This document shows positions 1-64,000 of a stretch of DNA of 64,000 bases, in pieces; positions within the stretch are counted from its first letter, which is position 1; the number at the start of each line of letters is the position of its first letter. Source of the DNA: Hyposmocoma kahamanoa (lineage: Eukaryota > Arthropoda > Insecta > Lepidoptera > Cosmopterigidae). The stretch lies in contig NW_020653855.1 of the NCBI RefSeq assembly GCF_003589595.1, positions 2,065,441 to 2,129,440 of the forward strand, in the 5' to 3' direction. A model generated the notes under the pieces. That model was given only the letters and a program-made list of their open reading frames with translations. It made no database searches and was not told the DNA's origin. The position numbers and the translations under genes are program-made.

Positions 1-779
1 GTTGACCGTTTTAACTATGTTTATATATTGAAATCATACAAATAGGGCATGGTGTGTATGTATCTGTGTTGAGTGTGTGTTGTGACTTATCACTCAGCTT
101 TTAAGCCTATTTTGCCTTTTTTTTTTATTTTGATTTCGTCCAGGGAAGTACTTGTGTACTGTATTTAGTGTGTGTGTTCAATGTGTGGACGAGTGTTGCA
201 ATTAAACCGCTTATTGTCAGGCAGTCATAGCATAGTATGCACAGCCAATTTGTAGTAAAAGTTAGACATCCTCTTGACGGCTTTGTTATGAATAATCAAC
301 AAAATAGCGCCATCTAACGTATGTGGCGTGGACCACGACAGTAAAATCTAATAATGTTAATACGATATGGTACGCCGCACATTAGTAGTACAGACATAAT
401 CCGCCAGTAGTCGCGGTAAAAACAAGTATATTTCAATTTAGAATTTGAAGATCAATATCAAAAGATTTGTAACTACTGCATAAGTTTTCCTTCTCAAGGC
501 ATCACATTTTCTTAGGTTCAAGTTATTGTATTATTTTGGTTAGGGCTATGTATATATTCCTTTGGTGAATGCATAGGACCTACTGCTCTGAGGTTTACTG
601 ACGGAGTTTCTATTGAATCAAGGTAGGAAACTATAAGGGTGTTCCGCAATCCTGAACCCTTCTGGTATGCATAGTATAGGGAATTCCCTTGTTTGAGATT
701 AAAATTAGTGTGTTATAAGATATATTTTATTTATTTTCCACATTGTCAGTTTTTTATTTATTGTCTTACCATTTTCTAG
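1..779. other. intron or upstream sequence of Vps37A, no exon recognised
   Basis: No coding stretch is convincing here. A poly-T followed by TTCGTCCAGGGAAGTAC (about 118-152) is an end fragment of the dispersed repeat called family F below. The stretch just before 780 is pyrimidine-rich and ends in TTTTCTAG, the acceptor of the first visible Vps37A exon. Confidence 0.5.
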
Positions 780-3417
780 GACAAACTCCTAGAAAACTGT
801 CCACAACTAATGGAAGTAGACATGGAGACAGAAGAACTTATGTCCAGCATCGAAGACATAGCTCAAGATAATCTCTCTAAGCAACAAATGCTCGACGATC
901 TGAAGACTCAAGTCCTTGATCGGATTTCAAGAATTGTCCAACTTAAAATGAACTATGAGGAGTTGAATAAGTTAGTACTTTCCCCAGTTAGATTAACCCA
1001 CCAGTAGAAATTGAAAATGTGACGAATAATGTGTATAACTTTATTAATATTAATTTAAGTGCCTCCATGGCTGAACGGTTACAAGTTCCAGGTTCGATTC
1101 CCGGACCGGGAAAAATATTTGTATGGCTTACATTTACTTATCTCCCGAGTTTGAGTGTAATTTGTGGTTGTCTATTTGTGTGTCCATGGCTTTCGCGACG
1201 CATGGTTTCCCTCGTGCCTATGTTGAATGAGTGCGTTAAAAAAAAATTGAAGAAATACAATTTTATTAAAAAATAAAGTAAATTTTTAAGTTTTAAAGAG
1301 TGTCACGATGTTTTACTATCATGATATTAAAGTGTTCGATCTTTGCTATTTTTAATTATAACAAACTGCTGGAGTAATTTCACAGAAAAAATAATTGAAT
1401 TATCTTAATAATTAAAGCGACATCTCTAGTCAGCGATGGTAGCTGTAAAGGTACATCTCTGAGTGAAGAAAAAAATTTCTCACTGATGGCGTTACGGCAA
1501 AAAAGCCGTTAAAAACCAAAAACAAATATCTGCAAGAAGCACATAGAAAAAATTCGTTAGGTCTTCTGGTTCGTTCGGTGGGTTAATTGGCAGAGCATCT
1601 GGCACAGATTGCCCGAGGGTGCTGGTTCAAATCCAACCGGATCGAATGAGTTTTTGTAAGGGCGCGTGTCCACGCTAAGAAAAGTCGCCGGGTTTATGCA
1701 AAAATTCGTGTCGTTTCTACACACGAACTGCGTACACTGCCTCGGCGCCGGACAAGAAAAAAATCTTGTCTACCCCCGATTTTATGCGCGTGGACGGGTG
1801 TTGCTTAGTAATCAACATAATACAACAACATATTGTTATTTCTCCCCACAGTCGATATTAAAACGACAGTTCTCTGGGAGACTAGTGAGATGGTATACAA
1901 TACTCATCATTTTCTCGTCTGCAACAGACACGACATGTTTTCGTGGCTAGATCCGACAAAGTTCTTGTCGTGTACAAGATTATTCTTATCTTTTCTGTAG
2001 CAGACACGTCGAATTTCTTAGCCCGTACACGCGCCAAAGTGTTCGATCTTTGTTATTAATAATTATAGCAAAAAGTAGATATATTAAAATTAATAGTTAC
2101 TTATTTTTTAAATTATGAAATAGACCAAAAAAAAACCATTGCTGCTAAAAAAACCAGTTTCAGTAATTGGCCAACATTTACACATTGTATTTGTGTATTT
2201 AGCCCTGATCAAATTCCATAGGTATATTTTTTAATCTATTCAAAATATATGTGCCACAGTCGGTAGCGTATTTGTGATTATAAACGTACTTCCTTAGTAT
2301 TATTTATTTACGTGTTTATAAACCGATAAAAAAATTTGTTTCCGCAGAAAACACGCACGCCTAGCCGAGTCATATGCACCGCATCGCATCCGCGAATGCC
2401 TGAAAGCCGCCGCATTAAGAGCTGACGAGGATGCTGATCACATCGCTGACCAGTTCCTCATGGGTGCGTATATAAGGTGCCTTAAAAATAAGGACTGCTG
2501 TCTACCAAAACGGGAGCTATAAAAATTGTACAAAAGGAAATGTTATGAAAGCACAAAATTGTTAGACATCTATTTTATGAAATGAAATTTTGCTTGCTTA
2601 AAACATGGTGAATATAAGATTTAACATAGTTTTATTAAATATATTAAATAAATAAATAAATTTCTGCCGCCGGCAGTAATGTGAGCATTTCATCTGAGAA
2701 TCTATCAATAAATAAATCGATCATTATTTGATGTTAACATTTTCACAGCTCGTTTTAATTCGATTTTAGCGCCATCTATCTTTGTTACTTCGAACTAAAT
2801 TTATGTTCAATTAGCTACTACATTATCTATTTCCGCCGCCAAGCAGTAATGTCAGCGTTACTGTGTTACGGTTTTGAAGGGTAAGGGTGCTGGTGCAATT
2901 ACAGACACATGGGACTTGTCAACTTATGTCTCAGGGTGACGGGCGAAATGACGGGACGAACAAGTCATGCGCCTGGCGGTAAGCGACACGTCTGTCTATA
3001 ACTGTTGCAGTGCCACTGAGAGATTTAAATCGCAAAGATCTTAGGGACACTGCCACTGCGCCCGTCACCCTGAGACATAAGTTGACAAGCCCCATGTGCC
3101 TGTAATTTCATCAGCACCTTTTTACTCTTTCAAACCGGCACCATTACCAATAAAAATGTTAGTTTATTTTTGGTAAATGTTTCGTAAAAAGTCATAGAAC
3201 AAAACTTGTTGTTTATGATGTTAATAATATAGTCAGCGAGGTTGTTCGTATTTAAAAAATTACCCTGTATATAAAAGGCTATTATTTTTCAGGTAATATA
3301 CCAGTCGAAACATTTATTGCGCAATTCGCAGAAAAACGTGCATTGGGGCAAGCAAGACGCGCTAGAGAGGAACGCCTGGCGCATCAACTAGCACAACTGG
3401 ATAGAGCCACTACTTAG
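780..3417 (+). CDS. Vps37A: ESCRT-I subunit VPS37A, C-terminal exons (partial gene)
   Basis: Three exons, 780-970, 2348-2463 and 3293-3417 (TAG at 3415-3417), join in frame to give 143 residues. Introns are GT-AG (GTTAGT at 971; GTGCGT at 2464; acceptors CTAG, GCAG and TCAG) and the phases match at both junctions. The protein is a Mod(r) domain: an N-terminal helix starting DKLLENCPQL, then a basic, Ala-rich helix, then DEDADHIADQFLMG and NIPVETFIAQFAEKR, followed by an Arg/Glu-rich tail. This order and spacing are those of VPS37A. In the family it joins TSG101, VPS28 and MVB12/UBAP1 in the endosomal ESCRT-I complex that sorts ubiquitinated cargo into multivesicular bodies. The first visible exon begins at a splice acceptor, so the 5' part lies upstream, outside the window or unrecognised in 1-779. 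VPS37B/C is less likely. Confidence 0.9.
1060..1235 (+). repeat. tRNA-derived SINE, family C (Vps37A intron)
   Basis: The tRNA-like head begins GCCTCCATGGCTGAACGG (A-box-like) and has the B-box-like GGTTCGATTCCC, followed by the family body with TTTGTATGGCTTACATTTA and TTTGTGGTTGTCTATTTG. A part of the anticodon region is missing. Five other copies in the window share this body. Confidence 0.8.
1305..2095 (+). repeat. tRNA-derived SINE family A, interrupted by a MITE
   Basis: An AT-rich tail module (TTATAACAAACTGCTGGAG near 1356) is followed by a middle module (about 1415-1560) and a tRNA-like head (about 1570-1645, B box GGTTCAAATCC, ending ACCGGATCGAA). The second tail copy resumes at about 2036 after the insertion at 1660-2035. 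This repeats the tail-unit-tail layout seen at 10845-11280 and 60057-60486. Confidence 0.7.
1660..2035. mobile_element. MITE with GGGCGCGTG terminal inverted repeats
   Basis: The left end GGGCGCGTGTCCACGCTAAG and the right end, read on the other strand as GGCGCGTGTACGGGCTAAG, are imperfect inverted repeats of about 25 bp around a 376-bp element. It splits a SINE tail at 1659/2036. No clear target duplication is visible. The 94-codon reading frame at 1666-1950 has no family resemblance and is not called a gene. Confidence 0.65.
2868..3135. repeat. dispersed repeat family F, foldback copy (Vps37A intron 2)
   Basis: About 75 bp of the family end (GGTTTTGAAGGGTAAGGGTG to CTCAGGGTGACGGGC) at the left is repeated inverted at the right (GCCCGTCACCCTGAGACATAAG). 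Between them lies the family body with GGACGAACAAGTCATGCGCC. The family is non-coding and occurs many times in the window. Confidence 0.75.
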
Positions 3418-3572
3418 GCTGCGATTTGTTATTTATTCGAACAGCATTTCCTTAAATAATCGTTTTGATGTATAGAAATTATTGCAAAGTAAAAATACAG
3501 GTCTTCTAAATATTATGTAAAAAATACAAAGTGAAGATATTGATCTTGAAGTCGGAAAAAAACGTTCCACAT

Positions 3573-3842
3573 CATTGACTTACAAATAAATGGACGACGG
3601 GTCTAATACAAAAACCACGAAAAAAATGTCCCAAGTCAACCTATTTAAACGTAGTGACATGTAAAGGAATATGAAGAAGCTAAAACGTTGAATTTAAATT
3701 GTCATGTCATCGCAGTATCGCGCTGTCAGTCGAACAAATGAAGACTAAAGCGGAGTTTGACGCTCTGTATACGAGTTTAACGCCTTACAAGTTCGGACAC
3801 TTTTTAGCGCGGACCCGACGTCCATATAATTGTAAGTCAATG
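3573..3842 (+). mobile_element. P/hAT-like MITE, copy 1, with 8-bp TSD
   Basis: The ends CATTGACTTAC and GTAAGTCAATG are part of about 31-bp terminal inverted repeats. The element (270 bp) is flanked by the exact 8-bp duplication TTCCACAT (3565-3572 and 3843-3850). An 8-bp duplication is typical of the hAT and P superfamilies. There is no transposase in it. Confidence 0.88.
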
Positions 3843-4038
3843 TTCCACATATATGGATACATGTATAGACATAGTTACAAGGAGCGACTTAGAGTTGTTA
3901 AAACCACCAAATATTGTTTAATTACTTTCTCGATTTCCGGATTTCCGGAAATGGTTTTATTGCATCTTAAGACAAACTATTGACTTAGGAGGTCGAAGTT
4001 CGATTTTAAAGTAATTCTAATGATGCCATGTACAGTCT

Positions 4039-4610
4039 GTCTTTTTTGAAGACGGAGTAAAATGACAGTTCATTACGCAAAAGTGTTGCCCGCGTGCGAG
4101 CAGCCAGTGATTGCAGTCGATAAATATTCTATCGACCATCGACTGAATATTGGTCACGCTTATGGAATAAATAGCAAACTTGTTTCATTTGAATCATCCT
4201 CGACCCATTGTTCATCCAATTACCGAGCACAAGTTCATTTGAATTGTCATTATTTGTAAGTTCATACATAAATATATTGTATTTAGAACTATGTTTATGA
4301 AAAATACATAGGGGAGACATATTTTAAAGCTTTTCATTTTAATTCAATATAGATAATCAAATCCGGCTATGCTTATTAAAATGTATATGTAAAGTAGGTC
4401 ATGCGTCAAAATAAGAATTAAGAAGGCAATAATGCGAATAGTAATCATTACAACGTCGTAACATTTACAACTCGGTAATTTGTAGCAAAATTTTATATTC
4501 TTTCACAATCTTTCGATAAAAACTATCGACAACAATTTACATAACTATTTAAAATTTTACAATTACATTTTTTTCTACAAATGTCATTTTACTCCGTCTT
4601 CAAAAAAGAC
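4039..4610. mobile_element. MITE with GTCTTTTTTGAAGACGG inverted repeats
   Basis: A 29-bp inverted repeat starting GTCTTTTTTGAAGACGGAG (4039-4067) pairs with its complement at 4582-4610. The 572-bp body is AT-rich; the short reading frames on both strands inside it match no family. No target duplication is obvious. Confidence 0.7.
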
Positions 4611-5145
4611 CGACTTCAAAATAACTACTGCATTATTTAATTTAATAACTGACAGCATTGTTGCTGTTCCATCAATGTGACCGTCAATATACGGGGCGCG
4701 GTGCCGTATCTAAAGCTAGGGAGGGGCGGAGAGTGACCTTTCTCGTTACTTATTTATTCTCGGTTTTGGTCAAAGACTGACCTATCTGCTGCATTTTTTA
4801 AATTACTTTAAGATCCGACTAGGTTAGTAGTTTTGTCTTACGATGCAGTAAAAACCATTTCCGGAAATCCGGAATTCGAAAAAAGCAATTTTAAAATTTG
4901 ATGGTTTTAACAACTGTATGTCGCTCCTAGTAGCTATATCTATACATGTATCTGTATATGTGGAACACCTTTATCTGACCATAATTATGGTGAGGACACA
5001 TATTACCTAAGAGTTAGTGTAACGTTAAATTAATATTTATATTGCTGCGTAATAATATTATTATTGAAGTATAATATAATATTGTAGATAAAAGTTACCA
5101 AGATCATTAGTAGAAAAAATGGTAGAAACGGCAACACTGAGCCGG

Positions 5146-5480
5146 TAATTAAAAAAAAAATTATTGAATGGATATTCAATTATTTTTTGGGAAATTACTC
5201 CACTAGTTGTTATAATTATTAATACAAAGATCGAACACTTGCGGCTGAAAAGTCGTTGAAACCAAATACAAAGATCCGACAAACAAGCACATGGAAAGGT
5301 TCGTAAGGTCCGCTGGTTCGTTCCGTAGTTTAGTTGGCATAGCGTAAACGTCGGTTCGAATGCGGCCGGATCGAAGTATTTTTTTCTAAGTGATCTTTGT
5401 ATTAATAATTATAACAAACTAGTGGAGTAATTTCACAAAAAACAATTGAATATCCATTCAATAATAATTTAATAGCAAAA
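5146..5480 (+). repeat. SINE family A, copy with inverted left tail
   Basis: The tRNA-like part (about 5310-5385, GGTTCGAATGCGGCCGGATC) is followed by the usual AT-rich tail in direct orientation (about 5395-5475). The tail at the left (about 5146-5235) is inverted with respect to it, so this copy is bounded by inverted rather than direct tail repeats. Confidence 0.65.
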
Positions 5481-5844
5481 TTGCAGTAAAACGTAATTAA
5501 TAAATAGAAAAAAAGAAATTCCACTGTATAGGTACATACTATATTGGTGTACAGTTTGTGCTGTTTTATTTACTTACATTACTTACACACTATTTTGTAC
5601 ACGTCCTCATAACCGCTTGTAAAATATTTGTAATTTTGTTTACTGGTGGAGGATCGTCATCAGCTCCCATAGTACAGGTAGTTACCCTAGTTTGGGGACT
5701 GATTGATGGCCTGATTTTTTGTCAGTTTATGTACAACCATAAATTGTATGTGTTTTTGTCACCTATGATATTACTGTCATCGTACTGAATAAATTATTAT
5801 TATTATCTTTGTATTAATAATTATAAAAACTATGCTATGACTTT

Positions 5845-6092
5845 TCAAACCTATTTATACGTCCCAGTGTTGGCTGGGCACGGGTCTATCCTCAGACGAG
5901 GGTTTAGGCCATAGTCCACCACGCTAACCCAATGCGGGTTGTGAACCGTCTTCAACATGTAGCTCATGATAAATTTTCAAATTAAATATCGCACGTAAAT
6001 TCCGAGAAACTTATTGGTGCGATCCCGGATTCGAACCCACGACTGTCTGCTTGAGAGGCAGTGGCTCGAACCATTAGGCTACGACGGCTTAA
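5845..6092 (-). repeat. tRNA-derived SINE, family B
   Basis: On the minus strand the head reads AAGCCGTCGTAGCCTAATGG, then a B box GGTTCGAATCC. The body ends with AGCGTGGTGGACTATGGCC and CCCGTGCCCAGC, a 3' end very common in lepidopteran genomes. A second copy lies at 9608-10390. Confidence 0.8.
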
Positions 6093-6347
6093 TGCTATTA
6101 CCATGAATCAATAATTCAAAAGGCCCGCTTATCTTCTTACCGGATCGTAACTCTGAAAAAGGTCAAAATTCCGTCTTAAGTCTAGATGGCGCTAATCAAT
6201 AGCCTGGAAGTAGTTTATATTATGTAAACGTCCGTGGATAACTATTAATTCTTTAATATGAAATATAAGATGTCAGTTCGTTTTCCTTGTAATATTCGAA
6301 TATTGATCATGAGACAATTTTTTTTTCTGAACTTGGACAAATATATC

Positions 6348-6639
6348 GACCCCTCCCACGTAAAGTATCGTATGTCGAAATTGCCAAGTTTACAGCTGAG
6401 CCTTTTAAAATTCTGAATTCACTGAAATAAGCATAATACGTGACTAGCGTTTCTCAGTTATATTCGGCAAAGGTCGTTACTCACATAGAGTATTATAAAA
6501 TTCTAAATATCGGTAAGATGATCTATTAGATGATCACTCTATGTGAGCAACGAGCTTTGCCGAATGAAACGGAAAACTTTATAACACTTCCCTGTAAACT
6601 TGGCAATTTCGACATACAATACTTTACGTAGGAGGAGTC
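6348..6639. mobile_element. 292-bp foldback MITE
   Basis: Arms of about 47 bp (left with GTATGTCGAAATTGCCAAG, right its near-perfect complement) flank the element. A second inverted pair (ATTCGGCAAAG / CTTTGCCGAAT) sits inside it, so nearly the whole element can fold back. No coding content. Confidence 0.7.
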
Positions 6640-6759
6640 CATATGCTTGTCAATAGATGGCATTGTGTGTTACAAACTATTAGGTATATTTTAAACTTGC
6701 CGGCACTATAGTACTATAGCACTATAGTAGCGGCAGAGTTCTTTGTGAAATTTCGTTCG

Positions 6760-6985
6760 TCCAGGGAAGTACTGCCACCTTACCTATTTCAGCCGCCAAG
6801 CAGAGTGTGACCATTACTGTGTTTCGGTTTTGAAGGGACTTGTCATTTTGTCTCAGCATGACGGGCGCAGTGGCAGTGCCCCTCAGATTTTTGCGATTTA
6901 AAGCTCTGAGTGGCACTGCAACTCTTATAGACAGGCGTGTAATTTACCATTAGACGCACGACTTGTTCGTACCGTCACTTATATT
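6760..6985 (+). repeat. repeat family F copy
   Basis: It starts at TTCGTCCAGGGAAGTACTG and runs through CGGTTTTGAAGGG and CTCAGCATGACGGGCGCAG to ACAGGCGTGTAATTTACC and CGTACCGTCACTTATATTG. The order is the same as in the other + strand copies (8519, 28625, 62085). Confidence 0.75.
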
Positions 6986-7296
6986 GATATTATAAAAAAA
7001 AAATATGGATAGATGGCGCTAATCCTAAACAAAACAAAAGAGTTGCCGGCACTATTAATAAAAATATGTGCAATAAGCGCCATCTAGTTGATTTGTTTGT
7101 TATAACTTGTCAATGTAAAACGAATTAGAAAAAAAGTTAAAAAATTGTTATCGGATATTCATCGCGACATCTGATGTAATAATAGGTACTAAATACTCTA
7201 CTACTGTCTTGTATTGTGATTAGTAGTTCTTTTGAGTTATTGGCCCATCCTATCCTATTAAATAACAAACAATGTAAATGACATATGGTTGTCTTA

Positions 7297-8023
7297 GTGT
7301 AAGGCCAGACGAGCGCAATTTTGTGAGTTGTGAGTCGCGTAGTTTGAGTGGCGTAGTTTGCGTTGCATTCGGTTCAAGTACGGTTTGCTTCACACGACGA
7401 CGCAAATGAGTTATCTGCCGACTCACGGGCGTAATGACGACTGACTTTCCGCCGCATCGTGTGAAGGGCTGTCGCGGGTGTAGGTACGGGTGAGGGAAGT
7501 GGACACTTTGGTATAGGATGCGCGTGAGTATATACGTTTCTTGCGAAAATGTTCGATACGGAGATTAAAATATAAATAATTGAACAACTTACTTGATTAT
7601 TGTTATTATTATTAGTCTTTCCTCTAGACTGAAGGCTTGTCTCATATTTGTATCTGACTTAATGATAAAATGTTTTACTAGGCTTAATAATTCTTGAAAA
7701 ACATTTATTGGCATGTGGTAGTACTTAACAAATTGATCTGGATGTAAACATAAACTTGTAAATATATGAAACTGTCCGCACTTTAATCGTTTCATATTGA
7801 GTGAATGTACCTAGCTTCTTTTAACATCGTCTTCTAATGCTTCATAAATGCATACTATTTTAAATGGATCTACACTATTACGACTCAAACACCCCGTATA
7901 AACACTTAAAAGCAACTGAATAAAATACGTTCATCTGGCGCTCCTACCGAATTTCGGTCGAGCGCAAACTCCGCAACTCAAAAAACGCATGACTCACAAA
8001 ATTACGGTCGTCTGGCCTCACCC
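7297..8023 (-). mobile_element. internally deleted PIF/Harbinger element
   Basis: Terminal inverted repeats (left GGCCAGACGAGCG, right CGGTCGTCTGGCC) continue for about 40 bp with mismatches, including TTTTGTGAGT. The element is flanked by TTA (7294-7296 and 8024-8026), the 3-bp TWA-type duplication of PIF/Harbinger. A minus-strand fragment inside (7589-7795) resembles the N-terminal part of a HARBI1-like transposase. The 727-bp length is far below that of an autonomous element. Confidence 0.75.
7589..7795 (-). pseudogene. Harbinger transposase N-terminal fragment
   Basis: About 68 codons read HPDQFVKYYHMPINVFQELL, then SDTNMRQAFSLEERL, the pattern of the DNA-binding/N-terminal part of PIF/Harbinger nucleases (a fixed-spacing hydrophobic helix followed by R.A.S.EERL). 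No catalytic DDE part follows, so it is a dead fragment within the deleted element at 7297-8023. Confidence 0.65.
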
Positions 8024-8518
8024 TTAATAAGTTATCCGGCTATAGATTGGTGCAACAATAGATTTGCATATACTAGTATTTAAATCCTAAAATATAAGAA
8101 ATAAAATTTTAAATTTTTGTATTCCAGTTTTGTTAGGTATACCTTTGACAGTTATTTTAAAAGTACAGGCTGAATAATAATCAAGTGCATATAACGTAAG
8201 CATTTGAAAATAGTTCTTTGTGCATTTCAGGGTGCATGCGTATTCAAAGCGTGTTTGTGTTTATAGCTGTAAATAAATATTTGTGAGATAACCTCTGGTA
8301 TATGATTTAATTGATCTCTACTATTATGGGGCGTTTGCGTCATTGTACGGGCGTGCTCCTTTCCTTATCAAATGTATTTTCGTCATGAATCACGGCTCTT
8401 AATGTCATTATCCTCAAAAACATATTCTATTCTATTTTTAGGTTTCTGGCCTCTCTTCAAGAACTCTGCCAGTAGGAGACTTTTCACAGACACTCTATCG
8501 CGCGTGATACAGTATTCC

Positions 8519-8790
8519 GTAGCAGTAGAGCTCCTTGGGAAAGAGTTAAGCTGTAACGTCAGCATTATATATTGTCTTCCGGTTTTGAAGGGTAAGGGTG
8601 CTGGTGAAATTGCAGGCACATGGGACTTGTCAAATTATGTCTCAGGGTGTTGGGCGCAGTGACAGTACCTCTCAGATCTTTGCAATTTAAAGCTCTGAGT
8701 GGCGTTGTAACTGTTATGGACAGGCGTGTAGCTTATTATCCGGCGCACGACTTATTCGTCCCGTCACTTGATGTTATAAAAAAAAATACA
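8519..8790 (+). repeat. repeat family F copy
   Basis: Contains AGCAGTAGAGCTCCTTG, CCGGTTTTGAAGGGTAAGGG, GGCACATGGGACTTGTC and ACAGGCGTGTAGCTTATTA. The frames on both strands here (8372-8808) are by-products of this repeat and are not genes. Confidence 0.75.
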
Positions 8791-8869
8791 GCAATCCTGC
8801 GTGATTGAACACGCGAGTAAGATCACCCAAAAAAATGGCGGAAATTTATAAAAAAAAATTACGAAAATA

Positions 8870-9540
8870 TTTACAATTTTCATTGCGCTATAACTTCGTT
8901 ATGATAAAGGTAAATTTTTTTTAAGAATAAGTACTAAATAGTCCAATTTTGGTACATTTTTTTGGTACCAAATATGTCAGGATTCGTTAAGATGCACACG
9001 TCACTCTGAAATCTCAACATATTTTATCTTAGGAGATGAAACTATTTTTCCGGATTTAAATCGCGTATATTTGTTTTGTTGTGACTGACAGTCAACCGTG
9101 ACCATGGGACCTGTAAAGGGCCCGAAACGTCGGTTTGTTTGAAAAAACAAATATACGCGATTTAAATCCGGAAAAATAGTTTCATCTCCTATGTGTAACA
9201 ATCGCGGAAACCTAAGAACTCGATATATTTTATCTTATTTCTCTGAAACTAACCAGCAGATCGAGCTGGAGTTTCTTTTACTTCAGAGGTAAGGTACACA
9301 TTTTTGGAATAAAAAGTTTTTATAGTTATTAATTAAATAAATACTGGTAATTCGAAGTACACCCGTCATATTGACAGTCAATATGGCGGATGTACCTTTG
9401 ATATTGCTAAAACTTCGTTCTGATGGAGGTACAAATTTTTTAAACAGAGGTACTAAATAGTACGAATTAGGTACATTTTTTGATACCAAATTTATCAGAA
9501 TCCGTTAATGTACACCCGCTATTCTGACTCTCACATATTT
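8870..9540. repeat. local duplication of a non-coding segment
   Basis: A segment at about 8880-9030 (with AACTTCGTTATGATAAAGG, TACTAAATAGTCC, GTACCAAATATGTCAGG) recurs diverged at about 9405-9535 (AACTTCGTTCTGATGGAGG, TACTAAATAGTACG, ATACCAAATTTATCAG). The foldback element at 9031-9190 lies next to the first copy. Confidence 0.55.
9031..9190. mobile_element. 160-bp element with perfect 47-bp inverted arms
   Basis: Arms 9031-9077 and 9144-9190 are exact complements, starting AGGAGATGAAAC. The centre carries GACCATGGGACCTGTAAAGG. A half copy lies at about 24410-24478 and a decayed one at about 35885-36070. Confidence 0.75.
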
Positions 9541-9607
9541 TTAGTGTTCGATTGTTATATTAATAATTTATGACAAACTAGTGGAGTGATTTCACAAAAA
9601 TAATTGA

Positions 9608-10390
9608 GTATCGAAGCCGTGGTAGCCTAATGATTTGACCTACTGCGTCTCAAGCAGAAGGTTGTAGGTTCGAATCCGAGCTCGCACTTCTGAGTTTCTT
9701 GGAATTTATGTGTGAAATTTAATTATGTAACAAAATCACATAACAGGCAACAACTCGTATTAGTTCCGTCACGTGCCGCTAGATGGCATTGGCGTCGAAA
9801 TCGCAAATTCTGCATCGCGGTGTTAAGATTTTCCCTCGCGGAATGACTACTGGCGGCGATGCGAACATGAATGTAATCCAACTTACGACGTATCTAGCTC
9901 TGCTTCCTTATATGGAACTCCGCTTTAGATCGTTACCGTTGAACCTACTGCACTGTGATACGCTTCTAGCGCTGCTTCCTATTTGGAACTCCGCTTTAGA
10001 ACGTAACACGTAGTTGTTGCACCCTGAGCCGCTTCCTAATTGGAACGTGCGTACGGGTCCTCGACTACGTGTCGATTAGGGGGAGTCCTTTCCCACTGCA
10101 CCACCGACGTTGTACATGCTGTATGTGTCAATAAAACCACCATATTGGAAATACCTGGTTTCCCTCTGTCACCCCGATAAGAATTACTACAATTAGAAAT
10201 TTATCATGAGCTTTTCGGTAAAGGAAAACATCGTGATGAAACTTGCACGTTGAAGAAGGTTCACAACCCTTGGAAAACGTGTGAAATCCCCAACCCGCAT
10301 TGGGCCAGCGTGGCGGACTATGGCCTAAACCCTCGTCTGAAGCCCGTGCCCAGCAGTGGAATGTATAAATGGGTTGATGATGATGAATTG
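9608..10390 (+). repeat. SINE family B, split by a tandem-repeat insertion
   Basis: The head (GAAGCCGTGGTAGCCTAATG, B box GGTTCGAATCC) spans about 9608-9725. The rest (TTTATCATGAGC to GGACTATGGCCTAAACCC) resumes at about 10200. The insert between them holds three spaced versions of GCTTCCTATTTGGAAC (near 9900, 9975 and 10030). The minus frame at 10128-10424 is not a gene. Confidence 0.7.
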
Positions 10391-10496
10391 AATATCGTGA
10401 TATCATGGTGAAACAACGTGACATTCAATAAAATCTTAAACGTCTAAAAAAACGACGAATTGCTTTATACAATAAATAATAAATTCCTTTTACTAA

Positions 10497-10800
10497 CCGA
10501 CTTCAAAAAGAGGACGAGGTTCTTAATTCCGTTTTATTGCCCGTGATCCAACTAGTTGGACTACGGGTAATATTGTATGGGCATTGGGCCTACTGGTTAG
10601 TATAGTCACCGTCAATTCTACTGTTTTTGTTGTATGTATATTCGGCGATTAGTCCAACACTTAGGATTTCGATAATTCTGTCGATTTTTTGTGATGAATC
10701 CGGAGTATCGGATTTCACCCACTGTTCGTTAACCAATTTCAATCAAACTTGGCAAATGGATGTAATTCCACAAACTTGAGGCCAGTTTTCTTTTTTATAA
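10497..10800 (+). mobile_element. ACCGACTTCAAAAA-type MITE, decayed
   Basis: It begins ACCGACTTCAAAAAGAGGA and ends near TTGAGGCCAGTTTTC, a degenerate inverted version. It is the same family as the copy at 14320-14742. Non-coding. Confidence 0.55.
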
Positions 10801-10844
10801 AAAAATTTTTCTTTTACTATATTTCAAATATTAATTAAATTTTT

Positions 10845-11280
10845 ATTGAATTGATATTCAATTATCTTTTGTGAAATTACTCCACTAGTTTGTTATAATT
10901 ATTAATATAAAGATCGAACACTCAGAAAAAATTCCTTCGATCCGGTCGGATTCGAACCGAAGTCTTCTTGCATACCGTGCCAGACGCTATACCAACTAAG
11001 CCACGGAACGAACCAACGGACCTCACGAATTTTTCTATGTGCTTGCGTCGTGTCTTTGTACTTGGTCTTTCAACGACTTTTTAGTCGTAGCGCCATCTTT
11101 GAGAAATCTATTACAGATTTATCACCCAGTTAGTACCTTTACAGCTACCAGTCCTGGCGAGAGATGTCGCTATTCACTGTATTAATTAAATTTTTATTGA
11201 ATTGATATTCAATTATTTTTTGTCAAATTACTCCACTAGTTTGTTATAATTATTAATACAAAGATCGAACACTCAGAAAA
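10845..11280 (-). repeat. SINE family A, complete tail-unit-tail copy
   Basis: AT-rich tails of about 85 bp in direct orientation (10845-10920 and 11160-11270) flank a middle module and the tRNA-like head (minus strand about 10935-11015: GGCTTAGTTGGTATAGCG, GGTTCGAATCCG). It is almost identical in structure to 60057-60486. Confidence 0.8.
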
Positions 11281-11720
11281 AACACTCAGAAAAAATATTA
11301 CAAATAAATAAATACTAAACTGTTTGTGTGTTTGTGGTAGTTTGAAAGAGTGCCTCAAATTCAGAATTGTACGTTATTTCATTTCTATTTCCATAATCAT
11401 ACTCCATAATCAAGACACCAATCCGCGATACTGGTTTAAAAATAATAATAAATAAGTACCTCTTGCATTGTGCAAAGATTACTTCAATTTAGCATGGGAA
11501 TACTGTATTGAATACCTTAATATTTTCAAATTATGTTTTCAACCTGTAGGTGTACATCTAAAATAATAATGTAACTTTAGAATAATAACGCATAGAAAGC
11601 TAGTCCGCACACGCTAAGTGAGGCAAATTGAAGCGCGCCCAATGGGCCTACACGAGCGGGCGGGCCTTCAGTGCTCAAGGTCAACTTGCACCGCGAACAG
11701 ATCAAGAATTTTCACTAAAA

Positions 11721-11843
11721 ATGACTAAATGTGCGGTAAATGAGTGTAAAAATACGTCAGACAAACATAAAATAGATACTAACATCACATTCCACAAGGA
11801 AGTAGCGCGTTTCGACTTGTATTTTTATATAAATATTCACTAA
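11721..11843 (+). pseudogene. THAP-domain N-terminal fragment
   Basis: This 40-codon frame starts MTKCAVNECKN and continues ITFHK, the start of a C2CH THAP zinc finger (C-x4-C, then the FH turn). The second Cys/His pair is absent. THAP domains open P-element-like transposases as well as host proteins; its repeat-rich surroundings suggest a transposase remnant. Confidence 0.5.
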
Positions 11844-12084
11844 AACCGAAAATTAACCTACTACTAAAACTAGCCTACATGAATTTGATTTTTGCAACCA
11901 CAGAACAATAAATACATTTTTTTTTCTTAATTTATTGCTGGCCATGGAAACAAAGACCTTCAGCCGAAAACGTAAAAGTTATAAATATATTTCTGTAAAT
12001 ATGGCCACCACAAAGAGGATAGGCAATTTGAGGCGGCGTGCTTGGATTGACTCGGGATTCCTTAAAACGGGCCGATACGGGTAT

Positions 12085-12460
12085 TTTAGTTCGAGATTCG
12101 TATAATTTCGCGTTTTAATCTTCGATTAAGGCACAATAACACTATCCTATTCCACTTTAAACTAGATTTCACAAAATAATTGAAAGTCAAAATAAAAACG
12201 ACACTTTTCCCTCCAAAAGGCTCAGAGCGAATCCACACTATAAATACAGTAGAAGTGGTGGTGCCAACGTGATGAACCTGATTCCTACTATGTCTTTCTA
12301 ATTTGTGAGTTAAATCAGCTATTGTTCCGGTTAGAAATGTCAAAAGTTTCCAGTCGGCCAGTTGTGAATCGCAATTATGTGGCTCGACTCGGAAAAGACG
12401 CAGTTTCCTATCGGGAGAAGCAATCAAAATCAAGCTGCTGGTCTCGAAACACCTACTTGA
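12085..12460 (-). repeat. dispersed repeat family G copy
   Basis: On the minus strand it contains CGATAGGAAACTGCG, GACATTTCTAACCGG and AACAATAGCTGATTTAAC. Related copies are at 18390-18610, 28010-28260 and 50275-50525. The reading frame across it is repeat-derived. Confidence 0.6.
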
Positions 12461-13274
12461 GCTCAGTCCGCCGTTTTAGATTTGTTATGGTTCTCTAAAA
12501 TCGTAGAAAAATGCATTATCGTGCTATTTTGGAGAAATTCAGATGTTAATTGCTCTAAATGATTATCACTAGTATCAGGTTTCTTACCACGGTATGACTT
12601 CTTTTTATTTTCCCGATATTTCGGAACGGTTGCACGCTCCATGGTCACGGGTTAATTGCTCTGTTCGTAACCGCAAGAAGACGTTTAGTAAAATTTCAAT
12701 ATAAAAACAAAACGTCGTAACTTGCAATAAAGGTACTTTCAACGATATAGCGACTGGGTAAACTTTAAATTATATTAACAATTTTTAAATTAAAGACTAT
12801 GAGCAATCATTATCAAGATTTCGTAGTGTTTTATTATTTGTTTGTGCGCGATTTGGCGATAGCGGTTCCGATAGTACTTAATCGCGTCTTAAGGAAGAGT
12901 GGAATTCCATTGTTTTTTTTTCTTCCGTGGTAAGAAACCGACGTTCCGAGTTTCCCTACTAGGTCTTATCTCTACCGTGGTAGTCATTGAACTAAGGGAG
13001 ACGTACGTATTGGATACGTGCAAAATACTGGATACTTCGCTATAAAGAAAACTAAACAACACCATCTTTATTTAAGAAGTAGAACTACTTTGTACGTTAC
13101 CAATATTTTGCTAGTTGTCTGCGCCATTTTTGCCTTCAGTGCGCTGTCAACATTCAAAGTGTATTTTTCCGTTCGACGATTTTTTCAGATCTTGACTTCA
13201 AAGCTCTGTTAAAGTACTGTAAGTGATATTATATTTTGTGAAAGTGTTATATACTAGCCAGGCGCATAGTTAGG

Positions 13275-13427
13275 GTCGTATTCCAGAACTCTACTCAATG
13301 CTCAAGTCAGGACTTGAGTATTGCAGTGAGCACTGAAAATCATCAGTCGTATTTCCAGTGCTTGAAATCATACTCAAGTCTGCTCAAATCCTGACTTGAG
13401 CATTGAGTACAGTTCGAATACAGAACG
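13275..13427. mobile_element. 153-bp foldback element
   Basis: Its arms contain TACTCAATGCTCAAGTCAGG and its complement CCTGACTTGAGCATTGAGTA; imperfect pairing extends outward to GTATTCCAGAACT / AGTTCGAATAC. No coding content. Confidence 0.65.
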
Positions 13428-14074
13428 TAACGCATTTTAGCGATAATTGCGCAGGGTGGAATTTTCGTAACCGACTGTTGTACCAGTAGCTAGTTACCTC
13501 AATATTGAATACCTAGGTTTTCACAATACTAGATATTCGATATTGGGGTACCTACATCATTGATTGTATTGTGTCTTTGATATTCAAAAGTTTAATTATT
13601 TGTTTAGATGGGAGATCATTAAAAAAGATGACCGTTTAAATTTTGTGCCTACCGCTTTCGCAAATTTAAAATGATCATTTAAATACATGTCCTGGTTAAT
13701 ATCGTTTACACTATCCTGGATATCCAATATTGAATAGTATACCCTGTACTGGATATTCATTATTAGGGTACATGTGAAAACATTGTTGAGTTTTTAATAT
13801 TATATCAGTGTTTTTTTCGAATGTTCAAAAAGTATCCGATATTTGGTACGTGTCCCTTATCAACAAATGGTATCAAATTTCTGATGTCCAACCACCGTAG
13901 TCTTTTTTCATAATATTGCCTGCCTTGCCGGCAACTCTTTTGTTTTGTTTAGGATTAGCGCCACCTATCCATATTAGGAAGCGTTAATTTATAAATTAGT
14001 TCTTTTTTTATAATATCAAGTGACGGGACGAACAATGTCGCGCGCCTGATTGTAAGCTACACGCCTGTCCATTA

Positions 14075-14985
14075 GGCGATTAACACACTACACCGCGTAC
14101 CGCGACAGTGCGCGTGACGCGGAATGACGCGCGCGGTAGCGCAGATCTGCGGCAACGCGCGGTTTAATCTGCGCCAGCGGTCTAGCGGCCCCGCGTCACT
14201 TAAAGTACTCACTTCGCCGTAGTGATTGTACTTGTAGCTAAGATCCTTCTTTGATAAGAATGGTTATTAATATAGAACTCATTCAGGACACTGCAGTTAT
14301 AATATCTATTTGGTTTTTGAACCGACTTCAAAAAAGGAGGATGTTCTCAATTCGACTGCATGTTCTTTTTTTTGTATGTATGTTACGCGATAACTCCGGT
14401 ATTTGTGAACTGATTTTCATGATTCTTTTTTGTTGGAAAGAGGGTACTTGCATAGTGGTCCCATTTCATTTTGAAGAAAATCATCCACCTCAAAGGGTGG
14501 CTGTTCACGCATGAAGATTCATTTTTATAAATAGCGCCTAACTTTAATTTAGGAGCAATTATTTTAATGGTTGATTTTGCTATTTCTCCCATTCAAGGCA
14601 TTTTTCTCTCAATATACTTTGAGTAGTGAGAACCGATTATTATTATCTCCAGTGTCAAGTCCTGTATACTTATGAACTAGGGGATATTTCAATAAAACTT
14701 AGCAAATAGACGTAATTCCACGTACTTTTGAGGTCGGTTTTTTTTAGTACTCTGTACTGAGATTATGTTATATTTACTCAAATAAAAAGCCACCGAAGAT
14801 AACATTCAACTTCATTGCAAAGATTTAAGAAAATATGAAGATATTTTTTTCTCTACACACGATGTCAACTGAATCCTTTGATTATTTGTTAGGGAAAATC
14901 CAAAGAACAATTACTGGAATAAACACAAATAATGACGACACAAACTGAGGCAATTCAGTCAGTCAGTACAACGTTAACGTTAACA
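14075..14985. mobile_element. GC-rich MITE, copy 1, right end lost
   Basis: It begins GGCGATTAACACACTAC after TTA and shares a long body with the complete copy at 37440-38085 (CGGTCTAGCGGCCCCGCG, GATAACATTCAACTTCATT). It is itself interrupted by another MITE at 14320-14742. Its right end is not intact. Confidence 0.65.
14320..14742 (+). mobile_element. ACCGACTTCAAAAA-type MITE nested in the GC-rich MITE
   Basis: The ends GAACCGACTTCAAAAAAGG and TTTTGAGGTCGGTTTT are inverted repeats. The uninterrupted copy at 37440-38085 shows what sequence was split. The two short reading frames inside (near 14251-14592) are not genes. Confidence 0.65.
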
Positions 14986-15977
14986 CTGCGCCCGTCACCT
15001 TGAGACATAAGTTGACAAGTCCCATGTGCCTGTAATTTCACCAGCACCCTTACCCTTCAAAACCGGAACTCATTAATGCTGACATTACTGCTTGGCGGCA
15101 GAAATAGGTAGATAAGGTGGCAGTATTAATATATAATAACTCTTTCACAAAGAGCTCTACTGCTAGTGATACGAAGTCACATAAAATTTACCGAAACAGA
15201 TGATATTATCTCGTAATCCGATTCATCAAAAACAATGTACCTATATCTACAATATTGTTAAGATAAGCTTTCAATTGATTAGATAAGTACGTACGGTTTC
15301 AATGTGAAGTATGAAGTGTGTGAAACGCATTCAGTAATAATAATACTTAAATTATAGTAAAAAAAACCCCGTTACAAAGCAGAGTACTCCTAAAGGTTAA
15401 TAAATTCCAGTGTTGCCAAGGCTCTACAAGCGAAAATTACATTTAGTTACCTTACCTTTTTGCTGTAAATGTTACATTTTACAAGTTTCTTTTAATTAAA
15501 AATTCTAACTGAACAAAATATACTCCCGGACACATAATTCCTGCTACCTCGCATTTTTGTCGTAAAGGGCTAGTATACGAATATAGTGTCACCATCGAAG
15601 AAAAAGTTTTCCCCCGGTTTTGCAATTCCAAATTCCCGATAACGACTTATGGAAAAGACGTTTAGTATACTGGCTTCAAAATTGCATAATAGTTTTTGAT
15701 CAATCAAACATTGTTTAGCTCAGGGCACTTAATATTGAAAATGCGTGGTGGCTCGAATTACATGTCCGGAAGTGTATAATATACGACTAAACCCTAAAAA
15801 TAAAAACAGTAAGTATGCTCAAGAAAAATCAAAATAATTCATTATTGTTTAATTTTTGCTTGTTCGTAAATTATTTTGAATTTGCAATAACAAACATACT
15901 TAGCTGAATTTAAAAAATCTGTACTTTCTCAAAAGTTACGAAAAATGATTAACAACAAACCATTTTTTATGATAAGT

Positions 15978-16118
15978 ACCTACCAAGTGAAAGGACGAAC
16001 ATGACATGGGCCTGGTAGTAAGGGACACGCCTGTCCATAGCAGTTGCAGTGCTACATAAAGCTTTATATCGCAAATATTTGCGGCACTGCCTTACAGCCA
16101 CCACCCTGAGACATAAGT
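15978..16118 (-). repeat. repeat family F fragment
   Basis: AAGGACGAACATGACATGGGC to ACCACCCTGAGACATAAG matches the family but stops at about 16118, where a different repeat (TCGTCCACTAACTAAC, compare 30918) begins. Confidence 0.6.
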
Positions 16119-16346
16119 CCTGTCGTCCACTAACTAACATGTGGCTTATTGAGAAATGGTCAAATATGCGATTTTAAATAGCAAAAAAAGATCACAAAAT
16201 TCTCTTATAAAAACAGTTAAAATTAATTAACAGGTTCGACTTATCGGAACTTACCCTAACGATGCATAGCTGAAATGTCATTAAACAATTTCAACGTGAG
16301 GCGCACTATAAGTTTCCGGAATGAATAGAAAAAAATACTATAAATG

Positions 16347-16574
16347 CATTGACTTACAAATAAATGGACGACGGGTCTAGTACAAAAACCACGAAAAAAA
16401 TGTCCCAAGTCAACCTATTCGAAATTTAAATTGTAATGTCATCGCAGTATCGCGCTGTCCGTAGAACAAATGAAGACTAAAGCGGAGTTTGGCGCTCTGT
16501 ATACGATTTTAGCGCCTTACAAGTGCGGACACTTTTTAGCGCGGACCCGACGTCCATATAATTGTAAGTCAATG
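16347..16574 (+). mobile_element. P/hAT-like MITE, copy 2, with 8-bp TSD
   Basis: CATTGACTTAC and GTAAGTCAATG ends, 228 bp, flanked by exact TATAAATG (16339-16346 and 16575-16582). It lies directly beside the mariner remnant. Confidence 0.88.
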
Positions 16575-16576
16575 TA

Positions 16577-17085
16577 TAAATGGTCAGAAATGAATTTATT
16601 GTTTCTAAAAATATTCTCCATTAGCGTTAATGCACGTTTTCATACGAATGAACCAACTTTGAAAACATTTATGCCACTCCTCCGTGATACTCTCTGAAAC
16701 ATATTTTTCATACTCTTCGACAGCCTATTCAGGTGACGAAAATCGTTGAACGCGTAACTGGTTCTTAATTTTTGGAAATAAATAAAAGTCACAAGGTCCA
16801 GGTCGGGACTGTACGCGGTAATGGCTCGTAAGGTCAATTTTGTTCACCTTCAAAAATTCATTTGTCTGTCTGGCCGTGTGAGCCTTAGTCAAATTGTGTG
16901 GGATCCACCGAGGGCACAGCTGTTTCACACCCAAATGTTTGTGTAGTATTAATTGTATTTGACTCATGCCTATGCCTAAAGATGCCCGAATCCTATGGTA
17001 TGTCACATGCCTGTCTGTTTTGATCATACGGCGCACAGCATCGATGTTTTTGTTGTTTACAGCAGTGCACGGGCGACCTTCACTA
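16577..17085 (-). pseudogene. mariner transposase remnant
   Basis: On the minus strand the fragment GRPCTAVNNKNIDAVRRM, then YHRIRASLGIGMSQIQLILH and LCPRWIPHNLT, is the helix-turn-helix and linker region of a mariner transposase. It jumps directly to RPGPCDFYLFPKIKNQLR and a C-terminal helix near 16640 in a second frame. The middle of the catalytic domain is missing and the frame is broken, so it cannot make active enzyme. In intact elements this domain carries the cut-and-paste DDD triad; the D near PGPCD would correspond to the third Asp region. Confidence 0.8.
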
Positions 17086-17149
17086 AATTTTACGAATTAT
17101 ATAATATATATAATATATAATTATATATATAATAGTAGTTTCTGAGTGT

Positions 17150-17245
17150 TTCTTCTGAGTGTTCGATCTTTGTATTAATAATTATAACAAACTAGTGGAG
17201 TAATTTCACAAAAAATAATTGAATATCAATTCAATAAAAATTTAA
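17150..17245 (+). repeat. SINE family A tail only
   Basis: CTGAGTGTTCGATCTTTG, then AACAAACTAGTGGAG and the AT-rich tail to TTTAATTAA. No tRNA head is present. Upstream (17098-17137) is an irregular AT repeat. Confidence 0.7.
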
Positions 17246-18389
17246 TTAATACAAGATTTTATTTAAAATAATAACAGATTTCCATATTACATTCTGGTTT
17301 TAACTTTCATTCGATAACTGTGTTCTGAATGACGTTTGTAGCCTTTGCCGGTCGAGAAGCTCGAGTAATCGTACGTGTGACGTCATTTCGACGTGTGACG
17401 ACAGTTTGACGTTCGATTTGGTCATCGTGAATAAAAATTAAAAGAAATCGTACCATATGTAATCGAATCGGTCGACAACAGAATTATCGTAAGGTTCTGA
17501 ATTGACCTGCTGGGCTCCATCCTGCTAATTTTAAATCATCTCAGTTGTGTGTCGTTAGAGTGTCAAATGGTAGGATTTTTGCCTTTACAATTCTTTTGAT
17601 ATTCGACTCTTCAATGTGAAGTCGATGGCGTCTACATATATGTTAATACATTTGATTTTAAGACTAAATTGCTGAATAAACGAGATAAATATATTTTCTC
17701 AAACATGTACGGAAATGTTTGCAGTACTATCCAATAACGAACACGGAAAGTTTGTAATTGGACTGTGCGATTTCTTCCCGGCCAAGGCCTGCAAAGTGTC
17801 CTCTTCTCTAAACTTTTAAATCTACTTACTAAACATGAACTATGTAAACAGGCAAAAGAAAAACTAATTCAGCCAACTGTCCAGTGTTCATAATTGCGAG
17901 AATTAAAAATACCTATGCCGCTTACTTAAAAAAAAGAAAATGGCGGTAACACTTAAACCGAAATGTTTTGAAATTCTTTTTTTATTTTGGTCGCGAAAAT
18001 GAGTGCTAGTTCAAATATATCATCAGAAGTTCAGCAGACAAGGGAAAAACAATAACATTTTCTTTTAACTATTGTCGTAACATGTCAAATATTACTTTCA
18101 ATATTTCTTTTTTACTTTTTTTATTAAACATCTCCCTCTCTTTAGTCTTTTATTATTTCCTCACATTGTTTGAGAAAAATTCTATACATGTGTCGGCGGG
18201 AACGGGGATTGCTTGACTAGTATTATTAGAAGGCGTCTCATGGCGCTCGTCTTTGTAACTCGTACTCGTCCAGTATTCTATTATATTAATGATAGAATTT
18301 ATGAATGCCATCACTGCCACTTCACACACACGATGGAGTCTCAATTAAATTTATAATTACCAGTAGTTTCAAAATTGGCAGACTTTGGC

Positions 18390-18610
18390 AGCTTGATTTT
18401 CATTGCCTCTCCCGATTGGAAATTGCGTGTTTTTCGAGTCGAGGCGCATAAATGCGATTCACAGCTGGCCAATCGGAAACTTTGACATTTCTAATCGGAA
18501 CAATAATTGATTTAACTCACAAATTAGAACTCGTTCAGAAACCTATCTGATTTCGAGACTACCCGCTCGGGTCGATTCCAATTTGAATCAAAATCAGGAC
18601 GCGGGACTCG
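18390..18610 (+). repeat. repeat family G copy
   Basis: GCCTCTCCCGATTGGAAATTG, ACATTTCTAATCGGAACAA and GACTACCCGCTCGGGTCG match the other three copies. Confidence 0.6.
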
Positions 18611-19030
18611 CATTTTGAAACACACACATAAACATGTTAAAGAGGTACCTAAATATAAATCTCGGAAATTGAAGGTACCTAGTCAATAGTAGTTAAATCA
18701 AAAACTAACTATTAGAAAAACCGTTGTTACATTTTAATGTCTATTTAATCACTGCCTTTTCATTTATGAAAACGATACTCATTATGACGCAATAAAGTCA
18801 GAGTTATGTAAAATACGTGCTATATCTTAATTAAAATATAAATTACGATATTCTTTCTTACTATGTATTTAGTATACGAAAGGAGCCTTTCCACACGACG
18901 TAGTATTCCATTCTTGTACGTGTGACGTATCCTGGACAGCAATTGGCGAGTATACCTTACGCCAGTTGGCACATCCTTAAATCACGAGGGCATGCATTAC
19001 AGTCACGGATGAAAAAAACAATGGAGTGTT

Positions 19031-19380
19031 AAGCCTCGATTACTATCAGAATCGATGTCGCCAAAACGTACACATTTTTAATTTAAAACACTATAAAATC
19101 TTAATATTGATTGGTCGTAGTTTCAAATTTAAAAAGAAATAACAAAACCTGTTGCCATATCGTTGAAAGTTCTGTATCCTTAGTTCCCAAAGCGGTCCAG
19201 GTGGACCCCCAGGAGTCCACGGAAGTCTCGACGGGCGTCTACGTTGGCGTGACAAAAAACAATATGGATATAATAATATGGAATATGGTAGAAATGTAGC
19301 TGCAGAATATAACAAATTCTGGATTGTTGTTTGTTGATATAATTTAAACTTTGTCGTGTTGGCATATGGTTGTATGTTCA
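19031..19380. repeat. repeat shared, inverted, with 39340-39530
   Basis: AGAATCGATGTCGCCAAAAC, GATTGGTCGTAGTTTCAAATT and AACTTTGTCGTGTTGGCATA recur in reverse order and orientation near 39355-39530. This copy is longer, with extra sequence around 19160-19310. Confidence 0.6.
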
Positions 19381-19913
19381 ATACCATCACTACCTATTAT
19401 TGCAAGTTAAAACCATTTAATATTTTATGTCGAAATTTCAGTCAATATGCTGTCATCATTCATATTCATATTCAAAACAGCACAATAAGGCATTTGTTTT
19501 AGGATTTTAGAGAATTTGCACGAAAGAATGACAACCATACCATACAAAGCGAAAATTGCGGCCCGAGCTCATTATTTGCAAGTTGCATGGTTATATAACA
19601 GGTGTTCTTATGCTAATGGTACTTGACACTAATCCTTACTTTACTAAAACATATACATTATTAAAATAAAATTAAAAACAATTCAATAAGTAAGTTCTAC
19701 ATTATTTAAATAAAATTAATAGCAAAACGATTAATAACAAAAAAAAAACTAAACTCAATTTTATGCAATATCATATATCATATAGCTCAAATAGGTATTT
19801 CAGGATATAATCGTTGGCACGCGTCAGACGCCAACTAACCACTTCTACTGTATTTATTGTTCTGTGATTACTGTGAATGCCATCGATACAACAAGAAGGA
19901 CAATAAGTACCTA

Positions 19914-20142
19914 AATAATAATAATAATAATAATAATAACACTCACACTCAACATAGCCCCGCAGTAGGGAAACCCTGTGTCGCGGGTGCCATGGACACA
20001 CACATAGACAACCACAAATTACACCCAAACTCACGAGAGAAATAAATGTAGGCCATACAAATATTTCTCCCGGCACGGGAATCGAACCTGGGACCTCTGC
20101 GTGGCAGTCGGGCATGGTAACCGTTCGGCCACGGAGGCAGTT
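19914..20142 (-). repeat. SINE family C with (AAT)n tail
   Basis: A complete copy: minus-strand head TGCCTCCGTGGCCGAACGG, B box GGTTCGATTCCCG, body ending in the start of a simple AAT/ATT repeat (19914-19938). The frames on both strands across it are repeat shadows. Confidence 0.85.
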
Positions 20143-20236
20143 CAATATTCAATTCAATTCAATAGGTATACGAAATACAAAAAAAATTGTTTTCTACTCC
20201 TGTACTTTAATCTGTCAATTATAAGTCCATAAACCA

Positions 20237-20284
20237 AAAACTAAAAAGAGCGCTTTTATATCTTATAAGCGCTCTTTTTAGTTT
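20237..20284. repeat. short AT/GC hairpin
   Basis: AACTAAAAAGAGCGCTT pairs with AAGCGCTCTTTTTAGTT across a loop of about 10 bases. It sits just left of a P/hAT-like MITE. Function unknown. Confidence 0.6.
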
Positions 20285-20343
20285 AGAATAAAAATTCTAT
20301 TGTCAATGGTACTCGCCACGGAGCTGAAAAATTTCATTGAAGA

Positions 20344-20629
20344 CATTGACTTACAATTATATGGACGTCGGGTCCGCGCTAAAAAGTGTCCGAACTTATA
20401 GGGCGTTAAAATCGTATACAGAGCGTCATTCACGCTTTAGTCTTCGTTTGTTCGACTGACAGCGAAGCAAGCAAAATTAGACAGTACTGCGATGACATTA
20501 CAATTTAAATTCAACGTTTTAGCTTTTTCATATTCCTTTACATGTCACTACGTTGAAATAAGTTGACTTGGGACATTTTTTTCGTGGTTTTTGTATTAGA
20601 CCCGTCGTCCATTTATTTGTAAGTCAATG
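20344..20629 (-). mobile_element. P/hAT-like MITE, copy 3, with 8-bp TSD
   Basis: 286 bp in minus orientation, flanked by exact ATTGAAGA (20336-20343 and 20630-20637). It is one of two long-form copies (the other is 55547-55832) that contain an extra block around ACAGTACTGCGATG. Confidence 0.88.
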
Positions 20630-21321
20630 ATTGAAGATCTATAGACAGACCTATACTGTATATTAGAGTACTATATACTGAACTACAATAAGTTTCATAA
20701 AATAAAATCGTATTTTTGCTAATTAAAATATCAATTAGGCCGCTACTCAAACGCTTATACTGCCTCCTGATTAGCTAAATTGGCCTAAGATGATTGTTTA
20801 ATATTTAAAGGACACTTGGCCACTTCTACTCTATCTCTTTGGTTTTTTGTTTTATAGCGTTTGGCTTTCGTCTAATTTTGAAGAGGCTGTATGGTGAAAC
20901 CTTTGTCTACCTAAATGGGTTAAAATTTATTTTTAAAAAATTACATCAACTTTTCATACAACTTCTTTTATAGGTACTTGTCACTTTGGATCCCAGCCTT
21001 TTAGAGGACGTCATTGATCTGGTCAATGTCAGTCCTTCTGAGACGTCCTCTTAAAACCTCTACGTTCGCATTATAAATCTGTAAGAGCCATAAGTTGTGC
21101 AGACGTTCTGTAGTGAATCGATTTAAACGCGTGCAATCATCGCTTTGCAAGCATGAAGCCTATACACACCACTGGAGTTTGCATTTAGAATTTCATATAG
21201 CTGCTTCCTTTCAAAAATTAACTGAAACTAACTAATAAAACTAAAATTAAAAGTAATTCTTATCAAAATGCGCGATACATGCGCGTATACACGCAGATGA
21301 CACCCGCGTGTAAAATACGCC

Positions 21322-21775
21322 GTGTACATAGGCTCTAATTCTTCTTACATCCATCCGCTCTACATGCCCAAACCACCTGAACATTCCTTTCTCTATTCTA
21401 GTCACCACATCCTCTTTCAAGTCACATCTTTCACGTATTATTGTATTCTTCACTCTATCATTCAACTTTATACCACAAAATTTCCTCAAAGATCACATCT
21501 CCACTCCTTAATTCTACTTTCATGCTTCTTCTGCCATACCCAACTCTCACTACCAAATGTCAGTGTGGGAACCAGCAAAGCATTGTGTATGGACATGTGT
21601 GTTTTTTGTGATAAGATGTTGCTTACCATTAAACCATTTATGGCTACATTTACTGCGTATCCCTGTCGTACACTTCTTTTAATATCCTCATCAAACTTTC
21701 CATATCTTGTAAACACACTACCCGGATACACATCCATTCCACAAACTTTTATGAGATGTATTCTAACATAAAATC
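21322..21775 (-). pseudogene. non-LTR retrotransposon reverse transcriptase C-terminus (remnant)
   Basis: Minus-strand frames read YPGSVFTRYGKFDEDI, VPTLTFGSESWVW and, after a frame break near 21488, KLNDRVKNTIIRERC and GMFRWFGHVERMD. This is the thumb/C-terminal part of an endonuclease-type non-LTR reverse transcriptase. The break and the missing N-terminal parts show it is dead. Confidence 0.75.
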
Positions 21776-21814
21776 ATAAAATCATCAAAATACAAAATAA
21801 CATATTTTGACTTC

Positions 21815-21900
21815 ATAGGTTTCTTACCACGATATGATTTCTTTTTATTTTCCCGATATTAAGGAACGATTACACGCTCCATGGTCACGGGTTGATTGGC
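21815..21900. repeat. short repeat shared with 12590-12660
   Basis: TTCTTACCACGATATGATTTC, TTTTATTTTCCCGATAT and GCTCCATGGTCACGGGTT recur closely at about 12585-12655. Non-coding; lies 270 bp past the end of agp-like gene A. Confidence 0.55.
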
Positions 21901-22168
21901 CAGCGGCAATATCGGGAAATGTAAAATATCATTTTATTTTGATATATTGCTTGATATGACAGAAAAATATCTTATAGAGGTTACTTATTATCCCAAAAAA
22001 AAACACAATTTAAGAAACGTACCAATCGTCGTTATCGTTAACTCATTTATACATCCCACTGCTGGCCACGGGTCTATGATAAATAAACAACGAATTGCGC
22101 TTTCCAAGTTATTATTACCAATAAATTACAATATAAGTTTCACAAATTCATTCAACATAAAATATTCT

Positions 22169-23347
22169 TTATAATAAATACATTTTTTCTAAGATTTTCA
22201 TGAACTCCGCAAATGAATAGTGACCTTGTTTATTACCCTTAGCATCTTTCAACTTTAAATAAACTTTATGAATAGAATTGTCCTTTGTTATTCTGCCTCC
22301 ATTTCGAATTTGTTCCGTTGATAGATAAAGATATTTTATTTTCAAATAATAATCTTTGCCATTGTACCATTTTTCAAAAACAACTTTACCCCCAATTGGA
22401 AACTTTTCGTTTTGACCTACTAAATCATAAGGCTTAACACCTATAGCTGTTAAAACAGAATTTATATTCGAATCGTGACCGATTAATAACGTGAACTTAT
22501 ATTTTTCCTCCAAGAAAACCTGTTTAATGTAGTTCAATAACGGTCTCGCGACGTTTTTAGCTATCGTTGGACTACCAAAGCGTATATTTTGATTCTCCCG
22601 TGTCACCTTTGCCAGTAGTTTCCAGTCTTTCGGCTGCATTAGCCCCCATCCAATTTTCGACAAGTTTTCTCCTTCGTAGTAGGCCATTAGCAGTGCATCA
22701 GCGACCTCGTTCCCAATTTTAAAACGTCTCATGACATTTGGTTCGTCTCCGTATATCAGAGTAACGTTATCATTTTCTTCTGTCAAATCACATAAGTTAT
22801 TAATTTTGCATAAATCTGAGGTTTTGATATCCAGAATCGTATTCAATCTCATGTAAGCGTCTTGAAGATCCAACTCGTCCAATTTCTCTTGCATTTCTTC
22901 GCGCGCTATAGTTTGAAAACTCTCCGTATCATTTAGTACGATTGGATGAAAAACTGGATCAGTTGTTACATTAGATTTATAATTAACTGTTATATTACAA
23001 TGTTTAAAAGCACTTCTAATGAAATGCTCTGCTGTCTTTCTTGTTCTTTGATAAGCATTAGCATATACGTGTACTAAAGTATCGTCGGGACACTCATTTG
23101 TTAGCAACTTTTCTTTCCTCAAATATTCCGAAAAGTGTTCACCCAAATATTCCTCTAACAAAGCGCCTTTGGTGGTTAAAAATCCGTTCTCTTGAATCCA
23201 TTTGAGTGGCTCTTTTGAAGTGTAAATTTTTAAATTTACTAGAGGAGTTCTTATATTATGCCTTCCTAGAACTAGCACTTGTTTTAGTTGGTCACCTGAT
23301 ACACAATGCGCAATTACCATGATGAAGAATAATATTTTTGCCGGCAT
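22169..23347 (-). CDS. agp: Agp-like glucose-1-phosphatase paralogue A (horizontally acquired family)
   Basis: Single exon, 392 residues. The start MPAKILFF (ATG at 23347) gives a signal peptide ending near residue 18 (HCVSG), as in B-D. An in-frame ATG at 23497 would add 50 residues, but it lies upstream of the predicted initiator and hides the signal peptide, so it was not used. Motifs: R29-H30-N31 with IRTPL (phosphohistidine nucleophile), QRTRKTAEHF at 100-109, DP at 130-131, H291-D292 in GHDSNI (acid dyad) and PIGGK at 317-321. Cysteine pairs 86/117 and 180/186 are kept; the C-terminal pair is gone (A and Y instead). Sequons at N118, 126, 139, 194 and 228 suggest a glycosylated secreted protein. 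The whole length follows bacterial periplasmic Agp, which cleaves glucose-1-phosphate and some inositol phosphates. Substrate here is inferred. Nearest relative by eye is B. Confidence 0.95.
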   Translation of the reverse strand: MPAKILFFIMVIAHCVSGDQLKQVLVLGRHNIRTPLVNLKIYTSKEPLKWIQENGFLTTKGALLEEYLGEHFSEYLRKEKLLTNECPDDTLVHVYANAYQRTRKTAEHFIRSAFKHCNITVNYKSNVTTDPVFHPIVLNDTESFQTIAREEMQEKLDELDLQDAYMRLNTILDIKTSDLCKINNLCDLTEENDNVTLIYGDEPNVMRRFKIGNEVADALLMAYYEGENLSKIGWGLMQPKDWKLLAKVTRENQNIRFGSPTIAKNVARPLLNYIKQVFLEEKYKFTLLIGHDSNINSVLTAIGVKPYDLVGQNEKFPIGGKVVFEKWYNGKDYYLKIKYLYLSTEQIRNGGRITKDNSIHKVYLKLKDAKGNKQGHYSFAEFMKILEKMYLL

Positions 23348-23472
23348 TATTTCAACGTTACACTTCTTTGGAAGTGCTTTGAATTTTGTAGACCGGAAAT
23401 AAATTTTCGCGAGCGTTAACCGCGCGGTATCCGTTCGGCTGTGACTACCGGTTCTCTCTGCTCGCAGCGCTT

Positions 23473-23531
23473 GACTGAGTGATAAAGAAACAGACAAATT
23501 TATTACGCTGTTAACGCTGCATATCTTATCT
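23473..23531 (-). promoter_or_regulatory. predicted core promoter of agp-like gene A
   Basis: On the minus strand ACTCAGTCAAGCGCTG carries an arthropod initiator TCAGTC (plus 23473-23478; +1 near 23476), 129 nt before the chosen ATG. Genes B and C have the same TCAGTCA(A/C)GC-like sequence at a similar place. A double GATA site (AGATAAGATA, plus 23522-23531) lies about 50 bp upstream. There is no good TATA box. Confidence 0.5.
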
Positions 23532-24404
23532 TATTAATTTTGTTATAATTGTGCGACTGATTTAAGTTTATAGTAAACTAGCCATCGTTCTCTGGACTTC
23601 ATCCGCGTAAAATGAAGGATATTCAAGTGTTTAGGGAATATAATCTTCTACAGATGTAAAAAAAAATTGAAAAATTGCTATAACTTTTTTGCTTTCATCT
23701 TATTGGTATGAAGTTTGAACATAGTTTCTTACAATTGTAAGGACCTTTAACCCAATCTAATTGCATAAATCTAGTGCTGATAGTTTGAAAGATTTTTTTC
23801 TTGTTCCAAATACGTTACGTTACACGCTATTTATTTATTTATTTATTTATTTATTTTAAACACTAAGAATATTACAAAAATATATATACATCACATCATA
23901 TATATATACATTTGCAATATTTTATAACATTGAATGTTGACTATGGCGTAACTGACAAAATATAATATAATTTTTAACGTATCTCGCATGACATTTATGA
24001 ATTGTGACTTGCACTATATATACTGTTCACTAAGGAATTTAGGTTTTTAACGCCTTCAAAACGCTTCGAAGTAACACGAAAGTTTTTATTAATTGAAACT
24101 AAAAAGTCATACAAAATAATATTATCTCAAAAGTGCAAGTTTTATTCATATATATATATCAATATCAATATAAAATCTTGTCATTAATCTAAACACCATA
24201 AATCAAAAAGGCTATTAAATTAAAACAAAGCATATAAAATTTTAAAATAATCATAATTATCAAGCGTATGTAAGTAATTTTTTTTGCCGCCAGTCTTGGG
24301 TTCGTTTGCCTTTGCCTTTCACTTGCTATATCCCATGCTTTATTTTCCCTTGAGTTTTCTTTTTCTGACCAAATAATTTATATCGAGTTCTTAGGTTTTC
24401 TTGA

Positions 24405-24478
24405 AAAAATAGGTCGGTTTGTTTGAAAAAACAAATATACGCGATTTAAATCCGGAAAAATAGTTTCATTTCCTACAA
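24405..24478. repeat. half copy of the 9031-9190 foldback element
   Basis: GGTCGGTTTGTTTGAAAA to AAAAATAGTTTCAT matches one arm plus centre of the element at 9031-9190. The other arm is missing. Confidence 0.6.
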
Positions 24479-24774
24479 ATAATTTATTTTCATTTGTTTT
24501 CTCACGATACTTTTCATTTTCCACCCCGATCCTTTCTTACCAAACATTTGGCTACAAAATTCCTTTTTCTTCATTGCGTTTTTTCTTCCGTTCCTGTTTT
24601 TTCATTACCAGCTATTTTCCTTTTGCTTCTTTCAGTCGATTCAAGTACATAGTTCTCAACATCTAGTATGTCATCTTCGATGTTTTTATTGCACTCACCT
24701 AGATCTTGATGATCGATGTCAGGATATCAATTTTGTCAACATATAAGGGAGGCTCAGATAGTCTTGAACGTACT

Positions 24775-25215
24775 TTTTTTTATGTAATGAAGGAGGCAAA
24801 CGAGCAGACGAGCCACTTGATAGGAGGTGGTCATCGGCGCCCATGGACATTTGCAACATCAGATAAGCTGCCTATGCGCTGCCAGCCTTTGAGAACCCTG
24901 TAAACGCGATTTTTGAAGAACCCCATGTCATAGCGCAAGGGAGATGCTACAGGAGGAAGATCATTCCACATTTTGCAGGTTCGAGGAAGGAACGAACGAG
25001 ATGCCCGCGTGATCTTACAATGCCAGGCATCTAAGATGTGGGGATGGACTCTACTCTTTTGGCGGGAGGTGCGATGGTATAACCGAGACGGTGGCACCAG
25101 TTCGAAAAGTTTCTTAGAGCACTCCCCATTATAAAGACGGTAGAACACACACAGAGAGCCAACGTCTCTCCGTAGGCTAAGGGGCTCCATACCCATATAC
25201 GTACTGCTTGGGAAT
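24775..25215 (-). pseudogene. jockey-like retrotransposon, ORF2 C-terminus, 5'-truncated
   Basis: Minus-strand frame to 24831: PLSLRRDVGSLCVFYRLYNG, ELVPPSRLYHRTSRQ, SFLPRTCKMWNDLPP, FKNRVYRVLKG, VANVHGRR. This is the C-terminal tail common to lepidopteran jockey-type elements. A diverged copy lies on the + strand at 36110-36515. Only the last 120 or so codons and a short 3' end remain. Confidence 0.8.
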
Positions 25216-25334
25216 CACACTATCGTTACATAGTTTTTTCAAATCATGGTATTTTTTTGCTGAAATAGTTACTGGGTTTGCATAAAGCCTTTTTTTATTG
25301 ATTGTATTGGTAATGGTTGATTCTTCTTCTTCTT

Positions 25335-25870
25335 AAGGTGCCTCTCCAACTAGTGAAGATTGGCAGTCAGCTTAGCATATTTATCTTTATTCCTGGCGAG
25401 GCTGAATAGTTGAGCGGCACTCGCTATCCCAGTCCACTCTCGTATGTTCCTCAGCCAAAATTTTTCCTGCGACCAGCTTTCCTTTTACCAGCAACTTTTC
25501 CCATAATTATTAGTTGCAGAAGCTCGTATTTGTCACGTCTAAGTACACGACCCAAATATGCAACTTTTATCTGTTTGATGATCTGCAAAAGTTTACGCTT
25601 CTGTCCAACGAGTCGCAGAACTTCTTCATTGGTGACATTCTGAGTCCTTATCATGGACGACATTCTTCTGTAGGCCCACGTTTCAAATGCTTCAATATGT
25701 TTCCTGAGATTCTCTTTTATTGTCCAGGCCTCACATCCGTATAGAAGTATTGGCCAGATGTAACACTGAATAAGTCGAGTGTGCAAAGGAATCTTAAGAC
25801 AACGGCAACATAATACTTTCCTCATAGAATTAAAAGCACTCCTGGCAACTACAATGCGGGTTTTAATCGT
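25335..25870 (-). pseudogene. non-LTR retrotransposon reverse transcriptase C-terminus
   Basis: The frame contains MRKVLCCRCLKIPLHTRL, YGCEAWTIKENLRKHIEAFE, WAYRRMSSMIRTQNVTNEEV and YLGRVLRRDKYELLQL, then a Lys/Arg-rich end. This is the end of an endonuclease-bearing non-LTR element of a type widespread in insects; the exact clade (RTE- or CR1-like) is not decided. Catalytic YADD region absent. Confidence 0.75.
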
Positions 25871-26750
25871 TGATAATGAATCTTTACTGCATCTTTTTTC
25901 TTTTAGTCCGGTTATTTTCTTTTTTGTATCATGGTCCAGTGGAATTTTTTAATATTCAGCGTCTTCTTTCATAGAGTATTTAATTTTCATGACGTTTAAA
26001 TTTGTTTTTTTTTAAAGTTGCAATCCTTATGTCCCTTAATTTCAAGTTTTTATTAGGCCTAGTTCTAGCCGTAAATACTTGTCCAGTAATTAATTATTTG
26101 TCAACCAGTAAAATCGACGTAGCCTAAGACTTTAACATCGTATGGGCGCGGAAATTTTAGCGCGGTAAGTATGAATGTAGCCCATTTGTTTAGGACTCCA
26201 CAAAATAAGGTTTAGTATCTAACGTTCGTTGACACTATGCATGGAGTCAACAGGCATGTACGTATGTCCTGGCAATACATAGTTCACTTGAATCGCTAAG
26301 TCAATCACCTATATAATCTTACCGTCAAATATGTGTAAAAAATATCATAGTTTAAGTGCATATTCACGTTAAAGAAATGTAATTAGAATACAATTATTTC
26401 ATTTTCTAACCAGTACGAAACTAAGGTTTATATCAAAACTTGTTATACATATAAGTATAAGTAAGTATTTTTTGGGTTTAAAATATTACTAGGGAAGTAA
26501 ATTCCATTTCCATTTAACTTAAATATCCTGTTTCGTAATTTTTATTCCACGTTTGAGTAACAAGTTACTGTAATAACATAAAAATATTAATCTAAGTTCC
26601 ATTTCTTGAAAAAAAGATACGATATTAGTTAAAGTAACTAATAATTATTTATTCTAAATAACTGTGAGTTTAATGTAACAGATAAAAGTTTTAGCGATTA
26701 CTGTATTGCAACCATAGATATAACAACACAACGTTTTTGTAGGCATAGTC

Positions 26751-26802
26751 ATTACGTTAATTTAGTAGTAAGACCTTGGGTCTTACTACATTAACGTAAC
26801 CT
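26751..26802. repeat. near-perfect 24-bp hairpin
   Basis: The left arm includes TTAGTAGTAAGACC and the right arm GGTCTTACTACATTAACG, with one mismatch and a 3-base loop (TTG). It could be a tiny foldback remnant or a transcribed hairpin; nothing nearby decides. Confidence 0.55.
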
Positions 26803-27035
26803 TCCTTATCATACACTAAATTTTTGTGTTATTTTACCAATGAATCTTCGTTTTTTTGTAAGGTAACCGCTATTTTTTTCAAGATATAATTGTTTTAACA
26901 GCACCATTCGATTGGGCCAAATTTCCTGTCGAACTGTATATATAACTCATCTTCGCCCATTTGGTGGTTACGTTAATTGATCCTACAACTGACGATATAT
27001 GTTCATGCGTTTAAAACACGAGTAGCCGCAATACA

Positions 27036-27918
27036 GTACACAAAACATTGTAGTTAGAAACGAAAAATTGAATCTTGTGGATACAGTTGTATTTCTAGGT
27101 ATAACGTTAGATGCTAAATTGCAATGGGGTCCCCATATAAGTAAGTTGTCAAAACGGCTCAGCTCTGCAGTGTACGCGATTAAAAAAATAAGGAAACTTT
27201 CAGACGTCGAAACCGCGAGATTGGTTTACTTCAGCTACTTTCACAGTCTAATGACATACGGCATTTTGCTTTGGGGTAATGCCGCCGATATCAATAGAAT
27301 CTTTGTCCTGCAGAAACGTGCAGTTAGGGCAATTTACAATCTGGGCCCCAAAGTATCTTTGAGAGATAAGTTTAAGGAAATTAACATTCTTACGCTAGCC
27401 TCACAATACATTTATGAAAATATAATTTATGTTAAAAGGAATAGTAATTTCTTTATGAAAAATAGTGACAGACATAACATTAATACGAGGAATAAAAATA
27501 AACTAGCTTTTCTTGATAGTCGTCTTCACAAAGTCAAACAATCATTTAAGGGGCAATGTATACGCTTCTATAACAAGATTCCGGTTGATATACAAAATTT
27601 GCCTTTCACGAGGTTTAAAACTATAGTGAAACAAAAACTTTATACTAAAGGTTATTATACAACTTCTGCGTACTTGGATGACAAAAATCCGTGGTAGTAA
27701 CCCGTTTAGCTCATGGAGGTAGTCTCAATCTGATGTTTCAAATAAAAAAATATTGTAAATGTTATTTACAAAGAGCAATCCCTAGAGTTTGTTGCTCATT
27801 CTTCTCAGGGGAATCTGCCTGACGAATGAGCGGTAGAGTTTAACCATTGTGACGATTTCAAGTGTAATAATGCTTACCTATGAAATAAAGATTATTTTGA
27901 ATTTGAATTTGAATTTGA
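27036..27918 (+). pseudogene. jockey-like retrotransposon 3' end with coding remnant
   Basis: An open frame of about 210 codons (to TAG at 27695-27697) carries FLGITLDAKLQWGPHI, SSAVYAIKKIRKLSDVETAR, YFHSLMTYGILLWG and IFVLQKRAVRAIY, the thumb and C-terminal region of a jockey-type reverse transcriptase. A 3' UTR follows and ends in the simple tail TTGAATTTGAATTTGAATTTG at 27896-27917. It starts abruptly around 27036, so it is 5'-truncated, as such copies usually are. The longest undisrupted fragment of this kind in the window. Confidence 0.85.
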
Positions 27919-28009
27919 GCAATCGCCTTGAAAACACGTCTGTGATGGATCCACGCTTTGTTGCACTTTTATATTGGCATAGAAGACGCAAACGGCTTTG
28001 TTGCCGGAA

Positions 28010-28260
28010 GAACAGCAGCTTGATTTTAATTGCCTCTCCCGATCGGAAACTGCGTGTTTTCCGAGTCGAGGCGCATAATTGCGATTCACAAGTGAAGAGA
28101 AACTTTTGACATTTCTAATCGGAACAATAGTTGATGTAACTGACAAATTAGAAAGATATAATAGGAATCAGGTTCTTCTTCTCGCTCAGAAACCCGTCTG
28201 ATCTCGAGACTACCCGATCAGATCGATTCCAATTTGAATCAAAATTAGGACGTAGAAGAT
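28010..28260 (+). repeat. repeat family G copy
   Basis: GCCTCTCCCGATCGGAAACTG, GACATTTCTAATCGGAACAA and CGAGACTACCCGATCAGATCG match the other copies. Confidence 0.65.
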
Positions 28261-28624
28261 ATTGGGTTCATCCAATGAATCAAGAAGCAGTGCGTACACA
28301 CATTTGAAAATTGGTATGGTATTAATAAAATTATGCGTGCCTTCCAAAAGATACTTCTATACTAGACGCCGCTTATTCGATGACTGTTCGATGTGTGAAA
28401 GAGATGCATTAATAGGTACTATGCGCCACTGCACGTGCACACCGAATACGTTAAAGTTCATTCGATTTGTTTGACAAGTCCGTTGCGTATTCGATAAACT
28501 TATTAAGCTGTGTGCGTTTTTTTTGCAAAACAAACACCGTGTGAATTCAAATAAATGGCCTAACCATTGCGCCACTGTTTATTCGGTAAGATTTATACTG
28601 TAAAAAATCGTTCAAACGGCATTA

Positions 28625-28810
28625 TAAAGGTGCTGGTGAAATTAAAGGCACATGGATCTTGTCAACTTATGTCTCAAGGTGACTGGCAGTGGCAGTGCCC
28701 CTAAGATCTTTGCGATTTAAAGCTCTGAGTGGCACTGTAAATGTGATGGATAGACGTGTCGCTTACCACCAGGCGCACGATTTGTCGGTCCCATCACTTG
28801 GTATTGTGTA
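28625..28810 (+). repeat. repeat family F copy, 5' part missing
   Basis: AAGGTGCTGGTGAAATTAAAGG to GCGCACGATTTGTCGGTCCC, same order as the other copies. Confidence 0.7.
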
Positions 28811-28969
28811 TTCTTGTAAGTATTATTGTAATGACATAAATAAAAGTGCTTTTGACATTCACACATGGCTTTATTGTACATACCAAAGAGTGCGAAAAAT
28901 CATGACTGTGTACAAAAATAATCTATGTTGTTTTTTTACTCTCCATTCAAATTACTCGAAATGAGTATA

Positions 28970-29320
28970 TTAGGACAATACGTCGCAAACTGCACGCTGC
29001 ACAAGGCCTTATGAAAGTGTCGGCGTGTGGCAATGTAAGGTCTATTTTTAGGTTAAGCTCAATTCTAGCTCAAAAATTACGCGTATTAGGTTTGCGTTGT
29101 CTATATAATAAACAGCTCATTCCACAGCTATGGAACACGGAGAAAAAGTACAGTCGATGCTTGAAGATATCCGATATCAATCGCCTATTAAAAGAATGTG
29201 TAAAACATACCACGAAAGAAATGCTAGCAGTCCTGATTTAGATACATTTGGTGATAATAATCGATATTATCTTTCAAAAGTAAATTCATTAACTAAAATA
29301 AGTTTAATTATCTAAGTTCC
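28970..29320 (+). other. unrecognised repeat or pseudogene with short frames
   Basis: Overlapping frames (29011-29241 and 29130-29315) contain Cys- and Lys-rich peptides with no family I can name. The boundary between the two frames looks like a shifted single frame, so it may be a decayed retrotransposon end. It is not called as a gene. Confidence 0.25.
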
Positions 29321-29429
29321 TATACTCTACTTCTCAATAGGAATACAGTATTCTATTGCTATGTGATTTAAATTAGTATTCATTGCGGGTAGATACATAA
29401 AAAAGTAATAAAATTTATAGAAAATTTCA

Positions 29430-29935
29430 TCGAGGTCCGTTTCCTGGGGCATCGTGCCCAGAAGGCTGGCAACATTTACCCTTCGAATTGCTAAACTTAC
29501 TTCTTGGCGAAAATAACTGCCAGCATTGTGGTCACCGGCGGCTTCTACGAGGCGATCCGACAGCTCAAACGCTAGAAGTTTCGCCTGTGGCCCCTAGGGA
29601 CCCAGGGTTTCAACCGCAAAAGGCCTGTAGTACTGAGCAAGGTTGGCGTATTTGAGCTTTTTGCGGTACTCGGCCGCTCTGGCCACAAGGCCTGCGCCGC
29701 CCACGCTTGCAAGGACATGGGCGGGGGCTACAGTGTCCACACAGGTTGCGTCCCACACTTGCTGTCTCCCTGGCTTCCATGGTTCGATAGTCATACCGTC
29801 AGGTATCTTACAGTCACTGCGACAGATGCCAGTGGGCTCGAGATCTGAAAGTATCTTAGCGCTGGTGAAGGCCTTTACGATAATGCTATTGAGCGCTACG
29901 TGTACGGATATGTGGCCTGCGCTTTGAGTACATGA
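29430..29935 (-). pseudogene. retroelement polyprotein C-terminal remnant
   Basis: On the minus strand WDATCVDTVAPAHVLASVGG, AEYRKKLKYANLAQYYRP, FAVETLGP and, after a break, SKFSNSKGKCCQP-like sequence correspond to a C-terminal block found after reverse transcriptase in many invertebrate non-LTR elements. Frames are broken at about 29594. Confidence 0.65.
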
Positions 29936-30339
29936 GACGCCATTTAAATGTATGTTAATTTGTCGAAAATTTTAATATAGTTTGTTTATGTTGTTTTGAG
30001 ATTGCCGTCATTACTTAAAATTGTTGTATTTACAATGTAGAACGTCCAAGTCAATTAAGCAAAAATGTATTGTAAGCTAATGAATAAATAAATACCTGAC
30101 CCCCAACCAACTGCCTATATGATTTTGAGTAGATCAGTATGAAAAAAGTGTTAAAGAAACAAAACATTTACCAGTGATCTGTAAAATTCATATTGGTATG
30201 ACTTTTTTATTGCATCATTAGAGAATGACGTTTTAAGTTAAATTTTTCAAGCCAATTTAATCTTTAAATGCGTTCCATAAGTACGAATTTCAATGAAAAA
30301 GATGGAACTTCTCTACATTTTTCTGATGAATGCATATGT

Positions 30340-30485
30340 TACGGACACCGAGACACATACTCCGCGCCCCGCGCTCCAACCGAGAGCGCGTCGCCGTTCC
30401 CCGCACCCCGCACTCAGCGTCGTACGGAGTCGCCGCCCCCCCGTGCCCCGCGCACCGCGCCGACCGCCTACTCGCCGACATCTCT
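30340..30485. other. strongly GC-rich patch
   Basis: About 145 bp of C- and G-rich sequence (CGCGCCCCGCGCTCC, CCGCCCCCCCGTGCCCC) lies in otherwise AT-rich DNA. Open frames cross it on both strands and in several phases, as expected from the lack of A/T rather than from selection for coding. Pro/Arg-rich translations match no domain. Confidence 0.45.
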
Positions 30486-30803
30486 ACTAGATGAGAGAGT
30501 TGATTTAGTACTTAAGTAGGAACATTTTGAGCAATAAAGGAGGTAGTAGTTAGTAGTCAATAAGCAGTTGAACAAGTGTTTCATTTACGATCCTGATCCC
30601 GAGAAGAGCAAGAACCCCATCGATCCAGATCAAGAACCTAAACAAATACAGTCCACCGAACGTTAACGATCCTACGAGAGCTAGAACACCAACAGCGTAA
30701 GAAGGCTCAGAACCAAAAGGTCGGCTCTTGAGCTCAGATAGTGTAGAGCATCGACTGAGCTCTAAATGTTGTAGATAGGATATTTTGCTTTGTGGTGACA
30801 CTA

Positions 30804-31162
30804 TTTACACCCAGTCGTCGCTAAGTTATCTGACGACAGTAGTTTGCCGCCGCAGTCGATTGGCGAAATAATCCAGAAGTAGTAGCCGAAGACAGCAAAC
30901 GACTGGGTGTAAATTTACCGTCCACTAACTAAAACGCGGGTAAGTGAGAAAGGGTTAAATATACGTTTTAAAAAGCAAACGATAGAGCACAAAAATCTCT
31001 TTTAAAATCATTTAAAATTAGTTAACGTGTTCGACTTCTCGAATAGACCCGAATATAGCGGAGGTATCATCTAACAATTTCAATATTCTAAAACTGGGTT
31101 GTGTTATTTTATGATATCTCCAAAAATGATTTTGTCACTTAGCCCGTTTAGTTAGTAAACGG
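30804..31162. mobile_element. two adjacent foldback elements
   Basis: First, TTTACACCCAGTCG at 30804-30817 is inverted at about 30900-30913 (110 bp). Second, CCGTCCACTAACTAAA at 30918 and TTTAGTTAGTAAACGG ending 31162 bound a 245-bp element whose left part matches 16118-16320. No clear target duplications. Confidence 0.55.
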
Positions 31163-31834
31163 CAGATGGCGAGTCGACTGCATCACCTTCGGCAAGCAGA
31201 AGTCTCGGTGTAAATGAGCATAACACTGCATTATAGATTCTTCCAGTTGCTTGCCTCGACTGATTGACTGATGACTGCTAACAGATGGACTGCACATCTG
31301 CAGCAAATGCGTGCTGTCGAGCGTTCAAGTGTAAGCGTCGGCTATAGTCGATGTAAACGATTAGAAACAAAATCTGTAATGTTACAACTTGTCGATACCA
31401 AATCAGTGATCCCAAATACAGTATTTCTACTATAAGTAATATGAGGCATAGGTACTGTCCTTATCATTGTAACGTCATCGGATTTCCGTCATAGGTATAT
31501 TAAATTTCAAATCGTTCGTACTGGTGGAAACAGGTAAATAAATAAATATTCATTTTATGACAGAGATCCGTAAGAAACTGTAAAAGAGCCGATGACCTTG
31601 AAATAGATAATTGAGATAGGATCTGTCCTTCGCCGTGGATAAAACCGGAAGGGCTTTTATAGGCGAAGCTTGTAATAAGTAAATAAGTATTTTTTCTGTA
31701 TTTTGGTCAATAAACTATAAAGAAAATATTCATCCAGCTCAGCTAAGAATACTTTGAGATCACTCCATCCGTTTGGAAACTACGATGACACAGACAGATT
31801 GACATACACACACAGGTACACACAGAAAGGCTAA

Positions 31835-32144
31835 GGTTCAACTCATACTGGCGCAGAATCGAAGCGTCGCGTCGCGTCCTGTTTTTAAACTACAACGCTC
31901 GGCGACGCTCGTGCGCTTAGTGCGCCCGGATCACAGCGTGGTTGGCGTCTGACGCCTTACTGCGCTCAAGTGACGCGCGTCGACGCGTGAAGCTGCTCGA
32001 CTTCAACCAAGCGTCGACGCCGTTTCCGTATTTGCATAACACAAATTTGTACCTTAATAATGGGAAAATAGAGATGAATATGCTATAGGCGAAAAACATG
32101 AAGCGTCGCGACGTTTCGACTCTGCGCCAGTGTGAGTTGAGTCT
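31835..32144. mobile_element. 310-bp GC-rich MITE
   Basis: TTCAACTCATACTGGCGCAG at the left pairs with CTGCGCCAGTGTGAGTTGA at the right. The inverted repeats run about 35 bp, into GCGTCGCG. Possible TAA duplication on both sides. The frame across it has no recognisable product. Confidence 0.6.
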
Positions 32145-32509
32145 TAAGAGCGTTTCCACATGGCCACTTTTAACAGCGATGCAGCAGCAATGCAGTCGCC
32201 AATCGTCAACCTTTACGCACACGCGAGATTTTAAGCAACGATGCAAGCACGTGTCTGCATTAATACAAACGCGCGATTGCATCGTTACACTCAGGATTTA
32301 CAGGTGATTGCATCGATGGAATCGCGCGTTTGTATCGATGCAATCGCCTATAAAACGCGCGTTTATCACCGTTAAATTTATCACCGTTTATCGCCGTGTG
32401 TCATTCTTATACGTATAACTCTCGTTTTTTATCGATGGTAAATAAAGGTGTAATTCAGAACAAATACAATACACATAGTCGTGCAAACGTATTTGAGAAC
32501 GAAACTACT

Positions 32510-33691
32510 CTATAACAAATTGTTTAAAATTTTCATAAACTCAGTAAATAAAGTGTGACCATGATTATTAACCTCAACATCTCTCAATTTCAAATAAACT
32601 TTATGTACTGGATTATCCTCTGATATTCTGGCTCCATGTCTTATCTGTTCCGTTGATAAATAAACGTATTTTATTTTCAGATAATAGTCAACGTCGTCGT
32701 ACCACTTTTCGAATACAACTTTACCTCCTATAGGAGTATATTCGTTTTGACCAGCTAAATCATATGGTTCAACACCTATAGAAGTTAAAACAGAATTAAT
32801 ACAGGAATCGTGTCCAACTAACAAGGTGAATTTATGTTTTTCCTCCAAGAATACTTGTTTAATGTAGTTTAATAATGGTTTTGCTATATGTTTTGCTACA
32901 TGTGTACAACCAAAGCGTACCATTAAATGCTTCTTTGTCAACTTTGCCAGTAGTTTCCAGTCTTCCGGCTGTATTTGTCCCCACCCAATCTTCGACAAGT
33001 TTTCTCCGTCATAATAAGCCATTAGTAGTGCATCAGTGATCTCATTCCCAATTTTTAAAGGTCCTATAACATTAGGTTCATCCCCATATATCAAGGTGAT
33101 ATTATCATTTTCTTTTGTCAAATCACATAAGCTATTAACTTTGCATAAATACGAGGTTTTGATATCCAGGATCGTGTTCAATCTCATGTAAGCGTCTTTA
33201 AGATCCATTTCGTCCAATTTTTCTTGCATTTCTTTACGCGCTATAGTTTGAAAACTCTCCGTATCATTTAGTATAACAAGATAGAAAACTGGATCACTTG
33301 TAATGTTAGGTTTAACATTAATTGTTATATTACACTGTTTAAAGGCACTTCTAATAAAGTGCTCAGCTGTCTTTCTTGTTCTTTGATAAATATTAGCATA
33401 TACGTGAACTAAAGAATCGTTTGGACATTCATTCGTTAGCAACTCTTCTTTTCTCAAATAATCAGAAAAGTATTCACCCAAATACTCCTCTAACAAAGCG
33501 CCTTTAGTGGTTAAAAAGCCATTCTCTTGACTCCATTTGAGCTGCTCTTTTGAGGTATACATTTTTAAATTTGCTAGAGGAGTTCTTATGTTATGCCTTC
33601 CTAAAACAACCACTTGTTTTAGCTGGTCACTTGCTACATTATGCACAGTTAGCATCATTAAAAATAAAAGCTTTGTCAGTATTATTTTCAT
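32510..33691 (-). CDS. agp: Agp-like glucose-1-phosphatase paralogue B (horizontally acquired family)
   Basis: Single exon, 393 residues. The start MKIILTKLLF (ATG at 33691) gives a signal peptide ending near HNVAS (residue 21). An in-frame ATG at 33790 adds 33 residues but lies only about 9 nt after the predicted +1 and would bury the signal, so it is rejected. R32-H33-N34 nucleophile motif, QRTRKTAEHF, DP at 133-134, H294-D295 and PIGGK at 320-324 are all present. The dyad motif reads GHDSC instead of GHDSN, and C262 is another extra cysteine. Pairs C89/C120 and C183/C189 are kept; the C-terminal pair is lost. Sequons at N121, 129, 142, 197 and 231 mirror A. It is divergently oriented to C across 7 kb. 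Expected to be a secreted sugar- or inositol-phosphate phosphatase; activity inferred from kept catalytic residues. Confidence 0.95.
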   Translation of the reverse strand: MKIILTKLLFLMMLTVHNVASDQLKQVVVLGRHNIRTPLANLKMYTSKEQLKWSQENGFLTTKGALLEEYLGEYFSDYLRKEELLTNECPNDSLVHVYANIYQRTRKTAEHFIRSAFKQCNITINVKPNITSDPVFYLVILNDTESFQTIARKEMQEKLDEMDLKDAYMRLNTILDIKTSYLCKVNSLCDLTKENDNITLIYGDEPNVIGPLKIGNEITDALLMAYYDGENLSKIGWGQIQPEDWKLLAKLTKKHLMVRFGCTHVAKHIAKPLLNYIKQVFLEEKHKFTLLVGHDSCINSVLTSIGVEPYDLAGQNEYTPIGGKVVFEKWYDDVDYYLKIKYVYLSTEQIRHGARISEDNPVHKVYLKLRDVEVNNHGHTLFTEFMKILNNLL

Positions 33692-33795
33692 ATTTAACTT
33701 TTTTAACACTGGTATTAATTTTGTTTCTCTAGTAAACGTACATACTGCAGTACCCGTACACTTGTGACTAAAATTTCTTTCCGACCACAATGCGT

Positions 33796-33823
33796 GACTG
33801 AATAATAAATAAATAGAAGATAA
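33796..33823 (-). promoter_or_regulatory. predicted initiator of agp-like gene B
   Basis: On the minus strand ATTATTCAGTCACGCATTG contains TCAGTC (plus 33796-33801; +1 near 33799), 108 nt before the chosen ATG. It matches gene A's ACTCAGTCAAGCGCTG in sequence and position. A GATAA lies at 33819-33823. Confidence 0.5.
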
Positions 33824-34169
33824 TTATTGTACTTATATGAGAACAATTGACCGACTAAAATTGCCTTCTAAGTAATTTGTTATGTTTATTAGAGTAATTA
33901 GTTGTTGTCGTTTAATGTACTGTTACAATCTGTATTTATTTATTTATCTATTTATTTTAATTATTACATATTGCTTACAGTCAACCCTAACGCAAGAGTA
34001 AGATTTAAAGCTAAATGAACAAACAATATTAAGTAAATTACAAAAATGAATAAAATATGAAATTGATAAAATTATTAATACAATACCATAAACAATAAAT
34101 GATTACAGATTAACATTAATGAAAAAATAGATAAAATACATTTGTTATTAAATTTTAAACTAGCACATA

Positions 34170-34860
34170 ATACCTATTACTTAATACTTCTGTCTCCGGT
34201 CAAGGACTCCAGATATCGTCCTGCGGAAAACATGAATTTTGATTCTGAGCATACAAAAAGGTCCAACGAGGAGTCAAAGTTAAGCAACTGATTTAGATAC
34301 TTAAGTGCTCGGGTCAGAGGGGCCATCTCACTCACTCTACATCGTGTGATAGGTACTGCAAATAACCTGATTCGATGAAGTCGCACCAGATTAGTTCTAG
34401 GTACCATAAAGCCTACCTTGGACAACAAAAATGGGTTGTATATTATTCCCCGTACCAGACGAAACATATAAGTTACAAGAGCCAGATTGCAACACACTTC
34501 TGTCATTCAATAATTTACCATACCTAAAATAAATATTGTGGGATAATAAAGTAAGGGGTAATATCCGTACATCTTCTTGTATAAATTTAGAGCAATTGTC
34601 TTCTGAATTTTCTCTAATGTTTGTGTGTGGTTGTGATGGACGGGGTTCCAAATGATAGCGTTACATTCCAATTTGCTCCGAACAAAAGAGTTATACAAAA
34701 GACACGATATGAGGTTGATTTTTGACGACTTTGACTGTATTAAGACGAAACCGAGACACTTGCGGGAAGATTTATAAATTTTTGTGATATGTTCTCGGAA
34801 AGCGAGCTCAGTGTCGAACCACGTGCCTAAATCTCTGGTAGTGTAGTTACTTTTAAATCA
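34170..34860 (-). pseudogene. non-LTR retrotransposon reverse transcriptase C-terminus, frameshifted
   Basis: Pieces in different minus-strand frames read TTRDLGTWFDTELAFREHI, LLYNSFVRSKLECNAIIW, NHTQTLEKIQKTIALNLY and PRTNLVRLHRIRLFAVPIT. This is the thumb to C-terminal order of a jockey/CR1-like element. Frame breaks near 34600 and 34507 mark it as dead. Confidence 0.75.
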
Positions 34861-35884
34861 ATGGTGATTAGTTTAAGTATTGCATTGGATCTAACCGCTC
34901 ACGCGATGCGCTCCTCCTACCGCAAAATGGCGGCTATTTGGTTTAGCAAATTAGAATTTATAAATAAAAATTGTTATTCTGCATTGCTAAATAAATAACC
35001 TCCGTACTACCAACAAAAACATCTCAAATGTAATGCAGTAATACACCGCAAATCCTGCACTTAAAAAGCATTAATTAAATTTTTGGTGTACTTGGATAAA
35101 TATGATAATATACCGTTTGAGTGGTTCTAACGTTTACCTTGAAATTACTCCTTAAAGTATAGATTATAAACATTTATATTCAGGGTAAACTTAAAAAACG
35201 CTACTTACGGTATGTTTTCAATAAATAAACACCGAAATCACCACACCAAACAATAACACTCACGATTGTCGTGTGGTATTTTTGAAGTTGTTTATTTTTT
35301 TTAAATGATAGACCCAGGCATTAAAAACTTTATGGTTTGCTAGAGTAGTTACCGAAATAGCAATTAATACTAGTTCTTTTACCTGTTATAACTTCGATAT
35401 CCGATAAATCGGTATAAAATCATCACGCGCACCTCTAGGTGTGGTATGCGTCTACGGCTGCATGTATCGCGTGAGCGGATAAACAAATAATTTGAGGTAA
35501 ACGTCTTGCGGACTGGGTTGTGTATACCTAATCCTCTTCTTATAGTGCCGATACTTCTTATATTTTAGGACTATTCGACTTTGAATAGTATTAGTATGTT
35601 GCCACCTTGGTCGCGTAACGTATGGTTGTGTAGAGATCTCCCCGACTACAGGTTCCCTTAGGATACGAGAAGCAAATGAGCATGTGCTGCATGGACTGTG
35701 TTGGGGTACCGGAGTCCCGTCGTGTTGGACTAGCATCTCTGAACCCTCATATACCTATACATCTTGTTTCTGCAGCACCCTACTTGAGTGCGAAGTCGAT
35801 TCAAGGACTTCCACACGGGCCATCGCAGATAGTAACTGACCTCAATGATAGTTGCTCTTGAGTATGCAGTGAAACTATTTTTTT

Positions 35885-36070
35885 TGGATGCAAATCGCGT
35901 ATATTTTTTTAAACAAGCCAACGTTTTGGGCCCTTTATAGGTCTCATGGTCACGGTTGACTGAGACGGTAAAGTTGTCAACCAGTTATGTCTATGCCGTG
36001 ACCATGGGACCTGTAAAGAGTTCGAGACGTTGGTATGTTTGAAAAAACAATTATACACGATTTGGATCCG
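35885..36070. repeat. decayed copy of the 9031-9190 foldback element
   Basis: AAATCGCGTATATTTTTTT, TTTTGGGCCCTTTATAGG, GACCATGGGACCTGTAAAG and AAAACAATTATACACGATTT follow the order of 9031-9190 with substitutions. Confidence 0.55.
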
Positions 36071-36109
36071 AAATGTTTCCCGTCCCAATTCCCAATTGTT
36101 TCGTAGTAA

Positions 36110-36515
36110 TATAATAAATATACTCCAATCATTGGGCCCGTTAGCCCACAGAGACGTTGGCTCTCTGCGTGTCTTCTATCGTCTTTATTGTGGGGAGTGC
36201 TCCGAGAAACTTCGAACTGGTGCCACCGTCTCGTTTCTACCATCGCCAAAGGAGTAGAGTACATCCCCATAGATGCCTGGCATTGTAAGACCACGCGGGC
36301 ATCTCGTTCATTTATTCCTCGAATCTTCTTCCTCCTGAATTATTTCCTTTGCGCTATGACGTGGGGTTCTTCAAAAAGCGTGCTTACAGGGCTCTCATAG
36401 GCTGGCAACGCATAGGCAGGTCATCTGGTGTTGCAAATGTCCATGGGTGACGATGACCACCTCCCATCAAGTTGCTCGTCTGCTCGATTGCCTCCTTCTT
36501 TACATAAAAATCAAA
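36110..36515 (+). pseudogene. jockey-like retrotransposon C-terminus, second copy
   Basis: AHRDVGSLRVFYRLYCGECS is followed, after frame breaks, by TRASRSFIPRIF and a 3' end reading CTGGCAACGCATAGGCAGG, ATGTCCATGGGTGACGATGAC. It matches the copy at 24775-25215 on the other strand. Several frameshifts. Confidence 0.75.
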
Positions 36516-36759
36516 TCAGTGACATTATAATTGACTCCAACTTGTGAGGTACATTGAAAATAACTTGCCAAATGTAGTTATCATAGTGGCACGTGTATTC
36601 GCTATTGGGCGTTTGTAGAGCATGCATTCCGGATAATCCGTAATTTTGTTAATATTTTTATTCTTCTTCTGTTTTATGCAACAGATCCTCAGCAGGTTAA
36701 ATGATAAAACAAGGTTATGATCTTTTTTATTTCAGAGAAAAAAATGTTAGGTTATTTCT

Positions 36760-36960
36760 AAAAGATCGAATACTTAGAAAAACAATTATATATTGTATTA
36801 ATAATTATAACAAACTAGTGGAGCAATTTCACAAAAAAATAATTGAATACCAATTCACGGTTCGCTAGAAGATTTCGGTTCGAATCCGGCCGGATCGAAA
36901 GAATTTATTCTAAGTTTTAGATCTTCGTATTAATAATTCTAATGGCTTATGTTTAGTAAT
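36760..36960 (+). repeat. SINE family A, truncated copy
   Basis: Tail module (AACAAACTAGTGGAGCAAT) followed by a short head remnant (GGTTCGAATCCGGCCGGATC) and the start of a second tail. The middle module is deleted. Confidence 0.65.
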
Positions 36961-37439
36961 TTATATCTATATTATTTAAGAAGACTGATTTCCAGTGTGG
37001 GAATGTCTCACGATAGGCAATCCTATGCGTAGTTTCGAAGAACAAGCAGGATTCAGCTCCGGCCTCTCCACCACCAGCCATCTGCATGCGTTTAACGAAT
37101 GTTCATCGAAAAAAGCCATGAGCATGATCTGCCCCTTTATCTAACCTTCGTCTATTATACAAAAGCTTTCGACAGTACATCGCACCATTCTATTTTCACC
37201 AACAAGAAGTAGCACCAAAGAATTCAACTCATATTACATTTCGATTTCCGAAAACATCCAAAAAATCCAGATTCGCTGCGAAATCAGTCTTCGAAATCCG
37301 GATATCAAATATGGTGCGTTTTTGCATTCCCTAGGTGTTTGATGTACCTATTTGGAAAAATATTTGACGTATTGACAAACATGCAGACACTGACAAATAT
37401 GACCGTCTACACATGGAGCCAAATAAGGAGTAAAAATAA

Positions 37440-38085
37440 GGCGATTAACACACTGCGCCACGTCCCGCGACGATGCGCGGGACACGGAATCACGCGCGCG
37501 GTGGCGGGGACGCAGACCTGCGTTAACGCGCGGTTTAATCTGCGTGGGAGCAGCGGTCTAGCGGCCCCGCGTCACTTAAAGTACTCGCTTCGTAGTTGAT
37601 CGCCCCGTAATGATTGTACACTAGCTGAGATCCTTCTTTGACAAGACTGGTTAATAATTCTGTATTATTAACTTATTCAGGACGCTGCAGTTATACTGTC
37701 TATGTCGATTTTGTTTACTCAAATAAAAATACACCGAAGATAACATTCAACTTCATTACAAAGATTTAAGAAAATATGAAGATTAATTTTTCAACTACAC
37801 ACGTATGTCAACTGTATTCTTTGATTATTTGTTAGGGAAAATCCGAACGACAATTACTGGAATAGACACAAATTGATTAAAAATCTGGGCAGTAGTGCGG
37901 AACGGCGTGCCATACCGTGCGGTACCGGGCCGCGGTAAAACCGCGTGTGTCGCGCTCCCGCGGAGAAGCGTTGTCAGTGTGTTCGACGGCGCGTGTTCTC
38001 CATACAAACTGAGGTACTTCAGTACAACGTTAAAAAACGCAGCTCCGCGCTACATCGCGGGGCGCGGTGCAGTGTGTTAATCGCG
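37440..38085. mobile_element. GC-rich MITE, copy 2, complete with TAA duplication
   Basis: GCGATTAACACACTGCGCC at the left pairs with GGTGCAGTGTGTTAATCGC at the right. TAA flanks both ends (37437-37439 and 38086-38088), which fits PIF/Harbinger-type insertion. Both ends are CpG-rich and the centre is AT-rich and matches copy 1 (14075-14985). Reading frames near the ends are not genes. Confidence 0.7.
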
Positions 38086-38701
38086 TAATGAATATAACCA
38101 ATAGGACCATAGTGCGAACGACTTGCTTGCTTATTTGCCTATTTCACTCCTTTGATGTGCAGTGAGCATATTGTTTACAATATAGTAAGTATAATATCAC
38201 TGTTCATGTGCGTCAAGAAACCAACCAGCGCATGGTAACGCGAATTTTGGTGATTGATGTATTTGTCGAATAGATAAAATTGCTAAATATATCAAATACG
38301 CAAGTACAAATAGCCATGTGAAGTATCACCACAGAACAATAGAAGTGGTTAGTTAGCGTCTGACGCATGTGGCGGTGAAACGTGAGAGGCGCCAACAAAA
38401 TATACAGTCAACTACCTAGCTGTAGCTAGGTGGCTATATATGAGTGGTCAGGGAAAGCTGTACTATCACTAACAACCCTAGTTGCCTACCTAACAGCCTA
38501 GCCCTAACCATACGCTACGGAATATATAATTATATAAATAGTAGGGGAAGCCTGTCACCGTGCGACCTAAGGCAACAGACGGAAAGGGGGGAGGATAAAG
38601 GTGCTTTAGGAATTGGTTTTCTCACTGCCAGTCTCACAGACTCACAAGACTGATCAGATAAGCTAACGGCTAAAGGTGTCTTCGCCGCAGTGAGAGGATG
38701 C

Positions 38702-38987
38702 TGTAGTCAGGAGTGCTCCGTTGTCAATAAGACAGCGTTGATGTCTGAATTCAAAGAGAGTTTTATTTACAAAACTTAAGCTATTTATACAAAACGGTAT
38801 TTAAGTGTGTGTGACTATAAACAATATTATTTTTAAATGTATACATAAAGTTAACTACTCTACTCAGCAGCCTAGTTCAGAACGGTCATTGCACTGCTGA
38901 GTAGTCTATTGTCATCACTTAGCAAATGTCCGGTCAGGTTGTCTGTTTACGTCATGTGCACTTGAACATCAACTATAGGTCTCGACA
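38702..38987 (-). mobile_element. probable solo LTR
   Basis: Read on the minus strand, the segment starts TGTCGAGACC and ends CTCCTGACTACA (TG...CA-type ends). In between it has GTATAAATAGC (TATA-like), then AATAAAAC (polyadenylation-like) about 25 bp later. Length 286 bp. No matching target duplication and no internal retrovirus-like genes are nearby, so this is a structural guess. Confidence 0.45.
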
Positions 38988-39067
38988 GACCTGTCTGAGC
39001 TCGCCACTTTCGCTTTGTATGGTCTGGTTGTGTCATTCTCTCGTGCAGTCTCTAAAATCCTTTAAAA

Positions 39068-39163
39068 ATGCCGTATTGTACCGTTTTGGAGTGCATAAAT
39101 GATAGCCCCACCAAAAATATTATCCGTGGTGTTATTTTATATCATCGCAAAGCCTTATTTTAA
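39068..39163 (+). pseudogene. second THAP-domain N-terminal fragment
   Basis: A 31-codon frame MPYCTVLECIND, then VILYHRK, shows the C-x4-C start and aromatic-His turn of a THAP finger, ending at a stop at 39161. Sequence around its 5' side (TTCGCTTTGTATGGTCTGG) recurs inverted near 19535-19565, so it belongs to a dispersed element. Confidence 0.4.
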
Positions 39164-39339
39164 TAAATGTTCAATTTTCTGTTCGTTGATACATTTTTTA
39201 TTGTTACAAGAAATGATCACTTCTTTGGAGAACTAAACTAATAATCCCAATTCGTCGTCGTTCAGTAATTAACTGCTAATTAACTGCACATTGATTGAAA
39301 TTTAAATAATAATGTCAAAACGTCGTAACTTGCAATATT

Positions 39340-39530
39340 AGGTAGTGATGATATTGAACTTTCAACCATATGCCAACACGACAAAGTTTAAACTATATCA
39401 ACAAACAACAATCCAGAATTTGTTATATCTTTTTAAATTTGAAACTAGGACCAATCAACATCAAGTCTTTATAGTGTAGTTCAAATTAAGAATGTGTGAG
39501 TTTTGGCGACATCGGTTTTGATCGTAATCA
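39340..39530. repeat. inverted counterpart of the repeat at 19031-19380
   Basis: CATATGCCAACACGACAAAG, GAAACTAGGACCAATCAACA and GGCGACATCGGTTTTGATCG are the complements, in reverse order, of the 19 kb copy. Confidence 0.6.
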
Positions 39531-39537
39531 AGGCTTA

Positions 39538-39745
39538 ATAATAATAATAACGCACACACTCAACATAGTACTGCACTAGGGAAACCATGTGTCGCGGGTG
39601 CCATGGACACACACTTATAACACCACAAATGACACCCAAACTCACGAAAGAAATAAATATAGGCCATACAAATATTTCTCCGGGTACGGGAATCGAACAT
39701 GGGACCTTTGCGTGGCAGTTGTTAACCGTTCGGCCACGGAGTCAG
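39538..39745 (-). repeat. SINE family C copy
   Basis: Head at the right (minus strand TGACTCCGTGGCCGAACGG), with GGTCCCATGTTCGATTCCC, and ending at a short AAT run. Frames at 39587-39843 are repeat-derived. Confidence 0.8.
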
Positions 39746-40246
39746 TTCAGGCACTTCCATTGTTTTTTTCCTTCCATGAGTGCCACTATCATAAGGGAAA
39801 CATGTTTAGGTTAAGTTATATTAAGTTACTTACTACCAGCTAGTCCATAAAATATTTATTTCTAAATCATTAACTCACGACATGAAAGTAACCACAAAAA
39901 TTATAGCCAAATTTACGATATTCATTGTTTTGTACTTGAACATTTTTTTATTAGACAAATAGTACACACACCAGCACATTTAGTAGAATAAAAATGAAAA
40001 TATGTTATATAACAAATAAATTAGCATCTTTTAACATCATATTTCCAAAGCCTTTAAAAAGTTAAAAAAGTAAAAAATTAAAAATCCAAATTAAAAAAGT
40101 TTGATGCAAATTTTAAATTAATAAAATGAATCCTTAACCTTCCAGTTGTCTTACCCTTGCGCCGAACATAAGCAGTCGCATGCGCAACTTTACGCGGTTA
40201 GTTTGAGAAGACAAATGGATACTTTCATGACGTTGTGAAGCACTTG

Positions 40247-40545
40247 GTTTTTATAATATCAAGTGGCGGGACGAATAAGTCATGCGCCTGATGGTAAGCT
40301 ACACGCTTCTCCACAACAGCTGCAGTGCCACTCAGAGCTTTAAATCGCAAAGATCTGAGGGGCACTGCCACTGCGCCCATCACCTTGAGACATAAGTTGA
40401 CAAGTCCCATGTGCCTGTAATTTCACCAGCACCCTTGCCCTTCAAAACTGGAACGCAGTAATGCTAACATTACTGGCGGCAGAAATAGGTAAGGTGGCAG
40501 TACTTCCCTGGACGAATTCTTTCACAAGGAGCTTGTAAAGCTCTA
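40247..40545 (-). repeat. repeat family F, near-complete copy
   Basis: GGCGGGACGAATAAGTCATG to GGACGAATTCTTTCACAAGG. It ends about 220 bp upstream of the predicted start of transcription of gene C. The minus frame at 40225-40410 is repeat-derived. Confidence 0.75.
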
Positions 40546-40737
40546 AAACTACTTGAAAATCCTGTATTAGAAACTAGACTATTGAAACTAAATCTAAAAT
40601 AAAAAAAATAATATAACCGTCCAGTATTCTGAAAAGAATACTGCACAATTTTAGAAAACCTAAAACTGTGCTTCGCTAAATATGCCGTATTTGTATTAAT
40701 TTATCAAGATTAAAATTACATAAAATATAAATAACGC

Positions 40738-40770
40738 GATAAATTTCTTTATTTCTTTAACATTTAGTCA
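40738..40770 (+). promoter_or_regulatory. predicted core promoter of agp-like gene C
   Basis: TTAGTCAAGCGCTGG (initiator-like TTAGTC at 40764-40769, +1 near 40766) lies 76 nt before the ATG. The block TAGTCAAGCGCTG is shared with gene A's leader (CAGTCAAGCGCTG). CGATAA at 40738-40742 and TTATCA at 40701-40706 are GATA-type sites. Confidence 0.5.
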
Positions 40771-40841
40771 AGCGCTGGTCCCGTAGCATATCGTTATTAT
40801 CGTTAAAGAAACATTTGTTAAAGTAGTTATCGTGAAAAAAA

Positions 40842-42026
40842 ATGCAGTCAAAGATTTTTTTCTTAATTATAGTATTTGTACATTGTCTAGCAGATGACCA
40901 GTTGAAACAAGTGATAGTGTTAGGTAGGCATAATGTAAGAACGCCTTTAGTGAATTTGGATGTTTATAGTTCAAAAGAATGGCTCAAATGGGCTGAAGTA
41001 CCTGGTGCCCTAACCACTAAAGGGGCTTTGTTAGAAGAGTATTTGGGTGAATACTTTTCTGATTATTGGACAAAAGAAAACTTGCTTACGAATGAATGTC
41101 CAAACGATAATGCAGTTCATATATTTGCAAACTCTGAGCATAGAACTAGAAAATCAGCTAAACACTTCGCTAGAACTGCTTTTAAAAAGTGTAATATAAC
41201 AATTCACTTGCTATCTAATGATGATATTCCACTTTTTGTAACAATCGTACTAAATGATACACAGGATTTTCAAACTACGGCACTTGAAGTAATGCAAGAT
41301 AAATTAAACGAGTTTAATCTTACAGACGTTTACACCAAATTAAATTCGATACTGGATATTGAGAACTCGGATTTGTGCATACTTAATAATATATGTGATT
41401 TAACGACAGGAGAGAATAATATTAGCGTGAATGTCGGACAAGAGCCAACTATTTTTGGACCCTTCAAAGTTGGCTACGAAGTTGTGGATGGACTTCTAAT
41501 GGCCTATTATGACGGAGTGTCAATGTCGAAGATTGGATGGGGACAAATACAGCCAGAAGACTGGCCAGTACTAATGGAAATGACAAAAGCGGACCAAAAA
41601 CTGCGTTTCGGTTGTCCTGAAGTCGCCAAACATATGGCAAAACCTTTATTAGGGTACATTGATTATATATTCAAGGTGAGCCAAATTAATGTCAGCGTTC
41701 TGGTTGGTGACGATTCGAATATAATGTCAATTTTGGCATCTTTAGGCGTCAAACCTTATAATTTAGAAGATCAGCCTGAAATGTCTCCTATAGGGGGTAA
41801 AGTTATATTCGAAAAGTGGTACAATGGTGTGGATTACTACTTGAAAATTAAATATGTTTATTTATCGACTGAACAGATTAGAAATGGGGCCAGAATATCA
41901 GAGGATAATCCAGTACGTGAAACTAATTTGGAGTTACAAGATGCTATAGTTAATGAACAAGGCCACTGTACATTTGCACAGTTTATGAAAATTGTAGAAA
42001 ATGTTTTGTTGAATGTTCCTACCTAA
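40842..42026 (+). CDS. agp: Agp-like paralogue C, with a changed catalytic dyad
   Basis: Single exon, 394 residues, signal peptide MQSKIFFLIIVFVHCLA. R29-H30-N31 with VRTPL and HRTRKSAKHF (100-109) are kept. The dyad that is GHD in A, B, D and E is GDD here: codon 290 (41709-41711) is GAC, so the His is Asp while the Asp proton donor (D291) remains. The substrate-loop DP is also absent (DDIPLF at 127-132). PIGGK (316-320) is kept. Cysteines 86/117 and 179/185 are kept, but only one (C376) of the C-terminal pair remains. In histidine acid phosphatases the HD pair is nearly invariant, so activity is likely reduced or altered. The frame is intact with no stops, so it is not a simple pseudogene. 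Sequons at N118, 138, 159 and 283. AATAAA-like ATTAAA follows at 42097. Confidence 0.95.
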   Translation: MQSKIFFLIIVFVHCLADDQLKQVIVLGRHNVRTPLVNLDVYSSKEWLKWAEVPGALTTKGALLEEYLGEYFSDYWTKENLLTNECPNDNAVHIFANSEHRTRKSAKHFARTAFKKCNITIHLLSNDDIPLFVTIVLNDTQDFQTTALEVMQDKLNEFNLTDVYTKLNSILDIENSDLCILNNICDLTTGENNISVNVGQEPTIFGPFKVGYEVVDGLLMAYYDGVSMSKIGWGQIQPEDWPVLMEMTKADQKLRFGCPEVAKHMAKPLLGYIDYIFKVSQINVSVLVGDDSNIMSILASLGVKPYNLEDQPEMSPIGGKVIFEKWYNGVDYYLKIKYVYLSTEQIRNGARISEDNPVRETNLELQDAIVNEQGHCTFAQFMKIVENVLLNVPT

Positions 42027-42096
42027 ATACTTTAGTAAAACCACAAGTTTTATATTTGTTACAGAATTCCACCTTTAATTTAGTTTAAATTGTTTT

Positions 42097-42102
42097 ATTA
42101 AA
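42097..42102 (+). terminator. poly(A) signal candidate, gene C
   Basis: ATTAAA, the common variant, 71 nt after the stop codon of gene C. Confidence 0.45.
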
Positions 42103-42149
42103 TTATACCTAAGCAAAGAATGTCCATATAAAAGAATACGTGACGAATT

Positions 42150-42400
42150 ATTTTTAATTGACATTTTTTACCTCAGTTTTTTTGGAATTGAGCACATAAA
42201 CCCACCACCTTACGATTGTGAAAGTCTAATAATCATTTATTCCAAAGGTAAAATTTTTACACTTGAAAACGTCATTTTTTTAAGCTACTCGTTCACTTTG
42301 CCGACTTCCCTGAGAAGAACGAGCAAGACACTTTAGGCATTGCTGTTTTCAAATAAACTTAAATTCCATACATCTTTATCTAACACGTAGTCTACAATTT
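42150..42400 (-). repeat. retrotransposon 3'-UTR-type repeat
   Basis: ACTTGAAAACGTCATTTTTT, AACGAGCAAGACACTTTAGG and CATCTTTATCTAACACGTAG recur at 55945-56201, where a MITE has been inserted. The interval 42410-43310, beyond it, has a run of related TCATCGTGAT pieces and no gene. Confidence 0.6.
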
Positions 42401-42409
42401 TGTAATACT

Positions 42410-43330
42410 TGGTACTTGGTGCAACGGGCTGGTATTAGACATGGGGAATAGCGTTACATTTCTATCGCCTCGTGATTCGTATCGTGACTGTCGTTCCGGT
42501 TCCAAAAAAATCACAGTGATAAATCATCGTGATTTTGTCATGACTGTTACTTCCGTGACCTTGTCACGCCTATAACTTACATCACGATATACAGTTTTAG
42601 TCAGCGGCTACTTTCTAATACTTATAGCCGTTTTTTATACAATGATATAAGTTTTTACTCCCTTTATAATAAGTTCCAATTCCATTCAAAAAGTTGATTT
42701 TGTATTTAATGTAATTTTGTTTGTTACTTATTTAATGCGAATCTTTGGATTGTTAAAAATAGCAATAAAGTGTAATGTAATTATATTTCTACTATTTTTT
42801 ATATTCTACTATGTATATTAATATATATATTATTTATATTCTACTAATACACAAAGTAGATTATACATAAATATAAAATACCAACTCTTCCTATAATACT
42901 ACAAATATACAAAAATATTTTACTTTGTTCATAAATAGGTTTATAGTAACTGCTGCAGATTTTTTTCGTCCGCCCTTTCTAGTAGTAATAAGCACCTACG
43001 ACCCTTGTGAGTGAGCAAAGAAAGTCATCCTATTTCATTCACTCCCATCGCCGAAATGGCCCGATTTGAAGAGAACTACAACGAGTGGCGCGCTCAGTCA
43101 CCACGGAACGGAGATCGCGCATTGTATCAATTACGTATGTCGTGATGTGAGTGACAAGGAAAGCTATTGGAACGAAGGAACACCTATGTGATTTTGGAAC
43201 GTCGTTCCTTCGGAACGAGTCACGGTGATACTGTTTGGCGGATTATCATCGTGATTTTTTCATCGTGACGTTATTTATCACCCACCTCTAGCTGGTATCC
43301 GCAACTCGACCATGTTATAACTCAATTATA
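42410..43330. other. unassigned repeat-like interval
   Basis: CATCGTGATTTTGTCATGA-like sequence at the left and TCATCGTGATTTTTTCATCG at the right suggest a decayed element of about 800 bp. No reading frame of interest. AT-rich low complexity at 42780-42900. Confidence 0.35.
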
Positions 43331-43589
43331 TTACAATTTTGTAATATAATTTTTCAATTAAAATACATAAAATGTAAGTTTTAAACTTAAGAAATGGTTA
43401 TCTTAATACAGTATATGCTCCAGAATCTTATTGTAAAAACGTACCTAATTCGCACTAAAAGAACCGTATACTTTAGTCAAACGAAATCGTGGTACCATGA
43501 GTTTGGACTTAGTTCTAAGGTTTTGGATTTACGGATTCTTAACGAAATTATGCATGTTTTTACGGGCAGACAAAATATTTGAATAAATG

Positions 43590-43970
43590 TACTATGATGC
43601 CACAGTCATGATACACTGGTATCAAAACTTTGATACTGGTATATCATGGTATAAAAGTTTTGATAACTAACTCCTTAAACTTTTCTCCGAGAGAAACCCG
43701 AGAAGGAGAAAGAAAACGGTACACAGAACGAATCGCTCGTTTTTGCAACACAAATATGGTTTGTATAACTGCCGCTTTACCCCACATGAGAATCCCGTAG
43801 GATATTATACTATGGAAGGAACTAAAGTAAACTAGTCTAGCAGTAGCAACATCGGTAAGCTCACGTATTCTACGGACTGCGTATGCAGCAGAGCTTAATC
43901 TGCTGGCCAAAGAAGATATATGTGGTTCGTTCTCCATGGTTCTTCGTGCCTCTCGGCATTCGAACCTAAT
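43590..43970 (-). pseudogene. jockey-like reverse transcriptase fragment, copy 1
   Basis: The minus frame 43644-43937 reads HISSLASRLSSAAYAVRRIR, LTDVATARLVYFSSFHSI, SYGILMWGKAAV and FVLQKRAIRSVYR. It is close to the fragment at 57445-57955 and related to 27036-27918. Both copies stop at the same 3' sequence (GATGCCACAGTCATGATAC). Confidence 0.8.
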
Positions 43971-43979
43971 ATAAGGAGG

Positions 43980-45446
43980 CGTACAATCAAGAGCACATCA
44001 AGCTTGACATTTTGTACTTTGTACCGTTCTTGTCGTAAGCGGCATAGAGTTAAATTAAGGTCTCAAGTGTCAAACTTGACGTGTTCTTGACCCTGTGCAC
44101 GGTACTTGCTCGGGGTTCTTTGCCGTAACGTGCGTCTTGGCTCCCTACAAATTCTTTTCTTTCTTTTATACGTGACAGGCAGATGCCATCTCTCTACTTG
44201 ATGTTAAATGGAAAGTGGAATCCAAACGAGAAGGAACCCAGTGCGGTGTTGATACAAACTGCCCTAGCCACCACAACCCTGCATGCCTGCAGCCACTGAA
44301 AGGGAGGTCCATTTGTCGAGTGTGGTGCCACCAAACTTTTTAGTTCGCGTTGGAATACCTACGGCAAGTCGTGAAAGGGTACGGCGACCAGCACTCGTGC
44401 TTCGGAGCAGGAAAGGGGAGGGCGGGATAAGGATGAGGTATATTCTGTTCCTTGTTTCGTTCATTGCATAGCCAAAAAACATTCGTTCATTTAAAAAATA
44501 CGGAGAAAAAGCTGTTCGAATCTGTGGTAAAACTTCGCGAGAAGTAACATTGTGGTAACAGTGCGTTGTGAAATCTTTATTTTATCAAGGTAAATGCAAT
44601 ATTTTATGTAATAACTACTATATTTTGTGTTATTTAAGGAATGATAAAGCTATTTACATAATTGGTTTTGTTAAATTCGTAGTAGTTTTATTGCTATCAA
44701 GCTCAAATACCGGCAACATAATTTTTGGCATTTTCATGGGATTTCTGTACAAATTTGCGCGGGGTGTGAAATATGAACCGTCATTAATTGACAGTTGAAA
44801 TTCCGTTGGCTGAAGGGTTAATGTTAAAGTCCCGTCATAGTACGAACGAAGTGAATGAATAGTCACAAAGCTGCCAATAAAACAGCATTATTTTAACATT
44901 ACAAATAAGCTTACTTAAAGCGTGTTATAGTACAAAAAGTCAATGTAAGGTTAAAGTAGTATTGTTTTAAGAGGTGGTGGTAGGCCCCCAGCTCTTTTGC
45001 ATCAGAACAGAATGTCTTCCGCTAAATTCTCACGAGTCTCGGGAAATGCTTCTGTTACCTGCATTATGCTACGAGAGGCGGCTGAAAAGTAATTTACCTA
45101 AGCATGAAGTAAAAGACGGCTAAGGCTACTTTTTCAATATGAATTTTATATTCTTATTCTAAAAATGTGTAAACAGGAAACGCACTTATTATGTTAGTTA
45201 TAAAAGGACGTAAGTGTATAAAAAATTGTTGCTCATTTTTAAACATTTTACTTTTTTCGTACGCGATTGAGTAGTCCACTTGCAAACAGCCCTATGTGAC
45301 ATTTTGTTTGGTATTTATTTTTTTGTCATCCGAGAGGTCCCTCGTGTTCATTTATCAAAAATTTGATCGTCAAATATTTCGGAGAAGATTGGTTTACATA
45401 CGAAATTCTTGAACTGTATACTTATATTAAAGGGCAAAAACAATCA
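43980..45446. other. unassigned interval
   Basis: No gene recognised. Frames of 60-76 codons at 44264-44482 and 44568-44798 have no family resemblance and are on overlapping strands or AT-rich. Confidence 0.35.
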
Positions 45447-45454
45447 GATGTAAC

Positions 45455-45676
45455 CATTGACTTACAAATAAATGGACGACGGGTCTAATACAAAAACCAC
45501 GAAAAAAATGTCCCAAGTCAACCTATTCGAAATTGAAATTGAATCGCAGTATCGCGCTGTCAGTAGAACAAATGAAGACTAAAGCGGAGTGTCGCGCTCT
45601 GTATACGATTTTAGCGCCTTAAAAGTGCGGACACTTTTTAGCGCGGACCCGACGTCCATATAATTGTAAGGCAATG
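45455..45676 (+). mobile_element. P/hAT-like MITE, copy 4, with 8-bp TSD
   Basis: 222 bp, flanked by exact GATGTAAC (45447-45454 and 45677-45684). It is the short form; the right terminal repeat has one change (GTAAGGCAATG). Confidence 0.88.
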
Positions 45677-46515
45677 GATGTAACCGAAGAAGAAGAAATG
45701 ACAGATACATTGATGGTTGACGAAGTGGATATAAGAGTTTAGAGGAAAATTAAAACTAGATTCAAGTTGTATTTTTTACTATTATTGTAACAAAACTAGC
45801 CCTGTTAGCATTGTGTTGTTGCAAAACTAGCTACGTTCATTCTGAACAATTACAAAACTAGTTATTTTGTTATTACTGTTGCAAAACTTTCTGTTTAATT
45901 TTTTATGGAAATAAATTAAAAAGTTTAATACTGTGATTTCGTTTCTTCGTCTCTTTTTTATCACAATTTTCAGATAATTAAAAAAGTACCATTTAAATTC
46001 CCGTTTTCGGAACAATAATTGTTTTTTAGTTTATAGCTTTTTTATCCACGCACATAACGCAGTTCGCTAGTGGACTACTTATTCATTTTGTCTATGCAAA
46101 GCGAAACGTAAACAAAAATTGACTAATTTAAAAAAGAACAAACAACTTATCGCGGTAGTGCCAAAAAGAGATTCAAAAGAGTTCAAAAAGGGGTCAAAGG
46201 AGATTACTTTCAACCGCATACATTTTCAGCTTTTGTTTTCTGAACGTTGCCTGACACACTGCCGTGCGTCTAGGTCTTTCCTAATTGATATGTATTTTTT
46301 TAGAAACCAAAAAGAAAAAAACATAAATGGAATTCTGTTAGTCGAAAATGAAGCTAAACATTAACGAATAATGGAGAACATATTTCTGGATTAATGATTA
46401 TTGAAAAACGAATTTTCGTTTGACATTACAAAAACAAAAATGGCATTTAATAAAAACCAGTAAGTTTTTAATGTTCGGGTGGTAGCATGGTAGCGGGAAA
46501 TTTTGTTTTTTTTTA

Positions 46516-46570
46516 TGATAAAATTTTTCTAAATTCATTTTTAAAACATTACTTTCAGGTGCGATCAGTG
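46516..46570 (+). promoter_or_regulatory. predicted initiator of agp-like gene D
   Basis: GCGATCAGTGAACG has TCAGTG at 46565-46570 (+1 near 46567), 129 nt before the ATG. TGATAA is at 46516-46521. Less like the A/B/C set than those are to one another. Confidence 0.4.
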
Positions 46571-46695
46571 AACGAAACGAACGAAAATAATTATTCTCTG
46601 TTATTTACGCATAACGAACAATGGAGAATTGACTTTGCAAAATGTATCCTAAATAAATACGAAAAATATTGAATCAAAAAATTTAACTGTCAAGA

Positions 46696-47880
46696 ATGGC
46701 ATTCAAGTTTATATATTTAATACTTCTAATGTTGTATAGTGTTACCGGGGATCAATTAAAACAAGTGGTAATCGTCGGAAGACATAACATAAGATCACCT
46801 CTGAGAAATTTGTCACAGTATACACAAAAGGAATGGACCAAATGGAATACAGAACTGGGATTTTTGACTACCAAAGGGTGTTTATTGGAAGAGTACTTAG
46901 GAGAATATTTCTCTGATTGGTTGTTAAAAGAAAAGCTACTAACAACTGAATGTCCAAATGATACATCAATCCACGTTTATGCAAATGCTCCTCAAAGAAC
47001 CAGAAAAACAGCTGAGCATTTCATTAGAAGTGCTTTTAAACAGTGTAATATAACTATAAATTTCATGGGAAATGTTACCATGGATCCTATGTTTCAACCA
47101 TTTTTTCACAAGCCTCTACTAAATAGTTCCGAAAATTTCGTAAATTTCGTAGATATTCTTAAAGAAATGAAAGAACGACTTAATTCAATAAAACTTGAAG
47201 ATGCTTATGTTAGATTGAACACTATTTTGGATTTTAAAAGCTCCAATTTGTGTAAAGATGAAGGCAAATGTGATTTAACAAAATTGCCGAGCGTTGTAAG
47301 TTTAAAATATGAAAAAGAACCGGTAATTGTTGGCGCTTTAAAAATGGCAAGTGAAGTAGTTGATGGATTTCTAATGGCATATTATGATGGAGTAGAATTG
47401 AACAAAATCGGTTGGGGTGAAATGCACCAAAATGACTGGAAAATTCTAGGGAAAGTTGTACAAGAAAACCAAAACGTACGCTTCAATTATACACAATTTG
47501 CCAGACACGTTGCAAAACCATTGCTAAACTATATAAAACAGGAATTCTTAGATGAGAAGCATAAATTTACATTATTAGTTGGCCATGATTCTAATATAAA
47601 CACTATTCTGGCATCTATGGCTATCAATCCTTATGATTTAGATAATCAAAATGAAAAATCACCAATAGGTGGAAAGATTGTTTTTGAAAAGTGGCTAGAC
47701 GAACAAAGTGAACGTTATTTTTTGAAAATAAAATTCGTTTACTTAACATCGGATCAGATAAGAAGTGGCGCCAGAATTACAAAGGAGAATCCACCACGTA
47801 TTGTTATTTTGGAAATGCAAAATTGTACCATTGATAATAGAGGCTACTGTCCTTTTGAACATTTTCTAGAAGCTCTATAG
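46696..47880 (+). CDS. agp: Agp-like glucose-1-phosphatase paralogue D (horizontally acquired family)
   Basis: Single exon, 394 residues. Signal peptide MAFKFIYLILLMLYSVTG, with mature DQLKQV start as in A and C. R29-H30-N31 with IRSPL, QRTRKTAEHF at 100-109, MDP at 129-131, H297-D298 in GHDSNI and PIGGK at 323-327 are all intact. It keeps all three cysteine pairs of the bacterial enzyme: 86/117, 186/192 and 377/385 (NCTIDNRGYC, compare GCPIDADGFC in Agp as I recall it). A 6-7-residue insertion follows the DP loop (FFHKPLLNSSEN). Sequons at N118, 126, 143 and 264. Of the RHN copies it looks nearest to the ancestral form and is the best candidate for a working enzyme. ATTAAA at 47916. Substrate (glucose-1-phosphate or phytate-like) is inferred. 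Confidence 0.95.
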   Translation: MAFKFIYLILLMLYSVTGDQLKQVVIVGRHNIRSPLRNLSQYTQKEWTKWNTELGFLTTKGCLLEEYLGEYFSDWLLKEKLLTTECPNDTSIHVYANAPQRTRKTAEHFIRSAFKQCNITINFMGNVTMDPMFQPFFHKPLLNSSENFVNFVDILKEMKERLNSIKLEDAYVRLNTILDFKSSNLCKDEGKCDLTKLPSVVSLKYEKEPVIVGALKMASEVVDGFLMAYYDGVELNKIGWGEMHQNDWKILGKVVQENQNVRFNYTQFARHVAKPLLNYIKQEFLDEKHKFTLLVGHDSNINTILASMAINPYDLDNQNEKSPIGGKIVFEKWLDEQSERYFLKIKFVYLTSDQIRSGARITKENPPRIVILEMQNCTIDNRGYCPFEHFLEAL

Positions 47881-47915
47881 CCCGTTCACTAAAACATCTT
47901 TTAAATTTCATAAGT

Positions 47916-47921
47916 ATTAAA
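47916..47921 (+). terminator. poly(A) signal candidate, gene D
   Basis: ATTAAA 36 nt after the stop codon of gene D. Confidence 0.4.
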
Positions 47922-47952
47922 TTTGTTCCTTATTCCTAAAGGTGTTTAAATC

Positions 47953-48173
47953 AGAAGTTTTTTTTTTTTTTTTTTCAACAATCAACATTTTTTTCAACTA
48001 GGGAAACCCTGTGTCGCGGGTGCTATGGACACACACATAGACAACCACAAATTACACCCAAACTCACAAGAGAAATAAAAGTAGGCCATACAAATATTTC
48101 TCCCGGCCCGGGAATCGAAGCTGGGACCTCTGTGTGGCAGTCCGGCATGGTAACCTTTCGGCCACGGAGGCAG
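47953..48173 (-). repeat. SINE family C with poly-T (poly-A) end
   Basis: The minus-strand head TGCCTCCGTGGCCGAAAGG at the right, GGTCCCAGCTTCGATTCCC, and a T run at 47958-47977 that is its A-rich end. It begins about 75 bp past the stop of gene D. Confidence 0.8.
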
Positions 48174-48512
48174 TTTAAAGTTAATTATAAATGTACAGAT
48201 TTTATTCTGAGATTAATTTGATAAATTATTTGCGACCTCGCACGGTTGCATTTCGGGAAATTGTAGAGTATGTCAATTTATTTTGCAATATATTTCCTTA
48301 AATTACTTTTCACCAGAGCGAGACCTAAAATAACAGTATTTCCCGTTGGTCAGATTGATGGTCAGACTGGTCTGGACTTGTTATTGTACAGATTGATTCA
48401 GGTCAGGATGTCATACAAAAATGTATAATGAGGCTCAAAACAGTTTTGCATTTATAACGCAGTAATTAAATAATTACTGTGATTGTAGACTTCTTTTTAT
48501 TTGAATCTGTTT

Positions 48513-48605
48513 GACTACCTTCGTGGTCGAGTGGCTTGTATATCGGCTTTCATGGTCTTGCCATCTCTGAGGTCCTGGGTTTGATCCCCAGCCGGACCAA
48601 TGCTG
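48513..48605 (+). repeat. tRNA-like SINE head, family D
   Basis: ACTACCTTCGTGGTCGAGTGG (A-box-like), then GGGTTTGATCCCCAGCC (B-box-like), with no proper anticodon arm or CCA context. A SINE rather than a tRNA gene. Confidence 0.6.
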
Positions 48606-49103
48606 AAATAACGTTTCTTCTTCTTTTAACAACGACGGTACTACAAATTTCAATTTCAAAATCAAAGTGCCTTAACTTTGGCATCAGAGCAATGTATGTA
48701 GTATGTTCGATGAACGTATGTGATGTTGCCTACCTATGCTTTACCTGTTTGATGACAAGTATTATAATTTTATAAATAGCTTTATAAATATTCTTTTTGC
48801 TTACAATTTTTATTAAGTTCTCATTATTATTTATTATATAATAATTTATTATAATATAAACGATATAGGAAAGATTTTCAAGGGAATGAGCAATTCCAAT
48901 TAATTGTATGGGAAAATATAATTATATTCCATTCATTATTCACAAGTCAATAACGAAATTTGCAAAAATGTAATCTATTGTTTGTTTTTTGTTTCCTTAT
49001 TACAAACAAACTATAAGACGTCTTAATCAAATGAAAAATTTTGCTTTTGTGGCCTCCATTTAAGGTTTAATTTCGCATTATATTGGACATAACTTTTGCT
49101 GTT

Positions 49104-49227
49104 GGGCTAGCACCACAGGGCGCGACTTCCGCGAGAGCGACATAACGCGCGAGATAATCCTATTCTCGCACAGAGATCTCACGCTTTACGTCGCTCTCTC
49201 GCTAGTCGCGCCCTGTCGTGCTAGCCC
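49104..49227. mobile_element. 124-bp GC-rich MITE
   Basis: GGGCTAGCACCACAGGGCGC at the left pairs with GCGCCCTGTCGTGCTAGCCC at the right; the next part (GAGAGCGAC / GTCGCTCTC) also pairs. It can fold over nearly its whole length. No clear target duplication. Confidence 0.7.
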
Positions 49228-49374
49228 TACTGATCGTGATGACAAAAACATGAAGCAAAAAATTAGCAGGAATTTGGTTTCCTAGTATGAAAACATTACG
49301 ATCAAAATAGCGCGATTCGTATAAATTAATTTGCTAGCCTTTTTGATATATGGCGTAGGACGGGACACATGTGG

Positions 49375-49560
49375 AGCAAGACATCGACTGATTCGCCAAT
49401 CAGTCAATCAGCTTCTTTTGCCCTGTCGCAAGGTGGGTCGACGACATAGTACGCATCGCGGGTCGTCAATGGATGCGGCTAGAACAGGACCGTGATGGAT
49501 AGCTCAAACTGCGGGAGGCCTATACCCAGCAGTGGGTGAAATCAGGCTGTGGATGATGAT
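49375..49560 (+). pseudogene. non-LTR retrotransposon 3' end
   Basis: RWVDDIVRIAGRQWMRLEQD, then a stop, then LREAYTQQW and GATGATGATGAGG. This is the end of an element family whose other fragments are at 55045-55100 and 62938-63265. Confidence 0.65.
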
Positions 49561-50274
49561 GAGGATTTGATACATTCTGCATAAGCCCTTTTAAATCGTA
49601 TAATGTTTTAACGTACCTATTTGATTCTCCTACTTGAAAAAGTAAACTATAAGGATTTGGGGAATTTGTCATTCGAGTAATGAAACGGCCTCGTGAACTT
49701 CATAGATTGTAATATTTCATAATTGTACCAAACAATTCCGAACAATTTGATAGCTCTGACTTAAGTGACAATCAACCAAACTAAAACACTATCTAAAATC
49801 TTTGGCAAGTGTAACACTCTCTATGGCGACTCTCGTCCAAAGAGAATCCCACAGTGAGCCTATAATAATAGGCGACGTCTAAAGCCGCCACAGGGGTATA
49901 AAAAATCTAGTTTTTTTTCTAGACGATCACTCCAAATTTTTTTTTTATATGTAAAAATATACGTGCGCATATGACCTCAATCTAACCTGATGGAAAGTGA
50001 CGATGAGGCCGATAATGGAGCATGCAAACCTTATTTAGGTGTGCATGCCTGTTCACTCTCGCTTTGGAAAGGGCCTTAGTTATAACGTTCAGGGAATAAG
50101 CTGCAGGTAGTAAATTCCACTCCATAGCCTTCGCCACGTAAATGTACCCACGCCATTAAGGGTGGTAGGTGGAAGAAGAAATAAATAGTGCAATTCCATC
50201 GCATACTAGAGTTATATATCCTGTATGATTCCAATAAGTACACTTGCATCTACATTCATAGGCACTACTCAGAA

Positions 50275-50525
50275 AAATCAGGACGCTGGTTTGGATTCAA
50301 ATCAGAATCGACCCGATTGGGTAGTCCCGAAATCAAATGGATTTCTGAGCGAGACGATTAACCTGATTCTTACTATATCTTTCGAATTTGTGAGTTAAAT
50401 CAACTACTGTTCCGATTAGAAATGTCAAAAGTTTCCAATCGGCCAGTTGTGAATCGCAACTACGCGCCTCAATTCGGAAAAGACACAGTTTCCGATCGGG
50501 AGAAGTAATCAAAATCAAGCTGCAG
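50275..50525 (-). repeat. repeat family G copy
   Basis: On the minus strand CCGATCGGAAACTGTG, GACATTTCTAATCGGAACAG and GGACTACCCAATCGGGTCG match the other copies. Confidence 0.6.
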
Positions 50526-50599
50526 AACCAGTTTCAAAAAGGTTCATTTTCCAAATTGATTCTGTACAAGATGTACAAAATCAATTTGGACGGTTGCAT

Positions 50600-50670
50600 C
50601 CTCGCCTAGCCTCGGTGGAATAACGGTTTGAACACAGTGCAAACCGCTATGCCACCGAGGTAGTCATTGG
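50600..50670 (-). repeat. tRNA-like hairpin
   Basis: GCCTCGGTGGAATAACGGTTT pairs with AAACCGCTATGCCACCGAGG. On the minus strand the start (GACTACCTCGGTGGCATAGC) resembles the heads of other lepidopteran SINEs. Confidence 0.5.
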
Positions 50671-51728
50671 TGAAATTTAAATCCTTTAAGAAACAAGTTG
50701 TAATACTTACTTTTATTATTTCTTACAAGACATAAAAAAAAATAATGATTATATTTTAATAGCACATTAGAACGTTATTTTAGATAGCAATAGATAGATC
50801 ATCATTACATTTTTTTTCGTTCCGTCCGCTATTCGCTTCCGCTCCGTTTATTCATGCAAACACGGCTTTAAATAAGGTGTGTTCACGAATCTAGTTTGCA
50901 AGAAAAGACCGTACGCAGTTTTTAACCGCGTGCTTTAATTTTTTTATTAGGTTTTCTATGATAGAAGTTTTAATTAAATATCTTAATTTCTTAGAAGTGT
51001 TAATAAAATATTCTAAATACTTAGTTCATACCAAGAACTGGAAACATTTTATCATTTTCCTTATTAATAGTAGAATCAATCCGTCTTAAACTGGGAATTA
51101 ATAATAATATTGGTTTTTAGTTAATATTATGATGTTTTACTATCATTTTAAATAATTACGTCGATGTGCTAATTAATTATTATGATCTTCTTCTTTTAAA
51201 TATTATGGCCCCATCGAAATAATCAATGATTTTGCCAATGTCAAGTAAAAATAACTATGTACGGTAGTTTAGTATTATTATAAAAATTATACAAAAAAAT
51301 GGCGATTTCGCCAATGTCCTGTGAGTTTGTAATTAAAATTACAGCATTCATAATTTAACGTTCGTTGTAAACACATCTTTGGTTGTCAAATTGACATCTT
51401 TGAAATGCGTCCTTGGTGGTTCTTATGTTTACATTTCAAATTTAGAAAACGTGGCTTAAAATATTAATTTCCAATAACAATAAAGTGATCCTAATCTATA
51501 AATCTAGTCAGAATAATAATGAGCTGAATTCTTTTGATAAAGTCTTTTAACTAGTACACTTTTAGGTTATGTATGCTTATACTTATACCACTTACTTTCA
51601 TAATTTATTAAGATTGAGTAATTATTTATGCTTATATACCTATCATACAACCACGTGACTGTATGTCGAAATGGACTGTGCCAAACAAACACTATTTTTT
51701 TTACACTGTGACGAAAGCACGTATTTGT

Positions 51729-51734
51729 TCAGTC
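51729..51734 (+). promoter_or_regulatory. possible initiator of agp-like gene E
   Basis: TTGTTCAGTCTTTGAAAC contains TCAGTC, 47 nt before the ATG. The short distance and the lack of other shared sequence with A-D make this weaker. Confidence 0.3.
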
Positions 51735-51777
51735 TTTGAAACAAGTTATTTTTATATAGTGATTTTGCTAAAAAAAT

Positions 51778-53022
51778 ATGAGTGTAGTGTACAGTACAGT
51801 GAAAACCATATTCAACATAGGTTTTATATTAACTTATATAGGCATTTCAGTCTACGTGTTTGTATATGGGTCAACCAGTGACTATAATAATATTACATTA
51901 AAACAAGTGTTTATATTAAGTCGACATGGTGTCAGAACACCTTTAGCCAAAGATCTAGATCAAATGACACCAAAAAAGTGGCCAGACTGGAATAAAAAAC
52001 CTGGTTATTTAACAGAAAAAGGAATTTTACTAGAAGGTTATATGGGAAAGTATTTTTCCGAGTTGCTGAATAAAGAAAACCTGTTGCCAGATTATTGTCC
52101 GAAAGAAGAAGAAATTTTTATCTATGCAAATGTTAAACAAAGAACCATAGAGTCAGCAAAAGCTTTTGTCAATAAAGCCTTTTCTGGATGTAACATAACA
52201 ATACACCAAAAAGATCACAATGGTATTGATCCTGTATTCAATGTAGCAATACATAACTCATCTTTAAGTTTTCAGAAACTTGCCTTAGAACAAATGTATG
52301 AACAATTAAGACCATTAAATTTGAACAAATCATTTGAAGATATGTCACATATTTTAGATTATAAACTATCTCAACTTTGTTTAATAGACAATGAATGTAA
52401 TTTAATCACAGACTTGAACAAAATAATTGACGTTCAAGTAGGATTCAAGCCTAATATAAAGGGACCGCTAAAAATTTGTAATTCAGCTATAGACGCTTTT
52501 ATTATGGAAAACTATGAAGGTTTTCCTTTTAACAATGTAGCGTGGGGTCAAATGACAGAGTCAAAATGGCAAGACATAATAAATCTAAGTCGCAAATATC
52601 ACAATGTGATCTTTAACACAACTTTAATTGCAAAAGATTTATCGTTACCATTATTAAATTACTTTAGGAACATATTTCTCAACGATAATTCAACTAAAGT
52701 TACCTTATTAATGGGCCACGATGCTAATATTTACACTTTGATTAACAGTATGAGTTTCAAACCATATTTTTTACCGGAACAATATGAATTGGCACCAGTT
52801 AGTGGTAAAATTGTATTTCAAAAATGGTTCGATGAGGTGAAGAAGAAAGATTTATTAAAAATAAGTTACGTATATCAATCTACTAAACAGTTAAGATCCG
52901 GTATTGAGTTGAGTTTATGGAATCCACCTCAGTTTGTCACATTGGAGTTACATAACTGTAAAATTGATGACAAAGGCTATTGTTTGTGGGATGATTTTGT
53001 TAAGTTTTTGCATACCTTGTAG
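51778..53022 (+). CDS. agp: Agp-like acid phosphatase paralogue E (divergent, RHG motif)
   Basis: Single exon, 414 residues, the longest of the five. The N-terminus has 10 polar residues, then a hydrophobic stretch (about 11-31), which could be a long signal peptide or a membrane anchor. R49-H50-G51 with VRTPL: Gly instead of the Asn found in A-D and in bacterial Agp. QRTIESAKAF (121-130), DP at 151-152, H314-D315 in GHDANI, and VSGK instead of IGGK near 341-344. All three cysteine pairs remain (107/138, 201/207, 394/402). The C-terminal part (KIVFQKWF, YVYQSTKQL, VTLELHNCKID) is the most Agp-like in the cluster. Sequons at N38, 139, 160, 183, 280 and 304. RHG occurs in most histidine acid phosphatases, so substrate choice may differ. 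AATAAA at 53171. Confidence 0.95.
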   Translation: MSVVYSTVKTIFNIGFILTYIGISVYVFVYGSTSDYNNITLKQVFILSRHGVRTPLAKDLDQMTPKKWPDWNKKPGYLTEKGILLEGYMGKYFSELLNKENLLPDYCPKEEEIFIYANVKQRTIESAKAFVNKAFSGCNITIHQKDHNGIDPVFNVAIHNSSLSFQKLALEQMYEQLRPLNLNKSFEDMSHILDYKLSQLCLIDNECNLITDLNKIIDVQVGFKPNIKGPLKICNSAIDAFIMENYEGFPFNNVAWGQMTESKWQDIINLSRKYHNVIFNTTLIAKDLSLPLLNYFRNIFLNDNSTKVTLLMGHDANIYTLINSMSFKPYFLPEQYELAPVSGKIVFQKWFDEVKKKDLLKISYVYQSTKQLRSGIELSLWNPPQFVTLELHNCKIDDKGYCLWDDFVKFLHTL

Positions 53023-53170
53023 TTCTACAGTTAATGTACAGTCAGCATCAAAAATAACATCTGAACGAGCACTGTTCAAAAAATCCTTCTTTTTTTGAAG
53101 TTGATTAAAAAAATAGTTTCAGTTGAACAATCGCGAAAACCTAAGAACTTGATATGTTAATATCTACCCG

Positions 53171-53176
53171 AATAAA
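53171..53176 (+). terminator. poly(A) signal candidate, gene E
   Basis: AATAAA 149 nt after the stop codon of gene E. Confidence 0.4.
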
Positions 53177-54344
53177 TGTACGACCATGCTTTTAAAATGT
53201 TGTCAGCTAAATAAGTTGGATATTTATTAAGGCGTTGAATACCGAATTACGCTTTACTTTAAAGAGTTTTAAGCAAGTTCTGTTTAAAAAAAATACTGGC
53301 AGAGGAAAAAATGTGTATTATTCTTCATCATATTATCTAAAATGTTGTTGTTTCCAAAGCACGATTTTACAATATTTTCTAAATTAAAAAAAAATCATAG
53401 TTACCTCGTATCTACGCTTTCAACGCACTTATATCCGTAATATAAAACCAAGTAAAATTGATAAAATTTTGAAGAATAAGGTATTATCGAATAATGAAAA
53501 CGGTGGTTATTTTATTTTTCCATTTTTAACCTACTTTTTTGAGACGCGCGCAAACTGTTGGTAGTTTCTTCTCTTTTACGCATACCAAGGTCGGCTGTGA
53601 TAGCTGAGACGCATTGCTGGATGGACCTATGTCGCCCGCACTGCACCTACCTATCTAATTAATTAATTTCATAATCGTAAAGTAGGCGTGGCATAAAACA
53701 TCGATCGCTCAAGGTCATCGACGCTTTTCAGCGTCTTGAAATGAAATCAATCTGCACTTTTGGCTCCATGTAAAATTTAATAAATACAAGGAGTATTATA
53801 ATTCTTCAAAATAAATTATATTTGAAAATACTTGCACTTTTCTCAATATTTACTTAGATTAAATGTGATTGTGGCTTCTGCTAGACAAGCCTTTGGGTAG
53901 TTTTTGACTACTTAGATCATTGTCATGCTGACTGTACTTACTGTATGGAAGTTTAATAATTAAACTAACTAAGCATAATAAATATCAATGGTTGTGATAT
54001 TATATCTCAGTTTTGTAGAATATTTGTTATAAGTTGAGTTTTATAGACCTTGTATTTCTACTCATCCGTAGAACAAAGATCTATCAAGACTACTTGTTCT
54101 CAGGATATAACACATTTCGTTAGTTCTTCTCCGCTGTGGATGTCAGATCGACCGATGTTAGATTTTATATTTCCGAAACGAAATAAGATATAAAAATTCT
54201 CAAAACACATTTACACAGGCCTTAGTTTGAATAACGAAATTATGTATTTATCTACTTTTCGCTGTATAATCACATCGGACTTTGTTCTTCGGATGAGTCG
54301 ATCTGTTGCAATATTGTATTATTGCGAGTTTTTGTAAAATAACT

Positions 54345-54450
54345 CCAAGAGTGAGACTTGAACCCACGACTATGCTGCACCGTAGCATTGCTCTTTTAAA
54401 CTGAGCCACAGCACAAGTTATCGAGCTGTCGAAATTCTTCTATGTGTTTT
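54345..54450 (-). repeat. tRNA-like SINE head, family E
   Basis: On the minus strand CTGTGGCTCAGTTTAAAAG (A box) and CATAGTCGTGGGTTCAAGTC (B box). No mature tRNA fold is evident. Confidence 0.5.
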
Positions 54451-55546
54451 TATTACAGATCTTTGTACTGATAGATATATAAACACTGTTCACGGATATA
54501 ATACAAATACAGATTAAGCACAAAAGAAAAAAAACATAACTTGATTGTCATAGCAGTGAAACGACGCTGACTCAGAATATGCCAAAGTTTTCTGAGACGC
54601 TGGGTTTCAGTCAGGACCAACGAGACGGATTAAGTTATTTGAAACCAAAAATATAACGACTATGCATAAAGTTATACATTAAGAATAATAATATACTTAG
54701 TAAAGTGTAAATAGTGCACCTAAAATAATCTATTTTATATGTAAGTGCATGAGCTAGTGTGAATATAATTACAGCTGTAGGAGTAAATTGTGATTGTAAA
54801 GAGGTTTCAATGTAGTATAATGTATTTAGTATATAACATAATTATACATTAAAGCGAATAGATCAAAGCAATAACAAAATTCGATTCTACACAGACTACG
54901 TTAAATAATAAACATACACTACAAAGATTTTTGAAGTGAAACTAGGTGTTGCCGGTACAATGCTTTGAATTTGGGTGACATCTAGTGAGAAATTTTTGAA
55001 AAACCTCCCTATAGCCGGTACCTTTACAGATGCCTCAACTGTCTCAATATTGATGTCTAGTCTGGAAATCTTTGGGGGAGGCCTATGTTCAGCAGTGGAT
55101 TAGTAAATATTCTATTCGAATGAATATTCTTTTTTTTGTAAGTAAATTCATATACCCTGTACTATGAATGTTTTATTTCTTGGCTACCCACGGATAGAAT
55201 TATAGTTAGGTAAACCATACAGTGCCAAAAGTTGCAACATTGAAGTCGTTGTCGTGCACCTGTATCAGAGTTGCCAAATGGTTACATTTTACGTAACTTT
55301 TGACCCTCTCGCGTAATATATAAAGCAGCTTTTGTTTTTAAGGCAATTTTCGTAACTTTCGGGGACGTTAAGATTTTGTAGATTCAACTATATTTGTTAT
55401 TGTGAATTCTAAATGGTTTACGAACGCACCCAAATTAGATTAAAAAAATCTACCGAGAGATGGTGCAAATAAAATGAACTCAATGTATAACTGGTTAGAG
55501 TTAGATTTCTCTTGAGCATACTTAATTTTTGTTTGTTGGATTTAAT

Positions 55547-55832
55547 CATTGACTTACAAATAAATGGACGACGGGTCTAATACAAAAACCACGAAAAAAA
55601 TGTCCCAAGTCAACCTATTTAAACGTAGTGACATGTAAAGGAATATGGAAAAGCTAAAACGTTGAATTTAAATTGTAATGTCATCGCAGTACTGTCTAAT
55701 TTTGCTTGCTTCGCTGTCAGTCGAACAAACGAAGGCTAAAGCGTGAATGACGCTCTGTATACGATTTTAACGCCCTATAAGTTCGGACACTTTTTAACGC
55801 GGACCCGACGTCCATATAATTGTAAGTCAATG
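55547..55832 (+). mobile_element. P/hAT-like MITE, copy 5, with 8-bp TSD
   Basis: 286-bp long form, flanked by GATTTAAT (55539-55546) and GATTTAGT (55833-55840), 7 of 8 matching, so probably older than the others. Confidence 0.85.
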
Positions 55833-55944
55833 GATTTAGTATTATCTTCTAAGATCTGTTACAGTTAGTATATTAAATTAAAAAAAACAAATTTGCAAAA
55901 TGGAAGTTGATGCAAAAGTGTATCTTTGCAAGTAACGAAATGTA

Positions 55945-56465
55945 ATTTTCGAAGTCAAAGTCAAACAATCATTTATTTCATATAGGATGGAAAAAAATAA
56001 AGGAATAGATTCCAAGCTCATTCCATTTGAAATTTTTACACTTGAAAACGTCATTTTTTAAGCTACAGCTCTTTCACTATGCTGATCTCCCTGAGACGAA
56101 CGAGCAAGAAACTCTAGGGATAGTTATTTTCGAATAAACTTAAATGCTATTGCAATCTAGACTCATGTTGTCTTTCCATACATCTTTATCTAACACGTAA
56201 TCATTGACTTCGGGTCCGCGCTAAAAAGTGTCCGCACTTGTAAGGCGCTAAAATCGTATACAGAGCGCCAAACTCCGCTTTAGTCTTCATTTGTTCTACT
56301 GACAGCGCGATACTGCGATGACATTACAATTTAAATTTCGAATAGGTTGACTTGGGACATTTTTTTCGTGGTTTTTGTATTAGACCCGTCGTCCATTTAT
56401 TTGTAAGTCAATGCACGTAATCTACAATTTTGTAATATGACTTTTCAATTAAAATACTTTTAATG
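55945..56465 (-). repeat. retrotransposon 3'-UTR-type repeat, split by MITE copy 6
   Basis: Matches 42150-42400 (ACTTGAAAACGTCATTTTTT, CATCTTTATCTAACACGTA) and continues after the MITE with TCTACAATTTTGTAATA. The unsplit copy gives the empty site. Confidence 0.65.
56202..56413 (-). mobile_element. P/hAT-like MITE, copy 6, nested, with 8-bp TSD
   Basis: 212 bp, flanked by exact CACGTAAT (56194-56201 and 56414-56421). The left terminal repeat has lost about 17 bp (CATTGACTT runs straight into CGGGTCC). The empty site is seen at about 42379-42395 (ACACGTAGTCTACAATT). Confidence 0.88.
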
Positions 56466-57444
56466 TAAGTTTTGGGCGTGGGGCAATCGACTTATAGGTC
56501 GTTTTGTATTTCCGTCTTCAAAGTAAGAATATGTTGATTTTTAAAAACAAATTATTTTGTTTTTAAAAACAAAATAATTTGGATTTTAAAAACAAAAATT
56601 ATTTGGATTTTTAACGATGAATTTACACGTGTAAGATGATAACTAGGTTTCTAAAAGATCAGAGATTGGTAATATTACTGTATGTATGTACTTTACAGTA
56701 GTTTTGAAGATAATGAATATTCTCTAATACGTCCACTGGTGCCGTTGTAACATATATTCCGGAGGCAATTGTGACGTTACAATTGACCCACTGTTACAAT
56801 ATCTTCTACTAAAAACTTCATTTGCCCCGCAGCCAGAGAAGAAGTGAAAAGAATAAAAAGCACAGGTTTACATACAAGCCTTTCCTTAGAACATAGTCTG
56901 CAAACATTATAATGTTGTAATCTGTGATATGGTAACATACACTTTCATATCTCTGGGGGTAATAGTAGCAGAGGGGGCAGTTGTCGCAAACAACATCTCA
57001 TTCAACCCAAAAACTAATTTTCGAATACAAAATTTTGCATTTAGGGTAATTGTGTTTAGATTAGGTATGTTAATACAAGTTTTCTGGGTAAATTTTAAAT
57101 TGCTGGCCGTAAAAAGAGTTGGTGTTATATCTCGTTAAAACAAGACTGATATGAGGTTCCTTTTAATAATAAAGACACTCGTACTTTTCTATATTTTCGC
57201 TGCGTTTTATTTTTTTCAAATGGTGTTACTTTGTAACCGGGGTAGGGGGGCTTTAGGAACAAATCCTCCGTCTCACAAAACATTTAAAATCTACGTTTGC
57301 AAAGCATAATATCGAATACTCACTAACAAATATTTGTAGCCAAATATATTTACCTTACATTACACAGGAAATATTTTAATTATACGTTAAAGCAGTTCCA
57401 TAATCGAAGCGTGAGTAAAAAGTGTTACTTTTTCCTCCAGTCTA

Positions 57445-57955
57445 CCCTAAATGTACTGTGATGCCACAGTCATGATACCAGTCTCCTTAAACTTTTCTCT
57501 GAGAGATACCCGAGAGCCTAGACGGTACACAGAACGAATCGCTCGTTTTTGCAATCAAATATGGTTTGAATATACTCTTCTTCTTATAATATACTCTTTA
57601 CCCCACATGAGAATCCCGTAGGACATTATACTATGGAAGTAACTAAAGTAAACTAGTCTAGCAGTACTAACATCGGTAAGCTCACGTGTTCTGCGGACTG
57701 CGTATGCAGCGGAGCTTAATCTGCTGGCCAGGGACGATATATGTGGAAACCACTGAAGTTTACTATCTAAGGTCACTCCCAAGAAGACTGCTTTATTAAC
57801 AAGGTCTAACTTTTCTCCGTTTATTTCTATGCTTGGACTAGTCGATTTTACGTTAGGTAATTCAAATTTAACACATTTTGTCTTCTTGGCATTAAGCAAT
57901 AAATTGTTAGCATTAAACATTGCATTTTTTTGTCTATTGTTGTATGTCAATAATT
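57445..57955 (-). pseudogene. jockey-like reverse transcriptase fragment, copy 2
   Basis: The minus frame 57555-57950 reads LLLNAKKTKCVKFELPN, NKAVFLGVTLDSKLQWFPHI, SSAAYAVRRTRELTDVSTAR and SYGILMWGK, then loses frame. It extends copy 1 (43590-43970) in the N-terminal direction and shares its 3' end. Confidence 0.8.
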
Positions 57956-58159
57956 ACGGAGCTTCGGATTCAAAAGTTAATTAGATGGTTGCACGGAGTA
58001 TAATCACTCATTGAATATAACCAATACGAGGTGTAACAACAAAATGCATATTTTCAATGTGTATAATAAACCTTCAGTATATCAAACATTAGATTTAATG
58101 ATTAAGTAACATAATTGACTAATAGTATAAGTATTTATTGATTAAGTAGAAGAAGTAGA

Positions 58160-58700
58160 AGTTAAGTATTTATAAATTAAAGGACACAGCGGCTCACGTG
58201 GCAATGATGCAGCAGATGAACTAGCCAGAAAAGGGTCGGAGACGGACGCTGTAGGACCAGAACCCATAGTGTCCCTCCCCTACCAATGGTTCAGAACAAC
58301 TATACACAAAGGTACAAAATCGTCACATAATAACGCATGGACGACCCTTACGGTCTGTAGACAGGCTAGGGAAGCACTCCCAACACTCAACGCCAGTCTA
58401 TCTCGTAAATTAATCAAACTTAAAAGACAAGAGCTTCGCACTCTGACTGCCGCCCTAACGGGTCATGGTCCATACAATAAACACCTTTTCAATTTAGGTA
58501 CCACGGACAGCCCTCTATGCGTGCATGGAGGGGGAGGAAACGGCCGCGCACAACCTACTAGAGTGCTCCGGTACCTTATACCTTGTACCTTTGTTGTTGG
58601 AGTACCAAGGTCGCTCCCCGAAGTCTTCAGCAAACCGAAGAGGCTGCTGAGAATCCTGGAAGAGCTTATAGGCGCCTCGGCGTCGAGTTGCGGACACTAG
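58160..58700 (+). pseudogene. R1/I-like retrotransposon RNase H domain remnant
   Basis: GHSGSRGNDAADELARKGS (about 58183-58240) is the C-terminal signature of an RNase H domain with its last acidic residue. It is followed in the same frame by LKRQELRTLTAALTGHGPYN, KHLFNLG and, after a frame change near 58530, the zinc-knuckle-like region and LPEVFSKPKRLLRILEE. The reverse transcriptase part is missing upstream. Not a host gene. Confidence 0.75.
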
Positions 58701-58739
58701 TCCGTTATACCAAGTACCAAGTTACGCACACATTCAACA

Positions 58740-58888
58740 TTACTACTAGGGAAACCGGGTACCATGGACGCACACATAGACAACCACAAATTACACCCAA
58801 ACTCATGAGAAAATGCAAATACAAATATTTCTCATGGCCCGGGAATCGATTAGGACCTCAGCGTGGCAATCCGGCATGGCAACCGTGA
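58740..58888 (-). repeat. SINE family C, decayed copy
   Basis: AACCACAAATTACACCCAAAC, CAAATATTTCTCATGGCCCG and GGCATGGCAACCG follow the family order on the minus strand. It lies beside the RNase H remnant. Confidence 0.7.
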
Positions 58889-60056
58889 TGTATCTGTTAC
58901 GTAGTAACTTTTAAGTAATCTGTGCTCAGACTCGCCAATGCCATGTAAAAATGACTAGTTATGATAGTTTCGTAAAAACTAATAGAAAAAAATATGGCGG
59001 ACTACGCCATTAGCAAGACCGGTACCTCCAACAAACTCCTCTGCAGTGCTTCTACCAGCGGTTAGTTTGATTTTTTTTCCATCCTCATAAGGCTTGAAGG
59101 CCGGAATTTAAATTTGTTCTATCAGCGTATTGGGACGGTACCTTTTTTCTTCCATCTTCTTAACTTTTTTGAATGTGACAATTACATCAGAATACTGTCA
59201 AGGATTACAAAATTTTACGTCAAGCAAGCAAATTTACAATATTATTTTTTATTTATCTAAATTAAGATATGTGAATCAAAATTTCCGTATTATGATTTAA
59301 CATCTAGTTATTTTATTAATTTGTCTAATTTAAATTGTTAAGTACAGTAAAAGTGGAATATTGTTAATGGGAAAATTGACGATAAGAAAGTTTGCTTATT
59401 CCAATGAGACATGGGATAACAGTTGATTAAAAGAGAAACTTGATGCAAATTACCGTAATAAATAAGGTATAGATGTAATCAATTTATTTTAGATACTACG
59501 AGAAAAAATGTTCAAATCATCCCAGGTCAAAAGCGCTGAAATACTGTTAGTTTGAATTTAATTGAATTAAAACTAGGTACGATACTGTAGCTGCGGAAAT
59601 TCCCGAAACAAAACGAAAGTTTTTTGGCTGATATTAATTTTTTTTAATTTTATTTTTTATATATGGCACACTAACAGAGATCAGACACAAACAATTGAAA
59701 AAAAAAAAACTGAACACTTAATAAAATAAGCGTATCTGTGCTCAATTATGCAACATTCAAAAGTATAATTATATCGACCCGACGAATAGAAACAAAACAA
59801 AAAGAATACGCTATTCACCTTACAACAATGGTAGAAGTGACCTCTTAAATGCAGAGACACCTCAGTTAAGAATATCACAATTAATTCATATTTCGTTGGA
59901 ATACTCACACAACCTATACAGAGGATTATTTTGTGGTACATTATTTTTTTGTAAGGGCTATAATCAGTAATCGTTGATTACACGGTTATTCTCATTTTAT
60001 CCTCTACAAATGATTCACTACTAATTTAAAATCCCAACTGATCTTGTATACAATGA

Positions 60057-60486
60057 TTGTATTAATAATTATAACAAACTAGTGGAGTAATTTCACAAAA
60101 AATAATTGAATATCAATTCAATAAAAATTTAATTAACACAGTGAATAGCGACATCTCTCGCCAGGAGTGGTAGCTGTAAAGGTATTAACTGGGTGATAAA
60201 TCTGTAATAGATTTCTCATAGATGGCGCTACGACTAAAAAGTCGTTGAAAGACTAAGTACAAAGACACGACGCAAGCACATAGAGAAATTCGTGAGGTCC
60301 GTTGGTTCGTTCCGTGGCTTAGTTGGTATAGCGTCTGGCACGGTATGCAAGAAGACGTCGGTTCGAATCCGACCGGATCGAAGGAATTTTTTCTGAGTGT
60401 TCAATCTTTGTATTAATAATTATGACAAACTAGTGGAGTAATTTCACAAAAAATAATTGAATATCAATTCAATAAAAATTTAATTA
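60057..60486 (+). repeat. SINE family A, complete tail-unit-tail copy
   Basis: Tail 60057-60136, middle module 60137-60298, tRNA-like head about 60305-60385 (A box TGGCTTAGTTGG, B box GGTTCGAATCC), second tail 60400-60486. Nearly colinear with the minus-strand copy at 10845-11280. Confidence 0.85.
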
Positions 60487-61086
60487 AGAAGTTATAAAAT
60501 TAAGTATTCATTTATCGAACAATAAAATTCTAATTAAATGTTATACTTAACACAGACAATGATTTTTTTTTGTAAAAGGTAATTAATATTGACATATTAT
60601 TGCACATCACTAGTAACAAAAAATCAATCTTATGTAATATTTAAAATTTTCTAAACAGTGACTAACTGATATTCCCAGACAAAACTTGGTCAGTAACGTA
60701 TTTGTGACATTTATCGATTGCTATTTCTTTTGTTAATCGTCGCTTTGCTATTGGGTTTGTTCGCTGTACTTTATATTCATTAATATGCATAATTTGCGTC
60801 ATCACTCAGAGCTATTCAAAGATTTTATCGTTGACTGTACCACAGTACCTACCAAAAATAGGCTTGTAAGAACCAGGGTATCAGGTGGGAACAAAATGTA
60901 ATTATTTATTCTTGATGCAGGGGATAGGGGATCCGATGGAAACTGAAAAGAATATGAAAATTCCAGGAGATCCGTTTAGATGTGGCTAAATGTAAATTTA
61001 GCCTGAATTAGGGTTGGGGGCAGGTCAATACGGTCTCTTTATTAAAATTTTTTTTTTTTAGTAAAGTTCAACAAGCTGAATCAACC

Positions 61087-63678
61087 ATGCCAAAGCAGGG
61101 AGGTAAATACATGGGGCCCATTGTGGCAGCTCCCACCAGAGTAATTGACGTACCATTGCCTTATCGACTACCTGATCACATCAAATGTAACACTTTTCTG
61201 CCAACTGCGAATCATAATCGGTGGATGAGAATACTTGAAGATGCTCAGAAAATAGTAACGGAGGATGTTAACGTGCAGGTAAGCATTAAACTCGATCAAC
61301 ACGAGTTACTCCAACCGTTGTGGGACTCGTTAGTCAACTCAAGCAATTTGTTTATGAACTCGTGCTAACTCGGTTCGGTGCCCGCCCCGTCGAGCCGAAT
61401 ATTCCATTCATATAGCGCATCGAGTATATGTATAACTAGAATTAGAGACGAAATAAGGGCCATCCATCCTTCATCCCATCATCCCCAGTAATCTGTGATA
61501 TTACTAAATATCATAGATTACTTAATACTTATTACGTAACAGATACATCACAAAATCGAAAATACCTACGCTATAAAAGAGATGAAAACAACGTTGCTCG
61601 CCGTGCGCAGTCGCGCGGAATCGAATGCTTGGGTTTGTCCAAGGATTGTAATGTAAATGAAAGACTTTTCTGAGCGCTTGTACTGTCGTCGATACATTCA
61701 GCGGTAGGCACTTATCGCGTAACTTCGAACGAGTGACGGAGTTCGAGATTATTAGTAGGTACTTATTTTCAAAAAACCCTTTCTAAGCGCAATACTGAAG
61801 CAGTTTCATGGGATATTATTTTTCAGAAAAGAGCTGCCAAAGGCGTTCGTATTCCGTCTAGAAAACTACCGCTGGATATGTTAGGTCGCACTTATGCACA
61901 ATATTGCAATCTTATAAACAAAATCTACGAAAGTTACGTAAACGCTATGCAGTTGCAAAGAAATGAGTATATGCTGGAGATTGTTGCTATTATTTTGAAA
62001 CGGTAAGTTATTTGATGAAGACAAACAAATATAGGTAATCAACAGGACCATGATGGATGAGGACTATTGTAGATTTAGTAGCAGTACAGCTCCTTGTGAA
62101 AGAGGTCGTCCAGTGAAGTACTGCCACCTTATCTATTTCTGCTGCCAAGCAGTAATAAAATAATAATAAATAAATAACGCACACACTCAACATAGTGCGA
62201 GCATTACGGCGTTCCGGTTTTGAAGGGTAAGAGTGTTGGTAAAATTACAGGCACATGGGACTTGTCAAATTATATGTCTCAGGGTGACGGGCGAAGTGGC
62301 AGTGCCCCTTCAGATCTTTACGATTTAAAGTTCTAAGTAGTTCTGCAACTGGTAGGCGTGTTGCTTACCACCAGGTGCTCGATTGTTCATCCCGTCACTA
62401 AATATCACAACAAAATAATTTGAAATAATAGCTGGCTTTACACAAACACTCTATCGCGCGTGATACAGCAATCGTGCGCGATTGAGCGCGCGTGTAACGA
62501 TGTTTGAAGGAAAAGGGGCAGACCGCCAGTTTCACGCGGTCTATCTTGAGATATTAACCTTTACACGGATGCTCTTACCGTTGTAACAAAAATGAACACG
62601 AGCAATCATGCGCGAAAAAACATTAGGATTGCGCGTGCAGAATTTCCAGCGCGCAATTCCGTACGCTCCTGATCAATAGTGAATGAGAAAGGTGCTTTTA
62701 ATTCTAATTTCCCTTCAGAATGTATGAGCTACGCAACGAGATAGTGCACTATGTTGTGAACGACTACATCTTCGTGGACGACGCTCTCATACAAATGCAT
62801 ATGACGCCGTACGACATCGAGGTAAATTTTAAGAACCAGTTCTGCCCTCCTTCTCATAACTAACGTAATCGAAATTTTTAGCAAAATTGAGTTACTAACA
62901 TACACTGCTTTTATAAGACACGTGGTCACTTATTTTGGGCTTCATAAAAAGCTCAAATTCACTCAACGAGCTACGAAGCGGCAATGCTCGGCGTTTCTCT
63001 ACGTGATCGAATCAGAATACAGATTTCAAAGGATTACCAAGTTGAAGTGGCAGTGGGCTGGGCACATAGCTCGTAGAACTGACAGCTGTTGGGGCAGAAG
63101 AAGTTTTCGAATGGAGACCACGGACCGGAAGGCGTAAAGTGGGACGGCACCTTACGAGATGGACGTACGTCCTGGTGAGGGCGGCGGGTAACCGATGGGT
63201 GCATGTCGCGTTCGACCGGCTAGTCTGGCAATCTTTGGGGAGACCTATGTTCAGCAGTGGACGTTTTCCGGCTGATATAAAAATACGTGAAATTCAAGAT
63301 AACACCATTGTAACTGCCTCCGTAGCCGAATCTTTACCATGCTGAACTGCTACTCAGAGGTCCCGTGCCGGGAGAATATACGGCCTACAGTTTATTTCTT
63401 TCGTGAGTTTGGGCGTAATTTGTGGTTGTTTATGTGTATGTTCGTGACATCCGCGATAGAGGGTTTCCCTAGTGAGAGGAAGAAGAGGCTATAAGTGTAT
63501 TTATTTAACTAAAACATAGTAAGACTTCTTTGATAGTCGTACATTTGTCTTTTAGATTGTGGTCCCGTATCATTTACCCTTAGAAGCTCGACCAGCCTCC
63601 AAAGAACATTTACTTCAAAAGATGTGGCTAAGCGCTACACGACGAAAAGCAAAAGCTGGGAAGCCAAAGAAGCAAAAG
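61087..63678 (+). CDS. IQCA1: DRC11/IQCA1-like axonemal protein, N-terminal exons (runs off the window)
   Basis: Four exons, 61087-61278, 61827-62002, 62719-62821 and 63556-63678, join in frame (198 residues so far). Donors are GTAAGC, GTAAGT, GTAAAT and GTAAGT; acceptors TCAG, TCAG and TTAG. The first exon is preceded by a poly-T and TAG at 61061, with an open frame back to 61062, so it may have a 5' intron and the ATG at 61087 is a best guess. Exons 2-3 read LGRTYAQYCNLINKIYE, IILKRMYELRNEIVHYVV, DYIFVDDALIQMHMTPYDIE, then VVPYHLPLEAR. This resembles the N-terminal region of IQ and AAA domain protein 1 (DRC11). That protein belongs to the nexin-dynein regulatory complex of motile cilia and sperm flagella. 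The AAA domain would lie beyond 64000. A Lys-rich end (KAKAGKPKKQK) closes the visible part. Confidence 0.75.
62085..62400 (+). repeat. repeat family F copy in a DRC11 intron
   Basis: From CAGCTCCTTGTGAAAG through GTTCCGGTTTTGAAGGG to GCTTACCACCAGGTGC. A scrap of SINE C end (AATAACGCACACACTCAACA, about 62169-62190) interrupts it. Confidence 0.7.
62938..63265 (+). pseudogene. non-LTR retrotransposon 3' end in a DRC11 intron
   Basis: KKLKFTQRATKR, then LKWQWAGHIARRTDSCWGRR and, shifted, WDGTLRDGRTSW and VAFDRLVWQSLGRP. This is the end of an endonuclease-type non-LTR element common in Lepidoptera; frames are broken. The end repeats at 55045-55100. Confidence 0.75.
63316..63480 (+). repeat. SINE family C copy in a DRC11 intron
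   Basis: Head TGCCTCCGTAGCCGAATC, then GTCCCGTGCCGGGAGAATAT, CGTGAGTTTGGGCGTAATTTG and AGGGTTTCCCTAGTG. Family C body in direct orientation. Confidence 0.75.
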
Positions 63679-64000
63679 GTAAGTGTTGGATCCCGGCTGA
63701 ATCCGTCTGGAAACGGACCGGACTTAACTTCAATAAAACTCGTAATCTTGCGTTTCATTGAAGCTTCTTATTCTTAACTGGAATGTATACATTTCTGTTC
63801 TTGAACGAACACCTTGTCCTAACAATTGTGATCTATATCCGTAATCTAACAAGTTACAAATATGAATGAACGAATCAACACATTACCTATTCCAAAATTC
63901 ACTTATGTATGTAGCGATATGGTGTCTCCCACACAGTACTGGTCCTATCAATGCGCCGCGGACGCCACCCGACCAATCACAGCTTTTACGTAATTCTACT

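Follow-up and report, generated by a model that had tools for sequence, protein, structure and literature searches.

The closest described system was the silkworm Bombyx mori, for which transfer of a bacterial glucose-1-phosphatase (Agp) gene was reported by Zhu et al. 2011 (PMC3116507) and Li et al. 2011 (PMC3252269). According to the available text of these two papers, B. mori carried six tandem glucose-1-phosphatase genes (BGIBMGA011199-011204) on chromosome 23, all transfer candidates detected in its genome were intron-free, and the silkworm Agp type retained the conserved catalytic residues (PMC3252269); one copy showed extremely high expression in the head (PMC3116507). The 2017 review PMC5704228, in its available part, listed the Agp transfer for seven Lepidoptera and referred to Sun et al. 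2013 for ancient lepidopteran transfers and duplications. A genome paper for Hyposmocoma kahamanoa was likewise available in part (PMC11373647).

In H. kahamanoa, five single-exon Agp-like genes (g1-g5) occupied positions 22169-53022 of the window, the 64,000-nt stretch of DNA analysed here (bases 2065441-2129440 of the 8.76-Mb contig C649). As far as it is described in the text available, the Bombyx array was like this cluster: bacterium-derived, intronless, tandem and located on one chromosome. Thus, transfer and clustering in Hyposmocoma were already known in kind, because both were reported in Bombyx in 2011. The initial annotation had rightly supposed that the transfer might be known (PMC3116507, PMC3252269) but had taken the clustering to be perhaps less so, whereas the six-gene Bombyx array was published in the same year (PMC3252269). 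What appears new here are two old Agp paralogue classes, A and B, split at position 196, and a g3 lineage with Asp in place of a catalytic histidine. The Bombyx copies, in contrast, were described in the accessible text as keeping the catalytic residues; the class split and the switch at position 196 are described from the present trees. The features of the locus were as follows.

22169..23347, minus strand: g1, Agp-like, class B, 392 aa; RHN and GHD, Glu196 present, last cysteine pair replaced (A/Y)
32510..33691, minus strand: g2, Agp-like, class B, 393 aa; RHN and GHDSC motifs, last cysteine pair replaced (V/T)
40842..42026, plus strand: g3, Agp-like, class B, 394 aa; GDD (Asp for the HD-motif histidine), predicted pseudophosphatase
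46696..47880, plus strand: g4, Agp-like, class B, 394 aa; catalytic residues intact, as are the six cysteines
51778..53022, plus strand: g5, Agp-like, class A, 414 aa; RHG and GHDAN motifs, Lys in place of Glu196, with six cysteines
39556..39719, plus strand: interspersed host repeat inside the cluster, with a further copy at 47978-48141
780..1004, plus strand: exon of a host gene with a Mod(r)/VPS37 domain (PF07200) in the left flank, by family match

Five complete single-exon genes had been claimed, and five long frames were indeed found at these places in a window that contained no N bases. On the other hand, the proposed three orientation changes or inversions were reduced to a single switch in the order minus, minus, plus, plus, plus. 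Colinearity from the RHN motif to the last cysteine pair held in part: g5 had RHG instead of RHN, and the last pair was lost in g1 and g2 and half-lost (A/C) in g3. Of the host genes placed on both sides, the left one was recovered through the single Mod(r) exon, and the right flank held two frames without any family match. The insect repeats described between the genes were represented by the host repeat at 39556-39719, which lay between copies and had 6654 first-look candidates genome-wide, 40 of them scored. The open frames of g1 and g2 were longer than their coding parts (22169-23497 and 32510-33790, both minus strand), and the coding starts were set at the Met common to the other copies. 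GC content was 31-36% in the five genes and 26-33% at their third positions. When the whole assembly (728 Mb, 2727 contigs) was searched with g4 or Providencia Agp as the query, five loci were found, none with inner stops, and there was no Agp match outside the cluster. A relative of g4 (P0121) was 98% identical to it, and the NCBI model LOC113232132 (P0130) equalled g2 by eye over most of its length and then continued with residues absent from g2.

All five proteins passed the Pfam gathering score of 23.6 for PF00328 (His_Phos_2), with 58.2, 60.4, 57.6, 59.6 and 69.9 bits for g1 to g5. Their best NCBIfam model was the glucose-1-phosphatase Agp equivalog NF007553, whose cut-off of 425 bits they missed (360.7, 359.2, 334.2, 381.8 and 411.1 bits). 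Because all of them scored under this cut-off, we named them Agp-derived rather than Agp equivalogs. Both the curated family model and the tree placed all five nearest to bacterial Agp, and the predicted folds of g3 and g5 did the same for these two. The closest solved structures were bacterial Agp and phytases (by sequence for g4, by fold for g3 and g5), which argued against an affiliation with animal acid phosphatases. The animal histidine acid phosphatases, such as human prostatic acid phosphatase and LPAP6, belong to PF00328 and have their fold and clan in common with the moth proteins. Over the aligned fold, g3 and g5 were 34-39% identical to E. coli and Enterobacter Agp (PDB 1nt4, 3ntl). 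Unlike these enzymes, g5 had Lys196, g3 had Asp289, g1-g3 had the last cysteine pair lost or half-lost, and the moth proteins would be secreted from an animal cell. The catalytic RHxxRxP motif, Arg94 and the HD motif were present in g1, g2, g4 and g5, with Asn19 changed to Gly in g5, and the HD-motif histidine characteristic of Agp was absent from g3 (GDD). The Glu196 of Agp was found in g1-g4 and was replaced by Lys in g5. Being intronless, situated on a host chromosome and part of one lepidopteran clade beside enterobacterial Agp, the genes belonged to a bacterium-derived lepidopteran Agp family.

Two other matches to PF00328 were considered. A long-frame match on contig C647 might have been a second transfer, but its residues resembled a native animal type. 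For the match on contig C512, given as a 442-aa open frame, the stretch examined held no frame of at least 150 aa that began with one of the usual start codons.

The first tree contained 138 hand-picked rows (the five window genes, 113 of 229 proteins and 20 of 80 bacterial loci), 50 of which were removed by hand to give a careful tree of 88. In the latter, 68 rows (g1-g5, 40 proteins of named lepidopteran species and 23 further proteins) formed one clade beside Enterobacterales with support of 100/100. All five moth genes were placed in this clade beside Enterobacterales Agp, as the initial annotation had anticipated, and its proposal of one horizontal transfer followed by duplication was supported by the single clade and by the rejection of two-origin trees via Morganellaceae: constraining class A or class B with this family was about 84 log-likelihood units worse (p-AU 2.2e-5 and 1.9e-7). 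The bacterial group adjoining the moth clade had support of 94/79, and the tree did not single out a donor. Class A comprised 29 rows including g5 (99/96), and class B comprised 39 rows including g1-g4 (100/97). Both classes held gelechioid, pyraloid, noctuoid and papilionoid species, and hence the A/B duplication predated the split of these groups. A recent local expansion of all five genes was ruled out, since g5 joined class A of other moths.

The classes were separated by the residue aligned with Glu196 of E. coli (residues are numbered by alignment to E. coli Agp). In the 138-row set it was Lys in 43 of 45 class-A rows, with Ala and Glu in the two deepest rows, and Glu in all 57 class-B rows; the 36 bacterial and outgroup rows had Glu (33), Gln (2) or Ser (1) and never Lys. 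Over 322 sequences (the five window genes, 237 of 240 proteins and all 80 bacterial loci, with P0001, P0130 and P0231 excluded because they duplicate window genes; 5 of the 322 had a gap at His18), Glu was found in 250, Lys in 66 and other residues in 6. P0239 from Cydia splendana, a deep, long-branched class-B row outside the 57, had Asp at 196. The residue after the HD motif was Ala in 43 of 45 class-A rows versus Ser in 51 of 57 class-B rows. The change from RHN to RHG seen in g5 was not class-wide (Asn in 31, Gly in 11 and Ser in 3 class-A rows), and the residue at the Asn19 position changed at least 8 times across the whole tree. Glu196 and Leu24 are said, after work by Lee and colleagues in 2003, to be the gating residues for substrate choice. 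Class B, which retained Glu196, would probably still prefer substrates like glucose-1-phosphate, and Lys196 in class A should favour more negatively charged ones, e.g., inositol polyphosphates. It is accordingly to be expected, judging from the residues, that g1, g2 and g4 would hydrolyse sugar phosphates and that g5 would act on more charged phosphates. A literature search at the level of titles and abstract openings, with few subscription papers, found nothing relevant on Glu196 (E196) or on a lepidopteran phytase among the papers listed, which is a weak absence.

Each of the five proteins started with a hydrophobic stretch, which in g5 was part of a longer N-terminus. The moth proteins had 5-7 N-glycosylation sequons each, whereas 20 bacterial Agps averaged 1.85. 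Compared with shuffled sequences, the number was clearly raised in g4 (P 0.007) and marginally so in g2 (P 0.035) and g5 (P 0.041); in g1 and g3 the difference was not significant. From the hydrophobic N-terminus, the cysteines and the sequons, it was most likely that both classes are secreted histidine phosphatases, and they would likely be secreted proteins of gut, saliva or blood.

The codon of g3 at 41709..41711 (plus strand) was GAC (Asp), and the codon for this residue (His289 of E. coli Agp) was CAC or CAT in g1, g2, g4 and g5. Among the 322 sequences, the HD-motif position was His in 317, Asp in four (g3, P0134, P0136 and P0230) and Gln in one (P0239). The four Asp sequences formed one clade with support of 100/100 in a tree with both catalytic histidines masked, and P0134, P0136 and P0230 were 61-74% identical to g3. 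In g3, the nucleophilic His18, both Arg residues of RHxxRxP, Arg94 and Asp290 were retained. Two of the other Asp sequences also had His18, and one single sequence, P0134, carried Pro in its place. Residual or altered chemistry is therefore possible in g3 because His18 remains.

Conservation was assessed against 39 other class-B rows, chosen by hand and excluding P0239 and the rest of class B, over columns free of gaps in the four Asp sequences. All four retained 40 of the 43 columns invariant in those rows; the three changed columns were H18 (in P0134), H289 (in all four) and one Trp (in P0230). Among the remaining 350 columns, 150 were identical in the four. In five control quartets of other rows, the losses amounted to 1 of 44, 5 of 48, 4 of 47, 2 of 45 and 1 of 44 such columns and never concerned H18 or H289. 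An earlier variant with three Asp rows, 12 near rows and 14 further rows gave 49 of 51 columns retained. The branch dN/dS was 0.34 for g3 (95% interval 0.22-0.51), a value that includes the time before the His-to-Asp change and was not above that of g2 (0.31, 0.17-1.21); it was 0.15 (0.09-0.25) for g1. The predicted structure of g3 had a pLDDT of 93.7 and superposed on E. coli Agp at 1.8 A over 375 residues. Having lost a near-invariant catalytic residue and kept the fold and other invariant positions, the lineage had the features of a pseudoenzyme, and g3 looks like a retained pseudophosphatase. On the simplest reading, it would be its fold and surface that are preserved, and hydrolysis would no longer be the reason for its retention.

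The GH28 family of beetles was reportedly acquired by horizontal transfer. It likewise is a multigene insect family with inactive members beside active ones (Kirsch et al. 2019, PMC6549527, text available in part), but it differs from moth Agp in enzyme, order and residues, and the effect of its inactive members was measured. For Lepidoptera or insects, no report of the class split or of an Agp pseudoenzyme was found in titles and abstract openings (few subscription papers, and so a weak absence).

We considered the best joint explanation, with a probability of roughly 70%, to be a single transfer, the A/B split, secreted phosphatases of differing preference in both classes and a non-catalytic g3 lineage. 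It was rather unlikely that all five proteins are ordinary active Agp-type enzymes in which the Asp of g3 is tolerated, the family serving dosage or tissue variety. Such a reading would agree with the intact modelled fold of g3 and with its His18, RHxxRxP arginines, Arg94 and Asp290, but 317 of the 322 homologues had His289, and the nucleophilic His18 was also missing from one sister of g3. Alternatively, g3 and its relatives may be functionless genes decaying into pseudogenes. The lost catalytic residue and the higher omega of the g3 branch (0.34 versus 0.15 for g1) could be read in this way, and the relatives came from a protein database of open frames only, so that broken copies would be missed. 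However, these full-length frames had diverged in up to 39% of their residues and still kept 40 of 43 invariant columns in all four, and the upper limit of omega was 0.51, which made decay improbable.

That the classes stem from two separate transfers appeared very improbable: g5 was about as similar to Providencia Agp (45% and 47% identity in two comparisons) as to g4 (41%), but the single clade had support of 100/100, and joining either class to Morganellaceae, the one family set as the alternative, was rejected. Bacterial contamination or misassembly had no observation in its favour and was hardly credible in view of the low gene GC (31-36%), the host repeat between the genes, the lack of N bases in the window, the lack of a separate bacterial agp in the assembly and the recurrence of the family under many lepidopteran names.

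According to the preferred reading of one transfer and two classes, an enterobacterial-type agp would have been acquired a single time, as suggested by the trees, probably by an early ditrysian moth. It is now an intronless family of host genes that are low in GC and have host repeats lying between them. An early duplication produced class A and class B, as the tree showed, and in the Hyposmocoma line class B would have been duplicated again. In one class-B copy, that of the g3 lineage, the HD-motif histidine would then have changed to Asp. Purifying selection apparently preserved the fold of this lineage, which probably works without phosphatase chemistry, possibly by binding phosphorylated ligands or by associating with its active paralogues. 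More tentatively, and with somewhat less than even odds, the family may have come to three uses: a donor-like Glu196 class, a Lys196 class for polyanionic phosphates (e.g., phytate) and, in the Hyposmocoma line, a binding pseudophosphatase maintained by selection.

The fate of one transferred gene can be traced site by site in this family. A single entry would have been followed by an old duplication, in which one position that probably governs specificity underwent a near-fixed change, and by a later copy, the g3 lineage, in which the catalytic histidines were two of the three altered invariant positions. An altered specificity of class A and an absence of catalysis in g3 are both testable predictions, involving five proteins of about 400 residues each.

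Two predicted proteins of the window's contig appeared to come from erroneous gene models. P0130 (LOC113232132, 512 aa) was the model of g2 (window 32510-33691, minus strand) and ran on into residues absent from that gene, and P0231 (244 aa) spanned only the C-terminal 62% of g3 (window 40842-42026, plus strand).

Repeat copies, which occurred in either orientation within the cluster, lay between the Agp-like genes:

39556-39719 and 47978-48141, repeat copies
24777-24966 and 36321-36510, repeat copies
28015-28244 and 50290-50523, repeat copies

The repeat at 39556-39719 had 6654 preliminary candidate matches genome-wide. Four further frames gave the impression, and only that, of transposon remnants:

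16728-17096, minus strand, transposon-like frame
27068-27697, plus strand, transposon-like frame
57558-57953, minus strand, transposon-like frame
58176-58697, plus strand, transposon-like frame

The last of these had a weak Pfam similarity to RNase_H (E 0.0016, under the cut-off), and the other three had no Pfam match at E 0.1. On a different contig, at locus L086 (G000:C647:5069400-5071600), a frame of 344 aa fell, like g1-g5, in Pfam family PF00328; this frame probably represents one large exon from a native phosphatase gene of animal type.

The homologue P0239 from Cydia splendana carried AQD at the HD motif, as opposed to the usual GHD, and Asp at position 196; its loss of the motif histidine was apparently an independent event. 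At position 19, RHG or RHS replaced RHN in class A proteins scattered across this old paralogue, including those of g5 and of crambid moths. The N-terminus of g5 was also longer:

51778-51875, extended hydrophobic N-terminus of g5

In the structure model, this region formed a single helix (residues 2-31), which might serve as a membrane anchor instead of a cleaved signal.
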